Shown here: positions 1 to 53,028 of the stretch, in pieces
How the letters are laid out: each line of letters begins with the position of its first letter
Position numbering within the stretch: the stretch's first letter is position 1
IMG/VR virus record: IMGVR_UViG_3300030380_002089
Coordinates: 1 to 53,028 of that record
DNA: 53,028 nucleotides
From: a virus
Direction: 5' to 3' (one strand)
The notes under the pieces: model-generated
The model's database searches: none
Told to the model about the DNA's origin: nothing
What the model saw: the letters and a program-made list of their open reading frames with translations, nothing else
Position numbers and translations under genes: made by a program

Positions 1-291
1 TGACAACGCTACCCCTCACGCACGACAGGCGAATGCCTCACATGTGATACGCCCGCACTGCTTTCTAGTTTAGACGGCTAGTTTAGACACCGCAGTACAG
101 CGGTCTATAGAACGCAGCACCGCAGTTTAGACGGGCCAGTTTAGACGACCTTCGCCGGAGGCATGCAGTTTAGACCCCAGTTTAGACTTCTTTAACCCCA
201 TACGGCGCTCCAGAAAAAAAATTTTCAGAAAACTTTTTGGTATACCAAAAGAACCGATGGCTTTTTGTCCTGTTCCTTCATAGGTTTAGAC
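1..291. promoter_or_regulatory. Non-coding control region upstream of the left gene cluster
   Basis: No convincing gene was found here. The region holds six AGTTTAGAC direct repeats (67-187), then an A/T-rich stretch (210-250) and a T-rich box (261-267) about 31 bases before the ATG at 292. Composition changes from G/C-rich at the left to A/T-rich near the gene start. A reading frame in phase with the first gene continues upstream to a TTG at 265 and beyond, but with no good start codon. I read the region as promoter/operator or possibly origin-like sequence for the rightward gene cluster. Confidence 0.6.
67..187. repeat. Six AGTTTAGAC direct repeats in three pairs
   Basis: The nine-base unit AGTTTAGAC occurs exactly at 67-75, 80-88, 124-132, 138-146, 167-175 and 179-187. 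Within pairs the start-to-start distances are 13, 14 and 12 bases, slightly over one helical turn. Between the first units of successive pairs they are 57 and 43. All copies have the same orientation. The 8-mer GTTTAGAC recurs directly in front of the ATGs at 292 and 846. Operator for a repressor or activator, or an iteron-type origin, are the obvious readings; neither is proven. Confidence 0.8.
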
Positions 292-294
292 ATG
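261..294 (+). promoter_or_regulatory. Start-proximal leader with GTTTAGAC, copy 1
   Basis: This 34-base segment ends in the ATG at 292 and is identical at 30 of 34 positions to 815-848, which ends at the ATG at 846. It has CTTTTTG at -31 and GTTTAGAC immediately before the start codon. The layout fits a leaderless archaeal-type promoter (AT-rich box near -30, transcription starting at the ATG). An alternative is that the segment is translated: three of the four differences fall at third codon positions of the frame continuing upstream. Confidence 0.5.
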
Positions 295-807
295 AGTCCT
301 TTTGATGATGCTTGGCGTTTGTTAAAAATGCCAATTGTACCTGATTCATACACCCAACCGAACCCCAATAATCCACATTATCATCGTGCTGATTTTGAAA
401 TGCCCGACATAAGGGATAAACCACCAAATCAAAGAGCGAGCCTCCCTCTCGGTTATTCGGAGAGAGACAGGCCGAGATATGCTGGCAAAAAGGCATCTTT
501 ACAAGGAAATTATAACCCTGAAAAAAAGGAGTTTGATATAAGAATGTTAGGTTTTGACCGCTATGGAACGCCACCAACATTACCTGATAACATGGGCTTG
601 TTGATTGATAATCCGCAAGAGAATTACCGACAGTTAAGCACTCATGCTTTAACACGAAGGCATGGAGTCGCTACGGCTATGATGGATATGTTATCATTTT
701 TGAGAGAAAAATATGGCTTTGAACCTGCAAAGCCGACCAATTTAACTTTTGAGGGAGACCGTTTTTGGGGCGATAGGGAGTCATGGCCTGTGAGGGATGA
801 ACTATGA
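292..807 (+). CDS. Tagged hypothetical protein (W-L-L-K tag at N-terminus)
   Basis: 171 residues from the ATG at 292, of unknown function. Residues 4-12 read FDDAWRLLK, one of more than a dozen copies of a shared short motif in this window. The rest is polar, rich in Pro, Asn, Asp and Arg, without membrane segments or recognisable domain; a short C-terminal segment (HALTRRHGVATAMMDMLSFL) looks helical. The start at 292 is chosen over an in-frame TTG at 265 because GTTTAGAC abuts this ATG and because the tag then sits at residue 4, as in the sister genes. The stop overlaps the next gene's ATG (ATGA), suggesting translational coupling. Confidence 0.75.
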   Translation: MSPFDDAWRLLKMPIVPDSYTQPNPNNPHYHRADFEMPDIRDKPPNQRASLPLGYSERDRPRYAGKKASLQGNYNPEKKEFDIRMLGFDRYGTPPTLPDNMGLLIDNPQENYRQLSTHALTRRHGVATAMMDMLSFLREKYGFEPAKPTNLTFEGDRFWGDRESWPVRDEL

Positions 808-1034
808 CCGGAGCCTTTTTGTCTTGTTCTCTCATGGGTTTAGACATGGGAGCATTTGAACAGGCTTGGCAACTTCTAAAAGAAGAAGGCCCTTACATTA
901 CTTGGCAGACTCCTGAAAAGAAAATGGGCTACATAGATGGGAAGGGTCCTTACGATGCTAATTCTATCTACGCTTATTTGAAACAATACGATATGTATGA
1001 CAGTCGGATTGAAAGCGTGTCAGGGGAGGAATAA
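804..1034 (+). CDS. Small tagged hypothetical protein
   Basis: 76 residues from ATG 804, or 62 residues if translation starts at ATG 846. From 846 the protein begins MGAFEQAWQLLKEE, the shared tag; from 804 there is a 14-residue extension reading MTGAFLSCSLMGLD. The 804 start is supported by the ATGA overlap with the previous gene, the 846 start by the adjacent GTTTAGAC and by tag position. The remainder is a short polar tail rich in Tyr and Gly. Function unknown; possibly little more than a tag with a small cargo. Confidence 0.65.
   Translation: MTGAFLSCSLMGLDMGAFEQAWQLLKEEGPYITWQTPEKKMGYIDGKGPYDANSIYAYLKQYDMYDSRIESVSGEE
815..848 (+). promoter_or_regulatory. Start-proximal leader with GTTTAGAC, copy 2
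   Basis: Second copy of the 34-base segment at 261-294 (30 of 34 identical), ending at ATG 846. It lies inside the coding frame that opens at 804, so it may act as an internal promoter or mark a second start. CTTTTTG begins 31 bases before the ATG. Confidence 0.45.
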
Positions 1035-1036
1035 AT

Positions 1037-1912
1037 ATGACAGCATTCGACAACGCTTGGACACTTCTTAAGAATCGTGGGTTTGAAATGGACCCACGGT
1101 ATGAAGACGAGCGTGAACGCCAACTTGAAGAAATCCGTTATAGTGACGACCCTGAAAGAGATGAGTTGCTAAGTTTTCCCAATCAATATATTCCACCAAA
1201 GTCAAAGCAAGGACTTTACGAACTCCGTTACTACGACGACTTAGAGCGACAAAATAGGTTACGGTCACAGACCGGACCAATGTATCAGCAACAACAAGAC
1301 CAAGAGGCTGAGCGTATAGAGGCGGAAGGAATTGATTTACCTGATGTGCCGAGCAGTGCACCACCTGTTGACATAGGGCGGGCTGGTAGTCTGACTCCTG
1401 AACCTTTCAGACCTGACCTTGAACAAACGAAGCAAAGAATGTCACCTTTGGGTCAGGCATTAGCACAGGCTAGGTCACAACCTCCTCAGCCTTTGCAGTT
1501 TGAGAAGGCTTGGGCTACTCTCAAGGCAGACCCAAATATGCTTGATACTCAAGGGCGTAGTATACCCCCTGCATTAGCAAATCCTCAAAATTTTAATAGA
1601 CCGCCGGGCGATGCTGAAAGAAGTTTCCAATCAATAAGGGATGCAATGCTTGCAGCAGAAACAGATATGCCTTATTATGATAATCTTAGACAATACTTAT
1701 TGGCCAGAATACATAGAACTTCTAGGCCAAGCGCCTATCATTTTCTACAAAACGCTAATGAAGAAGAAAGAGAAAACATGCGTCAAAATGAGCGAAGGTT
1801 TGGCCCGCTGAGTTCTATTTTAGCCCAAGATACTGACAAGGGTAGAGAATTTTATCAGTACAGAGGGCCTGATGTATCAAACATGTATGCTCCTGTGCCT
1901 CAGCCAGAATAA
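1037..1912 (+). CDS. Hypothetical protein with two W-L-L-K tags
   Basis: 291 residues, start ATG 1037 shortly after the previous stop and behind GGGGAGGAATAAAT, a reasonable ribosome site. The N-terminus is MTAFDNAWTLLKNR (tag 1). A second, slightly divergent tag FEKAWATLKAD begins at residue 155, after a Pro/Gln-rich linker. The protein therefore looks like two tagged modules joined head to tail. Both modules are highly polar, rich in Arg, Glu, Gln and Tyr, with no membrane segment. No domain recognised. The duplicated tag suggests fusion of two formerly separate cargo-type proteins; this is inference. Confidence 0.75.
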   Translation: MTAFDNAWTLLKNRGFEMDPRYEDERERQLEEIRYSDDPERDELLSFPNQYIPPKSKQGLYELRYYDDLERQNRLRSQTGPMYQQQQDQEAERIEAEGIDLPDVPSSAPPVDIGRAGSLTPEPFRPDLEQTKQRMSPLGQALAQARSQPPQPLQFEKAWATLKADPNMLDTQGRSIPPALANPQNFNRPPGDAERSFQSIRDAMLAAETDMPYYDNLRQYLLARIHRTSRPSAYHFLQNANEEERENMRQNERRFGPLSSILAQDTDKGREFYQYRGPDVSNMYAPVPQPE

Positions 1913-1961
1913 TTTCAGGAAGACCGACAAGTTTAATTTCTACACTGCTTTAGGCTCGCAC

Positions 1962-2144
1962 ATGAGTATGTTAGAATTTTTATTCCCAAGAATGATTGGG
2001 TTATTTATACTGGGATTTATATTTGGATTTGTTTGGATATGGTTTACTTTCATAGCCGATGAAGACCCCGGTATGGTTATTTTTGAAGACGAGACTGAAC
2101 TGCAAGAAATGTGCATGAATGGCCTTCGGAGAGTGAAGGAATGA
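1962..2144 (+). CDS. Small single-pass membrane protein
   Basis: 60 residues from ATG 1962. Residues about 9-32 form one very hydrophobic, aromatic-rich helix (MIGLFILGFIFGFVWIWFTF), followed by an acidic cytoplasmic-type tail (DEDPGMVIFEDETELQEM). The frame is open further upstream, but the longer N-terminus overlaps the previous gene and is polar, so the shorter form is preferred. GTTTAATTT at 1931-1939 lies about 30 bases upstream and could be a TATA-like element. The stop overlaps the ATG of the HMG-CoA lyase-like gene by four bases, so the two are probably translated together. Function unknown. Confidence 0.6.
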   Translation: MSMLEFLFPRMIGLFILGFIFGFVWIWFTFIADEDPGMVIFEDETELQEMCMNGLRRVKE

Positions 2145-2962
2145 ATGTAACCGTCTATGAGGTCGGTCCTCGTGACGGTTTGCAGTATTTAGAACACATA
2201 GTAAGTGTAGATGATAAACGACAACTGATACAGGCTCTTTACGATGCTGGCATAGAACATATCGAAGAAGTAAGTTTTGCTCATCCTAAGCGTTTACCTC
2301 AGATGGCTGATGCTGAACAAGTCTTTACTGGCAGGGGTGCTGGGTTAGTTATGAATAAAAAAGGCTTTGACAGGGCCTGTTCTATAGAAACTAAGAAGAT
2401 AAATATAGTGTTTAGTCCATGTGAAACTTTCAATATTAATAACATGGGTAAGACTCGCTCGGAGATAGTTTTGATGTACAAGACATTTATGGACAAGGTG
2501 CCTAAAGAAAATGTAAGAGTTTACATTAGCATGGCCTTTGGAAGTCGTCATAGTGGTGTAGTAAGTCCAAGTCTAATGCGTCTTTGCATTCGAGATGCTA
2601 AGATGTTTGGCGACACTGTGGTATTCTCTGACACTAATGGGGCGGGCACTAGAAAAGAAGTTGCTCTTTGGGCACAGATGGCTATAGAAGAAGGCATGAA
2701 GCCAGCACTACATTTACATCATAGAGGCGATGAATCGAGAGCAGTGTCCTTACTTAACGGTATAAAGGAGTTCGACAGTAGTATACAGGGTTTGGGCGGT
2801 TGTCCTTTTACAGAAGACGGTGGTGCTAACTTAAGCACAGAGACACTGGTTAGGCATCTAAACGCATGGGGATTTGATTGTGGCACTACCGAGGACAACT
2901 TGAAAGAAGCATCTAGGCTTGCTTATCAAATATCTAATCCTACCGTGACGCTTTTATCATAG
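2141..2962 (+). CDS. HMG-CoA lyase-like DRE-TIM metallolyase
   Basis: 273 residues. Hydroxymethylglutaryl-CoA lyase cleaves HMG-CoA to acetyl-CoA and acetoacetate, using a TIM barrel and a divalent metal. The hallmarks are present: VGPRDGLQ at residues 8-15 (R11 catalytic, D12 metal ligand), SFAHPKRLPQMAD at 45-57, FSDTNGAG at 162-169, HLHH at 191-194 giving the H-x-H metal pair (H191, H193), then C221 in GGCPF and N230 nine residues later, the spacing seen between C266 and N275 in the human enzyme. It is slightly shorter than the usual roughly 300 residues. ATG 2141 overlaps the upstream stop; a GTG at 2111 would add a polar extension without similarity. Related DRE-TIM aldolases cannot be excluded on specificity. 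An auxiliary metabolic gene inside a virion gene cluster is unusual. Confidence 0.88.
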   Translation: MNVTVYEVGPRDGLQYLEHIVSVDDKRQLIQALYDAGIEHIEEVSFAHPKRLPQMADAEQVFTGRGAGLVMNKKGFDRACSIETKKINIVFSPCETFNINNMGKTRSEIVLMYKTFMDKVPKENVRVYISMAFGSRHSGVVSPSLMRLCIRDAKMFGDTVVFSDTNGAGTRKEVALWAQMAIEEGMKPALHLHHRGDESRAVSLLNGIKEFDSSIQGLGGCPFTEDGGANLSTETLVRHLNAWGFDCGTTEDNLKEASRLAYQISNPTVTLLS

Positions 2963-2979
2963 TTATCTTTACGAGACAC

Positions 2980-3348
2980 ATGGCGGGCGCTTTTGAACAA
3001 GCATGGAGTTTGTTGAAAGCATTGCCCGGACAGAGAGAAATGGCTGACTCAGGTCGAACTATGACTCAGAGAGAAATGGGTTACGGTAGCGATGATGATG
3101 TTGATATGGGTTCTGTTCATCCGGGTGCACTTTCTGCTATGAGAAGATTACAGGGCGAAGGTCCACTAGACACTCGTAGTTATGAAAGTGAAGATGACCT
3201 TACAGATGAAGCAGGTAATTACACTCCAGATGCAAAGGGTAGACTAATAGGAACTTCTCGACAAAGAGATGTTACTAGGTCAGGTGCAAGAAAGCCAGAC
3301 ACAGGTAAATTTTACAACCCTGATACTGGGCAAATGGAAGAAAGGTGA
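2980..3348 (+). CDS. Tagged hypothetical protein
   Basis: 122 residues, ATG 2980. The N-terminus is MAGAFEQAWSLLKALP, the shared tag, nearly identical to that of the gene at 804/846 (GAFEQAW in both). The remainder is polar and apparently disordered: Asp/Glu-rich in the middle (GSDDDVDMG), basic near the end. There is no ATGA coupling to the upstream gene; CTTTTAT at 2951-2957 lies 29 bases before the start and fits a TATA-like box of a leaderless transcript. Function unknown. Confidence 0.7.
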   Translation: MAGAFEQAWSLLKALPGQREMADSGRTMTQREMGYGSDDDVDMGSVHPGALSAMRRLQGEGPLDTRSYESEDDLTDEAGNYTPDAKGRLIGTSRQRDVTRSGARKPDTGKFYNPDTGQMEER

Positions 3349-3354
3349 ACAACA

Positions 3355-4587
3355 ATGACAGCATTTGACCACGCATGGAGACTTTTGAAAGCAACGCCTG
3401 AACAACAACTCATGGGTATGAGAGGTTCTATTCCACAGGCTCTCAGTAGATTTCCAAGAGGAGATGTTTCGAGAGCGCCTTTCACAGGTGACGAAGGAAT
3501 GGAAGACCGTGAAGAACGGATGGCAGAAATAGCAAGGCTTCGACAAGAAGGGATGGCACAGTCTGACAAAGACCGAATGACTTCTGAGGGTGCTAGAGGA
3601 CCCGCTGATTTACGACAATATTACGATAGACAATTCCAAGAAGGCTTCATCGCCCCTCAAGAAAAGAGAATGATGTTAAGACCGGGAGAAACTGAAACAG
3701 AAAGAGCAGCCAGATTAAATCTTGGTGGCGGTCAAAGAGGAGGAAGAATGGATGCAAGCAGTATGACTGCTGCTCAAAGATTTGGTAGACCTGATGAAGA
3801 AACCGGAGAAACTGGAATGAGACCTAAGACAAGAGTTAGAAGAGGTAACATGGAAGGTATTATGACAATGGGGCGAGGTCGAGGCCGAAGAGGTGCGTTT
3901 AATCCAAGAACTGCTGAGGCTTTACCAGAGCGCCCGCCAGAATCTAAACCAATTACTTCGGCGCAGAAGCGTATAGCGTTACTCGAAAGTATGCAAAGAC
4001 AAAACCCTAATTTTGACATTAAAATACCTACAGAACAAGAGTTAATGGAACAAGAAACTCAAGAAAAGAGACCTTACAAATCACGCATAGACAATGAAGA
4101 GTTAGAGGAAATAGAAGATAATTTGACTAATATATACGGACCAGAGATGGCAAGTAGGATTGTTCAGTCTATGATTGACGACCCTCAGCCTCCAGCCCTT
4201 AGAACTGCTGGAGTCCGTCAGCAAAACATTGACCCTCAAGGAGATAGACCAACCTTTAGACCAAGTAGCGGTCAATTCCTAGGTCCTCAGTTTGATGATA
4301 TGGGCGAACCTAAAATGACTTCCAGAGGCAGACCTTCGATGACAGGTATTTCCCCTATGGATATTGAACAGATGGGTCGTCAGGCTATGGTCGAAGGTGA
4401 GATTGACCCACGAATTACTAGTAGATATACTGACGCTTTGGATAAAGTACCAGTGACTGCTGGTGAAAAGGCAAGAACTGACAGGGCAGCAGAACAGGCT
4501 ATGCGAGAATATGCTCAAAGAACAGGTCAAGGTATGACTTATACCCAAGGTACTGATGCTGAGGGTAATGTTCGATACGGTCTTTAA
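3355..4587 (+). CDS. Arg/Gln/Met-rich tagged protein, probable internal virion protein
   Basis: 410 residues, ATG 3355 six bases after the previous stop, with a possible GAAAGGTGAA ribosome site. It begins MTAFDHAWRLLKATPEQQ, the shared tag. The rest is low-complexity and rich in Arg, Gln, Met, Glu and Gly, with RGG-like clusters around residues 165-182 (GRGRGRRG) and repeated short RPS/RG segments, and no membrane helix. Such composition suits a disordered, nucleic-acid-associated protein. Packaging with the genome is inferred from the tag and composition, not from similarity. Confidence 0.7.
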   Translation: MTAFDHAWRLLKATPEQQLMGMRGSIPQALSRFPRGDVSRAPFTGDEGMEDREERMAEIARLRQEGMAQSDKDRMTSEGARGPADLRQYYDRQFQEGFIAPQEKRMMLRPGETETERAARLNLGGGQRGGRMDASSMTAAQRFGRPDEETGETGMRPKTRVRRGNMEGIMTMGRGRGRRGAFNPRTAEALPERPPESKPITSAQKRIALLESMQRQNPNFDIKIPTEQELMEQETQEKRPYKSRIDNEELEEIEDNLTNIYGPEMASRIVQSMIDDPQPPALRTAGVRQQNIDPQGDRPTFRPSSGQFLGPQFDDMGEPKMTSRGRPSMTGISPMDIEQMGRQAMVEGEIDPRITSRYTDALDKVPVTAGEKARTDRAAEQAMREYAQRTGQGMTYTQGTDAEGNVRYGL

Positions 4588-4627
4588 TGACACCAAAGTT
4601 CAAGTATAGTGTTACTTACCCGTAGAC

Positions 4628-4801
4628 ATGCTGTGGGATTTAGTTTTAGGTTTGTCTTGGCTGGCCCTCGCACTGTCGATGTATGTTTTGACACAGACAA
4701 TATCTACTATGCGAAAGGATGTAGACGACCTTATGGCGATGGTAAGAGTGATTAGGTATAATTCTCTCAAAGAAAGGGATGATAAAAATGACACAAAGTA
4801 A
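4628..4801 (+). CDS. Small single-pass membrane protein (57 aa)
   Basis: An open frame from ATG 4628 to TAA 4799-4801. It starts MLWDLVLGLSWLALALSMYV, one clear membrane helix, followed by a charged tail with a short amphipathic segment (TMRKDVDDLMAMVRVIRY) and a Lys/Asp-rich end. TAGAC directly precedes the ATG, as in the genes at 292 and 846, and an AAGTATAG box lies about 26 bases upstream. The next gene starts inside its 3' end. The shape resembles small phage membrane or spanin-like proteins, but no function can be assigned. Confidence 0.6.
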   Translation: MLWDLVLGLSWLALALSMYVLTQTISTMRKDVDDLMAMVRVIRYNSLKERDDKNDTK

Positions 4802-4943
4802 ATCTAAAGGTAAGCAAAAGAGTTTACCATGTGAACATTGTCAATATCACCCTACTAAGCGGGTTTATATTAAGCAGAGTAATGTTTTCAAGGGGTTCGC
4901 TTGGTACTGTAAAGTGTGTCAAAAGTTTACTATAGCGGAGTAA
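4788..4943 (+). CDS. Small zinc-ribbon protein (51 aa)
   Basis: ATG 4788 to TAA 4941-4943, overlapping the previous gene by 14 bases. After a lysine-rich start the protein has CEHC at residues 15-18 and CKVC at 41-44, separated by a strand-rich segment (KRVYIKQSNVFKGFAWYC). This is the layout of a minimal zinc ribbon binding one zinc ion through four cysteines. Nucleic-acid or protein binding is likely; the exact role is unknown. Confidence 0.65.
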   Translation: MTQSKSKGKQKSLPCEHCQYHPTKRVYIKQSNVFKGFAWYCKVCQKFTIAE

Positions 4944-5081
4944 CTGTTAAATAAGCACTCATTAACGCAGGTTTGGCTGGCTTATCTTTTGGCTCTTTCT
5001 CGGTTATGCTTGAACACACCTATTTTTCCAATTTCTTTCTTGGGTAAGTCGGCCACCCTAATGTTTTTGTTGTGATTGAGC

Positions 5082-6269
5082 ATGGCTCTGTTTATGGAGG
5101 CAGCGTCAGCAATAGATATTGCTTGGCTTTTGCTTAAAAATGAGCCTATACAAGAAATGTCAAACGACGACTTAATGGCTTTAGTAGAAGGACCAACTGC
5201 CTTTGATGCGGGTCTAGGTCATTATGCTAGACAAGAAAACCCTGCGACTCCTGAACAGCAGCAACAAGCCTTACGAGAACTAGAATTGAGACAAATGGAA
5301 ATGTCAGGTAATATGCCTCAAGTCTACGACTCTCCTGATGATTTAGAACCTGTTAGGCAAATAGTAGATTTTTATGAGCCTCAATTCGACAGCACTGGTA
5401 TTGGCGCCTCTTCTATTCCTCAAACAGAAAAGGAAGGGGAGCAGTACATAGAAGACTTTCCGGGTGAATTAGATGAAGAATATATGGACAGAATTATGGA
5501 TGTAAGAGAATCAATGCCCGGCCAAAGTAATATTTTAAATGACGATTACCTAGGTACATATAATCATCTGAAAAATACTGCACCACCCGAAGTCGCTCAG
5601 CAATTTTTTGAAAGGTATAGAAATTTTATTATGAATCAAAATGAAAATCCTGAGTACTTAAGCCAGTCATTAATCCAAGCACTTGATGAAAACGCACCCG
5701 CACCCACCGCCCCAAAGTATACTAGAGAATTTCCAACAGATGAAAGTTTATTCGACATTAAGCCACCTAAAGGAGTAAGTATGGTTTCTCCAGATGCCAC
5801 AGGCTTTTCGCACAGGTTCCAAGATATTAACAAAGGTGAACCTATGGACATTGCTTGGCGTTTGCTCAAACGCCAAACTACTCTTCCTAATTTTGATATG
5901 GGACTAGATGAAACCACCGGCTATCAAGGAGTGGCGCCTGTTCAACAGGTAAGTGCTCAGCCTTTGGGTTACAAAGATGCGTATTTACAGGGTCAATATC
6001 CTGATGAGTTTTGGTCGGCAGTTGGTGGTGACCCTGAGATAACTAGGGGTCATGGAGGCTCTCGACACCGAGCAGATGAGCAGGGTAATTACCTTGCAGT
6101 AGGAGTCCGTGGTCGACAACCAATGGGTGATTTACCTACTCGTGGACCCTTTAGACCAAGAAAAGGTAGAGCAGGTTATCCTCAAGATATGGGCGTAAGG
6201 GTAATATCTTCGGGCGATATGCCTGAACCGGAGCAGATGGTTACTACGCCAATGAGAGGAGGTAATTGA
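5082..6269 (+). CDS. Hypothetical protein with two W-L-L-K tags
   Basis: 395 residues from ATG 5082 (an in-frame TTG at 5076 would add two residues). The first tag, IDIAWLLLK, is at residues 11-19 after MALFMEAASA. The second, MDIAWRLLKRQ, begins at residue 255. Between them lies an acidic, Gln/Glu/Pro-rich segment; after the second tag the protein becomes Gly/Arg-rich with repeated GD/RG patches. The layout repeats that of the gene at 1037: two tagged modules in one chain. No known domain and no membrane segment. The 138-base gap before it (4944-5081) contains nothing recognisable beyond a T-rich stretch. Confidence 0.72.
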   Translation: MALFMEAASAIDIAWLLLKNEPIQEMSNDDLMALVEGPTAFDAGLGHYARQENPATPEQQQQALRELELRQMEMSGNMPQVYDSPDDLEPVRQIVDFYEPQFDSTGIGASSIPQTEKEGEQYIEDFPGELDEEYMDRIMDVRESMPGQSNILNDDYLGTYNHLKNTAPPEVAQQFFERYRNFIMNQNENPEYLSQSLIQALDENAPAPTAPKYTREFPTDESLFDIKPPKGVSMVSPDATGFSHRFQDINKGEPMDIAWRLLKRQTTLPNFDMGLDETTGYQGVAPVQQVSAQPLGYKDAYLQGQYPDEFWSAVGGDPEITRGHGGSRHRADEQGNYLAVGVRGRQPMGDLPTRGPFRPRKGRAGYPQDMGVRVISSGDMPEPEQMVTTPMRGGN

Positions 6270-6270
6270 C

Positions 6271-6585
6271 ATGGATTTAGCGTTTGAAGAAGCATGGGGT
6301 ATTCTCAAAGGTAAAAAGAAATCAAAACCTTTCCATGGCTATAATCCTAAAAAGCATGCTAAAACTGGTGGATTAAATGCAAAAGGTCGTGCTGCGGCTA
6401 AGCGTAAGACTGGTGCAAATCTTAAGCGACCTGTCACAAAAAAACCAAGTAAACTTAAGCGTGGCAGTAAAGCGTCTAAGCGCCGTAAATCATTCTGTGC
6501 TCGTATGACAGCAGTTAAAGGCCCTACAAGTAAAAAGGGTAAATTGACTCCTAAAGGAGCAGCGTTGAAAAGGTGGAATTGTTAA
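6271..6585 (+). CDS. Lysine-rich tagged protein with DUF6321-like domain
   Basis: 104 residues, very basic. The N-terminal tag is LAFEEAWGILK (residues 3-13). The rest matches, from memory, the DUF6321 pattern of marine phages and large viruses: a GGLNAKGR block, a TGANLKRPV block, SFCARM at about 75-80, and the terminal KGKLTPKGAALKRWNC. The family has no established biochemical function; its charge suggests nucleic-acid binding. The stop and the next ATG share one base (TAATG), indicating coupling. Here the conserved domain carries the window's own tag in front. Confidence 0.75.
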   Translation: MDLAFEEAWGILKGKKKSKPFHGYNPKKHAKTGGLNAKGRAAAKRKTGANLKRPVTKKPSKLKRGSKASKRRKSFCARMTAVKGPTSKKGKLTPKGAALKRWNC

Positions 6586-7232
6586 TGGCAGAGTGGTGGA
6601 ATCTTTTAAAGAAACAAAAGGACCCTGATTTGACCTTGCCTAGAGGTAAAGAAGTGGTTCTTCAAGCCGAAGACAAAGATTACGAAAGAGGTTTACTTGT
6701 TAAGTTGTTGAAGAACGGTGGTTATGAAATGGCTTATTGGTATGATAAACATAAACCATATCCAATAGAAGTATTAGTTGATGGTAAATCAATCAAAAAA
6801 GATGCTAAAAAAGTTACCATGAAATTCCATCCTCAGTTGAAAAAGGCTATGGAAAATACCGAACAAGTGATTTTAAATGAAATAGAAAAAGAAGGTGGTG
6901 CTTTAGGTATGAAAAACCTTAGAAAAGTTGTACCTGATGAAGAAGAATTGAAATCTACATTGGATAATATGATTAACCAAGGTAAAGTATTTGTTCACGA
7001 AGATGGTGACATATATACCCACGAACCTGATAATAGAATGGAGAAGTCTTGTGACTGTAGTCATTGTGTCGGTAGTTTTGCTGCTATGGACTTTTTAGAA
7101 AAAAAATTGTGTCCAGCGGGTAAAGCAGCAGCCAAGCGTAAGTTCAAAGTTTATCCATCAGCGTATGCAAATGGTTGGGCAGTGCAATACTGCAAAGGTA
7201 AATTCCGTGGTAAAAAGAAGGGGAAGAAATGA
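6585..7232 (+). CDS. Basic protein with tag-like N-terminus and YPSAYAN domain
   Basis: 215 residues from ATG 6585 (a GTG at 6573 would overlap the previous gene). It begins MAEWWNLLKKQ, a variant of the shared tag. Residues about 90-145 resemble a small winged-helix-like fold (VILNEIEKEGGALGMKNLRK, then a KVFVHEDGDIYTH hairpin), an impression only. CDCSHC is at about 154-159. The C-terminus, KLCPAGKAAAKRKFKVYPSAYANGWAVQYCKG and a lysine tail, is a motif common in marine phage and large-virus proteins of unknown role. Probable nucleic-acid-associated virion protein. Confidence 0.72.
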   Translation: MAEWWNLLKKQKDPDLTLPRGKEVVLQAEDKDYERGLLVKLLKNGGYEMAYWYDKHKPYPIEVLVDGKSIKKDAKKVTMKFHPQLKKAMENTEQVILNEIEKEGGALGMKNLRKVVPDEEELKSTLDNMINQGKVFVHEDGDIYTHEPDNRMEKSCDCSHCVGSFAAMDFLEKKLCPAGKAAAKRKFKVYPSAYANGWAVQYCKGKFRGKKKGKK

Positions 7233-7786
7233 GCATATGTACTTGCCATGATGTTCTTATCGTCAAGAACCTAAACAGGTGGTTTAAAGAGAAATGGGTC
7301 GATGTTTCTCGTAAAGACAAAGATGGTAAGCATCCCCCATGCGGTAGGTCAAAGGCTAAGAAAGGAAGTAAGGGTTATCCAAAGTGTCGACCAAGTGTGA
7401 AGGTATCAAGTAAAACTCCAAAGACTTCTGGTTCAATGTCCGAAGGACAAAAGCGAGCAGCGACTAAGCGTAAGCGAAGTAAAAAACAAGGAGTTGGTGG
7501 TAAGCCAACTATTGTTAAGTCACCAATGGACCTCGCTTTTCAGTTGTTGAAAGACGCAGTAAGTCCAGAGGCTAAGCGTCACAAGTTAGAGTATGATAAA
7601 AAATATGAGTCTAGTCCTGAGCGTGTAAAGTATCGTGAGGAATTAAATCGTGAGCGTAGAAAAAGGGGCATTTACGGTCATGGAGGGCCTGATATGAGCC
7701 ATACTAAGGACCATACGCTGGTTGCAGAAAGTCCACATGCGAACAGGGCTAGGCACTTTAAAGAGCGTGGTACACTTAAAGGATAA
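7229..7786 (+). CDS. Basic two-module protein with internal tag
   Basis: 185 residues, ATG 7229 overlapping the previous stop (ATGA). The N-terminal half (WFKEKWVDVSRKDKDG, CGRSKAKKGSKGYPKC, then EGQKRAATKRKRSK) matches a lysine-rich module I know from phage and large-virus proteins (DUF5872-like; name given from memory). At residue 100 comes the tag MDLAFQLLKD. A second basic module follows (YESSPERVKYREELNRERRK, then SPHANRARHFKERGTLKG), another small motif seen in marine viruses. Two domains that elsewhere stand alone are joined here through the tag. Probably a DNA-associated packaged protein. Confidence 0.72.
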   Translation: MSICTCHDVLIVKNLNRWFKEKWVDVSRKDKDGKHPPCGRSKAKKGSKGYPKCRPSVKVSSKTPKTSGSMSEGQKRAATKRKRSKKQGVGGKPTIVKSPMDLAFQLLKDAVSPEAKRHKLEYDKKYESSPERVKYREELNRERRKRGIYGHGGPDMSHTKDHTLVAESPHANRARHFKERGTLKG

Positions 7787-7817
7787 CTAAATTAGCCTTC
7801 TGCCCTTAGCATGTATC

Positions 7818-8024
7818 GTGGATGAGTTTTGGGACACACTATTTCAACACATGTTAGCAGTGGCTTTTGAAAATGTCATGCGTATGGAAGAAAAGGTTAG
7901 CGAATACGACTCGCCAGAAGCCCTTTGTCTTTTAGTAGAGGCTGCGGATAACTATCAGTTCTTGCGACAGGCTTATCACGATAAATGCGCTGGGGATATA
8001 CATGTCGAGTTCAAGCCCTATTGA
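7818..8024 (+). CDS. Small acidic helical protein
   Basis: 68 residues beginning with GTG at 7818; no ATG alternative gives a comparable frame. It is predicted largely helical and acidic (DEFWDTLFQHMLAVAFENVM, then MEEKVSEYDSPEALCLLVEA). The sequence CCTTAGCATG just upstream and an A/T-rich CTAAATTAG at -31 could supply a promoter. The 3' end overlaps the next gene's start by 23 bases. Its first residues weakly recall the tag without the diagnostic A-W-x-L-L-K. Function unknown. Confidence 0.5.
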   Translation: MDEFWDTLFQHMLAVAFENVMRMEEKVSEYDSPEALCLLVEAADNYQFLRQAYHDKCAGDIHVEFKPY

Positions 8025-9084
8025 TTCGGCATGGTCGTTATTACAAAACGACGACAAGATTGAGAAGGTTCTTCCACTTATTCCCTTAGCAATCGGTGCA
8101 GGTTTTGGTGCTGCTGGTGCTTTTAGTGGCGCTGGTGGTAGATTCATTAATCCAGAAACTGGTGAAGTTGACCCCGGATTTTATGCAGACCCTAAGTATC
8201 AAGACCCTTTGACTGGTGGACTTATTGCTGAGGGAGAGGTTGGTGATACTCCTTTTAGTACAGGTAATACTAACCAAGACAGGTTTTTGGGCGGTGCTGT
8301 AGGTGCACTTCAAGCATTCAATCCTATAGGTATGGCGGGCAGAGCGCTTAAACCTGCTTCAAGAGGGGCTAAAGCACTTCGGGCTGGTAAATCCAAACCT
8401 ACTATCACTCAAGTTTCACCGGGTGTAACCGATACCACCTTTTCTAGGAGGCAAGTTCTTAATAATGCTGTTAGAGAAAGAGCAGCAAGAGGACTAGAAG
8501 GTGCAGGTAGATTAGGACAAAAGGGCCTAAATGTAGCAGGTAGAGGTGCACAATTTGCAGGTTTTGCTCAAGAACAAGGTCTCGGTGACTTAGCAGCAGG
8601 TCTTGCTGGTGGTTATGCTATGGGCCAATTACCACAACCTGCTACAGGTTTTGCATCACAAATGGGGTCAGCAGGTGCTGCCCCGTCACAACAAACTCCA
8701 GTCAGCGGAAACGCAGACCCGTATGCTTTGAGGGAAATATATAACCCACAGGCGGGTAGTGCGTTTGAAACTCAACAAGAGTTTGGCGGGCTTGGATTAC
8801 AGAAAGGTGATAATATGTTTAAACAAAACATTGGAGAAGAATTGTTGAATGAAGTGGCTTATAGACTTCATAAAGCACATTGTATGACGGAACAAAAAGC
8901 AGACTGTCCAAAAGGCTGCAAAGGTTGTCCTAATTGTGATGGTGACGATAAGAAGAAAGCCGATAGCAAAAAGAAACCTGCTCATGGCATGGTTATTGTT
9001 ATCGGTTCAAAAGCCGGTCCGGGTCCATCTACTGATGGCAAAAGAGACAAACTCGACTCTGATAAGGACAAGAAAGAAGAGTGA
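8002..9084 (+). CDS. Tagged Gly/Ala-rich protein with C-terminal Cys cluster
   Basis: 360 residues, ATG 8002. The tag PIDSAWSLLQND is at residues 6-17. Next comes a hydrophobic Gly/Ala segment (about 24-46: LPLIPLAIGAGFGAAGAFSG) that could contact membrane or form a flexible virion segment. A long Gly/Ala/Arg-rich region follows, and from about residue 272 a helical part (MFKQNIGEELLNEVAYRLHK) with CPKGCKGCPNCDGD, a dense Cys cluster likely to bind zinc. The C-terminus is strongly charged (Lys/Asp). No family recognised. Composition recalls internal or pilot proteins ejected with DNA, which is inference. Confidence 0.68.
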   Translation: MSSSSPIDSAWSLLQNDDKIEKVLPLIPLAIGAGFGAAGAFSGAGGRFINPETGEVDPGFYADPKYQDPLTGGLIAEGEVGDTPFSTGNTNQDRFLGGAVGALQAFNPIGMAGRALKPASRGAKALRAGKSKPTITQVSPGVTDTTFSRRQVLNNAVRERAARGLEGAGRLGQKGLNVAGRGAQFAGFAQEQGLGDLAAGLAGGYAMGQLPQPATGFASQMGSAGAAPSQQTPVSGNADPYALREIYNPQAGSAFETQQEFGGLGLQKGDNMFKQNIGEELLNEVAYRLHKAHCMTEQKADCPKGCKGCPNCDGDDKKKADSKKKPAHGMVIVIGSKAGPGPSTDGKRDKLDSDKDKKEE

Positions 9085-9103
9085 TTACGCCTTCGGATAG
9101 TTC

Positions 9104-9141
9104 GGGTCGGAGGGGGCAATCCCTCTCGCAATCTCCGACCC
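9104..9141. terminator. Perfect 9-bp inverted repeat, terminator or regulatory hairpin
   Basis: GGGTCGGAG (9104-9112) pairs perfectly with CTCCGACCC (9133-9141); a smaller nested pairing GAGGG/CCCTC (9110-9114 with 9121-9125) is an alternative. It starts 20 bases after the stop of the 8002 gene, in the 138-base gap before the GTPase cassette. No strong T-run follows, so it may be a processing or regulatory hairpin instead of a classic terminator. A TATA-like TTATACTTA lies shortly downstream (9154-9162). Confidence 0.6.
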
Positions 9142-9222
9142 AACTCAATTTAGTTATACTTAAACTAATATGGTAGCCTTTTATTTAGGGTAAAGTCTTG
9201 GATTGGAGCGAGAGGGGCTAAT

Positions 9223-9789
9223 GTGCAAGCAGGTATAGAATCTAATCGTGAACACGACCAAGCAGAAATAAGATTGATGGGACTGATACTTACACAGGCA
9301 GTTTCAATAGGAATTGCAGTGGGTATTTTTGACGCTGAACTATGGATTGATTTAGACGACCCTACAGTAAATGGAGTGACATATGCTATGGCTGCATTTG
9401 CTGTTCAAGGTTTGGCTTATTATTTATTCAAAATGTTCTTTCAACAAGGTATGGATGAGAGAGCAAGAATGGCCTCTCAAGAAAGGGAGCGTCGAAATAG
9501 ATACAGGTCTATGGAATTTACATTCGATAGGCGCAGACAAGACATGGAAATGCGTATGCAAGAAGCGCAGTTAGAGGCTGAACTCAAATGGATGGAAGAA
9601 AACCCCGGCCAAACTCCTCCTTGGATAGAAGCAAGGATGTATGGGGACAGTTTGGGTACTGCTGATTTTGTTCCAGAAGTTACAAAGACTACTAATCCTT
9701 TGACATTAGGTGTCGATTTTACAGAAGAAAAGCAAAAAAAGTCTGGCAAGATTAGAGGGGCAGATGGTAAATTTAAGAAAAAGGAGTGA
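9223..9789 (+). CDS. Two-helix membrane protein with coiled-coil tail
   Basis: 188 residues from GTG 9223 (an ATG at 9221 is out of frame). Two membrane segments are visible: about residues 20-42 (GLILTQAVSIGIAVGIF) and 53-75 (YAMAAFAVQGLAYYLFKMFF). Then a long charged helix (about 78-130: DERARMASQERERRNRYRSM and beyond, Glu/Arg/Met-rich) that should be a coiled coil, and a Lys-rich C-terminus. First gene of a compact cassette that continues with another membrane protein and a membrane-anchored GTPase. GTAAAGTC at about -33 could be its promoter box. Function unknown; membrane scaffold for the cassette is an inference. Confidence 0.65.
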   Translation: MQAGIESNREHDQAEIRLMGLILTQAVSIGIAVGIFDAELWIDLDDPTVNGVTYAMAAFAVQGLAYYLFKMFFQQGMDERARMASQERERRNRYRSMEFTFDRRRQDMEMRMQEAQLEAELKWMEENPGQTPPWIEARMYGDSLGTADFVPEVTKTTNPLTLGVDFTEEKQKKSGKIRGADGKFKKKE

Positions 9790-9795
9790 TAACTC

Positions 9796-10044
9796 TTGGG
9801 CCGCATCTTCAAAACTCCTAGCGATGATGCTGTGGAAGAAACTTTGAGGAGCATGCATATAGCAAATACAGTAGATGTTGCTTATGAAAGAGGCATGGGT
9901 TGGGTTAAAGTAGTGTTATTTTCTACAATAACTGCTTTTACTATCAGTGCTTTTGAATATTATAGTGATTGGAATCTGTGGCAATCTACTGGTAACTGGT
10001 TGAAAGAGTGGTTACAAAATCGAGCAGATTCTATATTCGATTAG
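9796..10044 (+). CDS. Small membrane protein of the GTPase cassette
   Basis: 82 residues starting at TTG 9796, with AAGGAG eleven bases upstream. It has one membrane helix (about 33-54: GWVKVVLFSTITAFTISAFE) flanked by a polar N-terminus and an aromatic, amphipathic C-terminus (WNLWQSTGNWLKEWLQN). The next gene, the GTPase, starts eight bases after its stop. Probably co-transcribed and acting at the same membrane. No family recognised. Confidence 0.55.
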   Translation: MGRIFKTPSDDAVEETLRSMHIANTVDVAYERGMGWVKVVLFSTITAFTISAFEYYSDWNLWQSTGNWLKEWLQNRADSIFD

Positions 10045-10052
10045 GTGAAGTT

Positions 10053-10772
10053 ATGTCAGCATTAGGTGGTTCTGCTCTCGTCGGAGGAGTGGTATTTGCT
10101 AAGGAATTGTGGCATTATTGGAAACCTAGGAGAGTTGGAGTCTATGGACCTACTATGGTTGGTAAGACTACATTAGACCGCTATATGACTACACCGGGTG
10201 AAATGGAAGAAATACCGATTAGTGAAAGGACAAAGCATTTCAAAGTACCGGGAATTAATAGATTTCTCTTACCTCGACCAAGCAGAAAACGAGTCACCTA
10301 CAAGGGTGATACTAGAGTAGTTTATTCTTCTGATATAGGAGGAGAGGAAAGGTTTTGGAATTTATGGTTAGATGATTTAGTTAATCGCCAAGTAGAGGCA
10401 GTAGTTTTTTTAATAGACCACCGTAGTAGCAAGGGCGGTGATGAAGCAGTGCAAGCGGTTGGTGGTTTCAAATACTTAGTCGACGCTATACTTCACAGGC
10501 AGTATCGTTATCGTAATCTAAGGTCTTGGTGGCGTGGTAAAAAATATTCACCTAAATTAATTATGTTAGTTGCTAATAAAGCCGACCAATGGTGGGATGA
10601 ACAGGCGAATATACTTTGGCAACAACAAAGATTGGGAGAGCATAAGATATTTGACCCATTTAGAGAAGATTTGGTTAGGCTTCAAAAAGCAGGTGTACCT
10701 ACTAAAAGAGGTATGATGGCTACTAAAATAGGATGGAATGTAGAAAATACAATGTTAGATTTACTTACTTAG
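10053..10772 (+). CDS. Membrane-anchored small GTPase, Arf/SR-beta-like
   Basis: 239 residues from ATG 10053, behind GGTGA. A GTG at 10008 would overlap the previous gene and is less likely. Residues 5-19 form a short N-terminal membrane segment. Then come the Ras-superfamily G motifs: G1 GPTMVGKT (32-39), G3 DIGG followed by EERFWNLW (94-105), strikingly like the D-x-G-G-x-x-x-x-x-x-x-W of Arf and SR-beta GTPases, G4 NKAD (175-178), and a probable G5 ATK (223-225). Length and order fit a complete GTPase. The N-anchor plus Arf-like domain is the topology of SR-beta of the SRP receptor. Its role in the virus is unknown; partners are probably the flanking membrane proteins. Confidence 0.85.
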   Translation: MSALGGSALVGGVVFAKELWHYWKPRRVGVYGPTMVGKTTLDRYMTTPGEMEEIPISERTKHFKVPGINRFLLPRPSRKRVTYKGDTRVVYSSDIGGEERFWNLWLDDLVNRQVEAVVFLIDHRSSKGGDEAVQAVGGFKYLVDAILHRQYRYRNLRSWWRGKKYSPKLIMLVANKADQWWDEQANILWQQQRLGEHKIFDPFREDLVRLQKAGVPTKRGMMATKIGWNVENTMLDLLT

Positions 10773-10780
10773 GTGATAAA

Positions 10781-11806
10781 ATGAATAATTGGGGATTTGG
10801 AGGATATGGAAGAGTGCCACAAGGCGATGCGAACTTAGCAAACATGAGTCAGGCTCACTTGATAGCCTTAAGTCAGCAGGGTAATGCTAGTCACGAACAA
10901 TTACTTGAAATACAGGCTGCTCAGCAAGGTATGAAACAGGTTGCTGAGAAGCAAAATATAGAAGTCCCAAAGGTCAATTTTTATCCAAGTAGGCATCCTG
11001 ACCCAAGAAAGGCAAGAAAGCAAGACATTAAACAGGCTCGTAAATTACTTACTCCTACCAAAAGAAGCCTACTTAATCCTTTGAGATGGATTTGGGGTAT
11101 GAAATATAGATACAATCGTCAAAGTAACTTATGCGTTATTGACGGTTGTGATTGTGAAGAACTGATTAAGTATGACAATCTTTATGCAAAAATAACAGAT
11201 GAAGAATCTGGACAGAGCCTTTGGGACCTTTATTGGAGAAACCCCGTAACGCAAACACCAGAGCCATTTGTTGCTAGAGAAAATGTAACTGATGGTCGAA
11301 AAATGAAAGGTACTTACTGCCCTGAGCATTTACATCTTTATCATTTACTTTGTAAATGGGAATTGGAAGCCGATAAAGACCACAATAAAACAAAGACTGG
11401 TATGAAAGAAATGGTTAAGAAAGGAGTTTCTACAATCGCAGTGCCAATATCTATAGTTAAGAAGAAAGACAATACCCCTGAATTTTTGAAAAAGTATGAG
11501 CCTTTCTTTATGGAACTTGAAAAAGACTCCAAGACACAATCTGGAATAAACTTAATTCATTATAAAAATCCAGAAACAGGGATTAATGATATTACTGCTA
11601 TATATTTTGATTTGAGATTGTTTCAAAAAGAAATATTAGCGACTAATCCACAACTTAGTGACGCTATTTCTAACTTAGGGATTACACAAAATCTTACTCC
11701 AAGCGCTGGAGGCTCGCTTGGAATGGCTATGAATAGTACGACCAATGGTGTTATCAATCAAAACACCTTGGAGCAAACAGAACAGATGAGCCTTCCTCAA
11801 CAATAG
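10781..11806 (+). CDS. Putative zinc-binding protein of the GTPase cassette
   Basis: 341 residues from ATG 10781 (behind TAGGTGATAAA, eight bases after the GTPase stop). The N-terminal 60 residues are Gln/Ala-rich and helical, followed by a basic stretch (about 70-110). Cys/His residues at 118, 123, 125, 180, 183 and 191 (CVIDGCDC, then YCPEHLHLYHLLC) could bind zinc. A central alpha/beta-looking region follows, and the C-terminus is Asn/Gln/Met-rich. No membrane segment. Tight spacing suggests it is a soluble partner or effector of the GTPase; that is inference. No family recognised. Confidence 0.65.
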   Translation: MNNWGFGGYGRVPQGDANLANMSQAHLIALSQQGNASHEQLLEIQAAQQGMKQVAEKQNIEVPKVNFYPSRHPDPRKARKQDIKQARKLLTPTKRSLLNPLRWIWGMKYRYNRQSNLCVIDGCDCEELIKYDNLYAKITDEESGQSLWDLYWRNPVTQTPEPFVARENVTDGRKMKGTYCPEHLHLYHLLCKWELEADKDHNKTKTGMKEMVKKGVSTIAVPISIVKKKDNTPEFLKKYEPFFMELEKDSKTQSGINLIHYKNPETGINDITAIYFDLRLFQKEILATNPQLSDAISNLGITQNLTPSAGGSLGMAMNSTTNGVINQNTLEQTEQMSLPQQ

Positions 11807-11814
11807 GTGATACA

Positions 11815-12456
11815 ATGGGAATATTTGGAAACAATCAACAACAGAATACTGGAACTTTGAATTTAGGCGTAGGTCAGCCCGGTCAAATGCCTGTTCAAAG
11901 CCAAAATCCTTTTGCTCCTCAGAACGGAATGATGCAACAAATGAGTCAAAATCCTTTCATGGCAGGTATGGTAGGTGGCACAGGCATGCAACAAGGTATG
12001 ATGGGTCAACCTATGGTACCTCCAAGCGAAACTGATATACTATTGGCTTTGATGAAAAGCCTAGCCCCTGCTGACCGATTTATTGTCGGTGCTCAAATGC
12101 AAACTCTTTTACAATTACTTAATGATTTAGTTAGTTTTTCAGTGCTAGAGATATTAAAGAACGCTAAATTTACAATAGATGAAGAAGATAGCACTATGCA
12201 AATGGATGTAACTAGTTTACCTCAAAATCTTCAAACAATGAGTGGTGAAAATGTGGCTAATCAATTCAATGCGCTAAAAATGTCAAGTCAGCAAAATATA
12301 CAAAACGCTGAAATGCAACAGCAGCAAATAGCAGCGATGGCTCAACAATCTATGATGGGGGGTGCCTTGAGTGCCGCTTTACAAGATGAAGGTTTTATGA
12401 ATAAAGCGGGTACTGCTGCCGGTAGTTTCATGGGCAGAATGATGGGGATGAGATAA
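11815..12456 (+). CDS. Gln/Met/Gly-rich cassette protein
   Basis: 213 residues, ATG 11815, again behind a GGTGAT ribosome site. The first 75 residues are low-complexity Gln/Met/Gly/Pro (MMQQMSQNPFMAGMVGG). A helical core covers about 75-125 (ETDILLALMKSLAPADRFIV, then LLNDLVSFSVLEILKNA). The C-terminus is again Gln/Met-rich with a Gly/Met end (GSFMGRMMGMR). The termination codon overlaps the next ATG. Function unknown; composition suggests a flexible assembly factor. Confidence 0.6.
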   Translation: MGIFGNNQQQNTGTLNLGVGQPGQMPVQSQNPFAPQNGMMQQMSQNPFMAGMVGGTGMQQGMMGQPMVPPSETDILLALMKSLAPADRFIVGAQMQTLLQLLNDLVSFSVLEILKNAKFTIDEEDSTMQMDVTSLPQNLQTMSGENVANQFNALKMSSQQNIQNAEMQQQQIAAMAQQSMMGGALSAALQDEGFMNKAGTAAGSFMGRMMGMR

Positions 12457-12698
12457 TGATAGAAAATAATCCAATGATAGGTTTTTCTTCGACAGCAATG
12501 GGAATATTTGCACCAGTAAAAAGAGTCATAGTCGATATGGTAATGGTTCAACTATTAGCAATCATAGTTACATTAGGGTTGATACTAGTTACAGGTGCCG
12601 ATAATTTGAGTAGTGATACTATGGCATATCTTGTAGCAGGTTTATTCGCTGCTTTCTTTATGCTCGGCGGAATCTACAGTAGAATATCGAGTATCTAG
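12456..12698 (+). CDS. Two-helix small membrane protein
   Basis: 80 residues, ATG 12456 overlapping the previous stop (TAATGAT). It has two membrane helices, about residues 25-46 (VDMVMVQLLAIIVTLGLILV) and 57-76 (MAYLVAGLFAAFFMLGGIYS), separated by a short polar turn, giving a hairpin. It ends the cassette that began at 9223. Its 3' end overlaps by 57 bases the end of the minus-strand zinc-ribbon gene. Phage holins have this size and layout, but no lysis enzyme is nearby, so holin is only one option. Confidence 0.6.
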   Translation: MIENNPMIGFSSTAMGIFAPVKRVIVDMVMVQLLAIIVTLGLILVTGADNLSSDTMAYLVAGLFAAFFMLGGIYSRISSI

Positions 12699-12965
12699 TT
12701 CTACATGCCTACCCCACTTTTTCAACGGACATTCGCTTGAACTTAGGCTCGTTTTGACTCTCATCTGACATCCGCATTCTGTGCATCTGTTACTAGTATG
12801 CTCCCAACTAGGACAAACCATACATATGTCCATTCTTATTTGCTTTACATCTTTTGGTACATATCTTCTCATAAATATGTCTCTTCCGGCTCTCGTTAGA
12901 CTTTTTGCTGTCTCTATAGAAACAGGAACTCCCATGATTTTAGGCTTAATTCTTGGCAGTTTCAT
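12642..12965 (-). CDS. Zinc-ribbon protein, only minus-strand gene
   Basis: 107 residues from the ATG complementary to 12963-12965. It has six cysteines in a pattern typical of small phage zinc-ribbon proteins: C48, C51, C61, C64, C66 and C79, with CMVCPSWEH, RCTECGCQM and the characteristic K-T-x-L-x(4)-CPLKKW. The N-terminal part has a basic helical segment (IETAKSLTRAGRDIF). CTTTTGA lies about 31 bases before the start, matching other promoters here. It diverges from the small terminase gene with 60 bases between starts and converges on the GTPase cassette, overlapping it by 57 bases. Possibly a transcription regulator; function unproven. Confidence 0.75.
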   Translation of the reverse strand: MKLPRIKPKIMGVPVSIETAKSLTRAGRDIFMRRYVPKDVKQIRMDICMVCPSWEHTSNRCTECGCQMRVKTSLSSSECPLKKWGRHVELDTRYSTVDSAEHKESSE

Positions 12966-13025
12966 ATAACTATGCTGGCACTTCTTGTTCAAAAGGGTTA
13001 TCCGTGTTAATGACATGGGCTGCAC
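12966..13025. promoter_or_regulatory. Divergent promoter region
   Basis: These 60 bases lie between two divergent start codons (minus-strand 12965 and plus-strand 13026). They include a CTTTTGA box, read on the minus strand, at about -31 of the zinc-ribbon gene. A clear box for the plus-strand gene is not visible; GGTTATC at 12996-13002 is the nearest candidate. A shared operator is plausible. Confidence 0.4.
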
Positions 13026-13721
13026 ATGGCGGGTGAGCGACAGACTAAGCGCTCATGTCCTTTCTGTCAACACGAAGATAGAGATACCCTAGAACAAAAC
13101 ATCATTGACGGTATCTCTGAGCCTAAGATTTTAGACAAAGATATGGGTTGGAGAGCCAACACTGCTGAGCGACATATGAAAAATCACGCAGGTGAATATC
13201 ACAAAGGTGCAAATCATTCCTGTGTAGTTTGCACGAGTGACGATAGAAGCGCTTTGGAAGTTGCATACTTTGAAGGTGACCGTACCAGTGAAGACATTGC
13301 TACTGAACTAGACTGTAGTGAAGAATTAGTTTACAGACACATGAAACATCACTTTCAACCACTCGTTAAGCGTGGTGCAACCGCTATCGTTTCCGTCAAA
13401 GTAGGGCAAGAAGTAGATATTTTGAGAGGGAATGTAGAAAGTCTCAACGGTAAGTTGGCTCAGTTTATGACAGAAACTAGTATACACGATGATGGGGTAA
13501 TATCTGATATGGTTAAATTACATAAAGAGGTCAGAGAAACTCTCAAAGATTTATCAGCGTATCAGGAAAAATGGGCAGAGCCTACTCAAAATATTGCCAA
13601 CAATACTATCAATGTGCTTAAACTGGAGTTGAGCAAGGAGAGTCCTGATACTTGGAAGCGTATCAAAAAGAATTTACTTGACTCTGATAATGTTGAACAA
13701 GATATAATGGATTTACTGTGA
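13026..13721 (+). CDS. Putative small terminase / DNA-binding protein with duplicated zinc module
   Basis: 231 residues. The N-terminal 110 residues hold two copies of a 55-residue module with exactly equal spacing: C11-C14-H50-H54 and C66-C69-H105-H109. Each starts C-x2-C-x-x(2)-D-x-R and ends [EY]RH-M-K-[NH]-H, with a helix-turn-helix-like middle (KDMGWRANTAERHMKNH; TELDCSEELVYRHMKHH). The C-terminal half is helical and oligomerisation-prone. DNA-binding N-terminus plus helical oligomer domain, encoded upstream of the large terminase, is what a small terminase looks like. The assignment is by architecture and position, and 4.3 kb separates it from the large subunit, so a regulator remains possible. 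Confidence 0.6.
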   Translation: MAGERQTKRSCPFCQHEDRDTLEQNIIDGISEPKILDKDMGWRANTAERHMKNHAGEYHKGANHSCVVCTSDDRSALEVAYFEGDRTSEDIATELDCSEELVYRHMKHHFQPLVKRGATAIVSVKVGQEVDILRGNVESLNGKLAQFMTETSIHDDGVISDMVKLHKEVRETLKDLSAYQEKWAEPTQNIANNTINVLKLELSKESPDTWKRIKKNLLDSDNVEQDIMDLL

Positions 13722-13731
13722 GGAGATATAC

Positions 13732-14853
13732 ATGCCAATGATTACAGGTTCTGACACAAGGATGTACAATCCTAGAAGTGAATCTATGCTTGGTTATTCT
13801 AAAGACGATGATTATCGTTACGGAATAGGTGACCCTAAATCGATGGAAGAGTATCGTGATAAAAAGCAGTCTGAAAAAGAAGCCGAACCTAAATCAGATG
13901 ATTTACCACACTTGCAGATAGAAGTTCCAAAACCTACTCCAAAGATGCCTCCAGTGATGCCGGAAGAAGAGGAGCCTGAAATGAGCGACCAATTTAATGA
14001 AGGTCAGCAGTTCGGTGCTATGACAGGAATGCCTGACATGGGTAATTTGAGTATAGGGAATGCTACAGGAACTATGCCTCAGCCCGGTGGTACACTAATG
14101 ACTGGTGAACCAATGGAAGATGCTTGGTCTACTTTGATGAAAAGTCGACTTGACAAAGTAAAGGGTGCCAAAGACCAATCTTGGAAACAACCTCAATACG
14201 AAACTCAACCGGGCGGGGCAGATATTACAACTGCCAATACTCGTCGTGCTAAATTACAATCAAGATATGTTCAACCAAGTAAGAAAAGAGGGCTTGACAG
14301 AGCACCTTTGAGCGTACATCGTTCTCACTTGGGTATCGCTACTAAGCAACCTTTGAGGCTATTTCCTCAAAAATACGGCCAACAAATGGGAAGTATGGCT
14401 CGCCGTAAGTTGATGGGCAACATCCCAACAGCGCCAGCAGGTCACGCAATGGGTCCTGAGACTACATATTCACCAAAGTCTCCTAAAGTGGCATCTGGTG
14501 CTGGGCTTCCTTTGAAAGAACCAAGAGCACCTATGATGAGAGGACAGGCTCTCGCTAAATCAGAACTTGAATTAATTAAGCAAGACCTTGAAGAGTTGAA
14601 GAAAAAAGATGATTACATGCGTTTTGCTCAGATAAGAAGACTTCTAAGACAACTGAAAGATGTTGCTGAGAGACAAGAGCGTAGGCTAAAAGCGAGTGCT
14701 GGACCCGGAGAAGTAAAAGAATCGGGGCATAGAGAGGGACAAGATAGCACTACTCGACCAGAGGGTGCTACAGAAGACATGGAGAATGACCCCAAGAATT
14801 GGGGTGCTCCTTCTACTATATTTGCAGCGAGAGGTAGCGGGAGGGTCGGCTGA
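13732..14853 (+). CDS. Hypothetical virion protein with internal W-L-L-K tag
   Basis: 373 residues, ATG 13732 behind GTGAGGAGATATAC, a strong ribosome site. The N-terminal 125 residues are acidic/Pro/Met-rich. An internal tag-like MEDAWSTLMKS begins at residue 128, followed by a strongly basic, Arg/Lys/Pro-rich part (about 137-270). A charged helix (about 278-325: ELELIKQDLEELKKKDDYMR) is likely a coiled coil. The stop overlaps the next start. It is the only tagged gene outside the left arm. Function unknown. Confidence 0.65.
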   Translation: MPMITGSDTRMYNPRSESMLGYSKDDDYRYGIGDPKSMEEYRDKKQSEKEAEPKSDDLPHLQIEVPKPTPKMPPVMPEEEEPEMSDQFNEGQQFGAMTGMPDMGNLSIGNATGTMPQPGGTLMTGEPMEDAWSTLMKSRLDKVKGAKDQSWKQPQYETQPGGADITTANTRRAKLQSRYVQPSKKRGLDRAPLSVHRSHLGIATKQPLRLFPQKYGQQMGSMARRKLMGNIPTAPAGHAMGPETTYSPKSPKVASGAGLPLKEPRAPMMRGQALAKSELELIKQDLEELKKKDDYMRFAQIRRLLRQLKDVAERQERRLKASAGPGEVKESGHREGQDSTTRPEGATEDMENDPKNWGAPSTIFAARGSGRVG

Positions 14854-17048
14854 TGTTCAAAGTCCACTTGCCTTCTAAAACTTACATCCGTAAAACTTTA
14901 CCAAGTGTTAGTTTAAAGCGCATGCTATCCTTTGTCAATCCAACTTTACAAAAGTCTGCATCTATGATGTATACTCATCGAGATTTGTACGACAAAGAGT
15001 GGAATTGGAATCCTAGTGATGAAGGACTCAGCGACGACCACGATACTCACGACCACCCTCCATGGAATCATAATCCAGATGGTAGCCTTAGATATAAAGA
15101 AGGTCCAGATGGTAAAGTAATGGTTGGTGAAGATGGTAAACCTATTCCAGAAGGGATGCATCCTATCGATTATATTCATTATGATTTAATTAATACTCAT
15201 AAATTAAATCCTGACGATGCGAAAAACCACATACAAAGTGCTATAGATTTATTTAACAAAAGATTACCTCCTAATTCTAATCACTACTTACCTGACTTTG
15301 ATAGCCCCTTGCATAGGAAAGTTTTTTCTGCACCTCTAGGTAGTTATGACTACCATGCTGATAGTAATGTCCGTAAGACTAGAGGACATGCTAAAGGTGA
15401 TATGCCAGCCCCTCTAGTTACTTATTTTACAAACGATGGTAATGTAAAATTGCCGGGGGCAACTACTGGTACTTGGTTAGATTCGGGCGCTGTCCACTTT
15501 AATAGAGAACTCGGAGAAGTTCTAAGAGGAAACGGTATTAATACTAAAGGTATGAATTATGTTAATCATAATAGATTATTAGCAGGTGACCTTTCTTTTG
15601 GAGTAGTTAGAAGTCAAAATAGACAAGAACACCAAAATATGCTAGAGACTGGGCATTTACCAAAGTATGCAAGGCCAGACCATGTTCAAGATACTATCAA
15701 TCAGGGTAGCCAATATGAAGAAGCACACCCTCACCAAATTTTAGAATTATTCCCTGACAATATGTTTAGGTCGTCTACTAGAAATCAAGGAGGTAGACCT
15801 TCTAAAGACCCTGATAAAAAGAAGGCTTGGCAAAGTTTTGCCGAAGATTTACAAGAAATAGGTATGGGTGACAAGTATAGTGAAGATGAGATAAAGGATA
15901 TTGCTAGTACTCGTGCTATAAGAACTTTGTATGGAGATGTTACTAACTTAAATCAAGGAGAAGAGGGCACTGGCGGTCAGGCTAGTGCTAAAGGGGCAAT
16001 CAACCAATTCATGTCTGCTTTAGGAGTAGACCATCGCCATCCCCATTATAATGCACATTTAGAAAATTTACAATCTAGCAAAGGCTCCAGTAACTTGTTT
16101 CCAAGAGCCAAGCAAACAACTGAAAGGATATTGGCTCGATATAAATCGGCAATTAGTCAAAGAATGGAAGATGGCATGTCGGAAGAAGAGGCCATAGAAG
16201 ATGTTGTCAACACTAGTAGAAACTTTCAGGCTACTGATGGAAAGGGTAATCCTATTTATCATAGGGATTTCAACCCTACCGTTAGAGAGGGTAAAAGAAG
16301 CAGTATAGACCATAGAGATGCGATTATGGAATTTGTTAATGCTAAGGCTGAGCACTATGGTGCTCCGCCATCTTATACATTCGCTAATATACTTGACGAA
16401 GAAGGTAGAAAGGCAACTGAGGATAGATTAGAGCCTATGAAACCTACTTACGCAGCGCATCACGAACCTCCTGAGCATTGGCAGCGTAGGACAGTAATGA
16501 ATCCACAAGATGAATTAGCACCTTCTATTGGTGACTATACTCCCCCTCCTTCAAGATTTGAACAAGTTCCTCCTATGATTGACTTACCTCCTCCTCAGCC
16601 ACAAGTTCCTATGACTCCTTACATGAGGCAACCTAGGCCAGATGAAAGAGCGTTTGCAGACTTGGGCATAGGACCGCATGCTTTTAATCCAACTGCCCCT
16701 ACCACTAGACAAACTATGTTTGACCCATACGCTGAACAGGGTGACCCTTTCCTAGTTAGAACTTCTAATGATGTTATGTCAGGTCTAAGTGATATACTCA
16801 AGAAGATGGAGGAAGTTCAAGTGCTAGATGCTTTACAAGATAACTCTGTTAGAAAACTATTACCTACTAAGAAGGTATCAATTGATTCTTTTTGGGATGT
16901 TCAAAGTGTCGCTAAGAGTTTAGGTATTACTAGTGTTGATGTTCATGGACTGTATCAAAGCACAGGTGATTGGCATAAAGTTGCCGACCAATGGAATGTA
17001 AAGCCTGATGTAGTAAAGGCCGTCAAGGTTGCTTTTGGGGGTATGTAA
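14853..17048 (+). CDS. Large hypothetical protein, His/Asp/Asn-rich
   Basis: 731 residues, ATG 14853 overlapping the previous stop. It has no membrane segment. Residues about 40-75 are very rich in Asp, His, Trp and Asn (SDDHDTHDHPPWNHN), recalling the giant protein at 23800. A Pro-rich stretch is at about 545-600 and contains PPMIDLPPP, a short motif echoed in the next gene. The last 60 residues look like a helical DNA-binding or recognition domain (VQSVAKSLGITSVDVHGLYQ then WNVKPDVVKAVKVAF). It lies between putative small and large terminase genes. Role unknown; virion component is a guess from position. Confidence 0.6.
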   Translation: MFKVHLPSKTYIRKTLPSVSLKRMLSFVNPTLQKSASMMYTHRDLYDKEWNWNPSDEGLSDDHDTHDHPPWNHNPDGSLRYKEGPDGKVMVGEDGKPIPEGMHPIDYIHYDLINTHKLNPDDAKNHIQSAIDLFNKRLPPNSNHYLPDFDSPLHRKVFSAPLGSYDYHADSNVRKTRGHAKGDMPAPLVTYFTNDGNVKLPGATTGTWLDSGAVHFNRELGEVLRGNGINTKGMNYVNHNRLLAGDLSFGVVRSQNRQEHQNMLETGHLPKYARPDHVQDTINQGSQYEEAHPHQILELFPDNMFRSSTRNQGGRPSKDPDKKKAWQSFAEDLQEIGMGDKYSEDEIKDIASTRAIRTLYGDVTNLNQGEEGTGGQASAKGAINQFMSALGVDHRHPHYNAHLENLQSSKGSSNLFPRAKQTTERILARYKSAISQRMEDGMSEEEAIEDVVNTSRNFQATDGKGNPIYHRDFNPTVREGKRSSIDHRDAIMEFVNAKAEHYGAPPSYTFANILDEEGRKATEDRLEPMKPTYAAHHEPPEHWQRRTVMNPQDELAPSIGDYTPPPSRFEQVPPMIDLPPPQPQVPMTPYMRQPRPDERAFADLGIGPHAFNPTAPTTRQTMFDPYAEQGDPFLVRTSNDVMSGLSDILKKMEEVQVLDALQDNSVRKLLPTKKVSIDSFWDVQSVAKSLGITSVDVHGLYQSTGDWHKVADQWNVKPDVVKAVKVAFGGM

Positions 17049-18035
17049 GTGGGCAAGGTGTTAGTCAAGAAAGGAATTAGTGCACAGTACCCTGTAGGAG
17101 CAGGTGGTCCGATTATGGTCATGGGCGGAGGAGGTCGTTCAGGAGGAGGGAGAACCAAAAGACAGAGGCTAGGTGGTGCACTTGGTGGACTTGTAGGAGT
17201 CGCTGGTGCACTTACTGGGCAACACCGAAGTCTTGGTGGACTTACACAAAGTATGATTTCTGGAGGCGCTCAAGGCCGACAACTCGGAGAAGCAGTTGGT
17301 AGAGGGTTGTCTGGTAGGTCAAGTCGTGCTAGTGCCGATTTAAAAGACAAGAGAAGGCAAGCAGAGGCTGAAAGAAAAACTTTGAGAGGAGAAGGTATTA
17401 CTAGAGTCACTGCACCAATTGATTCTTACAATCGCAGAGTAGCAGTTAGGAATGACGAGGCTTTAGAACAGGCTAATAGGAGTAATCCTATGGCATCTTT
17501 TGCACAAATGACTGACCCTAATGCTCCTAAAGCCGAACTTAACCCTATGACTAGAAATGTATTAGACATAAACCAAATGTTAGATGAGTCAGTACCTGAA
17601 ATGATTGACTTACCACCTGTTGGTGTTAAAAATGTCGCTACGACTAACTTTGCTAATAGAGTAGGGGTTGACGAAGATAGATTAAGACAGGCTTCTGAAC
17701 AAGTTTTAGTTGCATCAAGTAACCCTGCTAATAGAATAGACCCTGTTCAAGCAGCAACTAATGCAGCACAGGCTAATCCAACACAAGCGTCTAGTATGTT
17801 TAATTCAGTTCCTCAACCACAAAATGGAGTAGGTGCAGAAGCCACAGCAGATGCGGGCTTGGAAAACACTGCTAATTATGGAGCAGGGGCAATTGATGAT
17901 GATATAGATGTTTATCAGTCACCTCAAGGTAGTTCTTCTGCGCTTCCTGAAAATCAAGTTAAGGTTATGAATAATCGTCAACAAATAGAGTCTGCTAAAC
18001 AGAAGGTTAAGGATAGAGAAGAAATGATGGAGTGA
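17049..18035 (+). CDS. Gly-rich hypothetical protein
   Basis: 328 residues starting at GTG 17049, directly after the previous TAA. The N-terminal 100 residues are Gly/Arg/Leu-rich with repeated GG (MVMGGGGRSGGGRTKRQRLG) and a hydrophobic Gly/Ala/Leu segment. The middle is charged (about 95-120), the rest Ala/Asn/Gln-rich and probably disordered. VPEMIDLPPVG near residue 180 echoes MIDLPPP of the preceding protein. No domain recognised. The next gene, the large terminase, starts six bases later. Confidence 0.55.
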   Translation: MGKVLVKKGISAQYPVGAGGPIMVMGGGGRSGGGRTKRQRLGGALGGLVGVAGALTGQHRSLGGLTQSMISGGAQGRQLGEAVGRGLSGRSSRASADLKDKRRQAEAERKTLRGEGITRVTAPIDSYNRRVAVRNDEALEQANRSNPMASFAQMTDPNAPKAELNPMTRNVLDINQMLDESVPEMIDLPPVGVKNVATTNFANRVGVDEDRLRQASEQVLVASSNPANRIDPVQAATNAAQANPTQASSMFNSVPQPQNGVGAEATADAGLENTANYGAGAIDDDIDVYQSPQGSSSALPENQVKVMNNRQQIESAKQKVKDREEMME

Positions 18036-18041
18036 TGAGAT

Positions 18042-19523
18042 GTGGAAGGGGTTGATAAACTGGTCCATGACATGGATGTGGAAATGTCCAGAAAGTCATT
18101 CGAGTACTTCTTCACTGAAATTTTACAATTCGAGTTCTCACATCACCACAGAGACTGGCTCGAAGGATTAAATGAAAGTCGCAGATACTGTGTCAAAGCG
18201 TCAAGAGACCACGGCAAGTCAGTTTTCTTTATGTCATATGCACTTTGGTTAGCAGCGTTTACTCCCAACACTCACATTATGGTATTCAGTCACTCTTTAG
18301 AGCAGACATTAGAACACATGCGTTTTATTCGCAACAACATAGAAACTGCTGATATTCTCAAAGGGCTAAAGCCAACAGGTAAGCCTTGGGCTAAATCTTA
18401 CTTCGAGTTCACTAACGGTAGCCGTATGATGGCTAAGTCGGTTGGTGGTGCTACTCGTGGTTTCCACCCTGATGTCGTAGTATGTGACGATATTCTTTGG
18501 GGGACTACTAGTTCTGAGTTACAGAGAGCAGCCGATTGGTTCTATACAGTTTTACTTCCTGTTCTTCACCACACTGGTAGACTGATGATGGTCGGTACAC
18601 CGTTTAGTTACAATGACCTGTACGCTGAGTTAGAAGATAAATCTGCGTTTAGAGTTGAAACCTATCCGGCTATCTTACCTAATGGAGAACCACTTTGGCC
18701 TAGCCGATGGCCTTTAGATGCGTTAAAGGTGCGTGAAGACTCTATGCCCGCTATCAAGTTCGCTCGTGAGTATCTCTGTGAACCTATTCACGATATGTCT
18801 AGTATGTTTCCAATGACTCTTTTGGAAAAGGCTAGAGATAAAAATTTAATTTTACTCGATAAAGCCGAACAACAGTTTGATGAAAACGGAGAAGCCAACG
18901 GTGTATTCGGTCAGCACTTTATCGGTTGGGACCCAGCGATAGCATCAGACTCTAATGCTGACTATACTGCTATGACAGTTCTTAGAATATTACCTGATAG
19001 TGAAGAGAAGCAACTAATCCATGTTGTTAATCAAAAAGGTATGAGTGGTTCAGCACAGAAGCGTCACATAGTTTTACTCAACAATCGATTTCAACCTGAC
19101 TTAATTGAACTTGAAGGTAATAATTTCCAGCGTATGTTTGCTGCTGAGTTACAAGAGATGAGAGACGACATACCCATTAAGACATTTATGACTACTCGAC
19201 AAAAGAAGGAAAGTATGTTTATGAGTTTACTGATGGCTTTTGAACAAGGTAAGATAAAGACACCTTGGGGTGACGCTAAGAGTAAAGAATTTACTCGTGA
19301 ATTAGAAACACAATTGAGTAGATTCGGTATGCAAAAGAATGGTCGATTAGAATCTGTAGGTAGCCATGATGACTTAGCCATGAGCCTAGCATTATCTAAT
19401 TGGGCAACCAAAGAATTTAGAGGCTCTATTATCGCATTAGATGATTACTTAGATGGCTTTGATAAGTGGTTTGGAGATGTGTCACAAAGAAATGTAGCGG
19501 GCGCTTCTTGGTTTACTATGTGA
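18042..19523 (+). CDS. Large terminase subunit (TerL)
   Basis: 493 residues, the motor that pumps DNA into the prohead and cuts it. The ATPase shows Walker A ASRDHGKS (53-60), Walker B VVVCDD (145-150), and a coupling-type GTPF at 185-188. The RNase H-like nuclease shows GWDPAIASDSNAD (295-307; D297 first acidic ligand), LIELEGNN (354-361) and the final acidic pair in SHDDLAMS (441-448). All key residues are present, so the enzyme should be active. The start is GTG 18042; ATGs at 18072 or 18084 would lose little. Length is usual for the family. It is followed by a LAGLIDADG gene and the portal. Confidence 0.95.
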   Translation: MEGVDKLVHDMDVEMSRKSFEYFFTEILQFEFSHHHRDWLEGLNESRRYCVKASRDHGKSVFFMSYALWLAAFTPNTHIMVFSHSLEQTLEHMRFIRNNIETADILKGLKPTGKPWAKSYFEFTNGSRMMAKSVGGATRGFHPDVVVCDDILWGTTSSELQRAADWFYTVLLPVLHHTGRLMMVGTPFSYNDLYAELEDKSAFRVETYPAILPNGEPLWPSRWPLDALKVREDSMPAIKFAREYLCEPIHDMSSMFPMTLLEKARDKNLILLDKAEQQFDENGEANGVFGQHFIGWDPAIASDSNADYTAMTVLRILPDSEEKQLIHVVNQKGMSGSAQKRHIVLLNNRFQPDLIELEGNNFQRMFAAELQEMRDDIPIKTFMTTRQKKESMFMSLLMAFEQGKIKTPWGDAKSKEFTRELETQLSRFGMQKNGRLESVGSHDDLAMSLALSNWATKEFRGSIIALDDYLDGFDKWFGDVSQRNVAGASWFTM

Positions 19524-19536
19524 TGGACACAATTAT

Positions 19537-20862
19537 ATGACACTAAAATATGGGATGAATATGTGGGCAAGTCTTAGTGTTGGGGAATTTACTAAGAGTC
19601 TGGAGATGGATAATGATATTATGACGGTTATTGCATCTAGCCTTTCCTCTCATCCACTAGTAGATGATAGCATTGCTAAGTCTATCGCTGCTCAAACATT
19701 GATAGTCACAGAAGAGTCAGTCCCTCAACCTGTCTACGCTGATTTTTGTCCAACTGGTGAGGGCTGGTTTGAAGATAAACTTGGCAAGAGCGCTACTCAA
19801 ATTGTTAAAGAATTAAGAAAGGCAAGAAGAGTATTCAAAGATAGTAGAGAAGAAATAGATTCAATCATAGATAATGTCCGTAAAATCAAAAGTATGGAGG
19901 TTGACGCTACTCTCAAAAGTCTTAATTGGTCTCAAGGCTATGAAGGAACTGTAAGAGACTTAGGTGTATCTGAAAAAGATTTAAGGTCACTTAGGCTATT
20001 CGGCAATACCAGAAAAAGTAGTTTGGTTAGAGCATGTAATACATGGGATGCTGCTAATGATGCTTTGCATAAACTTGATGAGTTTGAAGATGTATGGGGT
20101 GAAGAGGAAAAGAATGCTTGGGTAAATGCTATGCAAATGAAACAAGACGCTCGGAAGATGTGGAGAAATTCATTACATCAGTTTGATAACCTTTCCAAAG
20201 AACAGCAGAAGTGGTTGAAAATGTCAAAAGAGCAGGTTGAACTACATGGCTCCATGTCAGCAAGGGCGATTACAGAAAACCTCATTCAAAAAGGAGTATC
20301 TAGGCTTAACCCTAATCGCTTGTCTAAGTTACTCAAAATGTACGGTGAGGAAATTAATATCATCAAATCTCCAAGAAAGGGAGAATATATGTCTTTATCC
20401 AAAGACGGGCTGATTATCAAAGACCCTTGGGCATATGCAGCGGGCTTTTTAGACGCTGATGGTTACATTACTATTACAGAAAGAGGCGAGCCAAGGGCTG
20501 GTTTTATTGCGACTGGTGATAGAGGTCGTATTCATTGTGAGCAACTACACAAAAACATAGGTGCTGGTAGATTACAACTAGACCAAAAGGTGTACAAGAA
20601 TGGACAAAAAAGCCAGCACCGTGTAAGTTTCTATTCTAAAGACGACCTTACAAAATTATTAGCGAAAATTACTCCTCACTTGAGACTAAAAGACAGGCAA
20701 GCAAAAGCAGTATCTGCTTACTTAAAAGAGTCTGACCCTATCAGAAAAGTTCAATTAAAGCGATTTGTTCAGTTCTCTAATAGAGATGGAACAACTAAAG
20801 GTGAGGAGTCCCTGCGAGAGTGGGGAGTAGACAAAGATACGGTTATGAGTTGGGCGGTGTAA
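19537..20862 (+). CDS. LAGLIDADG endonuclease-domain protein with long N-terminal extension
   Basis: 441 residues, ATG 19537. The C-terminal 140 residues carry one LAGLIDADG motif, AAGFLDADG (301-309), followed by a strand-rich segment (YITITERGEPRAGFIATG) and a basic helix (HLRLKDRQAKAVSAYL), as in single-motif homing endonucleases that act as dimers. The first 300 residues are helical and polar with no family I recognise. The gene sits between large terminase and portal, a frequent insertion place for homing endonucleases. No intron or intein is evident in either neighbour. It could be a free-standing homing endonuclease or a domesticated DNA-binding protein. Confidence 0.8.
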   Translation: MTLKYGMNMWASLSVGEFTKSLEMDNDIMTVIASSLSSHPLVDDSIAKSIAAQTLIVTEESVPQPVYADFCPTGEGWFEDKLGKSATQIVKELRKARRVFKDSREEIDSIIDNVRKIKSMEVDATLKSLNWSQGYEGTVRDLGVSEKDLRSLRLFGNTRKSSLVRACNTWDAANDALHKLDEFEDVWGEEEKNAWVNAMQMKQDARKMWRNSLHQFDNLSKEQQKWLKMSKEQVELHGSMSARAITENLIQKGVSRLNPNRLSKLLKMYGEEINIIKSPRKGEYMSLSKDGLIIKDPWAYAAGFLDADGYITITERGEPRAGFIATGDRGRIHCEQLHKNIGAGRLQLDQKVYKNGQKSQHRVSFYSKDDLTKLLAKITPHLRLKDRQAKAVSAYLKESDPIRKVQLKRFVQFSNRDGTTKGEESLREWGVDKDTVMSWAV

Positions 20863-20867
20863 TTACA

Positions 20868-22637
20868 ATGGCAGATAAAAAAAGTAGAGTTGGTCGATTC
20901 TTGGAATCTATATCCAATCCGTTTAGAAGAAGAAGCACACCTGAGCCACAAATGCCGTTATGGACAACTGGTATTCAAGAACCAGTACTAGCACAGGGTA
21001 TTACTATACCTGCTCTTTATTCAGTCGCTAATGAAAACTTAATTTTGAGAACAGTATTGACTACTTTACAACAAGAAATATTCAGAAGAGGTTACTTTTG
21101 GGAAAAGAAGTTTCATAAAAAGTGCGTTGCCTGTGATGCTGAATTTCAACATGATGTAGAGGAATGTAAAGAGTGTGGAAATTCCGAGTTGATAGCACCT
21201 AATCCAGACCAATTAGTATATCCTAAATGGTTAATTCAACAAAGAAATTCTATGGAACAGACTTTTATGGATGTACTCAGAGAGTTAGAATATGATTTGA
21301 ATATAACTGATGATGCGTTTATGATTATTATCAAAGAATATTACATGGACCCTGAAACAAATGAAATTGCATTTTACAGAGTAAAAGAAATTTTGAGAGG
21401 AGACCCTATATTTATGCGTATAATTGCAGATAAGAGAGGCGTAAGAGGTGGTCGTTTCCGTGTCTGTCCTGTACACAGAGATGAAGTTAAGGCTTATTCT
21501 AAAGAAGAAAAGTCATGTCAAACCTGCGGTCACGCTTTGGAAGATGTGCATCATGTAAATACAGCAGGTTCTGGTAAAACTCAATATTATCTTGAGGGCG
21601 AAGTTATACATGTAAGTAAATATCAACCGAGTAAATTATACGGGCGAAGTCCTGTATCTACACTATGGCGACAAGCAATGACACTTACTGCCATGGACAA
21701 TTATATGTATACTGCTTATTCTAAAAGAAGAATACCAAGAGGTATATTGAGTGTAACCACTGATAACCTTGAATCAATGAAATCTTTCTTCAAGGCGACT
21801 GATGAAAAGTTAGAGCGTGACCCTCACTATATACCTAAGATTGGTATAGAGTCAGGTAGTGGTAGAGGCGGTATCAATTGGGTAAAATTGATGGACAGTC
21901 TTGACGAGATGCAATATATTGCAGCAAGAGACGAAATGCGACAAAGAATCGCTGCGTTTTATGGAGTATCAAATGTGTTTATGATGGACACTGGTAAATC
22001 GGGTGGTTTGAATAACGAAGGTATGCAGATATTGGTTACTAACAGAGCAGTTGAGTTTGGGCATAAAGTTTACACTGAGCATTTATTCCCTCGTCTTTTG
22101 GACCAATTAGATGTTACAGATTGGAATTTGACACTCTATCCTAATGAAGAAGAAGATGAAGTTACTCGATTACGCCGTGATGAAATGGAAGTTAACATTG
22201 CTCAGAGAATGATGATGTTAGGTTTTAAGCCAGAACTCAAGGAAGATGCGAATAGAGATATACGGTTCATATACAAACAACCTGACCCAATGGACCCTGC
22301 TCAACAAATGCCACCGGGCGGAGTGCCACCGGGTGGAATACCAATGGGCGGTATGCAGATGGGAGGAGGTATGGGTACGCCCGGAGCACTACCGGGCCGT
22401 AACATAAGTCCTCAAGGCGCTGCCATGATGGGTAGACAAGCGAGAGCCGGGATGAGTCAACCCGGAGGAGAGGGGATGGGAATCCGAACTCCAAGTGGGC
22501 CAGCAAGTCCACAAAACAGAAGCAGCATGGGAGCAGGTGCCCCGTTCTCTAGTGTACAACAAAGAGGACCTCAGATGGGCGGAGTTCAACAGGCTGGACA
22601 AAGTATAATTGACGCAAGGAATCCTAGAGGGGCATAG
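20868..22637 (+). CDS. Portal protein with zinc-finger insertions
   Basis: 589 residues from ATG 20868, six bases after the previous stop. Portals form the dodecameric DNA gateway at one capsid vertex. Portal-like features are the position between terminase and protease, the segment VIHVSKYQPSKLYGRSPVST, the long helix region (QYIAARDEMRQRIAAFYGVS) and NEGMQILV. Two Cys clusters are unusual: C86-C89-C100-C103 (CVACDAEF, CKECG) and about 203-225 (CPVHRDE, CQTCGH). The C-terminal 130 residues are low-complexity Gly/Pro/Met with repeats such as PPGGVPPGGIPMGGMQMGGG. Family assignment is by recognition of the portal core and gene order. Confidence 0.88.
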   Translation: MADKKSRVGRFLESISNPFRRRSTPEPQMPLWTTGIQEPVLAQGITIPALYSVANENLILRTVLTTLQQEIFRRGYFWEKKFHKKCVACDAEFQHDVEECKECGNSELIAPNPDQLVYPKWLIQQRNSMEQTFMDVLRELEYDLNITDDAFMIIIKEYYMDPETNEIAFYRVKEILRGDPIFMRIIADKRGVRGGRFRVCPVHRDEVKAYSKEEKSCQTCGHALEDVHHVNTAGSGKTQYYLEGEVIHVSKYQPSKLYGRSPVSTLWRQAMTLTAMDNYMYTAYSKRRIPRGILSVTTDNLESMKSFFKATDEKLERDPHYIPKIGIESGSGRGGINWVKLMDSLDEMQYIAARDEMRQRIAAFYGVSNVFMMDTGKSGGLNNEGMQILVTNRAVEFGHKVYTEHLFPRLLDQLDVTDWNLTLYPNEEEDEVTRLRRDEMEVNIAQRMMMLGFKPELKEDANRDIRFIYKQPDPMDPAQQMPPGGVPPGGIPMGGMQMGGGMGTPGALPGRNISPQGAAMMGRQARAGMSQPGGEGMGIRTPSGPASPQNRSSMGAGAPFSSVQQRGPQMGGVQQAGQSIIDARNPRGA

Positions 22638-22672
22638 GTAAACTTAAAGTCAAAGTATGTAATCGGGTTGCC

Positions 22673-23011
22673 ATGGACCTGATGAAACTTGACCCTATGG
22701 CTCGTAAGATGCGTACCCACATTGACGCTTTTTACAAGGCGTTAACAGACAATGATGGATTTGCTGCTCGCAATCATATTAATGAAATTGTAAAGTATGC
22801 TGACTATCTAAGTAATGATGTAGAAAGCGCTGTCATAAAAGAAGAGAAAGTAACAGGAATCAATGAAATTTATGCTGGTGGAGCACCTGTAATGAAGATG
22901 CAACAAGTTCAAACTGTTCACGAAACTACTACTAATATTTTGCCGGGTACTATCAGAACATCTCGCTTTGGGACAATCAACAATAGAAGAATGGGCAACC
23001 GTACACTGTGA
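22673..23011 (+). CDS. Small conserved-looking head-region protein
   Basis: 112 residues, ATG 22673, with a CTTAAAGTC box about 30 bases upstream suggesting its own promoter. The first 60 residues are helical and charged (MARKMRTHIDAFYKALTDND, then HINEIVKYADYLSNDVESAV), the second half is strand-like with Thr/Arg (ILPGTIRTSRFGTINNRRMG). No family recognised. Position after the portal suggests a virion or assembly role. Confidence 0.55.
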   Translation: MDLMKLDPMARKMRTHIDAFYKALTDNDGFAARNHINEIVKYADYLSNDVESAVIKEEKVTGINEIYAGGAPVMKMQQVQTVHETTTNILPGTIRTSRFGTINNRRMGNRTL

Positions 23012-23022
23012 GGTTGATTAGT

Positions 23023-23394
23023 ATGAGTAACGAGGGGGATAATGTTGCTGAGAAACTTATGGGTGCGCTCATAAGTAAGATGGAAAATATGGATGCAGGT
23101 TTACAATTACTTAAGGCTGAGAATGCTGAATTGAAGAAAGTAGTTATGAACCCTGCTAATTTACTAAGAAAGGCTGGATTTATTTCAGCAGGTAATCGTC
23201 ATCCAGAGGATGTATTGCCTGATACTTTTAGAGGAGACTCACATGATGTATTGCTCAAAGGAGAAGATGGACAACCTATAGATATACCAAAGACAAATGC
23301 TGATTTCCATAGTATGGACTGGGCAGACATACATGCTCTAGCCGACCAAGCAAAGTCTTCTGGCGCAATTGGAAATGAACTAGGAATGGAATGA
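23023..23394 (+). CDS. Coiled-coil head-region protein sharing a C-terminal motif with the scaffold
   Basis: 123 residues from ATG 23023 (a GTG at 23008 would overlap the previous gene). An N-terminal coiled coil (about 5-45: EKLMGALISKMENMDAGLQL) contains MDAGLQLLK, faintly like the tag. The C-terminal part has IDIPKTNADFHSMDWADIHALA, which matches VEIPSTEELNSMSWDDVHRLA at the end of the prohead protease/scaffold protein. A shared peptide of this kind would fit a common docking site, for example on the capsid protein. Function otherwise unknown. Confidence 0.6.
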   Translation: MSNEGDNVAEKLMGALISKMENMDAGLQLLKAENAELKKVVMNPANLLRKAGFISAGNRHPEDVLPDTFRGDSHDVLLKGEDGQPIDIPKTNADFHSMDWADIHALADQAKSSGAIGNELGME

Positions 23395-23783
23395 TAAATA
23401 TGAGACCAAGATTTGAACCAAAACACAGTAAACTAGAAATTCTTTTGAAAGAAGCAAAGGAACTAGAAGAGAGAATTGCTAAGGCGCAGCCAAATTACTC
23501 TGGACAAAAAGAAGGTTCTATGGAAGGCTACGCTCGATTTGAGGGCCAACCATCCGGCGTACCTACAGCATTTTACAATACTAATAATATAGTTACAGAG
23601 TCAGAAGATGTGGCTAACAAAGGTGCAACAATGGAAAACAGTGATGTTTTGACAAGAACTTCGCCTTACTACCCAACTGCTTTTAGCACCACAGGCGCTC
23701 TTGAAAACTTCAAAGGTGGCGACGGTCCAACCTTATCAGAACTAAAGAAGTCTATTGACCGACTATCCAGCCGTCTAAATTGA
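23391..23783 (+). CDS. Small hypothetical head-region protein
   Basis: 130 residues, ATG 23391 overlapping the previous stop (ATGA). An N-terminal charged helix (KLEILLKEAKELEERIAKAQ) is followed by a Gly/Ser/Thr-rich, probably flexible middle and a C-terminal helix (LSELKKSIDRLSSRLN). The stop codon lies in the loop of an 8-bp hairpin that precedes the giant gene. No family recognised. Confidence 0.55.
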   Translation: MINMRPRFEPKHSKLEILLKEAKELEERIAKAQPNYSGQKEGSMEGYARFEGQPSGVPTAFYNTNNIVTESEDVANKGATMENSDVLTRTSPYYPTAFSTTGALENFKGGDGPTLSELKKSIDRLSSRLN

Positions 23784-23791
23784 ACGGCTGG
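23767..23791. promoter_or_regulatory. Perfect 8-bp hairpin before the giant gene
   Basis: CCAGCCGT (23767-23774) and ACGGCTGG (23784-23791) are perfectly complementary with a nine-base loop that ends in the TGA of the preceding gene. The hairpin ends eight bases before the ATG at 23800, where it could modulate initiation of the 5.6-kb gene. There is no following T-run, so a terminator is less likely. Confidence 0.55.
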
Positions 23792-23799
23792 TGGTGTGA

Positions 23800-26700
23800 A
23801 TGAGAGAAGGTCACCTAGACATTTTTGATAGGAACAAAACTATTTTTATTCAGTCACTCCATGACAATATAGGTAAAGCAGATGCTGGCGCTGATTATTA
23901 TTTCAGCGCTATTAACTTACAAAGACATGGCTACATACTTAGTCCTCAAGATGAAAGTCTTTTGAAGATGGTAGATTCTATTATCAAGCAAGATGAATTT
24001 GCAGATTCTCTTCAAGGTACTGCTTTAGGAGAAGGTTATGGTCTATTACCTGACCCTAGTTATGATACTTCGAGAGTTCAAAGACCACAGCCCGGTCAAC
24101 CGTTTACGGGTGCTAATATACAATTAAACCCCGGTGACCCTAATACAGATTCTCACCACGATATAGATTATTTTAACTCACATATGTTTCCTTTGTATGG
24201 TAAGATGGGAAATGTAATCTCTGACTTTTACTTACCTCAAGAAGCGGGCTTAGATAGCCAAAGTAAAATAGACGCTGGTAAAGAAAATCATTTTGATAAC
24301 AAGCATACCGTTGACGACTATAGTGATTATACTTCTAGTAAGCATTTGTTAAATCACGCACATTATCATAATCTTGACGCTGACATGACTAATCACGATA
24401 TTTACGACAGAAATTATAGAAATTGGCATTCTAGCAATGATGCTAAGGTAAGTCAGATTACTGCAAATATGCATGAGCAGGGTATATATGATGAGGCTAT
24501 AATCGACCATGAATTAAGAAAGTTGCATATGGATGAGGCTAAGCAAGGTTGGAATAAAAATCTAACATTTACTGATTACCTGTTAGGCTTAGAATGGCTA
24601 AATCCTGAACAAAGAAATCAGGCTTATGATTATCTTAGTAAAAATGGAATAAGTCAAAAGCATAACGGATTAAAATTAGAAGGTGGGAGTGATTGGAGAG
24701 GTAGACTAGTCCGTAATTTTCATCAAAGATTTGCTCCCGTTTACAATCATTGGATAGGTAAACCACAAAAGCCCGGATTTGGAGTAGCAGCGCAACGCAA
24801 AGAACTTCCCGCAAAAGCAAGAGAACCGGGCATCGAAGAAAATTTAGGAGCATTTTCTGCTGTTAAGGATGGCTATCAAAGAGCAATCGATTATTGGAAA
24901 AGTAAAACGGGAAGTAAAGCAAGCACTGCCGGACAATATCCTAGTTTGTATACTAGTCTTGAGGGAGTGCGTACATTACAGTTTAACCCATTGAGGGGTG
25001 GAATCAGGTCTGAAAATATTAACAATTTAAGGCCGGGTGATGTACCGGGTATGGAGTTCAAAACCATGCAAGTTATGTTGGGTATAGATAATAATAACAG
25101 ATTACACCAAGCAGGTCAGCATCCCCTCTATGGAGATGATTGGCATCCAGATGAAAGTCCATTTACTCAAGAAGAAATAGATAAAATCTTAAACAAAAGA
25201 TATGAGTTGACAAAGGAAATATATACTGGAAGAGTAAGTAAAAATGAAGCAGGGGTTCATTATAATACATTTCAAGATAAAGATTCGCATGACTCTGAAT
25301 ATACAGAAGGGGGACAATCTCACGATACTTTATCGACTCATTGGCAGAGACCATTTTTTGGAAAAGGTGGTTTAAGTAAACACCCTAACCTTTTGTTTGA
25401 TAAACTTCACAATGCTACAATACTGTATGGTAAAAATCACTTTGGTGCAAAACAACCAGAAAAGGATATTGTCGAAAGCGATGATATATATCAAGATATA
25501 GACTTTGAACAATTAAGGGGTGCTGATAATTTAGAAGGAGAATTTAGTAATGACCCTTACCACGATAAGTTCCATCCAGAAAATGTAACTACTGACGGAA
25601 AAGGTCACGAACACAGTCTTTGGTTTAAGAAAGATTCTGCGGGGAATAGAATTATGCCAAGGACTGATGAATTTGCTGATGATTCAGATGATAGAGATTT
25701 TTTACAATTCAGTATGAAATCTTTTTTAGCACCGTTTGCATCAAGACCTACTGAGTTGATAGAAGGCCAACATGAAACATTTATCGATAGAGGAGGCCCT
25801 CTCAATTCCATCAATAATTTATCACCATCTCAAGCCAACAGAGTTAAATTAGGACTTGCCTCTCAAGGTAATACACATGTGGAAAGACACGCTGAAACAG
25901 TAGCACCTGCTTATTCCAACCAATTAACCAGAGAACACGAAGACTTAACTTTTGACAGAGAAAGCAAAGATGCTGAAAAAATTAGAAACGCTTTGGCTGG
26001 AAGAATAAGTGGTGGGTTAGAAACTTATAATCGATTTTCTCATAAAGGTGGAATACACGACCCTAGAGAACAGTTGAAAGTAGCAGGGCGTGATGCTTAT
26101 TCTATAGCGCATGATTTACATTTACATGGTCCACCCGGCTCTCCAATTGACATAGGTGGTCCTAAAGGTCAACATCCTTTGGCTAGTGGAGAAAAGGGAT
26201 TCTTACCACTTACCTTACCATTAGATTCTCAAGATGGTATGGTCGATACACCAATGTCTAGGAATCTAAGGGCTAAACATGCACAGGAAAGTGAAGCCTT
26301 AGAAAATGTTATTGATGAATTAGAACAGAAGTTATCAGTAGCGTTACCTAATGAAAAAGAGGCTTTAGAGGATTTGATAAATGCAAATGAAGAAAGGTTA
26401 GCAGAACTTGATGAAAAGATGGAGAGAGGTTACGCACAGGTAGAAGCCAAGCCTTATGATGGAAATGCACCATTGTGGCTTCAATCTAGGGGTGAAAAGT
26501 TAGCGTCAGATGATAATGCACTTGCTCAAGCAGCGGCTATGTGGGCACCTCAGTTTCCTCAGTTGTTTGATAGAAGTTTACCACCCGATGTATTAGATGG
26601 TAATACAAGACAATTTGCTCGCATGATGAATGACTTTTTACACACTGCTCCTCACGAAGTGCATGGTATTCATACTCTTTCTCCTAACCAAGGTGTTAAC

Positions 26701-29382
26701 GAAAATGACCTTAGTAGGTCTAATCCTTTTGCAGAGTCAGCGAAAGATTTTGCACATAACAGTGATATAACTTTTAACATAAACGATTTTATGAAAGCGG
26801 GTGGTGATTTCGATAAATACTTGTCACAAATGGCTGATAAACTTGGATTAAATTATGATGATTTTCATACTAAAGAAACACTTAATCATTTCTTTGATTC
26901 AACTGTTAACCCCTCTTGGGAAACTGCAATCCAAGCGGGATTGGATGATTACCCAATACCAGTTCAAACTATGGGTAATTGGGCTAAATCTCATTTTCCC
27001 GAATTGTCTGACACAGATTTAAATCATCATTTGAATCTAATGAGGCAACCTAGAGGCTTTTCTCAGGCTGAAAATAACAATATTACTAATGCTTATAATG
27101 CTATAGAAAGAGCAATATTACCTCACAAAACAGGTATGGGGGGTAGTGTAAAGCGAGGTATAGGAGAGAGAAATGATATTTTAGGATTGGGTATACACCT
27201 CGCTGTAAGTCCAGATGAAAGAAAACATGATGATTTTAAATCACAATTAGAAGATATAAGCACCCGTACATCTAAAAATATTCGAGGAAGAGGGGATGTT
27301 AGTTCAGCAATAAATCAAAAATTAATGGACTTAAGAGATAAAATGCAAAATCTTTACACATTTCCAAAAGAAAAAGAAGCAGGTGTGAGTGCTAAACAAA
27401 GAAGAATAAGAAATAAATCTTATAGGCATCAGCATCTATTTGATTCTTTGGTTTTTAGTAACCCCGCTATAGAGCCGACTAGTGCCCCTACTTCTTTACC
27501 TACTGTGCAGCATCAGTTTGATTTACAACCCATAGAACCATTCGGGCCTGATGCAAAAGCAACTCCCTACTCTTTGTATAACTCATCAGGATTTATGCAC
27601 GAGTTCGGACATAATGTACCTGTTACATTTGATTATCATATAAATAGGGATGGGAAGATAGAAATAATGCCCTTCTCTGAACCTAAGCGTATGAGGCTGG
27701 TTCAGCCTACTCGTAAGTTTTGGGGTGCTTTGGGAATGCAAGATGTATTAGACGGCGTTGATTGGCGACAATACAACTTAGCAGAGCATCAACCTGCTCA
27801 ATTCAGAAATGATAGAAATACTTTCAACTCATTCGCTAAATCTGAATTTAACTTAGCAACCTTGACTAATCCAGATATAATAAGAAAAGAGATAGGTAAA
27901 GAAGTTCCTATTCTTCAACCAATGCATCGCATCTTTGAACTTGGGGACCTTGAGCACTTAAGAGGATTTACAGGAGATTGGATTGTGTCTGCTATGCCAA
28001 AAGGTGACAGGGGCTTTGTTAAGAAAGAAGATGAAGAGGTTTCATCTGATGCCTTTACTTTATCCGATGAAGACAAAGATAATTTCAAGAAGGTAACTGA
28101 TAACGATTATCATTTAGATGTTTTCAAAACTGATGAGGGCTACTACATATTTGATATACTGAAATACGATGATAAAGAAGTTCACGACATACCTATGGAT
28201 GAAAGAATAAAAATACTTAGAGGTGGATTAGAAGGTGTAGAAAACATACATGTTCCAAGCGCCAGTGATACTCGACTTACAGATGATGCTGGTCTTAAAT
28301 TGACTGTCGATAATTTACAAGAGGAGCATGATGAGTTGTTACTTAGGGATGCTAAATCTACTTACATGGCTGGTGAACTACGCCATCCTAAATGGGTTTT
28401 GTTGAGTCCCGGCAATGATGTAGTAGTCAGAGTATTAGAGCGTAGAGGTAACGGACCATATACTTACAGACTAGGGACTGGCCCAATTACACAAGATGAT
28501 GATTTAGGAGACAGGGCTGTAGAGTCTGATGGAGAAATGTACATGGATTTGGGCGCTGCTTTCGATAGTCCTGACAAATACAATGAGGGCGACCATGTGA
28601 AGGTTAATGTTTCTAATGTAGCCGAATCAGAAACTTCTGATGGTAATAAATTGTATACAGTAAGTGGTTCTGATATTCAAGAGGAGGCTGAGGGCGAAGG
28701 GTTAGTTAGTCAAGAAACACTTTCTTTGTTAGCCAAATCTGAAAATCCTCAATGGCTGTGCGAAGTCTATAGAGCAGGTAGCGGTATTAGAGTAACTATG
28801 CCTCAAGGAGATGTAGTTTACAAGTGTACACAATCTGGTAGTAGTTGGACTGTTCATAGTCCACTAGCGTCTAATACCTATCTCATAAGAATGTCTGAAA
28901 GCCAAAGACCTTACTGGGCACCAGTTGCAGGTGCTTTACTCAAGGCTGATGTGGAAATAACCGAGCCAGAGCAAGAAGATAAAGCAGAAGTGCACGAATC
29001 TAAAAATGATGGTAAGCCGTTGATGCCCCCTAAGAAAATAAAAGATTCGGAGTGGTGGGCCAATCAAAGTAAAAACAAAGTTTTAGTCAAGGGTTTACAA
29101 TTAGTAGAAAAGTTACTGAAAAGTGGAGTAGGTGCAGTAGGTCAATCGAGTACAGGTACTATGGGTCTAGGTATTGATTATGCTACCCCTATAGAATCGC
29201 CTATGGGACCGACTAATTTACACGATAAGAAAACTATGCCCGATTACGATGTTAGAGACATGGAGGAAGATTCTTCTATAGAAGCAGATACTGAGGAAAA
29301 GGAAGAGTCTAAACGCATGACTGTGCCTACAAAAGAAGGCGTTTTGGAGATAACAGAGGATTCTGCCATCTTCCGTACTTAG
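23800..29382 (+). CDS. Giant hypothetical protein (1,860 aa), probable virion protein
   Basis: One uninterrupted frame from ATG 23800. The protein is soluble, rich in Asp, His, Asn and Lys, with many Pro/Gly turns and no membrane segment or signal peptide. A charged coiled coil is at about 825-880 (ESEALENVIDELEQKLSVAL). The C-terminal 450 residues look like small beta domains (GNDVVVRVLERRGNGPYTYR; SGIRVTMPQGDVVYKCTQSG), then an acidic tail with WWANQSKNKVLVKGLQ. HEFGH at 1267-1271 formally matches HExxH, but the context looks like a strand, so protease activity is doubtful. It resembles the 14853 protein in His/Asp composition. It lies between portal and protease, where large ejected or head proteins occur. 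Confidence 0.7.
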   Translation: MREGHLDIFDRNKTIFIQSLHDNIGKADAGADYYFSAINLQRHGYILSPQDESLLKMVDSIIKQDEFADSLQGTALGEGYGLLPDPSYDTSRVQRPQPGQPFTGANIQLNPGDPNTDSHHDIDYFNSHMFPLYGKMGNVISDFYLPQEAGLDSQSKIDAGKENHFDNKHTVDDYSDYTSSKHLLNHAHYHNLDADMTNHDIYDRNYRNWHSSNDAKVSQITANMHEQGIYDEAIIDHELRKLHMDEAKQGWNKNLTFTDYLLGLEWLNPEQRNQAYDYLSKNGISQKHNGLKLEGGSDWRGRLVRNFHQRFAPVYNHWIGKPQKPGFGVAAQRKELPAKAREPGIEENLGAFSAVKDGYQRAIDYWKSKTGSKASTAGQYPSLYTSLEGVRTLQFNPLRGGIRSENINNLRPGDVPGMEFKTMQVMLGIDNNNRLHQAGQHPLYGDDWHPDESPFTQEEIDKILNKRYELTKEIYTGRVSKNEAGVHYNTFQDKDSHDSEYTEGGQSHDTLSTHWQRPFFGKGGLSKHPNLLFDKLHNATILYGKNHFGAKQPEKDIVESDDIYQDIDFEQLRGADNLEGEFSNDPYHDKFHPENVTTDGKGHEHSLWFKKDSAGNRIMPRTDEFADDSDDRDFLQFSMKSFLAPFASRPTELIEGQHETFIDRGGPLNSINNLSPSQANRVKLGLASQGNTHVERHAETVAPAYSNQLTREHEDLTFDRESKDAEKIRNALAGRISGGLETYNRFSHKGGIHDPREQLKVAGRDAYSIAHDLHLHGPPGSPIDIGGPKGQHPLASGEKGFLPLTLPLDSQDGMVDTPMSRNLRAKHAQESEALENVIDELEQKLSVALPNEKEALEDLINANEERLAELDEKMERGYAQVEAKPYDGNAPLWLQSRGEKLASDDNALAQAAAMWAPQFPQLFDRSLPPDVLDGNTRQFARMMNDFLHTAPHEVHGIHTLSPNQGVNENDLSRSNPFAESAKDFAHNSDITFNINDFMKAGGDFDKYLSQMADKLGLNYDDFHTKETLNHFFDSTVNPSWETAIQAGLDDYPIPVQTMGNWAKSHFPELSDTDLNHHLNLMRQPRGFSQAENNNITNAYNAIERAILPHKTGMGGSVKRGIGERNDILGLGIHLAVSPDERKHDDFKSQLEDISTRTSKNIRGRGDVSSAINQKLMDLRDKMQNLYTFPKEKEAGVSAKQRRIRNKSYRHQHLFDSLVFSNPAIEPTSAPTSLPTVQHQFDLQPIEPFGPDAKATPYSLYNSSGFMHEFGHNVPVTFDYHINRDGKIEIMPFSEPKRMRLVQPTRKFWGALGMQDVLDGVDWRQYNLAEHQPAQFRNDRNTFNSFAKSEFNLATLTNPDIIRKEIGKEVPILQPMHRIFELGDLEHLRGFTGDWIVSAMPKGDRGFVKKEDEEVSSDAFTLSDEDKDNFKKVTDNDYHLDVFKTDEGYYIFDILKYDDKEVHDIPMDERIKILRGGLEGVENIHVPSASDTRLTDDAGLKLTVDNLQEEHDELLLRDAKSTYMAGELRHPKWVLLSPGNDVVVRVLERRGNGPYTYRLGTGPITQDDDLGDRAVESDGEMYMDLGAAFDSPDKYNEGDHVKVNVSNVAESETSDGNKLYTVSGSDIQEEAEGEGLVSQETLSLLAKSENPQWLCEVYRAGSGIRVTMPQGDVVYKCTQSGSSWTVHSPLASNTYLIRMSESQRPYWAPVAGALLKADVEITEPEQEDKAEVHESKNDGKPLMPPKKIKDSEWWANQSKNKVLVKGLQLVEKLLKSGVGAVGQSSTGTMGLGIDYATPIESPMGPTNLHDKKTMPDYDVRDMEEDSSIEADTEEKEESKRMTVPTKEGVLEITEDSAIFRT

Positions 29383-29390
29383 TTATATAG
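29383..29390 (+). promoter_or_regulatory. TATA-like box of the protease/capsid unit
   Basis: TTATATAG lies directly after the giant gene's stop and 24-31 bases before the ATG at 29414. This is the distance expected for an archaeal TATA box of a leaderless transcript and argues for a separate promoter for the capsid genes. An ATG at 29392 opens only a 23-codon frame. Confidence 0.5.
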
Positions 29391-29413
29391 TATGAGCATT
29401 GTCTATAGAAGCA

Positions 29414-30832
29414 ATGACAGCCTCATCTTTGCTGAGAACCTCTCCGGTTTCGCATTTTGGTGACATTAACATTATCAAGGCTGACAATGACTTGGTTATC
29501 GCTGGATATGCATCTGTTGAGATGGTAGATAAGCAAGGGGATTTAATTACTCGTGGCGCTTTGAAAAACGCCTTTGGTGACTTTATGAAAGCAAATGGCT
29601 ATCGCAATGTTCAACTAGCACATTCCAACATACAAGTAGGGGAAGTAATTCCTAACTATACAGACTCTGACGGAAGAGTTTGGAAATCCGGTGTCGATGA
29701 TGCCGGAATGTTTGTAGTAATTAAACTACGAGATGATATAGAAAAGGCAAGAGAAGTTGCCAACGAGATTCGCAAAGGTGCCCTTAGAGGTTTCAGCATC
29801 GGAGGACAGGCATTCAAAAGAATGAATAAGTCTGACGATAAACATGGAAATTATACAGAGATTTCCAAGTTGGAACTACATGAGGTTACTATTTGTGAAA
29901 AAGGTATAAACCCGGAGGCGACATTCCGTATATTGAAGGAGGACAATAGTATGACAAATGAAAATAATGCAATGACTGAACTATCGAGTGTGTTAGACAG
30001 ATTGAATGGCCGCCTTGACGCAATGGAAAAAGGCGAATTTGCTAAAGAAATGGATGACAAAGCCATGCCGGAAGGTCTTAGAGAACACATGGAAGATAAG
30101 AAAAAAGATAAAAAAGACGAGGCTAAAGAAATGGCTGAGGATAATGAAGATAAGAAAATGTACGGTGCCGACCACAAAGGTATGCATGGTGAAATGGCTA
30201 AGGGTGAAGAATACTCTGATGTTATCTCCAGCGACTACCTGAACTGGATGGAAAGTACCTTGAAAGGACAAGGTGTTGACATTGGTGGCGCTCGTGCTCA
30301 CTTTGACAGCGTATCTAAAGCAAATCTTGGTAGCACACCAGAAGCAATTGGTGACGGTGCTGACTACTTCGCTGGACAAGTTAAGGGTCGTGCCCAAGAA
30401 GGCGGAAACCCATCAACTGGTGCTGTTGGTAAAATAAACAGTGGTAAAGAAGTAGCCAAAGGTTACCTAAGCCCAAGTAATGTTACCTCTGCTGATGTAG
30501 AGGCTGCTTATGAAGTTTACAAAGCCGCTGCTCTTGAAGAACAATTCAAAAGCAATCTAAACGGTGTATTCGCTGAAAGACTTAACAAAGAACTTACTTC
30601 GGAAGCCCAAGCAAGAGAAGCCGCTTCATTCGATGCAAGAACACCACTTGCTAACATCGAAAAGGCTCTATCTGACTTGAGTTCAAGAATCGACAATATC
30701 TCCACTGCTGCTCCAGAAGCAACAATTCGCAAGAGCAGTGACATGTCCAAAGTTGAAATACCATCAACTGAGGAACTTAACTCAATGAGTTGGGATGATG
30801 TACACAGACTAGCAGGGAGTGTCTGGAACTAG
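29414..30832 (+). CDS. Prohead protease fused to scaffold domain
   Basis: 472 residues from ATG 29414 (an in-frame TTG at 29399 adds five). HK97-type prohead proteases (peptidase family S78) mature the capsid and cleave the scaffold. The protease core occupies about 10-175: GYASVEMVDKQGDLI, catalytic His at 70 in QLAHSN, catalytic Ser at 128 in RGFSIGG, and LELHEVTICEKGINPEA. From about residue 180 the chain becomes a scaffold: charged coiled coil with Lys/Glu/Asp clusters (EHMEDKKKDKKDEAKEMAED), then a helical C-terminus ending in IPSTEELNSMSWDDVHRLAG, probably a capsid-binding peptide. It is immediately followed by the capsid gene. An internal ribosome site probably yields the scaffold alone. 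Confidence 0.92.
   Translation: MTASSLLRTSPVSHFGDINIIKADNDLVIAGYASVEMVDKQGDLITRGALKNAFGDFMKANGYRNVQLAHSNIQVGEVIPNYTDSDGRVWKSGVDDAGMFVVIKLRDDIEKAREVANEIRKGALRGFSIGGQAFKRMNKSDDKHGNYTEISKLELHEVTICEKGINPEATFRILKEDNSMTNENNAMTELSSVLDRLNGRLDAMEKGEFAKEMDDKAMPEGLREHMEDKKKDKKDEAKEMAEDNEDKKMYGADHKGMHGEMAKGEEYSDVISSDYLNWMESTLKGQGVDIGGARAHFDSVSKANLGSTPEAIGDGADYFAGQVKGRAQEGGNPSTGAVGKINSGKEVAKGYLSPSNVTSADVEAAYEVYKAAALEEQFKSNLNGVFAERLNKELTSEAQAREAASFDARTPLANIEKALSDLSSRIDNISTAAPEATIRKSSDMSKVEIPSTEELNSMSWDDVHRLAGSVWN
29935..29942 (+). promoter_or_regulatory. Internal ribosome binding site for a separate scaffold
   Basis: GAAGGAGG lies eight bases before the in-frame ATG at 29951, inside the protease gene at the border between protease and scaffold domains. 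It closely matches the site in front of the capsid gene (AAAGGAGG, 30835-30842). Such a strong site inside a gene is unlikely to be accidental. Confidence 0.7.
29951..30832 (+). CDS. Scaffold protein by internal initiation (nested)
   Basis: 293 residues starting at the in-frame ATG 29951 within the protease/scaffold gene, preceded by GAAGGAGG at ideal distance. The product would contain only the coiled coil, the charged linker and the C-terminal capsid-binding-like peptide. Nested scaffold expression is known from phage lambda (C and Nu3). It would provide many scaffold copies per protease copy. The internal start is inferred from sequence, not shown. Confidence 0.55.
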   Translation: MTNENNAMTELSSVLDRLNGRLDAMEKGEFAKEMDDKAMPEGLREHMEDKKKDKKDEAKEMAEDNEDKKMYGADHKGMHGEMAKGEEYSDVISSDYLNWMESTLKGQGVDIGGARAHFDSVSKANLGSTPEAIGDGADYFAGQVKGRAQEGGNPSTGAVGKINSGKEVAKGYLSPSNVTSADVEAAYEVYKAAALEEQFKSNLNGVFAERLNKELTSEAQAREAASFDARTPLANIEKALSDLSSRIDNISTAAPEATIRKSSDMSKVEIPSTEELNSMSWDDVHRLAGSVWN

Positions 30833-30849
30833 ATAAAGGAGGACTATAT

Positions 30850-32019
30850 ATGGCAAGAAATTATATGAGAACAGTAAATGATATGGAGCGCTATTATTAT
30901 GGCGCTGGGCAAAGCATGGGGTATTCCTACAGTGGTTCTGAACTACTAAAGGCAGATGCACCTATGCTTTCCACTACAGCGGGAACATACCAAGCAATAT
31001 ACGGTAGAAAAGTATGGAGCCAGTTGAACCAAGAGTTCAACGCATTCTCCATCCTACCTAAGAAACCTTGGGACAGAAGTGGATGGCGTGTTGTAACCGC
31101 TAAGCCTTCTGACACAGTTGGTGGAGGAATTGCAGAGAACGGTACTCTACCGGAAACTCAAAAACCAACTTTCCAAAATGTTGCAGCGAAGCCAAAGACC
31201 GTCGCTCACTCATTCGATATGTCTGAGATGGCAATTTTCCTAAACGATAAAGATGATGGTCTAGGTGACATTCGCTCAGTATTGAAAGAAGAAATGGGTA
31301 AGCACCACGCAGAGATGATTAACAAAATGCTACTTAGAGACACTGACACCCCAGCAGGTAATGATATTGAGTCACTTGACCGTGTTACCGCCGGTCACGC
31401 TGCAAGTTTAACTACCAGTACAAGTGCAATTGCAGATGGAACAGGTCACATCAGTGCAGCAACTGACTTAGATATTTATTCAATAAACCGTGAGACTAAC
31501 GCTTCATGGGCTAACGCTGAAATGTCAGTTAACGGTATTTCTGGTACCCCTACCAACAGAACTCTATCTCTCGACCACTTTGATGAATTATTCAGAAAGA
31601 TTTGGCAGAGAGGTGGTAATCCAAAGGTTATGCTAACTGGATATGACACTTTGATGAGACTTCAACAACTTCTACAAAGCCAACAAAGGTTCATGGAAGA
31701 AAAGCGTGTTGTACCAACTTACAACGGTGTCAAGGGTGTCCCCGGTATGGAAGCAGGGTTTATCGTCGCTACCTACAATGGTGTACCAATCATCCCATCT
31801 AAGGATGTTGAAGCCGATGGTATCAGCAGAATTTACATGTTAGACACTGACTACTTATACTACAGCACTGCTAAGCCTACACAATACTTTGAATCTGGTA
31901 TCGAAACTGGAGACCCATTCGCCATTAACAGACTTGGACAGGAAGGGCTTTATCGAACCATGGGTGAAATATGGACAACTTTCTTTGGAGGTCAAGGTTC
32001 AATCCGTGACTTACAGTAA
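30850..32019 (+). CDS. Major capsid protein, HK97 fold
   Basis: 389 residues, ATG 30850 behind AAAGGAGG (7-base gap). It forms the hexamers and pentamers of the head. Position immediately after protease/scaffold, length and pattern fit HK97-type capsid proteins of archaeal and marine tailed viruses: a helical N-arm, a segment around AKPSDTVGGGIAENGTLPET (E-loop region), the long spine-helix segment LKEEMGKHHAEMINKMLL, the P-domain-like HFDELFRKIWQRGGNPKVML, and A-domain strands with GVPIIPSKDVEADGISRIYM. No extra domain. The codon and ribosome-site strength suits a highly expressed gene. Confidence 0.92.
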   Translation: MARNYMRTVNDMERYYYGAGQSMGYSYSGSELLKADAPMLSTTAGTYQAIYGRKVWSQLNQEFNAFSILPKKPWDRSGWRVVTAKPSDTVGGGIAENGTLPETQKPTFQNVAAKPKTVAHSFDMSEMAIFLNDKDDGLGDIRSVLKEEMGKHHAEMINKMLLRDTDTPAGNDIESLDRVTAGHAASLTTSTSAIADGTGHISAATDLDIYSINRETNASWANAEMSVNGISGTPTNRTLSLDHFDELFRKIWQRGGNPKVMLTGYDTLMRLQQLLQSQQRFMEEKRVVPTYNGVKGVPGMEAGFIVATYNGVPIIPSKDVEADGISRIYMLDTDYLYYSTAKPTQYFESGIETGDPFAINRLGQEGLYRTMGEIWTTFFGGQGSIRDLQ

Positions 32020-32057
32020 GGAGAATAATGGAGAAAAAATATAGGAGATGATTAAAT

Positions 32058-32459
32058 ATGGCAATAGAATTAACAATTAGCGGAACAGCAAGCGGAAACG
32101 CAACACTTGTAGGTGCATGGGAATTAAGAGCAGGTTCACATGGAACCACCGAATGGCTTGATGGAGCAGCAGATGTATCTTATCCGGGCGGAGGTCCGGG
32201 TACCTTCAACGCTTCTAACAGCGATGGAGCAAACGGATATGACCCAGCACCAAAGATGGCTATGATTACCCTTGGCTCAACAACTGATGGACAAACAATT
32301 GTTCTTGGTGGCGGTGCAACCGCTATTCTTGGATTTGTTGTATCAGCGGGCACAGCAAACATGGCTCAGTCAATTGGTGGAAATCACAGTGGACTTACTA
32401 TCACTTTGGAAACTACAGGAACTGTAACCAGTGGACAACTATTAGTGTTTTACAACTGA
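32058..32459 (+). CDS. Putative head decoration protein
   Basis: 133 residues, ATG 32058 behind AGGAGATGATTAAAT. Small, Gly/Ser/Thr/Ala-rich, beta-looking (MAIELTISGTASGNATLVGA; GLTITLETTGTVTSGQLLVF), without cysteine or charge clusters. Directly downstream of the capsid gene, where many tailed viruses encode a capsid-stabilising cement protein. The assignment rests on place and composition. Confidence 0.55.
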   Translation: MAIELTISGTASGNATLVGAWELRAGSHGTTEWLDGAADVSYPGGGPGTFNASNSDGANGYDPAPKMAMITLGSTTDGQTIVLGGGATAILGFVVSAGTANMAQSIGGNHSGLTITLETTGTVTSGQLLVFYN

Positions 32460-32470
32460 GGTGAGGAAAC

Positions 32471-32875
32471 TTGCCTAAGATAACCTACATAGGTTCTAAC
32501 CCTTATCTCAAATTGCGAGACGATACAGAAATGTATCGTGGCCAAGTTAGAGAGGTTTCCCAAGAGTGGCTGAATAAATACAGACAATGGGCAACACAAA
32601 AAGGTCCTAAGAACCTACTCATAGAAGGTGATGAAGGCGTTACTAAAGACGCTGGAAATGACGGACTACCTGATTCTGGTTGGACTAAGAAGGACATTAC
32701 TACATGGTTGAAAGATAAGGGAGTAACTGTAACAGGCTACGCTACCAAAGGTAAACTTTTGGATAAAGTAAAGACCGCCCTCAATCCACCGGCACCAGAG
32801 CCAGTGGTTGAGGAGGTCTTGGTAGAAGAGACTAAAGCAGAAGACCCTATCGTAGAGACAAGCGGAGATGAATAA
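32471..32875 (+). CDS. Small protein with SAP-like domain
   Basis: 134 residues starting at TTG 32471, preceded by GAGGTGAGGAAAC. The N-terminal 50 residues form a small strand-and-helix unit (IGSNPYLKLRDDTEMYRGQV, QEWLNKYRQWATQ). Residues about 71-103 (WTKKDITTWLKDKGVTVTGY, ATKGKLLDKVKTAL) match the helix-turn-helix outline of SAP/HeH motifs. The tail is acidic and Pro-rich. Similar small proteins occur after capsid genes as head-completion or decoration factors. Confidence 0.55.
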   Translation: MPKITYIGSNPYLKLRDDTEMYRGQVREVSQEWLNKYRQWATQKGPKNLLIEGDEGVTKDAGNDGLPDSGWTKKDITTWLKDKGVTVTGYATKGKLLDKVKTALNPPAPEPVVEEVLVEETKAEDPIVETSGDE

Positions 32876-32877
32876 TT

Positions 32878-33120
32878 ATGGCAATAACAGTTGATGAAAG
32901 GCCCCATGTAATGGGTGATTTAATGTTGGTAACAGGAACTTGGGCTAATGGGGACACATCTATTGATTTGTCTGACATGTTAAGTTCTATAGTTATGGCT
33001 ATGGTATGCCCTAGCACCACTACCGAACAAGCAAATCCTATCAGCATAGTTGGTACTACAATACACTTTACAGAGTCAGGTAGTGACGATGGTGTATGGT
33101 CTGCATTAGGTCGCCGTTGA
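32878..33120 (+). CDS. Putative decoration/fibre family protein 1
   Basis: 80 residues, ATG 32878. It opens MAITVDERPHVMGDLMLVTG and ends SALGRR. The same opening ([ASV]-x-[TE]-[VIF]-[DEN]-x-RP-x(3)-G-[DN]-[LM]-x(3)-TG) and ending ([LI]-[GI]-x-R-[RK]) appear in the genes at 33820 and 34163, so the three are paralogs. Short, beta-rich, without cysteine knots. Function unknown; likely virion surface given the place after the capsid protein. Confidence 0.55.
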   Translation: MAITVDERPHVMGDLMLVTGTWANGDTSIDLSDMLSSIVMAMVCPSTTTEQANPISIVGTTIHFTESGSDDGVWSALGRR

Positions 33121-33136
33121 TTAGGCGGTGACTCTA

Positions 33137-33823
33137 ATGGGAATGGATATTGATAAGTTCAATGTTATAGAGAGAACATCTATTGGTGGGTCTTTACAAC
33201 TAGTAATAGTGGAACTTCAAGCAGGTACTTTTAATGACACCTCTGGTAATTTAATTGATGCTTTTAAAATTCAATACATGGATTTAGGGCTATCAGAGAT
33301 ATATGGCGCTAAGGTCTTGTTGGATGAAACTAATAGACCTACACTCGCTAATTGTAACGACGGTAGTAACAGCGCAGTAACTGTTAATATAGCAACTAGA
33401 GTATTTTACGATAATAATGCTCCCGGTTGGGTAACTATTGGTGAAATAACTAATGGTGGTTCTGGCTATACTGCTGGAACAAACCCTCCAAATAGAGGCG
33501 CAGAAAATTCTGCAAAAACAGACGGCTCTGGTCCTGTTATCTTTAATCCGTTAATAACTGCTAATGCAAGCGGCGTAGTAACTAGTGTTGCTATAGGTAT
33601 AACAAATGGTAACAGGGGTACTGGGTTTACTGACGGAGATTCAATTTATGTTAATCAGGCTGGCGGTACAGCAGGTGTAGCAACAGGTCATAATGCAGTT
33701 GCTAAAGTTATTGTCAATAAAGGAGGTCCTGAATTGACAATAGTAAATAGTTGTTCTGCTACGAAGGCTGCAAATCATAATACATCGACAGCGACTTTGA
33801 TGTTAATAGGGAGGAAAGGTTGA
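33137..33823 (+). CDS. Putative decoration/fibre family protein 2, with Gly-rich insertion
   Basis: 228 residues from ATG 33137 (GTG 33128 is also in frame, but GGCGGTGA serves 33137). Its end, LMLIGRKG, and strand pattern ally it to the flanking paralogs, but the N-terminal match is weak. The central part contains repeated Gly-rich beta units (GEITNGGSGYTAGT; IGITNGNRGTGFTDGDSIYV), a pattern typical of phage fibre and surface proteins and echoed in the giant tail protein near 49440-49680. Probably an enlarged surface variant. Confidence 0.5.
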   Translation: MGMDIDKFNVIERTSIGGSLQLVIVELQAGTFNDTSGNLIDAFKIQYMDLGLSEIYGAKVLLDETNRPTLANCNDGSNSAVTVNIATRVFYDNNAPGWVTIGEITNGGSGYTAGTNPPNRGAENSAKTDGSGPVIFNPLITANASGVVTSVAIGITNGNRGTGFTDGDSIYVNQAGGTAGVATGHNAVAKVIVNKGGPELTIVNSCSATKAANHNTSTATLMLIGRKG

Positions 33824-34161
33824 TGGCATTAACAATCGATAATAGACCTACTTCAATTGGAGATATGGTTATATTAACAGGTACATTTGACGCAGGGGAC
33901 ACTAACTTAGATTTTAGTAGTCATGTTAGGAAAGTATTTTCTTTCAATATGTACCCGACTAATCTAAATACAGGAAGTCCTATAACAATGGCAACTAAAA
34001 CAATAAATATAGACGGCAATGATACTGTCGCTACAGTTGCTTTGGCTACAGGAGATTTTGCTGTAAAGTCAGGCGAAACTACAATAAAGATATTTGGTGA
34101 AATAACTAACCATGTGGTTGCTAAATATAATTATAAATATACATTGATAGGGAGGAGATGA
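33820..34161 (+). CDS. Putative decoration/fibre family protein 3
   Basis: 113 residues, ATG 33820 overlapping the previous stop, or ATG 33823. It begins ALTIDNRPTSIGDMVILTGT and ends YTLIGRR, clearly paralogous to the proteins at 32878 and 34163. All beta-looking, moderately Thr/Asn-rich. Tandem duplication with divergence suggests hetero-oligomers or host-range variation on the head surface. Confidence 0.55.
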   Translation: MMALTIDNRPTSIGDMVILTGTFDAGDTNLDFSSHVRKVFSFNMYPTNLNTGSPITMATKTINIDGNDTVATVALATGDFAVKSGETTIKIFGEITNHVVAKYNYKYTLIGRR

Positions 34162-34162
34162 A

Positions 34163-34546
34163 TTGGTTGCCACTGTAGAATTTAATAGACCAGAAAAAGT
34201 AGGTAATTTAATATTTATCACTGGTGAATTTACTTCATCTGATACCTTACAAATCGATGTGTCTGATTTTGTTAATGAAATAATAGATGTTATGGTAATA
34301 CACGGAAATAACCCTAGAGGTGGTTCTGACACAACAGATAATTACCTTTTTGCTACTGATAGTGGCAGTTCGGATGATGCAGCCAACACTTATAAATTGT
34401 CAGCAGACTTTATACCCAAAGTAGACGGCACAGTAGTTGATTTTTTCTCAACAAAACAAACTCTAGCAGACGGTACAGTGGCCTTTAATAGCACAGTATT
34501 TGCTGCGGCTAGTGAAGGTAGATTTTGTATAATAGGTAGGAAGTAG
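34163..34546 (+). CDS. Putative decoration/fibre family protein 4
   Basis: 127 residues starting at TTG 34163 behind GGGAGGAGATGAA. It begins VATVEFNRPEKVGNLIFITG and ends FCIIGRK, matching the paralogs at 32878 and 33820. It is the longest of the simple members, with an extra acidic Ser/Asp-rich loop (TDSGSSDDAANTY). Confidence 0.55.
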   Translation: MVATVEFNRPEKVGNLIFITGEFTSSDTLQIDVSDFVNEIIDVMVIHGNNPRGGSDTTDNYLFATDSGSSDDAANTYKLSADFIPKVDGTVVDFFSTKQTLADGTVAFNSTVFAAASEGRFCIIGRK

Positions 34547-34554
34547 GTGTTAAT

Positions 34555-34758
34555 ATGGCGAGTTTAAGTAAAGTAGCATCAAAGGTCGTAGGTCCACTTT
34601 CTCCACAAGAATTTAGTGATGCATCTACACTACAGACTACAATCAACACTGCTATACAAGCAGTGACTGGAGCCAGTGCAACAAATGCTATTCTTGGTAC
34701 AGAGATTATTACTGTTTTAGGAAATCATTTTCTAGTAGTGCTTTATCAACTATCCTGA
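34555..34758 (+). CDS. Small hydrophobic-core protein
   Basis: 67 residues, ATG 34555. Ser/Thr/Ala-rich N-terminal half and a hydrophobic C-terminus (ILGTEIITVLGNHFLVVLYQ) that looks like two strands more than a membrane helix. The ending resembles the strand ending of the decoration-type genes without the GR[RK] finish. Function unknown. Confidence 0.45.
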   Translation: MASLSKVASKVVGPLSPQEFSDASTLQTTINTAIQAVTGASATNAILGTEIITVLGNHFLVVLYQLS

Positions 34759-34767
34759 GTTGGTTTA

Positions 34768-35049
34768 ATGAAGTCGGCTGGAAATATTGGCCTTGATGAT
34801 ATAGAGCGCTTACAGAAGCGTGGCATCAAACTCAATGAGTCTTACGGTGCATCGATTAGAACTGATGAAGATAACCCACTTGCTGGGTTTACTATGAAAC
34901 AACGCAATCGCAATAAGAATGCAGGGGATGTTCTTAACATTGGTTCAGGTACTAGATGTAAGCATTGCGGTATGCTTTATTTTTGCTGGGTTGACAAATG
35001 TAGAACTTGTAATAACAAGGTAGATTTTAATTTATCGACCAGAGAGTGA
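34768..35049 (+). CDS. Small zinc-ribbon protein
   Basis: 93 residues, ATG 34768. The C-terminal third has CKHC (about 71-74) and CRTC (about 84-87) around MLYFCWVDK, a compact four-cysteine zinc ribbon. The N-terminal part is charged and polar (GNIGLDDIERLQKRGIKLNE). Located between head and connector genes; role unknown. Confidence 0.6.
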   Translation: MKSAGNIGLDDIERLQKRGIKLNESYGASIRTDEDNPLAGFTMKQRNRNKNAGDVLNIGSGTRCKHCGMLYFCWVDKCRTCNNKVDFNLSTRE

Positions 35050-35102
35050 TAAGCGACAAGGTTAATTCATAAGCCTTTCATCGATGTACTGAGGGGAGCG
35101 AT

Positions 35103-36695
35103 ATGCCAGTAGTATTTTCACCCGGAGAACCAGAGACTCGACCTCTTGACCCCGATGCAATTGTATATACCAGCGCTCAGAAAGTTGCTGATATACTAGG
35201 GATAGGGCCAAGTGAAGCAGTGTTGATGGCTGCTAACGCAGAAGCAAACGCAGTGTTTGTTACAGGTGGAGACTACAGAAACACTGGATTTTCAGTTGGA
35301 GATACAATACTTATCTATAGTGACGCTGACCCTTTAGGGCAAGAACATGCGATTACTGGAATTACAACATCTGCTAGTGGTGTAAAATTGGCATTCTCAG
35401 CGTCTATAAATCCCGGTCTTTATGAAACAGCAGACAATGCTTATGTCCAAAATACTGCGTCATTTACTAATGGTAAAACTCGTGGAATGACAAGAGCGAT
35501 TGTAGAACACAGAATCAAAGAGGTCCAAGACCGTATAGATAACTATACTCATAATGCTTGGAGACCTTATCTAGCCTCAGCCGAATACATCAACTTCGAT
35601 ACTTACAAACCTTACAGGCGTAGATACTTTACAGATTATGTAGGAACTGCACCTTTGTTGTTTAGGAATGTTCAACAAATGTTGAGGATTGAATTATGGC
35701 AAGGTGACGACTATAGAGAGATATGTGGAGCAGAGGCTCGTATAACATTACCTGATGATGTTAGAGCACTTGTTGGTAAGTCAATAGTCTTATCACCGGG
35801 TAATGGTAGCGCTAGTGTTTTAACTGCTGGGTCGCTAGGTACTTCCACTAGTTCTCAATGGTCTGTAGATTTTGATAGGACAACTAGCGCACAAAACCTT
35901 GCTGATTTGATTAACAAAGAAGATAGAGTAAGTAAGGCTGCTGTAGAGTTTAGTCCAACATTTACCTTGGAAGGTTCTACATCTAATGTGGCAGTTCATA
36001 ATGAGTTTCTTGCTTCGGCCAATGCTGATTATGGCACTGGGAAATTAAAAGTCACAAGTATGAGAGCAACTAAGGCTGGTGAGGTTTGTAGCATAGTTAC
36101 TACATCAAGTGATATAGGACTCTCACAAACCAGTTCATCTAGTTCTACTATATCAAGTAAAAGCGGAGACTTTGGTAGCGATGCTACGGGCGAAGTAACT
36201 GTAGGTAGCACCGCTGGTTTTGCTAAAGCGGGTGTATTTACAGACGGCACTAATGTTGTAAGATATACTGGCGTGACTGCTACAACATTTACTGGGTGTG
36301 CTGAAATAATAGGTACGGCACCATCCAGTGGAACTGCTACTCAACACTTGCTTCAACTCGATTTACAGGGAGGCTCTACTGCTGGTGACAACGCTAGACT
36401 TAGAGATTGGTGGCTAGACCATGAAATGGGCATAGTTTACTTCAATAATTCATATCCTTTCTTTGAACATAACGCTATCAAAGTATCTTACATCTACGGT
36501 GAAAGGTATCTTGAAAAAGCAATAGAAGAGGCTGCTACTAAGATGGTAGCAAGTGAGTTACTAATGTCGGATGATAGGAGCGTCTTGATACCAGAGGGTG
36601 GACAGAATATAGATTTAGGTTCCAAAGCCCAACTGTGGCGTAAAGAAAGTATGGAAATTTTAAGCCGCTATAAAGAAGTGGTGGTGTTTTCCTAA
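35103..36695 (+). CDS. Head-tail adaptor-like protein with large insertion
   Basis: 530 residues, ATG 35103 behind GAGGGGAGCGAT. N-terminal YTSAQKVADILGIGPSE and the helix REHRIKEVQD-type segment (TRAIVEHRIKEVQDRIDNYT) are typical of connector proteins at the portal (gp6/gp15-like). The C-terminal helix (EKAIEEAATKMVASELLMSD) would complete such a bundle. Between them lies a roughly 250-residue beta-rich, Ser/Thr/Gly-rich insertion (about 210-450), much larger than in ordinary adaptors. Also, the first 130 residues contain an extra small beta domain. Assignment by architecture and gene order. Confidence 0.62.
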   Translation: MPVVFSPGEPETRPLDPDAIVYTSAQKVADILGIGPSEAVLMAANAEANAVFVTGGDYRNTGFSVGDTILIYSDADPLGQEHAITGITTSASGVKLAFSASINPGLYETADNAYVQNTASFTNGKTRGMTRAIVEHRIKEVQDRIDNYTHNAWRPYLASAEYINFDTYKPYRRRYFTDYVGTAPLLFRNVQQMLRIELWQGDDYREICGAEARITLPDDVRALVGKSIVLSPGNGSASVLTAGSLGTSTSSQWSVDFDRTTSAQNLADLINKEDRVSKAAVEFSPTFTLEGSTSNVAVHNEFLASANADYGTGKLKVTSMRATKAGEVCSIVTTSSDIGLSQTSSSSSTISSKSGDFGSDATGEVTVGSTAGFAKAGVFTDGTNVVRYTGVTATTFTGCAEIIGTAPSSGTATQHLLQLDLQGGSTAGDNARLRDWWLDHEMGIVYFNNSYPFFEHNAIKVSYIYGERYLEKAIEEAATKMVASELLMSDDRSVLIPEGGQNIDLGSKAQLWRKESMEILSRYKEVVVFS

Positions 36696-37168
36696 TGGTC
36701 GCTACATGGAAAGAGCCATTGGAAACAGTCATTGACTTACTCAAGGCTAACTTCAACGCTAGTGATTCTACTGGTTGGAACAGAGCCAATACAGATAATA
36801 TAAAGCCTATAGTTTTAGATATAGCGAGCGAAGGCCCTGAGCGTGGTAAGCGTTTAGATTTACAGAGAAGTGATTTCATTCTTTGTTACGAAACTGCGCT
36901 CAATGAAGAAGTGCCAGATTTACTTTACAATTTTGTAACTACTCGTGTCAACATCACCGTTGATATGAGAACTTCAAGAAGTCGCTCTCGACTAAGAAAG
37001 ATGGAAGATGAAATGAGGAGAGTCATTCATGTAAGTCGTAAAGGTGACGGGGAAAACTTTGACCGTATGATTGTCAAGACTCGTACAGATTTATCTGACC
37101 GAACTAAAAAGTTATTTAGGCATACATTCCAAATAGAAGTAGTAATACTAGCGGAGATGATACCGTGA
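36695..37168 (+). CDS. Putative tail completion / tail terminator protein
   Basis: 157 residues, ATG 36695 overlapping the previous stop (TAATGG). Alpha/beta with an N-terminal helix (PLETVIDLLKANF), strands (RSDFILCYE; VNITVDMRT) and basic middle (RTSRSRSRLRKMEDEMRRVI), ending in a strand (FQIEVVILAEM). Size, fold impression and place between adaptor and tail tube fit a tail terminator. The stop overlaps the GTG of the next gene. Confidence 0.55.
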   Translation: MVATWKEPLETVIDLLKANFNASDSTGWNRANTDNIKPIVLDIASEGPERGKRLDLQRSDFILCYETALNEEVPDLLYNFVTTRVNITVDMRTSRSRSRLRKMEDEMRRVIHVSRKGDGENFDRMIVKTRTDLSDRTKKLFRHTFQIEVVILAEMIP

Positions 37169-39219
37169 CTGGCTTTGGTGCTCACTATAAGGGAGATGTT
37201 TCAGAGGTCGTTATGGGTCACGAAACTAGCCTTTTCATAGAGCATGGTGAGCCTAGAACATGGACCGCAGTTACTAGTACTTCTGCTCCAGATTTTACAG
37301 AAATACAGTTTAAAGGTACTACTAATATTGGTAACAGTAGCAGTATCTTTGAACAACAAAAGCCTATACTAAAAGTGCCGCTTGGTATGCTTATAGGTCA
37401 AAAACTATCTTTCCACTCATCAGCGTCTGGACAAAATAATTTTTCTTCTTATTACTACACAGATGTAAAGAGCAGGTTGTATACTATCGTAGACCACACG
37501 CTAGATAGTGACTCTACTAAAATAAAAATCGTACCTGCACTTTTGTCACCTTTACAGGCTTCGCTAGATAGTGGAACAGGTGACAGTATTCTCATTCATT
37601 CGACTGGTTTACCTACAGTCCAAGGAGATGCGAATAGTGCCATGAATGCAGCAGCAGCGTCTTCCAAAGAAGTTAGTTTAGTCGACGGGTTCATAGGACT
37701 TGCTTCATTTATGACATTACCTGATACTAAGGTAGATTTGCATAGTTATCATGTTGTAGGTTTGGGTAGACAAGTAGCCGTTCAGCAAACAGGAAAAGTC
37801 CATCACATGGGCGGTTCTATAGAGATGCCACTACATAGCCCTAAGTGGTTATTCTATAGTTTAGGAAGAGAGGTTGTAGACCAAACATCATGCGGTACTG
37901 CCAGTTCAGGTTCAGCAGTGAATCCATCAAAAACTATTCATCCGGGCCAAGGTTATGTAGATGTAAGCACACTTACAATAAAGGGTGCTACCGCAGCAGT
38001 AGGTGATTACTTACTTATCAAAGACACCACTTTAGTTCCTACTACAACATACAAAACTCCAGAAAGCGGAGCGAGTAGTAATATCTATTGGCCCCCTGCT
38101 CAAGGTGCTGGTTTAACTTCCGATGCTCATCATTTTGAGTGGGCTGAAAGTAGCGAGTGTAGAAGAATAAGTGCTATAGAAACTTTATCCAGCGGTCATA
38201 GAATATATGTCGATGGAGGCTGGCAATTTGAGCATACTACTAGTGATAATATAGAATTAAGAAAATATGCTGATGGAAGCACTGATGGTAATTTTGGTAG
38301 CCCGCATGTAGAAAGCACTCGTAAGATTACAAATCCTGTTAGAAGACTTTTATTTTCAGGGGAAACAGTTCCTAGTTTCTCGATGGAACATAGCATAAGA
38401 ACAAGAGATTTAGGCTCGTTTAACGATGTTAATGAAACGACAGTAGCGCCCGGCTCTGCCGGTGATACTAAGCAGTTGACAAGAGTATTCAAAGGTTGTA
38501 AAATAGTTGAATATGAATTGACTAGTACGGTAGATGCTGAATTGAAATATCGTGCAGTATTCGATGCATTGTCTTGCTTTACTGATACTGGTCGCCTTGA
38601 AAGTGCTAACAAAGGTGACAGATACACTGCCCACAGAATGTTTCAAAATACAGCCAATACTCTCAAGGGTAAGAAAGCATCTGGTATAGCAAAAGGTTCA
38701 GAAAAGCCTTTCATGTTTTACAACGGTAGCATTACAGCATTCGACCAAAATTTAGGATTTGTTAGTGCGTTTGAACTGAAAGGTAAAACTGGTGTAGAGG
38801 TATTCCATACTATCCAAAGTAATCCTGTTGCTGAAACAGTAAACTCAGATAATCTGAGCACTAAACAAGTTCCTTATGGGGGCACTCGTAACGCTAGTAT
38901 TATCCGTGAAGGTAAAGAAAACTTTGACATGGAAATTACACTTGCTTTAGAAGACTCTGCTCTTTATCACGAGTTGAGAACCCATGTGCAGAGAGGAGGC
39001 ACAGTTGGCTCTACAGGGGGCACTATCATGCTTCACTTTACCAAGCCTGTAACATCTGGCTCTGGCACTACGCCCAGTCTAAGGATAATTATAGACGATT
39101 ACTTCATAACTGACTTAGCAATACCCGTACCTGACGACAAGGGGCTACTGTTCACAACTATGAAAATTAAGCCACAGAATGTCAAAGTTATTAGCGAAGA
39201 TACCATTTACCATTGTTGA
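37165..39219 (+). CDS. Tail tube protein, enlarged
   Basis: 684 residues from GTG 37165 (ATGs inside would remove conserved sequence). Tail-tube-like elements are GRQVAVQQTGKVHHMGGSIE with the following LHSPKWLFYSLG, and FKGCKIVEYELTSTVDAELK near the middle, which resemble the strand-rich core of tube proteins that assess ring formation. At 684 residues it is far larger than the usual 150-350, so it probably carries surface domains: an N-terminal beta domain and a C-terminal Ig-like region. Position before the chaperone pair agrees. A fused tube/decoration protein is the best reading. Confidence 0.62.
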   Translation: MTGFGAHYKGDVSEVVMGHETSLFIEHGEPRTWTAVTSTSAPDFTEIQFKGTTNIGNSSSIFEQQKPILKVPLGMLIGQKLSFHSSASGQNNFSSYYYTDVKSRLYTIVDHTLDSDSTKIKIVPALLSPLQASLDSGTGDSILIHSTGLPTVQGDANSAMNAAAASSKEVSLVDGFIGLASFMTLPDTKVDLHSYHVVGLGRQVAVQQTGKVHHMGGSIEMPLHSPKWLFYSLGREVVDQTSCGTASSGSAVNPSKTIHPGQGYVDVSTLTIKGATAAVGDYLLIKDTTLVPTTTYKTPESGASSNIYWPPAQGAGLTSDAHHFEWAESSECRRISAIETLSSGHRIYVDGGWQFEHTTSDNIELRKYADGSTDGNFGSPHVESTRKITNPVRRLLFSGETVPSFSMEHSIRTRDLGSFNDVNETTVAPGSAGDTKQLTRVFKGCKIVEYELTSTVDAELKYRAVFDALSCFTDTGRLESANKGDRYTAHRMFQNTANTLKGKKASGIAKGSEKPFMFYNGSITAFDQNLGFVSAFELKGKTGVEVFHTIQSNPVAETVNSDNLSTKQVPYGGTRNASIIREGKENFDMEITLALEDSALYHELRTHVQRGGTVGSTGGTIMLHFTKPVTSGSGTTPSLRIIIDDYFITDLAIPVPDDKGLLFTTMKIKPQNVKVISEDTIYHC

Positions 39220-39228
39220 GGAGATAAT

Positions 39229-39450
39229 ATGCCGTTGAGAAATTGGAGGTCACTAAATCCATTTGGCAAGCGAATTATTGTCGATTTACAAGAAGATGAA
39301 GAAGAAGAGGGAGGAGACAACCTTTTCGACCCGGAAGCAGGGAGAGCCAGTGATAACCCATTCGCTCACCTGCACACGGAGGATGAACCCTTGGAAGAGG
39401 CATCATCCGATGAGGAAGTGAGTAAGTATGTCACAGGAGAACAAGAATAA
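39229..39450 (+). CDS. Small acidic protein
   Basis: 73 residues, ATG 39229 behind GAGGAGATAAT. A basic/hydrophobic start (MPLRNWRSLNPFGKRIIVDL) and then a strongly acidic, probably disordered tail (EDEEEEGG, EEASSDEEV). The end overlaps the next gene by 23 bases. Unknown function; an assembly factor is plausible given the neighbours. Confidence 0.55.
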   Translation: MPLRNWRSLNPFGKRIIVDLQEDEEEEGGDNLFDPEAGRASDNPFAHLHTEDEPLEEASSDEEVSKYVTGEQE

Positions 39451-39763
39451 AATAACGATAAACAAGAAACCAATTGAAGTCACAAAGCGGCGATTAACTT
39501 TTTACAATATACAACAAGTTGCACCCTTAATGACTCATGGTAGTCTTGACTTTTCTGATTACTGGCGACATGCATTTTCACATTGGCTCAGTTATACTGA
39601 CCCTGATGGTCGCTCTATAGAAATTGACATAGAGGGCTTATCTCCAGAAGATGGACAGACTCTAGCCAATCTATTACCTAATCCAAATCAGATTATGGAA
39701 TGGCTAGTTTTTCGGGAAGCGAAGTCGGACAAATCAAGCACTTCATTAACGGGAGGCCAGTGA
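39428..39763 (+). CDS. Putative tail assembly chaperone, upstream member
   Basis: 111 residues, ATG 39428. A beta-rich start (KITINKKPIEVTKRRLTFYN) and helical end. It is followed by a 91-codon frame overlapping it by 64 bases in the -1 phase, the arrangement of lambda G/G-T chaperone genes downstream of the tail tube. The overlap contains GTTTTTCGGGA and, close to the stop, GGGAGGC, but no textbook slippery heptamer in phase. Tail chaperone is by layout and position; no sequence family recognised. Confidence 0.55.
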   Translation: MSQENKNKITINKKPIEVTKRRLTFYNIQQVAPLMTHGSLDFSDYWRHAFSHWLSYTDPDGRSIEIDIEGLSPEDGQTLANLLPNPNQIMEWLVFREAKSDKSSTSLTGGQ

Positions 39764-39975
39764 GTGAACGACTTCGCTATCAGGAACAAGCCATGGAATA
39801 TTTATTAATGACACACTACAATATGAGTTTAAAGGATGTGAGAGAATTGGGAATTGACGACGCTAAGCAACTTCTTTACTGGGCACAGGCTATGCAAGGT
39901 GAAGAGAAGGCTGCTGAAAACGCAGTTTATTTGGGCTATGACATATTGGCTAGACTGGAGGGAGATGAATGGTAG
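39700..39975 (+). CDS. Putative tail assembly chaperone, downstream (-1 frame) member
   Basis: 91 residues if started at ATG 39700; the frame is open from 39682. It is helical (RYQEQAMEYLLMTHYNMSLK; DDAKQLLYWAQAMQGEEKAA). It lies in the -1 frame relative to the gene at 39428 and may be expressed as a frameshift extension or independently. Its last bases overlap the ATG at 39969. Confidence 0.55.
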   Translation: MASFSGSEVGQIKHFINGRPVSERLRYQEQAMEYLLMTHYNMSLKDVRELGIDDAKQLLYWAQAMQGEEKAAENAVYLGYDILARLEGDEW

Positions 39976-40379
39976 ATGAGCACATAGACCCAAGAACTGT
40001 AGAGTCTATGAAAAACTTTAGCGAGTACAGTAAATCTGCTAAAGAAAACATGCAGGTTTTGCAGCAACAAATGGACAAATTCACTAAGTCAATGGCAATG
40101 ACCAAATCGAATACAGTTGACCTTACTAAGTCTTTGAAAGACATGAGTAATACACAACCTATGCAACAGGCTACAGGCGAAGGAGTAGCACCTACCCCTG
40201 CGGGTGGAGCAAGTCAACAAAACAATGTAACTGTTAATCTAAAGATTGATGTTAGCGGAGTCACTGACAAGACTGACAAAAAAGCATTGGCTAAAGAAAT
40301 CAGCGCTATGATAACAAAGGAACTCAAGTCTAAGATAGGCGGCTCTTTGACACAAAGCGGATTTAGTAGGAGTGGTTGA
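39969..40379 (+). CDS. Short coiled-coil protein in the tape-measure position
   Basis: 136 residues, ATG 39969. Residues about 10-55 form a coiled coil (SMKNFSEYSKSAKENMQVLQ and onward), then a Pro/Gly/Gln linker, then a strand-like unit (NNVTVNLKIDVSGVTDKTDK) and basic end. Tape measures normally follow the chaperones but have hundreds of residues and membrane segments. This protein could be a greatly shortened tape measure or an accessory factor. Confidence 0.55.
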   Translation: MVDEHIDPRTVESMKNFSEYSKSAKENMQVLQQQMDKFTKSMAMTKSNTVDLTKSLKDMSNTQPMQQATGEGVAPTPAGGASQQNNVTVNLKIDVSGVTDKTDKKALAKEISAMITKELKSKIGGSLTQSGFSRSG

Positions 40380-40380
40380 T

Positions 40381-42939
40381 TTGGCTGACGCTGGAGAGAA
40401 AATGCCTATTCGCCTTGTTCAAGAAAACGGCGAAACTATTTCTCTTGATGCAACCAGCGTAGACATAGTAGTAGAAAGACAGGTCAGTAACTTTGGAATA
40501 CCTTTCTTCGATGCTAAGAAAATGGGTATAGATTTAAACCAAGCATCTGTATCAGTTGAAGTTCAAGGGGTCTTGACTGACGAGTTAGGACAAGAAGAAT
40601 CTAAGCAGTCAGTAGCCATCATGGACTTTTATCAACCACAACAACTCATTACTGCAAAACCGGGTAGTGGTAAGGGTGGAGGAAGTAACAGCGAATACGC
40701 TAGTGCGTATAACTCTAAAGGTAATGCGAGTAATCAAACCGAAGAAGGTCTAAGTGAAAGAGACAATAAAGGTAATTCTAGTGGAGGAGGGACTAGTAGA
40801 GGTAAGCCTGTGTTTCAATTAAGGCCATTATCAGCAGGTGCGTTAAACGATTGGCAGAATAGATGGATAGACTTTCCCGTTGCTTATTGGGTAGAGCAAA
40901 ACGCTGTACTTGATAACCCAATGAAAACCAATTTACAACTTTGGTTGAAAGGTGAAAATTACTCTGATGGTACTTGGACAGACTCTAGTGGATTCTCTAG
41001 GAATGCTACTCAGACCAACTCTGCTAACAAGCCTTCAATTAGAGAGCATGGTATAAACGGACAGACTGGTATATTTTTTGCCGGAGATGATTTTTTAGAG
41101 GTTTCATTTGATTCAGCACTTAATAGTAACGAGTTCACTGTATTTGTGGTGGCTAGAGCCACCGCTACGGGCGATAAACCAATACTGGATTCTGTCACAA
41201 ATGGTTATGGACTTTCTTTGGATGTACAGACTAACACTGCCAATTCTGATTTTACTGCTAAGTGGGTAGATACAGGAGGGGCGGATAGTAAAAATTCTTC
41301 TCCGTTTAAAATAGAACTAGCAAGATATGAAGGTGCCATATTAGGATATACTATGGAAGATACTGATTCTAATAACACATCTGATAAAGTAAGTATATTC
41401 TTCAATGGGGCAGGGGTAGGTACTGAAACCTCTGGAGTGGATTACACAGGGGCTTCTAGTGGCAATTTGAGAATAGGTTATGACGGCAGCAGTTATTTTA
41501 CTGGTGATATATACGAAGTTCTTATCTATAACTCTGTTTTATCTGATAGTGATAGACAAAATGTAGAGGGCTATTTGGCTAGAAAATACAATATCAATTT
41601 GATAATGGGTAAATACCGAGGCACAGGTTCTTATTCTTACCAGAATGAAAATGTTAGAGTGGCCTTTGACAAGCAGATGATAGGTACCAAACAGGAGCCT
41701 TATGGCTTCCTCAACGAAAGAAGAGTGGCTACATTTGCTGATGGTAACAGTTTGAGGATAAATCAAGGCACCCCTCCCATTACTAGCGGTTCTACTATTA
41801 CAGTTGATGGAGGAGATGCTAGAGATTGGTTTGAATTAACAAATAGACCTTACAAAATTACATTCAGTCCAAGTGCTTCTGGCTCACCTGCAAGGCAGAC
41901 AAGTGGAGATAAAGATTACCATGCAGTAGTAACAGCAGTCACTCAAAACTCAATCACTGTTAACTTTAGTGAAACGGGTGGACAACATGCTGATAACGAT
42001 TACATAGTGATTGAGCCTATAGATTATGGAGAGGCTAGTTTACAAAGCAATGATTTATCACCTGTAATTATAGTCCCTATATCTAACGCTGATACATACA
42101 TAAAAGGCTCAACCTCAGAGGAAGCCATAGGACCAGACCATCCTGATTTTACAGACACTAGTGTAAGAACTTCCGCCGACCACGGCGCTGACATTACAAG
42201 GACAGACGAATACATAGCATTCCTAGTGTCAAAGGCACTTACTGCTACTTACATTCAGTTAGGAAGAGATATTGATGCTTCTAATACAACTCCTACAATG
42301 GACAAAGTTTTCACTACTAGTATATCTGAATCTTATCATGGACACGATGCTCGACTAACAATTACTCAGGTATATGCTACTTCTTTGGGAGGAATGGATG
42401 GTACAATCGACACTAATCTAGGGGTCGGACAAATGCCTGTTATACAAGGATTCTCTGGAGGTAAAACAGGTAAACAAGTAAAGAGTGGTGGTGACAAAGC
42501 ACAGGACTTGTTAGGTATACTTGCTAACAGCAATAACTTCCTTGGTAATCCTAATAGTAAATCAGATAAAATAGATGCGTTGATAGATATGACTGTTGGC
42601 TTTGTTCAACAAACTGTTTACAATGACACTAATGCTCAAGGAGATTACATAAGAGGTATTCAAATACCTTACAATACACTGGCTACCAAAGGAAAAGATA
42701 CCCTTGACACAGAGGTAGCACAGAGAAACTTTTTCCTAACTACAACAAACTCTCGTACTTCCGATAAAATATCTAGTGCTAATGATATACACGCTAGTCG
42801 TGACTTTTTACATTCCTCAGAAGGGCATGAAAAGAATGGCATCAGCGGATTGGTTGCTGACTTTAATGTTCATCGAGATGCAGAAATGAAGGCTTATGAG
42901 TTTAGTTTAGTATTTGTAGCGGCGGATATAATTTTGTGA
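40381..42939 (+). CDS. Tail protein with inserted LamG-like domain
   Basis: 852 residues from TTG 40381 (GTG 40372 overlaps the previous stop; TAGGAG at 40367-40372 favours 40381). N-terminal MPIRLVQENGETISLDATSV matches the start of the next gene (LPIRLLLANGKDEIDLVAQS), and both end with a common C-terminal module (GDKAQDL-[LI]-G, RG-[IV]-QIPY-[ND]-[TS]-L, RNFFLT). In this protein a jelly-roll LamG/concanavalin domain is inserted at about 180-412 (LQLWLKGENYSDGTWTDSSG; FTVFVVARATATG; GNLRIGYDGSSYFTGDIYEV). LamG domains bind sugars or proteins, so it may contact the host surface. Likely a distal tail or baseplate protein. Confidence 0.68.
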   Translation: MADAGEKMPIRLVQENGETISLDATSVDIVVERQVSNFGIPFFDAKKMGIDLNQASVSVEVQGVLTDELGQEESKQSVAIMDFYQPQQLITAKPGSGKGGGSNSEYASAYNSKGNASNQTEEGLSERDNKGNSSGGGTSRGKPVFQLRPLSAGALNDWQNRWIDFPVAYWVEQNAVLDNPMKTNLQLWLKGENYSDGTWTDSSGFSRNATQTNSANKPSIREHGINGQTGIFFAGDDFLEVSFDSALNSNEFTVFVVARATATGDKPILDSVTNGYGLSLDVQTNTANSDFTAKWVDTGGADSKNSSPFKIELARYEGAILGYTMEDTDSNNTSDKVSIFFNGAGVGTETSGVDYTGASSGNLRIGYDGSSYFTGDIYEVLIYNSVLSDSDRQNVEGYLARKYNINLIMGKYRGTGSYSYQNENVRVAFDKQMIGTKQEPYGFLNERRVATFADGNSLRINQGTPPITSGSTITVDGGDARDWFELTNRPYKITFSPSASGSPARQTSGDKDYHAVVTAVTQNSITVNFSETGGQHADNDYIVIEPIDYGEASLQSNDLSPVIIVPISNADTYIKGSTSEEAIGPDHPDFTDTSVRTSADHGADITRTDEYIAFLVSKALTATYIQLGRDIDASNTTPTMDKVFTTSISESYHGHDARLTITQVYATSLGGMDGTIDTNLGVGQMPVIQGFSGGKTGKQVKSGGDKAQDLLGILANSNNFLGNPNSKSDKIDALIDMTVGFVQQTVYNDTNAQGDYIRGIQIPYNTLATKGKDTLDTEVAQRNFFLTTTNSRTSDKISSANDIHASRDFLHSSEGHEKNGISGLVADFNVHRDAEMKAYEFSLVFVAADIIL

Positions 42940-42948
42940 GATGATATA

Positions 42949-44979
42949 ATGGCTTTACCAATCAGACTTTTGCTTGCTAATGGCAAGGATGAGATAGACT
43001 TGGTAGCGCAGAGCATAGATATGTCGGTCAATAGGAATGTTAGCGCTTTCCCTACGCCTAATAATGCTTTGAAAAGATTCGCAGTTGATACAAATGTACC
43101 TGCAATAAAGGTTGATATTAACGGTATATTTGCAGACGATGAAGGAGTAAATACAGATAGTACAGTAAATCTTGACTCAAATCCCATGAGGAGTGCGATA
43201 AACTTTGGGGGATTGTTACCTACTAAGCGTAATGATTTTACATCCGCAAGATATGTTAGTGGTTCAGGAACTGGAGATATTTTAGTTACTACCTGTACTA
43301 CAGCAGGTGTTTATTCCGATGATTTTTATTCAGAATCTACCTTTTTCAAAAATCAAACTAACACTTTAAACTTAGTAGGTGCAGTAGGGACAATATATGA
43401 AGAGGCTAGTGAAGATACAGAAGAAATAAATGTAAAGCCATTTACTAATTTCAAATCAGCGAGTAATTTTTCCGGCGTTAATCAAATAACCGTCTCTTAT
43501 GTTCCAACATTTTTAACTAAAACGGCAGAAGATTTAATAGAAGTAGGTGAAAGATTAGTAAAAGAAGATGGTTCTTTACTTGGTATCGTAAGTTCTGTTT
43601 CTAGCAACACTATTAATTTTGTAAGTAATATAGCAACCAGTCTATCTACCAATGACCGAATACATATTTCGCTAAGAGTATTTAACCACATTGGGGAAGA
43701 AATTGGCTTTGCAGACTACTTAGTTGACGACCCATCAATAGAAGACGATGATGGGCAGACTGCTAAATTTACATTAGGACTGACTGATACTAACAGTGCT
43801 GAAATAAAATCGGGTCAACTAATTACTATAAATAGACAATCACCAATTATTGGGAGATTTAGAAACCAAACTATAAAATTAATACCGAGTTATTGGTTGG
43901 AAAATACTGCTCGTCGAAATTTAACTAGAGATAGTTCTATGGAAAACAACCTTAATGCTAATGGCTCCACTAATTCTGGTGGCACAGGTAATATACCTAG
44001 GGTAGGGGTAAGACTACATTTTGATTTAAACAATCCGTACACTAATGCCCCCTCTTTAAAAAGAACAGGATTAATTGCTCCTTCTACTCCTAATTTACCT
44101 GCATTTGGCGATGCTGCTAATTATGATGCAGTTATCAATGTCCCAATTCAGGATATAGACACCGCTGATAACCCTGCTTTAGAAATGGCTAAACAAGTAG
44201 AAAAGGCATTTGGAGGAACTGAAAGTCCACCAATAACTGGTAATATAATAAGTGCAACAGGCGCTATAGGATTTAATCCGGCGGGCGACAGAACTTTAGC
44301 GTCTGCATTTAGAGTAATTAGAACAGGTACAGTTGTGACAATCGAGCAAGTATACAACCCTGCCATAGAAACTCTGCATCCACAAATACTTAGTCCAGAT
44401 TTGTTAGATTTGTTTGGCTCTGTTGAGTTTCATAGCAGTAACACTACGCCTACCCAATCAAGAAAATCAGCAGGTGATAAAGCACAGGATTTGATTGGTT
44501 TGGTTTCAAACGCTAATAGAAATTCAGATTTGCTCAGAGGTGTACAGATACCATATGATAGTCTAGTGACTAGCACAGGTGTGACAGGTATAGCAAGAAA
44601 CTTCTTTTTGACATTTGGTGAAGTCGATACCACTAAAAAGTTGTCAACTAACAATAACCGTTCTGCAAGCCAAAGCATGTCAGACTTGCTACTAGGCATG
44701 GATGAAGGAGGGGCTAGTAGTGACGATAGTCCTGATAAATGGTATGAAAAAATTCTCAAGGCAATAACGCCTGATGAGATTGAATCTATATTTGGTTTCT
44801 TAGTAGGTGCTGCAAAAGATGCTCTTTGGATAACTCTTAGCCAGCGTGGTAAAGTATCAGAAAATGATGGCGGAATTAGAATTATTCCAGAAAAACTTCA
44901 TGTGCGTTATGATGCTGGCAACAACTACTACGCTTTCAACTTAGAGTTAATGGTTTCAGATTATGTAATGGGTGTTTGA
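42949..44979 (+). CDS. Tail protein paralogous to the LamG-bearing neighbour
   Basis: 676 residues, ATG 42949. It shares its N-terminal module (MALPIRLLLANGKDEIDLVA) and C-terminal module (AGDKAQDLIGLVSN, LLRGVQIPYDSLV, ARNFFLTFGE) with the preceding gene but lacks the LamG insertion. The middle is beta-rich with Asn/Thr/Ser. A short helical segment near 575-600 (SDLLLGMDEGGASSDDSPDK) precedes the end. The pair probably arose by duplication and forms a hetero-oligomeric ring or hub at the tail tip; inference. Confidence 0.65.
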   Translation: MALPIRLLLANGKDEIDLVAQSIDMSVNRNVSAFPTPNNALKRFAVDTNVPAIKVDINGIFADDEGVNTDSTVNLDSNPMRSAINFGGLLPTKRNDFTSARYVSGSGTGDILVTTCTTAGVYSDDFYSESTFFKNQTNTLNLVGAVGTIYEEASEDTEEINVKPFTNFKSASNFSGVNQITVSYVPTFLTKTAEDLIEVGERLVKEDGSLLGIVSSVSSNTINFVSNIATSLSTNDRIHISLRVFNHIGEEIGFADYLVDDPSIEDDDGQTAKFTLGLTDTNSAEIKSGQLITINRQSPIIGRFRNQTIKLIPSYWLENTARRNLTRDSSMENNLNANGSTNSGGTGNIPRVGVRLHFDLNNPYTNAPSLKRTGLIAPSTPNLPAFGDAANYDAVINVPIQDIDTADNPALEMAKQVEKAFGGTESPPITGNIISATGAIGFNPAGDRTLASAFRVIRTGTVVTIEQVYNPAIETLHPQILSPDLLDLFGSVEFHSSNTTPTQSRKSAGDKAQDLIGLVSNANRNSDLLRGVQIPYDSLVTSTGVTGIARNFFLTFGEVDTTKKLSTNNNRSASQSMSDLLLGMDEGGASSDDSPDKWYEKILKAITPDEIESIFGFLVGAAKDALWITLSQRGKVSENDGGIRIIPEKLHVRYDAGNNYYAFNLELMVSDYVMGV

Positions 44980-44980
44980 T

Positions 44981-47900
44981 ATGAGTTTGTTAATAGATGC
45001 TGGATATGGAGTCAAATTCAACGGTATCAGCGACAGCATACTAGTGCCTACAAACAATGTCGACATACATGGTAATCAGACAAAAGAAAGAAAAAGATTA
45101 CCAAATGCAATGAGTTCATTTACATTAGAAACATGGTTTATACCTGACTCTGGCGGTACAGTATTTGAACAAGAAAATGTTATGCGCTTAAGTGTAGGCT
45201 CTCCAAGTAGCCCTGCACCTGCTTCTTTTGAAGTACGACTTAGAAATATAGGTAATGGTAGAGATAGTGTATTTACTTTAACAAGCGCCAAGCCCGTCAA
45301 TAAAGTCAATGGCACTCTTGCATATTGGGATGGTATTCTATTCCCTACATCTAGTTCATTTATAGACTCATCAAACTTAGCATCTGATATAGATAGTAAC
45401 GATGTAAGCGCATTTACTGACGGTAGTCGAGAACTACTCAATGTAACTGTTACATTTGATAGAAAGATATTGAGTATGCATGTAAACGGGGACTTGTTAG
45501 TTCAACAAGTTTTGGAAGAGGAGCATGAACTAGTGCCGCAACAAAGTCAAATGTTTTTGGGAGGAAGAGGTGGTGATTTCAGAGGAACATTGGAAACCAT
45601 ACATTTGTCTTCTGGTGCGCTTGCATCAGGTAGACAACAATTTGCTCCTATGAAAAGTGACAATACGATAGGACTATGGAGGTTTGAAGAACCTATAGAG
45701 CCTATTTCTTTAATCACTACCACTCCTTCTATTAGCGCTTCTACGGCAGCAAGTTCAAGTGTAAACATAGGTGCGACTGCTGCACAGACTTTGTTAGATA
45801 CACTTAGTGGACAGAGTGGACTTACCTCTCTTGATTTAACAGCCAGTCCTTATAGTGCAGGTGATTATAAGATAAAGGCTTACAACGCTTCTACTGGAGT
45901 TCCTACTGAAAGAACTATCCCTAAAGTACCTTACAACATCATAGTCAATCCTTTAGGTTATAATGTCAACACAGGTAAGCCAACCAACAAAGCGCCTGAG
46001 AGATTGAGATTAACTGCAATTGACGCTAGTGCGGGTACAATCACTGTCGAATCTATACATTTAGATTTTGTAAGCAATGCTACTAATGGGAGGAGAGGAG
46101 CGTTAATGGCGCACGATGCTGGTCGATTTGTTGTAGTAACAGGCGACTGCTTAGTAGACAGTGGTAATGGCAATAAGTATCAGCCACAGGGAAGTGGTAC
46201 TCAGTTTTCTCAAAGGCAAGGACAGGTTATAATTGACGAAAGTGATTTTGAAAACCACGGTATAATGTTTTCATTGAGTATGGCTATTGACTCACACGAA
46301 TACAATCAATTCTCTGCTAGTAGCGTTAACATGGGCAATCCTTTCTTAATCGGGCACAGCGGTAGACATACACTAAATCATGTTACTAGTCACCCATTTA
46401 TGGGTAACTTACCCCCTACAGAATCGCATTTAGTCGAAAAGAAATTAGACGCAGGTAGTGATGTAATCACTGCTACCTTTGTATCTCAGTTTGGAAGTGT
46501 GAAGGATATTATACCAGTAAATTCAGTTATATCTAGTTTTGATGAACATGGCCCTATGCCTGTGAAAAATATAGTTTCTTCTAGCGTAGTTTCAACATTT
46601 GTTGAAAACGGCATGGCAGACATAGACGATACCCAAAGGGGCTTACTTGCTCTAGGTGGTACTAACTTTGACACAGAACCTTTCCTCCTCAAATCTATAT
46701 CTTCTACAGATAGTAATTCAGATGTAAAAGCATTGTCTCCTTCTACACAAAGCAGAGTTGCTATTTTGTCTTTACCAGAACTAGAGACCTACGACTACGC
46801 CCCTTTTGTTCAAATTCACTATAATGCGGTTGACAGAACTGGTAATCATTTCAATGTAGGCGCTACTTCTAGGCTAACCGCTGGGATTTCTACAGCGACT
46901 ATAACTCTTCAAAGTATCAAGTCATTCGGTGTCGATGGGCAAGTCATACCTGCACACAGAATATCAATAGGTGGATTCAAGCCATTTACTAGTGTAACTA
47001 ACCAAACTGCAAAAATCAATCATTCTGCTAAGACCATTGTATTTTCAGCCACCCCGAACAATAGTAATTTCAACAACGCAGCAGTTACAAGCGCTATTGT
47101 AAAAATGTCAGACAATTCACCTAAGATACTAATTGAAAAGACTTTACCCAATGTAAATCAAGAATTAAGTTCTGGTTATCAAATTATAGATTTGATAAGA
47201 GATTCAATGGCAATGAGACCACTTGGTTTAGTAGCACCCGGTGGTATAGTCACATTTGACAATCCTGATTTGTTTCAATTCGATGATGGGCAGTTAGAAG
47301 GCGAAGATGCCGAAGGTACAATATCCGAGGATAATTTAGACTTTACTTTATGTCCTGATAATCATTTACCAACCGTTAGTACTGATTCTCCACAGGTCAC
47401 TCCAAAGGCTATAGGTATAGCACAGACAGAGTTAGCCACTAGGTCTTCTATATTCCACAGAGTATTAGTTAAAAGTAATTTAGTTAGTTCAAAAGACTTT
47501 TCAGAAGTTGCTGGTATCAAATTCAGAAACCCAAGTAACGGTAGACGCACATCTACTGGGTTGAAAATTAACAATGGTGCAGGGTATTCTGCATCTACTT
47601 CAAGCGCTATGAATGTAGATGGAGGAACTGCTAATCAAATAGTGGCAGTTAACGATATTGTGTTTAAATTAGATGGTAAGCAATTAGGTACAGTCACTGC
47701 TGTCAGTGGTAGTAGTATTACAATTGGTGGAGGTACAACTGTCGCTGTTGTAGACGATGATGAATTATTCCTTGAGCCTCAAGTTATTGGTAGGGGTAGC
47801 GCTAATCATAGCACATGCGTACACGAATATTTTGATATTATAGAACACAAGTCGAGAAACAATGTAACTAGTTTAGTAATGCATCCAAGTGACAGAAATA

Positions 47901-50900
47901 GATTTGCTCAACTAGGTAAAATGATGATTGATAAAAATAGTGGTAACTATATTGGCATCAAGCATCTTTTGTCAAAGGGTAGGGTTTTGTCATTTGGGGA
48001 TGATGCAGATGGTAACACTGTTCTCAGAGCACATGGCTTGATTAGTGATATAGCGTCTTCTACTGTGAATGTAAAAGGTTCAGCAAGTCCAGATTCTCAC
48101 ATTGTCAAAGAAATTATGCCCGGAGCGCCTGTTGTAACAATGACTCTTGGAGGAATGGGCCAAGGTGCTATCAATACAAAAGAAACATACGACCCAAGTC
48201 CACTAAGTAGATTGGCTTGGAACACTAGAAGGAATTGTCAAGTTTCTGTTGGTACTATAATAACAGGTGGTAAGGCTCGCTTATTTGTTACCCCGCTTAA
48301 CAACAAATCTACCGATTTACAATCATGGGGTACATATTGTTTTCCTTCGGCAGGTACTTTGTACTTAGAAAGAAAATCTGGTGACGATATTCAATATGCT
48401 AGTTTAACATATACAGGCAAATCCGGCTCCGCTTTTGTTCCTCCATTATCTACAGGGCATACAGGAACGGGTGTACTGATTGGGTTTGATGGGCAAGAGT
48501 TAGATTCTTTTTCAGACTGGGTAACTGCGACTGGTATATCTGCCGGAGATGTGATTCACTTAGATGATAAATTTTCAGAAGAGGGTATCTGTAATGACGG
48601 TACTACCATTAATGATAGGTTATTTCAAACGCTCGATACTGTTCAACATGATTATCAATTAGGAACTCAGTATGCTAGTACGAGAGCATTGGTCGAAATA
48701 CCTCTGTTTGAAGATTTCTTCTTTGATAATCCAGAAAAGGGAATATTCCCCGGACCTGATAACAGCATGAAACTACACATAGACGCTACTCACACTGCTC
48801 ATTCTTGGAACCCTAACCCAGTAGGGAGAAGATTTGAAAGTATTTCTCCAGAAGACCCCGAAGTATTTGGACCATTTTCTTACGGAATTAACAACAAAAC
48901 GCATGTAACAGGTACTAAATTAGTAAGACCTTACGATGTTAGCAACAATAAGTTGTATGTAGCCGATGCAAATGTATTTCCTATATCTAGTGCTGCACCA
49001 ATAAGGGTTGCTGGATTAGACGGAAGCGCTCGATACCGTAGAGTATATCTTGCTACAGGAGAATGGGCTATATATGTCACTAGAGATACTACAGACCACT
49101 TTTTAACATTAGCAGGTTCTGCTGGAGATGATTGGATAGCAAGTGCGAATTTCTTTAGAGACTTGAAAGTAGGCGCTCATCTTTTCTCAGCGCCCGGCTA
49201 CCAAGATATGAATTACACAGGAATTGCTGACAATCCAGATGTTATTAGCACAGGTTATGAAAATCGTCGTTCTTTTTACTATGATAAATCCAATGTAATG
49301 ACCCAAGGTGGGAATGTTGATTACGGACTAAGGCAATATGTAAGTGCAGTTGAGTTAAAGGCTGGTCCTAGAACAAATCCTCATTTACCTAGAATAGAAA
49401 CTAAAACTGCTAAAGCGGTTGTAGATGTATCGACTGCGGGTGCTATTGCATCTATGACAGTGGTCGCAGGTGGTAGTGGATATAGTGCTACTGCTGGTGT
49501 AGAAATAGGAAGTAAGCATGAACTGACTTCGGGCAATGAAGCCAACTTTGATTTTGGAGTAAGTGGGGGCGCTATAAATTCAGTTACTATCAATAGTGGA
49601 GGTTTGAATTTTAGAATAGGTGATAGGCATAACATTACTACTGGAGGAGGTAGTAATGGTGTATTAGCAGTTGCTACATTAGCAGCAGTTTCCTCTTTGA
49701 CAATAAAAGACGCTACTAATTGGCCTGTTCAAAGTATTCATGGTGGGTATAAATTTAGAGTAGGTTGGTATGACGAAGACGGTGTTTTACAAACTGCTTT
49801 CTTTACAAGAAGCGGTACTCAATTAAATCTTAGTGGACAGTCTAGTAATTTTCAACCACCTTCTGGTGCTGAAATATTTGTTGTAGATTTACATGTAGAT
49901 GGGACCGGAGTTTCATTCCCTACTACCAAAGAAGCCTTCCTAAATACTTCTTGGGCGCACCCTTATGCACCCGGTGGTATGCGTAATGGAGATACTGTTT
50001 GGATGAACATGCACTATACTAATCCTCACGCTATAGAGGGTCTGTTTTGTAAAAGTCGAGGCACACTTAACGAAAGACAAGTTTGGTCCGGTTTCAATGG
50101 CGGGCGAGGTAGTATGGACTTTAACCCAAGAGACAGCATACCTTTGGAAAACTTTTTGATTGGGAATACTTGTATAGAAACTGCTCAAAACTTAGTTCAG
50201 CACATTAACAAAACCATAGAACTAAATTACAAAGCGTTAGGATTTTCAGATTCGCATTCAGCGCCAGTAGTTGCTTACTTAGACCCTTATCAGTCTACAG
50301 AGGATTTTACTAGAATATTACTTTATGATTTGAAACATGATAGAGAATTTATTGCTTTTCAGGATTTATGGATGCAGGTTCAGTCTAGTCCAGACGCTGC
50401 TAAAATAGGTAACGAAACTGCAACTGGTTCAATAGTAGATGGTACTGCTGGGAGTGGTTCTGGACTTGATGTAGCAAATGGTTTTCCTTCTGAAAATAAA
50501 AACCTAAATACAACAACTAAATCTGATTTTATTGAATCTAGTTATTCCCACTCATCTACTTGGAATCAAAGTGCAAGTGATGCAATATCCGAACACAATG
50601 TAGGTAACGCTGATTTTATATCGAGAACAGGTCATACCCTTAGAACTAATCATGCAGTGATAGATGGAGGCTCAGCAAATACCGACCACAAATCTATATA
50701 TGCTCAAAGGTCTACTGATGAAATATCTACTTTCTTTGATACTCCTGATGGTACAAGAGCAATACCTGCATTTTTGGCACTGAAAGGAATAAGGAGTGAG
50801 CCTTTTGATACAACTTTACCTACCGACTTTACTGACAAAAGAAACCATTGGAAGCAAATGGACTTTGTAAGAAGACTCACTGTTGACTTAGGAGAGGTGT

Positions 50901-53028
50901 CGTTAAAAGATGGAGTCACGGATATAGAGGCTGCTGCGAGAGAAGTCATTAGGCTCATTAACCAAGCGGGCGCTAAGAATGGAAGGACACATGCTAGAAG
51001 ACCAAACGACCAATTTTTAGGCGAAAGTGAAAAGTTCGACCTGTCTAGCCCCGGTCCTAAAGGTAGCGACTATAGTGGTGTATTAGACCCAGCAGCCACT
51101 CATCAAAGAGCAGACTTTGCAGCAACTGCTTCTACGCACGACCCTGCGCCATTTTGGGACACAAAACAGGCTTTTTCTAGCCATGACAGAGGAAGCCACA
51201 TGGGTTATGTAAGAGCACATTTAGGTAGAGTCGTATTAGATTCTGACGGAAACAAAGGATATTCTATCGTAATTCATTCAACAGTGCCCGGTGCTGGTGG
51301 TAGAAATTTCTGTACATGGCTAGACAATAGTAAATCTCAATCTGTTTACAAACCAGAATATCTGATAGGACACGGTGGTAGATTCAGAAACTATTGGTGT
51401 CAGCCTGACGAAATGAGTGGAGAAAACATGCACCCTGCTCCTATGCCTATCAACAGATTCGGTAGACCATTTGCTCCAATTACCACTCTCAAAGAATATC
51501 TACCATCAGAATTTGTAACTGATGAAACTATCAATAATCTGAATTTGGGAGCAGCGGTAGAAGGAGGGGCTGACGCAGTATCTAACTTTAATACAGAAAC
51601 TGTTTCTGGAAGAGATACTAACACTTTGATTAATGAGTCATTTGAAGTTAAAAGTCATAACGGAGTTTTGGTAGAAGGATTACAAGTAGGTACTAAAGCA
51701 CAGGCTAGGATTAACTTTGGTGGTATGACTCAAGCAGGTATACCGGGCTGGTGTCCAGAGGCTGGTAAATGGGGATTCGGAAGAGATAACCTAAACGATA
51801 GATACAAATCTGTATATGGTAATCCTTCAAATGTAACTACTGCTATGGTCGGCACTATAGTTGAAAAAGCATCTGGTGGAGATGGATATGTACCTGCGAA
51901 TGATATGGAAAATAAAAACATAGGTAACTCTCCTTTGTACGGTATAAAGTTTGTAGACCACAGAGGCGGAGAACACACTGTTAGATTGGTCTATAGGCAG
52001 TTCGGTCATGCTTTTACTAATGACTTAACGAATATACCTTCAAGTCTTGATGATGAAATAATTATACATTTCGATGATAGAGATGTAGCGCAGGGAGGAT
52101 TTACTATAGGTAATCACATGGTAGGCTCTGGAGAAGTATGCGGAGAGTTGACAGGTGGGACTTTGAAGCCTTACAAAGGTAACCTATGGAATACTTATCC
52201 AAGTCCAATAGTAGGTATAGACGCAACTACAACTTTGTCTGGAACTACTATGACAGTTGCTTTAGAAGACCCATATGATAATAGCGTGGCAGTAATGCAA
52301 AGTCACCCTGATATTCTTGGTTATCTTGGTTTTCCAGAAAGCGGTATGTTTCAATTATCTAAATCTAGCGGTGTACAAGGTTTAACTTTTCACTATACTA
52401 GTAGAACTCATAATTCAGTAAGTGGTACTCACAAATTTTTCGGAGTGGTTGGAGGAAAAACCTCTCACAGTAACGGTGATTATTTTATTAGCCCTAGAAT
52501 TAATTGGACTTGTTTACTCACTGACGAGGTAGTAGCGGCGGCGGTAGAATATGCTATGAAATTAGGAGATGCTGAACAGGATGATGTAGACGCTACTAGT
52601 TTTGATTGTACGGAAATGCTTGCATCAGACGGAAGAACATTTGGACATTGGGGTGTAAGTCCAACTGCAATCAGAGTAAAGGTAAGAAGTAAAACATCTG
52701 TTCCATTAAGTAAATTATTTGAAGTAAGTCGTGAAAAAGATTGGGGTTTGCTTGACGGTGCATCATCAGACGCTGCTGTAAGTAATCATCATACAGGTGG
52801 TCTAACTGTTTCAGAGATTAACAACAACACTAGGTTAGATATAGGTTACATTCCTAGAACGGTACTGCATATTACCACTAAGTATAGAGGAACTAATGCC
52901 AATACCGCCACTCCTGTTTTAGTCGACGGTCAAAATAATATAATCGATGTTTCAACATGGCAGAGAAATCTGCGTGGCGAAAACTTTACTGATGTAGCGG
53001 GCGACCATATATTACCAAGAATAGATGC
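44981..53028 (+). CDS. Giant LamG-containing tail protein, truncated by window end
   Basis: Open without stop from ATG 44981 to the last base, at least 2,682 residues; I checked the frame at many lines along its length. It starts MSLLIDAGYGVKFNGISDSI. A LamG-like domain fills about 25-245 (SFTLETWFIPDSGGTVFEQE; NVTVTFDRKILSMHVNGDLL; QSQMFLGGRGGDFRGTLETI; NTIGLWRFEEP). A Gly-rich repeat region with GGSGYSATAGVEIG and SGGLNFRIGDRH lies around 1,495-1,560. The rest is beta-rich, Asn/Ser/Thr-rich, without membrane segments. Such size and composition suit a receptor-binding or central tail fibre. The C-terminus is not in the window. Confidence 0.8.
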   Translation, partial: MSLLIDAGYGVKFNGISDSILVPTNNVDIHGNQTKERKRLPNAMSSFTLETWFIPDSGGTVFEQENVMRLSVGSPSSPAPASFEVRLRNIGNGRDSVFTLTSAKPVNKVNGTLAYWDGILFPTSSSFIDSSNLASDIDSNDVSAFTDGSRELLNVTVTFDRKILSMHVNGDLLVQQVLEEEHELVPQQSQMFLGGRGGDFRGTLETIHLSSGALASGRQQFAPMKSDNTIGLWRFEEPIEPISLITTTPSISASTAASSSVNIGATAAQTLLDTLSGQSGLTSLDLTASPYSAGDYKIKAYNASTGVPTERTIPKVPYNIIVNPLGYNVNTGKPTNKAPERLRLTAIDASAGTITVESIHLDFVSNATNGRRGALMAHDAGRFVVVTGDCLVDSGNGNKYQPQGSGTQFSQRQGQVIIDESDFENHGIMFSLSMAIDSHEYNQFSASSVNMGNPFLIGHSGRHTLNHVTSHPFMGNLPPTESHLVEKKLDAGSDVITATFVSQFGSVKDIIPVNSVISSFDEHGPMPVKNIVSSSVVSTFVENGMADIDDTQRGLLALGGTNFDTEPFLLKSISSTDSNSDVKALSPSTQSRVAILSLPELETYDYAPFVQIHYNAVDRTGNHFNVGATSRLTAGISTATITLQSIKSFGVDGQVIPAHRISIGGFKPFTSVTNQTAKINHSAKTIVFSATPNNSNFNNAAVTSAIVKMSDNSPKILIEKTLPNVNQELSSGYQIIDLIRDSMAMRPLGLVAPGGIVTFDNPDLFQFDDGQLEGEDAEGTISEDNLDFTLCPDNHLPTVSTDSPQVTPKAIGIAQTELATRSSIFHRVLVKSNLVSSKDFSEVAGIKFRNPSNGRRTSTGLKINNGAGYSASTSSAMNVDGGTANQIVAVNDIVFKLDGKQLGTVTAVSGSSITIGGGTTVAVVDDDELFLEPQVIGRGSANHSTCVHEYFDIIEHKSRNNVTSLVMHPSDRNRFAQLGKMMIDKNSGNYIGIKHLLSKGRVLSFGDDADGNTVLRAHGLISDIASSTVNVKGSASPDSHIVKEIMPGAPVVTMTLGGMGQGAINTKETYDPSPLSRLAWNTRRNCQVSVGTIITGGKARLFVTPLNNKSTDLQSWGTYCFPSAGTLYLERKSGDDIQYASLTYTGKSGSAFVPPLSTGHTGTGVLIGFDGQELDSFSDWVTATGISAGDVIHLDDKFSEEGICNDGTTINDRLFQTLDTVQHDYQLGTQYASTRALVEIPLFEDFFFDNPEKGIFPGPDNSMKLHIDATHTAHSWNPNPVGRRFESISPEDPEVFGPFSYGINNKTHVTGTKLVRPYDVSNNKLYVADANVFPISSAAPIRVAGLDGSARYRRVYLATGEWAIYVTRDTTDHFLTLAGSAGDDWIASANFFRDLKVGAHLFSAPGYQDMNYTGIADNPDVISTGYENRRSFYYDKSNVMTQGGNVDYGLRQYVSAVELKAGPRTNPHLPRIETKTAKAVVDVSTAGAIASMTVVAGGSGYSATAGVEIGSKHELTSGNEANFDFGVSGGAINSVTINSGGLNFRIGDRHNITTGGGSNGVLAVATLAAVSSLTIKDATNWPVQSIHGGYKFRVGWYDEDGVLQTAFFTRSGTQLNLSGQSSNFQPPSGAEIFVVDLHVDGTGVSFPTTKEAFLNTSWAHPYAPGGMRNGDTVWMNMHYTNPHAIEGLFCKSRGTLNERQVWSGFNGGRGSMDFNPRDSIPLENFLIGNTCIETAQNLVQHINKTIELNYKALGFSDSHSAPVVAYLDPYQSTEDFTRILLYDLKHDREFIAFQDLWMQVQSSPDAAKIGNETATGSIVDGTAGSGSGLDVANGFPSENKNLNTTTKSDFIESSYSHSSTWNQSASDAISEHNVGNADFISRTGHTLRTNHAVIDGGSANTDHKSIYAQRSTDEISTFFDTPDGTRAIPAFLALKGIRSEPFDTTLPTDFTDKRNHWKQMDFVRRLTVDLGEVSLKDGVTDIEAAAREVIRLINQAGAKNGRTHARRPNDQFLGESEKFDLSSPGPKGSDYSGVLDPAATHQRADFAATASTHDPAPFWDTKQAFSSHDRGSHMGYVRAHLGRVVLDSDGNKGYSIVIHSTVPGAGGRNFCTWLDNSKSQSVYKPEYLIGHGGRFRNYWCQPDEMSGENMHPAPMPINRFGRPFAPITTLKEYLPSEFVTDETINNLNLGAAVEGGADAVSNFNTETVSGRDTNTLINESFEVKSHNGVLVEGLQVGTKAQARINFGGMTQAGIPGWCPEAGKWGFGRDNLNDRYKSVYGNPSNVTTAMVGTIVEKASGGDGYVPANDMENKNIGNSPLYGIKFVDHRGGEHTVRLVYRQFGHAFTNDLTNIPSSLDDEIIIHFDDRDVAQGGFTIGNHMVGSGEVCGELTGGTLKPYKGNLWNTYPSPIVGIDATTTLSGTTMTVALEDPYDNSVAVMQSHPDILGYLGFPESGMFQLSKSSGVQGLTFHYTSRTHNSVSGTHKFFGVVGGKTSHSNGDYFISPRINWTCLLTDEVVAAAVEYAMKLGDAEQDDVDATSFDCTEMLASDGRTFGHWGVSPTAIRVKVRSKTSVPLSKLFEVSREKDWGLLDGASSDAAVSNHHTGGLTVSEINNNTRLDIGYIPRTVLHITTKYRGTNANTATPVLVDGQNNIIDVSTWQRNLRGENFTDVAGDHILPRID

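Follow-up and report, generated by a model that had tools for sequence, protein, structure and literature searches.

We identified, in a linear tailed-virus fragment of 53 kb (the window, comprising the whole analyzed stretch of 53,028 nucleotides), a peptide tag of nine to ten residues with the consensus [PA]-[FMIL]-[DE]-x-A-W-x-[LIV]-L-K, carried by proteins that otherwise differ from one another. The tag is a module distinct from the protein bodies that bear it, several of which can be identified, and it is confined to the strand encoding the structural genes in a defined group of viruses. The strand restriction, the presence of an S78 protease in the genome, the effector-type bodies, the swapping of bodies behind the tag, and the genome-specific tag dialects lead us to favor, as fairly probable, the explanation that the tag is a head-loading signal. 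In this scenario, for which we infer packaging, a binding partner, cleavage, and injection, the tag would load host-modifying proteins into the virus head.

The tag and its copies in the window

Twelve copies of the tag, looser ones included, lie in ten genes of the window, all of them in frame and on the plus strand (Table 1). The coding frames contain 10 matches to the strict motif, with none elsewhere in the six frames, and residue-shuffled versions of the window proteins (500 shuffles) contained a mean of 0.002 matches, with a maximum of 1. This bears out the claim of a first-pass annotation that one short peptide recurs on ten or more proteins of this virus. The N-terminal and internal copies named there were also located, the exception being a "variant" placed at 6585, since the ORF concerned (6573-7232) scores just 0.4 on our tag profile and does not carry a tag. 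The profile was built from the window and 15 fetched related contigs; ORF calling used a simple length criterion, so errors are possible in the starts and in some of the small ORFs.

Along the plus strand, the window runs from the tagged cluster (0.3 to 9 kb) through small membrane and GTPase-like genes and the head genes (13.7 to 32 kb) to the tail genes. As had been claimed, the terminase, capsid, and tail genes are untagged; the same is true of the portal and protease genes.

Table 1. Tag copies and head genes in the window
Feature	Positions	Strand	Gene or remark
Tag FDDAWRLLK	301..327	+	Gene 265/292-807, GNAT-like (acetyltransferase) body
Tag FEQAWQLLK	855..881	+	Gene 804-1034
N-terminal tag FDNAWTLLK	1046..1072	+	Gene 1037-1912, Gln/Arg-rich body
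Internal tag FEKAWATLK (residue 155)	1499..1525	+	Gene 1037-1912
Tag FEQAWSLLK	2992..3018	+	Gene 2980-3348
Tag FDHAWRLLK	3364..3390	+	Gene 3355-4587
N-terminal tag IDIAWLLLK	5112..5138	+	Gene 5076/5082-6269
Internal tag GEP-MDIAWRLLK	5844..5870	+	Gene 5076-6269
Tag FEEAWGILK	6283..6309	+	Gene 6271-6585, DUF6321 body (E 6.1e-15)
Internal tag MDLAFQLLK	7526..7552	+	Gene 7229-7786, joint of DUF5872 and Syn5 gp50-homologous module
Tag IDSAWSLLQ	8020..8046	+	Gene 8002-9084, Gly/Ala-rich body
Internal tag GEP-MEDAWSTLM-K	14113..14139	+	Core gene 13732-14853
Tag-like MDAGLQLLK, no Trp	23089..23115	+	Small protein 23008-23394; may be chance or coiled coil
Terminase large subunit (TerL), untagged	18042..19523	+	Anchor for finding relatives
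Portal protein, untagged	20820..22637	+	Relatives only in archaeal tailed viruses
Prohead serine protease, Peptidase_S78	29399..30832	+	E 8.9e-12; scaffold-like C-terminal region; candidate processing enzyme
Major capsid protein (MCP), HK97-type, SU10_MCP family	30850..32019	+	Candidate maturation site ELLK|ADAP, residues 31-38

Since the codons differ between copies, the likeness of the tags resides at the protein level. Third-position codon identity among the window copies averages only 0.41, which led us to reject recent DNA copying as the sole origin of the tags; the value is higher (0.58) in L163, a more distant contig, and genes 265/292 and 804 of the window have 5' leader DNA in common. 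Tag positions 3 and 6 are free to vary, so that the conserved positions 1, 4, 5, and 8 would share one face of a helix. The residue following the K is variable as well, Ala accounting for about 28% in the profile.

Apart from 54 internal copies, the tags are mostly N-terminal and near start codons, a position that would suit an element acting at the level of RNA or the nascent chain, or a degron, to control expression or stability. Such a role is very unlikely in view of the internal copies and of the retention of residues while codons vary. Internal translation starts, with the codons for Gly-Glu-Pro before Met serving as a ribosome-binding site, were likewise rejected, since the Gly and Glu codons follow general usage and versions with Ser-Glu-Pro or Ile occur.

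Virus group and strand restriction

In 26 relatives, the DNA form of the tag core gave 57 matches and the reversed pattern gave none. The profile detected 173 copies in the window and 15 related contigs at a score where reversed proteins give none. In IMG/VR, a DNA pattern for the N-terminal tagged start matched viral contigs in at least 118 stretches, and it had no match in bacterial and archaeal genomes totaling 257 Gb. The same capsid protein is encoded in 36 of 50 pattern-positive viral contigs, and the same terminase in 8 of the remaining 14; a match in L151 was set aside as an apparent chance occurrence in another phage.

Tagged ORFs account for 134 of the 584 on the structural (TerL) strand and for 0 of the 349 on the replication strand (p about 1e-30). 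PolB lies on the strand opposite TerL and is present in all 12 of the larger relatives tested. Relatives retrieved with TerL as the anchor are contigs of marine origin, and contigs reach about 109 to 116 kb. Capsid and portal proteins of the window match only archaeal tailed viruses, the best matches being Druskaviridae HVTV-1 and HCTV-1 (about 29 to 33% identity), and no relative of the capsid protein was found in the cellular genomes searched. These viruses thus combine the traits of Magrovirales, namely, archaeal tailed-virus head genes, a length of about 90 to 110 kb, PolB, and separate strands for the structural and the replication module. Judged by these genes, the source is an archaeal tailed virus, probably of the magrovirus type; magroviruses infect marine Poseidoniales archaea, and the virus group fits them (PMC12999244). 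We found no mention of the tag in the open literature searched, which included part of the main magrovirus literature.

Tags are more alike within genomes (likeness 0.586) than between genomes (0.529; 0 of 2,000 permutations), forming what may be called dialects. Such dialects are expected if each set of tags follows its own partner, and concerted copying would give the same pattern.

Bodies behind the tag and their exchange

With the tag masked, 120 tagged proteins fell into 53 single-linkage families, and only two within-genome pairs of tagged proteins are alike outside the tag. The sequences behind it are therefore unrelated, as first proposed, and the tag, which is spread over a large virus group and at least 53 body families, had been under-described. 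Recognizable bodies include a compact SpoT-like HD hydrolase (TIGR00691, E 1.8e-9), a Tpt1/ART-like (ADP-ribosyltransferase-like) family (best PDB E 0.01), DUF6321, DUF5872, zinc fingers and ribbons, and, by eye only, HExxH and ParB-like sequences. The GNAT-like family A2, to which window gene 292 belongs, has the alignment motif EEYRRRGYATALYDML, and all its named PDB matches are acetyltransferases (best E 0.02). Many bodies, most of those in the window included, have no recognizable domain. In two more distant contigs (L141 and L163), consecutive genes nearly all start with MTAFDxAWxL[LM]K before such bodies. AlphaFold models of one GNAT-like and one ART-like tagged protein both place a helix on the tag, and with pLDDT values of 43 and 49 they are too poor to be usable for a fold search.

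Three viruses carry the same leader and tag before different bodies at a locus flanked by the giant tail gene and a conserved neighbor. G018 has an ART-like body there, G016 has a SpoT-like hydrolase, and G017 has a further body (coordinates of G-numbered contigs are oriented coordinates, and G016 is the L107-L111 contig). BLAST similarity at this locus (G016-G018) covers residues 1 to 23 only and ends just past the tag. The DUF5872 gene varies in a comparable manner, being tag-joined to a gp50-like module in the window, to an inserted module plus a second tag in G003, to DUF6321 in G019, and, in G020, to a module whose G018 counterpart stands alone as a tagged gene. Genes that are solo and tagged in one virus thus recur as tag-joined modules in another. 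The maximum per ORF is five tags, in an 829-residue ORF (L102:4998-7484) whose domain assignments are weak; multi-module ORFs occur, yet most tagged proteins are single-module. Where body parts are more than 90% identical, the tags are only 76% identical, which indicates that variation or exchange of the tags is in part uncoupled from the bodies.

These data make it extremely unlikely that the tagged proteins form one fast-evolving paralogous family with the tag as its conserved start. Although several Gln/Arg/Pro-rich low-complexity bodies could mask distant homology, tags precede HD, GNAT-like, ART-like, DUF6321, and zinc-binding bodies and also occur internally, and one tag at a single locus is followed by different bodies. 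Moreover, DUF6321 and gp50-like modules are known without the tag in T7-like cyanophages, where DUF6321 adjoins capsid genes.

In all 13 of 13 contigs, the orthologue of core gene 13732-14853 carries one to three tags of the special form GEPMEDAWSSLMK. This gene might be the hub of a cargo core.

Head genes and possible processing

S78 protease orthologues are present in all 13 contigs that cover the region. The candidate maturation site of the MCP is invariant in 13 contigs, with K-A-D common to HCTV-1; in HK97, the MCP is cleaved at K103/S104 (PMC10275583). Among untagged proteins, an N-terminal hydrophobic-hydrophobic-K-[AS] occurs in 10.0% of those on the late strand versus 2.3% of those on the replication strand, a 4-fold excess that is weak because a few conserved families in related contigs drive it and the proteins are not independent. 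Late and replication proteins were alike with respect to hydrophobic-R and hydrophobic-E control sites. The MCP site and the N-terminal K-[AS] sites are suggestive only with regard to processing. The ...LLK end of the tag is probably a cut site of the prohead protease, and the internal copies and the use of the tag in polyproteins point to processing as a second role; the variable residue after K is loose for a protease site.

The location of tags at module joints and the resemblance of LLK to the K-A site conserved in the capsid protein could also mean that the tag is a mere protease site or inter-module linker that recruits nothing. We regard this as quite unlikely, since the most conserved residues (P, D/E, A, and W) lie 4 to 9 residues upstream of K, beyond what a simple cut site needs, and since single-domain proteins with an N-terminal tag would seem to gain nothing obvious by losing a dozen residues.

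A sequence at the end of the S78 domain, NPEATFRILK, was rejected as a tag (profile score, only about 8); NPEA-type endings seem to be general in the S78 family. The small head-region protein 23008-23394 (MDAGLQLLKAEN), from which Trp is absent, has a profile score of 19.7. The C-terminal motif I-P-x-T...M-x-W-x-[DE]-[IV]-H-x-L-A is found both here and in the scaffold region of the protease gene (29399-30832), perhaps as a shared capsid-binding end. Furthermore, joints or starts that lack a full tag in L101:15757-17595 and window ORF 17049-18035 show short hydrophobic-K ends, KKSVLVKA and MGKVLVKK among them, perhaps bare processing sites.

A proposed model for loading of the head

We propose that the tag would fold as a short amphipathic helix with a Pro N-cap and with F1, A4, W5, and L8 on one face. 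Within the capsid as it assembles, this helix would dock to a single shared partner, for which the scaffold, the protease-scaffold, or the capsid protein is most likely, and docking would bring a variable set of proteins into the head. The packaged proteins would then enter the host together with the DNA. The ...L-L-K end probably also serves as a prohead-protease site, with N-terminal tags being trimmed and tag-joined polyproteins being cut apart. The first-pass annotation had likewise read the tag as a recruitment helix, with the T4 capsid-targeting sequence (CTS) as the closest known concept, and this is the reading best supported by strand restriction, S78 protease, effector bodies, swapping, and dialects. 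Its further statement that the tagged proteins are often basic does not stand, the net charge per residue being +0.002 for tagged proteins versus -0.008 for other late-strand proteins (p about 1).

A docking helix and a late-strand location would also be seen if late-made effectors docked elsewhere, for example on the tail, on the host membrane, or on a host complex, and either acted in the producing cell or left it otherwise, unpackaged. We nevertheless consider this unlikely. The effector classes match those known among packaged, injected phage proteins, with GNAT, ART, ParB-like, and RelA/SpoT-type modules delivered by phages from the virion (PMC5512222) and T4 Alt as a further case (PMC9026906). 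In addition, the core gene of the structural module is tagged in all 13 contigs, and none of the cellular genomes, 257 Gb in total, contains the tagged start.

Under the head-loading explanation, the best reading is that the tag works like the CTS of T4 without being homologous to it. Packaging of T4 internal proteins proceeds through an N-terminal sequence of 10 residues, whose targeting residues can be separated from those for processing, and the T4 gp21 protease cuts after Glu (PMC9026906). Like the CTS of IPI-III and the Alt propeptide, the tag has about 10 residues, is found N-terminally on several diverged proteins, and is swappable; both viruses encode a prohead protease, and T4 packages an ADP-ribosyltransferase where an ART-like body is tagged here (PMC9026906). 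Unlike the CTS, the tag is Trp/Lys-based and ends in L-L-K, with no conserved terminal Glu in the profile. It also serves up to about 13 cargo types per genome, with internal and repeated copies in polyproteins, and it belongs to an archaeal virus with an HK97-type S78 protease, for which packaging and trimming are predicted from sequence.

Polyvalent proteins of phages and conjugative elements (Iyer et al. 2017, PMC5512222) similarly comprise GNAT, ART, ParB-like, RelA/SpoT-type, and peptidase modules encoded near late genes, some of them multidomain. Here, by contrast, the proteins are mostly separate and small and bear one and the same short tag. At module joints, they have tags rather than a built-in processing metallopeptidase domain. 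As with encapsulin cargo-loading peptides, a short peptide would bring cargo into an HK97-fold shell; however, the tag is mostly N-terminal or internal, and no nanocompartment shell gene lies by the cargo, the shell being the virus capsid protein with its terminase, portal, and protease. The related haloarchaeal virus HCTV-1 has a related capsid and portal as well as large head-region and MuF-like proteins, possible head cargo encoded between the portal and capsid genes, but the tag is absent from the 95% of its genome that was scanned.

A wider claim, which we advance tentatively as a real but not quite even prospect, is that the tag represents a general sequence-coded cargo system. One peptide would act as both capsid address and processing site, would let each virus add, swap, or string together at least a dozen injected effectors in its genome, and would have evolved independently of T4. 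If true, a short label read from the sequence would be enough to predict all the proteins carried into hosts by uncultured, abundant marine archaeal viruses, and dozens of unknown protein families would become likely early host-takeover or counter-defense factors. The tag would then also be a second, independently evolved capsid-addressing code alongside that of T4.

Other genes near the tags

An untagged gene for an HMGL-like (TIM-barrel lyase) protein lies within the tagged cluster of the window (2111-2962), and HMGL-like genes adjoin tagged genes also in L142, L153, and L198. Their presence near tags in several contigs suggests that a metabolic gene travels with the arsenal. Between TerL and portal, the window encodes a 441-residue protein with a LAGLIDADG-like region (19537-20862), and the same interval of relatives holds a tagged protein (e.g., L130:13324-14157). 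A kinase-like reading of the tagged gene in this interval, suggested by DLKPQNW and DFG seen by eye, was dropped, as it found no profile support. The giant tail ORF of the window runs off the contig end at 2,685 residues, and in G016 (oriented positions 38052-55223) a single tail ORF of 5,723 residues occupies 17 kb.

Follow-up and report, generated by a model that had tools for sequence, protein, structure and literature searches.

Why should a virus of archaea carry an enzyme that consumes HMG-CoA? HMG-CoA lyase cleaves (S)-HMG-CoA into acetyl-CoA and acetoacetate; (S)-HMG-CoA is also the substrate of HMG-CoA reductase, and archaeal membrane lipids are built starting from HMG-CoA. The question is raised by one gene of the IMG/VR record IMGVR_UViG_3300030380_002089, analyzed here over its whole length of 53,028 nucleotides (hereafter, the window). 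Our main finding is that this gene likely belongs to a divergent, virus-specific branch of HMG-CoA lyases found in magroviruses, which would redirect HMG-CoA during infection.

A preliminary description of the window announced a complete HMG-CoA lyase-like enzyme, and the open reading frame (ORF; Table 1) does encode an HMGL-family protein with a TIM-barrel fold; the GTG found in frame at 2111 is an unlikely start. Residues 3-259 matched Pfam PF00682 (HMGL-like) with E=1.5e-14 and 54.4 bits, above the gathering cut-off of 29 bits, and the protein matched human HMGCL (2cw6) with E=3e-30, its best PDB relatives being human and bacterial HMG-CoA lyases. Against NCBIfam NF004283 (HMG-CoA lyase), the match was strong (E=1.4e-48) but its 166 bits fell below the curated cut-off of 246. 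Taken together, these matches rule out a chance ORF. The AlphaFold2 model is a confident barrel (pLDDT 90.8), for which the 14 leading Foldseek matches in the PDB were all HMG-CoA lyases (E from 1.9e-24 to 2.1e-21). Isopropylmalate synthase came next at 3.6e-13, about eight orders of magnitude behind. In a tree of 79 proteins, the viral sequences form one clade (support 100) on a long stem (1.16), and the HMG-CoA lyase side, viral clade included, is split from the other sampled DRE-TIM enzymes with an SH-aLRT of 94; archaeal cellular enzymes are not part of this tree, which does not resolve the place of the viral clade relative to cellular subgroups. The preliminary description had let its assignment depend on phylogeny against the DRE-TIM families, and the grouping with HMG-CoA lyases upholds it. 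Another DRE-TIM function is disfavoured by both the Foldseek ranking and the tree.

In human HMG-CoA lyase, R41, D42, E72, Y167, H233, H235, C266 and N275 are catalytic or Mg-binding (PMC6941031). In the HMMER alignment the catalytic set (R41, E72, Y167 and C266) is complete in the window protein as R11, E42, Y128 and C221, and so is the metal ligand set (D42, H233, H235 and N275), as D12, H191, H193 and N230. Six of these had been named at the outset; E42 and Y128 are two further catalytic residues. All eight are invariant in 82 viral sequences (the window plus 81 aligned IMG/VR relatives), and the loop cysteine is invariant also in 86 aligned cellular HMG-CoA lyases. Cellular enzymes have HxHD/N where all viral sequences have HxHH, the equivalences of H191, H193 and H194 being those of the HMMER alignment, since a MAFFT alignment had the HxH columns off by two relative to bacterial sequences. 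Moreover, the positions equivalent to human E279 and D280 are variable among viral sequences. Because of the missed NF004283 cut-off, of HxHH in all viral copies and of the variation at these two positions, we designate the protein as HMG-CoA lyase-like, a probable HMG-CoA lyase of a virus-specific subfamily, and withhold certified membership among HMG-CoA lyases. The viral lyases are under purifying selection (dN/dS of about 0.04-0.11 in viral pairs), and we predict with good confidence that the family has lyase activity.

Table 1. Features of the window discussed in the text
Feature	Position	Strand	Remarks
Promoter-like element TTTAATTTCTACACTG	1932..1947	+	30 nt upstream of ATG 1962; putative promoter
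Small single-TM protein	1962..2144	+	60 aa from ATG 1962 (probable start); ORF open from 1872
HMG-CoA lyase-like gene	2141..2962	+	open ORF, 273 aa from ATG
HLHH, codons 191-194	2711..2722	+	metal ligands H191, H193; H194 in place of cellular D/N
15-bp in-frame deletion site relative to close relatives	2747..2752	+	LV(R/K)SG (5 residues) missing from helix alpha-7
Catalytic loop G220-C221-P-F...-N230	2798..2830	+	human C266 to N275
Terminase large subunit (TerL)	18042..19523	+	phrog_38, E=9e-63
Portal	from 20820	same strand as lyase	
S78 protease	from 29399	same strand as lyase	
Major capsid protein (MCP), HK97-type	30850..32019	+	nearest named relatives HVTV-1/HCTV haloviruses

As for the virus itself, the window represents part of a magrovirus-type genome, that of a tailed virus of Poseidoniales archaea; it is a linear 53-kb record holding only the virion half. 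Its HK97-type MCP, TerL, portal and protease are related to those of Druskaviridae-type haloviruses, in agreement with the virion genes that define the Magrovirales, and the other named MCP relatives are viruses of methanogenic archaea; the archaeal host presumed in the preliminary description is thus supported, the window being that of an archaeal tailed virus. Among 20 lyase-bearing contigs of 80-109 kb, PolB is present in 19 and a chaperonin in all 20, both of which are known marks of magroviruses (PMC5332604, PMC10768690). The lyase had been placed in a virion gene cluster, which is roughly right: it lies on the same strand as these genes, though 16 kb upstream of TerL. Gene order is kept in four viral contigs (L003, L004, L005 and L047), with about 80% nucleotide identity in shared stretches of the first 12-14 kb of the window, and the lyase gene is therefore viral. 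An origin in host-derived or contaminating DNA, a concern voiced earlier, is ruled out by this match of gene order and flanks. The only likely minus-strand gene of the co-directional cluster (12642-13025) encodes a protein that is rich in cysteine and matches phrog_13558.

Close relatives of the window lyase were found in 50 IMG/VR stretches by a single-protein search, and an alignment search recovered at least 168 IMG/VR loci with the gene, so that its expected presence in related viral genomes is borne out. Within 50 records with a related MCP, the lyase occurs in 17, and in 6 of the 8 that reach at least 90 kb; it is thus frequent but not universal. A second viral subfamily (L270-L276), about 40% identical and likewise with HxHH, resides on contigs with a related MCP; an internal TAA is present in one of its members, L271. 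A different arrangement is seen in further magroviruses (L032, L035-L038, L041, L143, L145 and L147; L043-L045 and L050), where the lyase adjoins a very large tail-type protein and is directly followed by a protein of about 465 aa and then one of about 125 aa; these different neighbours indicate that the gene moved within the virion region.

In the window, the lyase start and the end of the ORF of a small single-TM protein share 4 nt (ATGA). This overlap, described as translational coupling in the preliminary description, is real and recurs: a 4-nt overlap with an upstream ORF exists in 42 of the 82 loci, 41 of them with a predicted TM segment. The small proteins have a common C-terminus of the type E-L-x-E-M-C-x-G-L-R-R, and the last codons of their gene contain the Shine-Dalgarno-like sequence of the lyase (GGAGAG in the window, GGAG in other loci). 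Translation of the lyase is probably coupled to that of the membrane protein. Further upstream, a conserved element, TTTAATTTCTACACT, is found in the window 30 nt before the small-TM start and in related loci 28-30 nt before the small-TM gene, or before the lyase itself; it is plausibly a promoter with a leaderless transcript.

What could such an enzyme do for the virus? In infected Poseidoniales, it would cleave (S)-HMG-CoA to acetyl-CoA and acetoacetate. Since the lyase and HMG-CoA reductase use the same HMG-CoA, a cell expressing the viral enzyme would lose substrate at the mevalonate branch point and make isoprenoid lipids more slowly, a diversion of lipid precursors that we predict only tentatively, at somewhat less than an even chance. 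Together with host HMG-CoA synthase, the lyase would form an HMG-CoA cycle that turns acetoacetyl-CoA into acetoacetate and free CoA. Freeing of carbon and energy, also proposed in the preliminary description, is a weak option where the mevalonate route supplies HMG-CoA from acetyl-CoA, because this cycle then runs with no net gain of acetyl-CoA; net carbon and energy would be obtained only from leucine-derived HMG-CoA.

It is conceivable, then, that the lyase finishes host leucine breakdown and that its acetyl-CoA and acetoacetate feed virus production. Indeed, Xu et al. 2023 (PMC10160649), who list HMGCL among magroviral AMGs, assigned it to leucine degradation on the basis of KEGG, and MGII archaea reportedly possess amino-acid and branched-chain transporters. 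We nevertheless hold this role to be rather unlikely: leucine-degradation genes were not seen beside the viral lyase, and the MGII literature searched mentions leucine biosynthesis and transport, leucine degradation not being found there. Mevalonate genes were likewise not seen beside it, which counts against the diversion of lipid precursors. Nor did that literature yield any mention of an HMG-CoA lyase of MGII archaea, and a contig scan for the host's own lyase gave only bacteria among the matches listed. With modest confidence, we prefer diversion at the mevalonate branch over a role in leucine degradation. Should the predicted activity hold, viruses that infect some of the commonest marine archaea would intervene where archaeal membrane-lipid synthesis first branches. 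We know of no cultured system that can yet show viral action on this branch point; since the lyase is frequent in magroviruses, the question of its role can be approached with purified protein, without a cultured host.

The window copy calls for a separate assessment, as it might be a decaying or mis-assembled gene in which the frame is intact and the enzyme impaired. Its 15-bp deletion falls after the HxHH strand, with a short direct repeat, TTA, at the edges; in addition, R136 stands where relatives have P (81/82) and N166 where they have V or I (49/50), and the deletion and both changes are absent from the aligned relatives, apart from no more than one further N/P exception. In the models, alpha-7 has 5 helical residues in the window versus 12 in L003, less than half the usual length, with a local pLDDT of 84-89 versus 93-97. 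On the other hand, the gene has no stops, the barrel as a whole is modelled with high confidence, and dN/dS against relatives is still about 0.1, with synonymous sites near saturation. The window lyase shares 76% identity with both L002 and L003, whose identity to one another is 97%. In the tree, the branches of the window copy and its sister L002 are equal (0.17 and 0.18). Impairment of this copy is, in our opinion, unlikely. Rapid decay finds no support in the branch length, though the deletion stays unexplained; the window enzyme may be altered, and decay is not demonstrated. As the deletion shortens alpha-7, activity is less certain here than in the relatives, and we predict it for the window copy with moderate confidence. 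Between the window and the L003 contig, the MCPs (L215 in the latter) are 97% identical, whereas the lyases of the same pair are only 76% identical; this uneven divergence suggests module exchange.

A shift of substrate, by which the protein would be a lyase or aldolase acting, for example, on another 3-hydroxy-3-alkylglutaryl-CoA, with the new specificity and HxHH having become fixed jointly in the viral lineage, would fit the long stem, the changes at HxHH and at the E279 and D280 positions across the whole viral clade, and the score below the HMG-CoA lyase cut-off. It is improbable given that all eight HMG-CoA lyase residues are kept, including the equivalents of R41, Y167 and C266. As for the small membrane protein, it may keep the lyase at the membrane. 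The more elaborate scenario, in which the two genes form a dedicated module whose membrane-placed HMG-CoA cleavage stops isoprenoid-lipid synthesis in the infected cell, HxHH being a virus-specific catalytic variant, is speculative and we give it little credence.

A short peptide, [PA]F[DE]xAWxLLK, starts many unrelated proteins in the window (265-8024 and 13732-14853) and in loci L002-L050 and L131-L162; one of the tagged proteins (6271-6585, DUF6321) is very basic. The core A[WF]x[LIV][LIVM]K occurs in the first 45 residues of 192 plus-strand ORFs from 50 of the 82 loci; on the minus strand 9 ORFs have it, and among 2294 shuffled ORFs 2 do. The peptide resembles a tag for sorting or packaging, similar in principle to the sequence that targets internal proteins of T4 to the capsid; no mention of it was found in the literature searched, and it is possibly more novel than the lyase. 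Although the lyase sits among late and virion genes and adjoins proteins with this tag, a non-catalytic or virion-associated protein is highly improbable, because the lyase itself is untagged and invariant catalytic residues are not expected of a non-enzyme.

How does the viral enzyme compare with known systems? With cellular HMG-CoA lyases (human HMGCL 2cw6/3mp5; Pseudomonas aeruginosa 2ftp) it has in common the TIM-barrel, the DRE motif, both metal histidines, the Cys-Asn of the catalytic loop and the equivalents of Tyr167 and Glu72. It differs from them by an identity of only 30-37%, by HxHH instead of HxHD/N, by the inconstant E279/D280 and by its score below the NCBIfam cut-off and, in the window copy, by the shortened alpha-7. 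Isopropylmalate, citramalate and homocitrate synthases and 4-hydroxy-2-oxovalerate aldolase have the same fold and DRE motif, but they match the structure much more weakly and are separate in the tree; to our knowledge, these other DRE-TIM enzymes lack the loop cysteine. The preliminary description knew of no common viral precedent, a statement that does not stand in view of the many IMG/VR loci, of Klosneuvirus and of published magroviruses. Klosneuvirus KNV1 encodes a viral protein of the HMGL fold (A0A1V0SKU2; Foldseek E=1.8e-21), but it is a giant eukaryotic virus and its HMGL-like protein is 27% identical. Closest are Aoguangviridae virus YSH_150918 and the magroviral vOTUs of Xu et al., which resemble the window in enzyme annotation, kind of virus and AMG status; for the published records ON649702 and OR863078, the likeness to the window lyase is one of annotation, not of sequence comparison. 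The ICTV profile of the Aoguangviridae (2023, PMC10768690) counts HMG-CoA lyase among host-modulating genes, and both this profile and PMC10160649 report magroviral lyases. The presence of HMG-CoA lyase in magroviruses is therefore already published, and what is new here is the structure of the viral subfamily with its HxHH, the deletion in the window copy and, upstream of the lyase, the conserved element and the coupled membrane protein.
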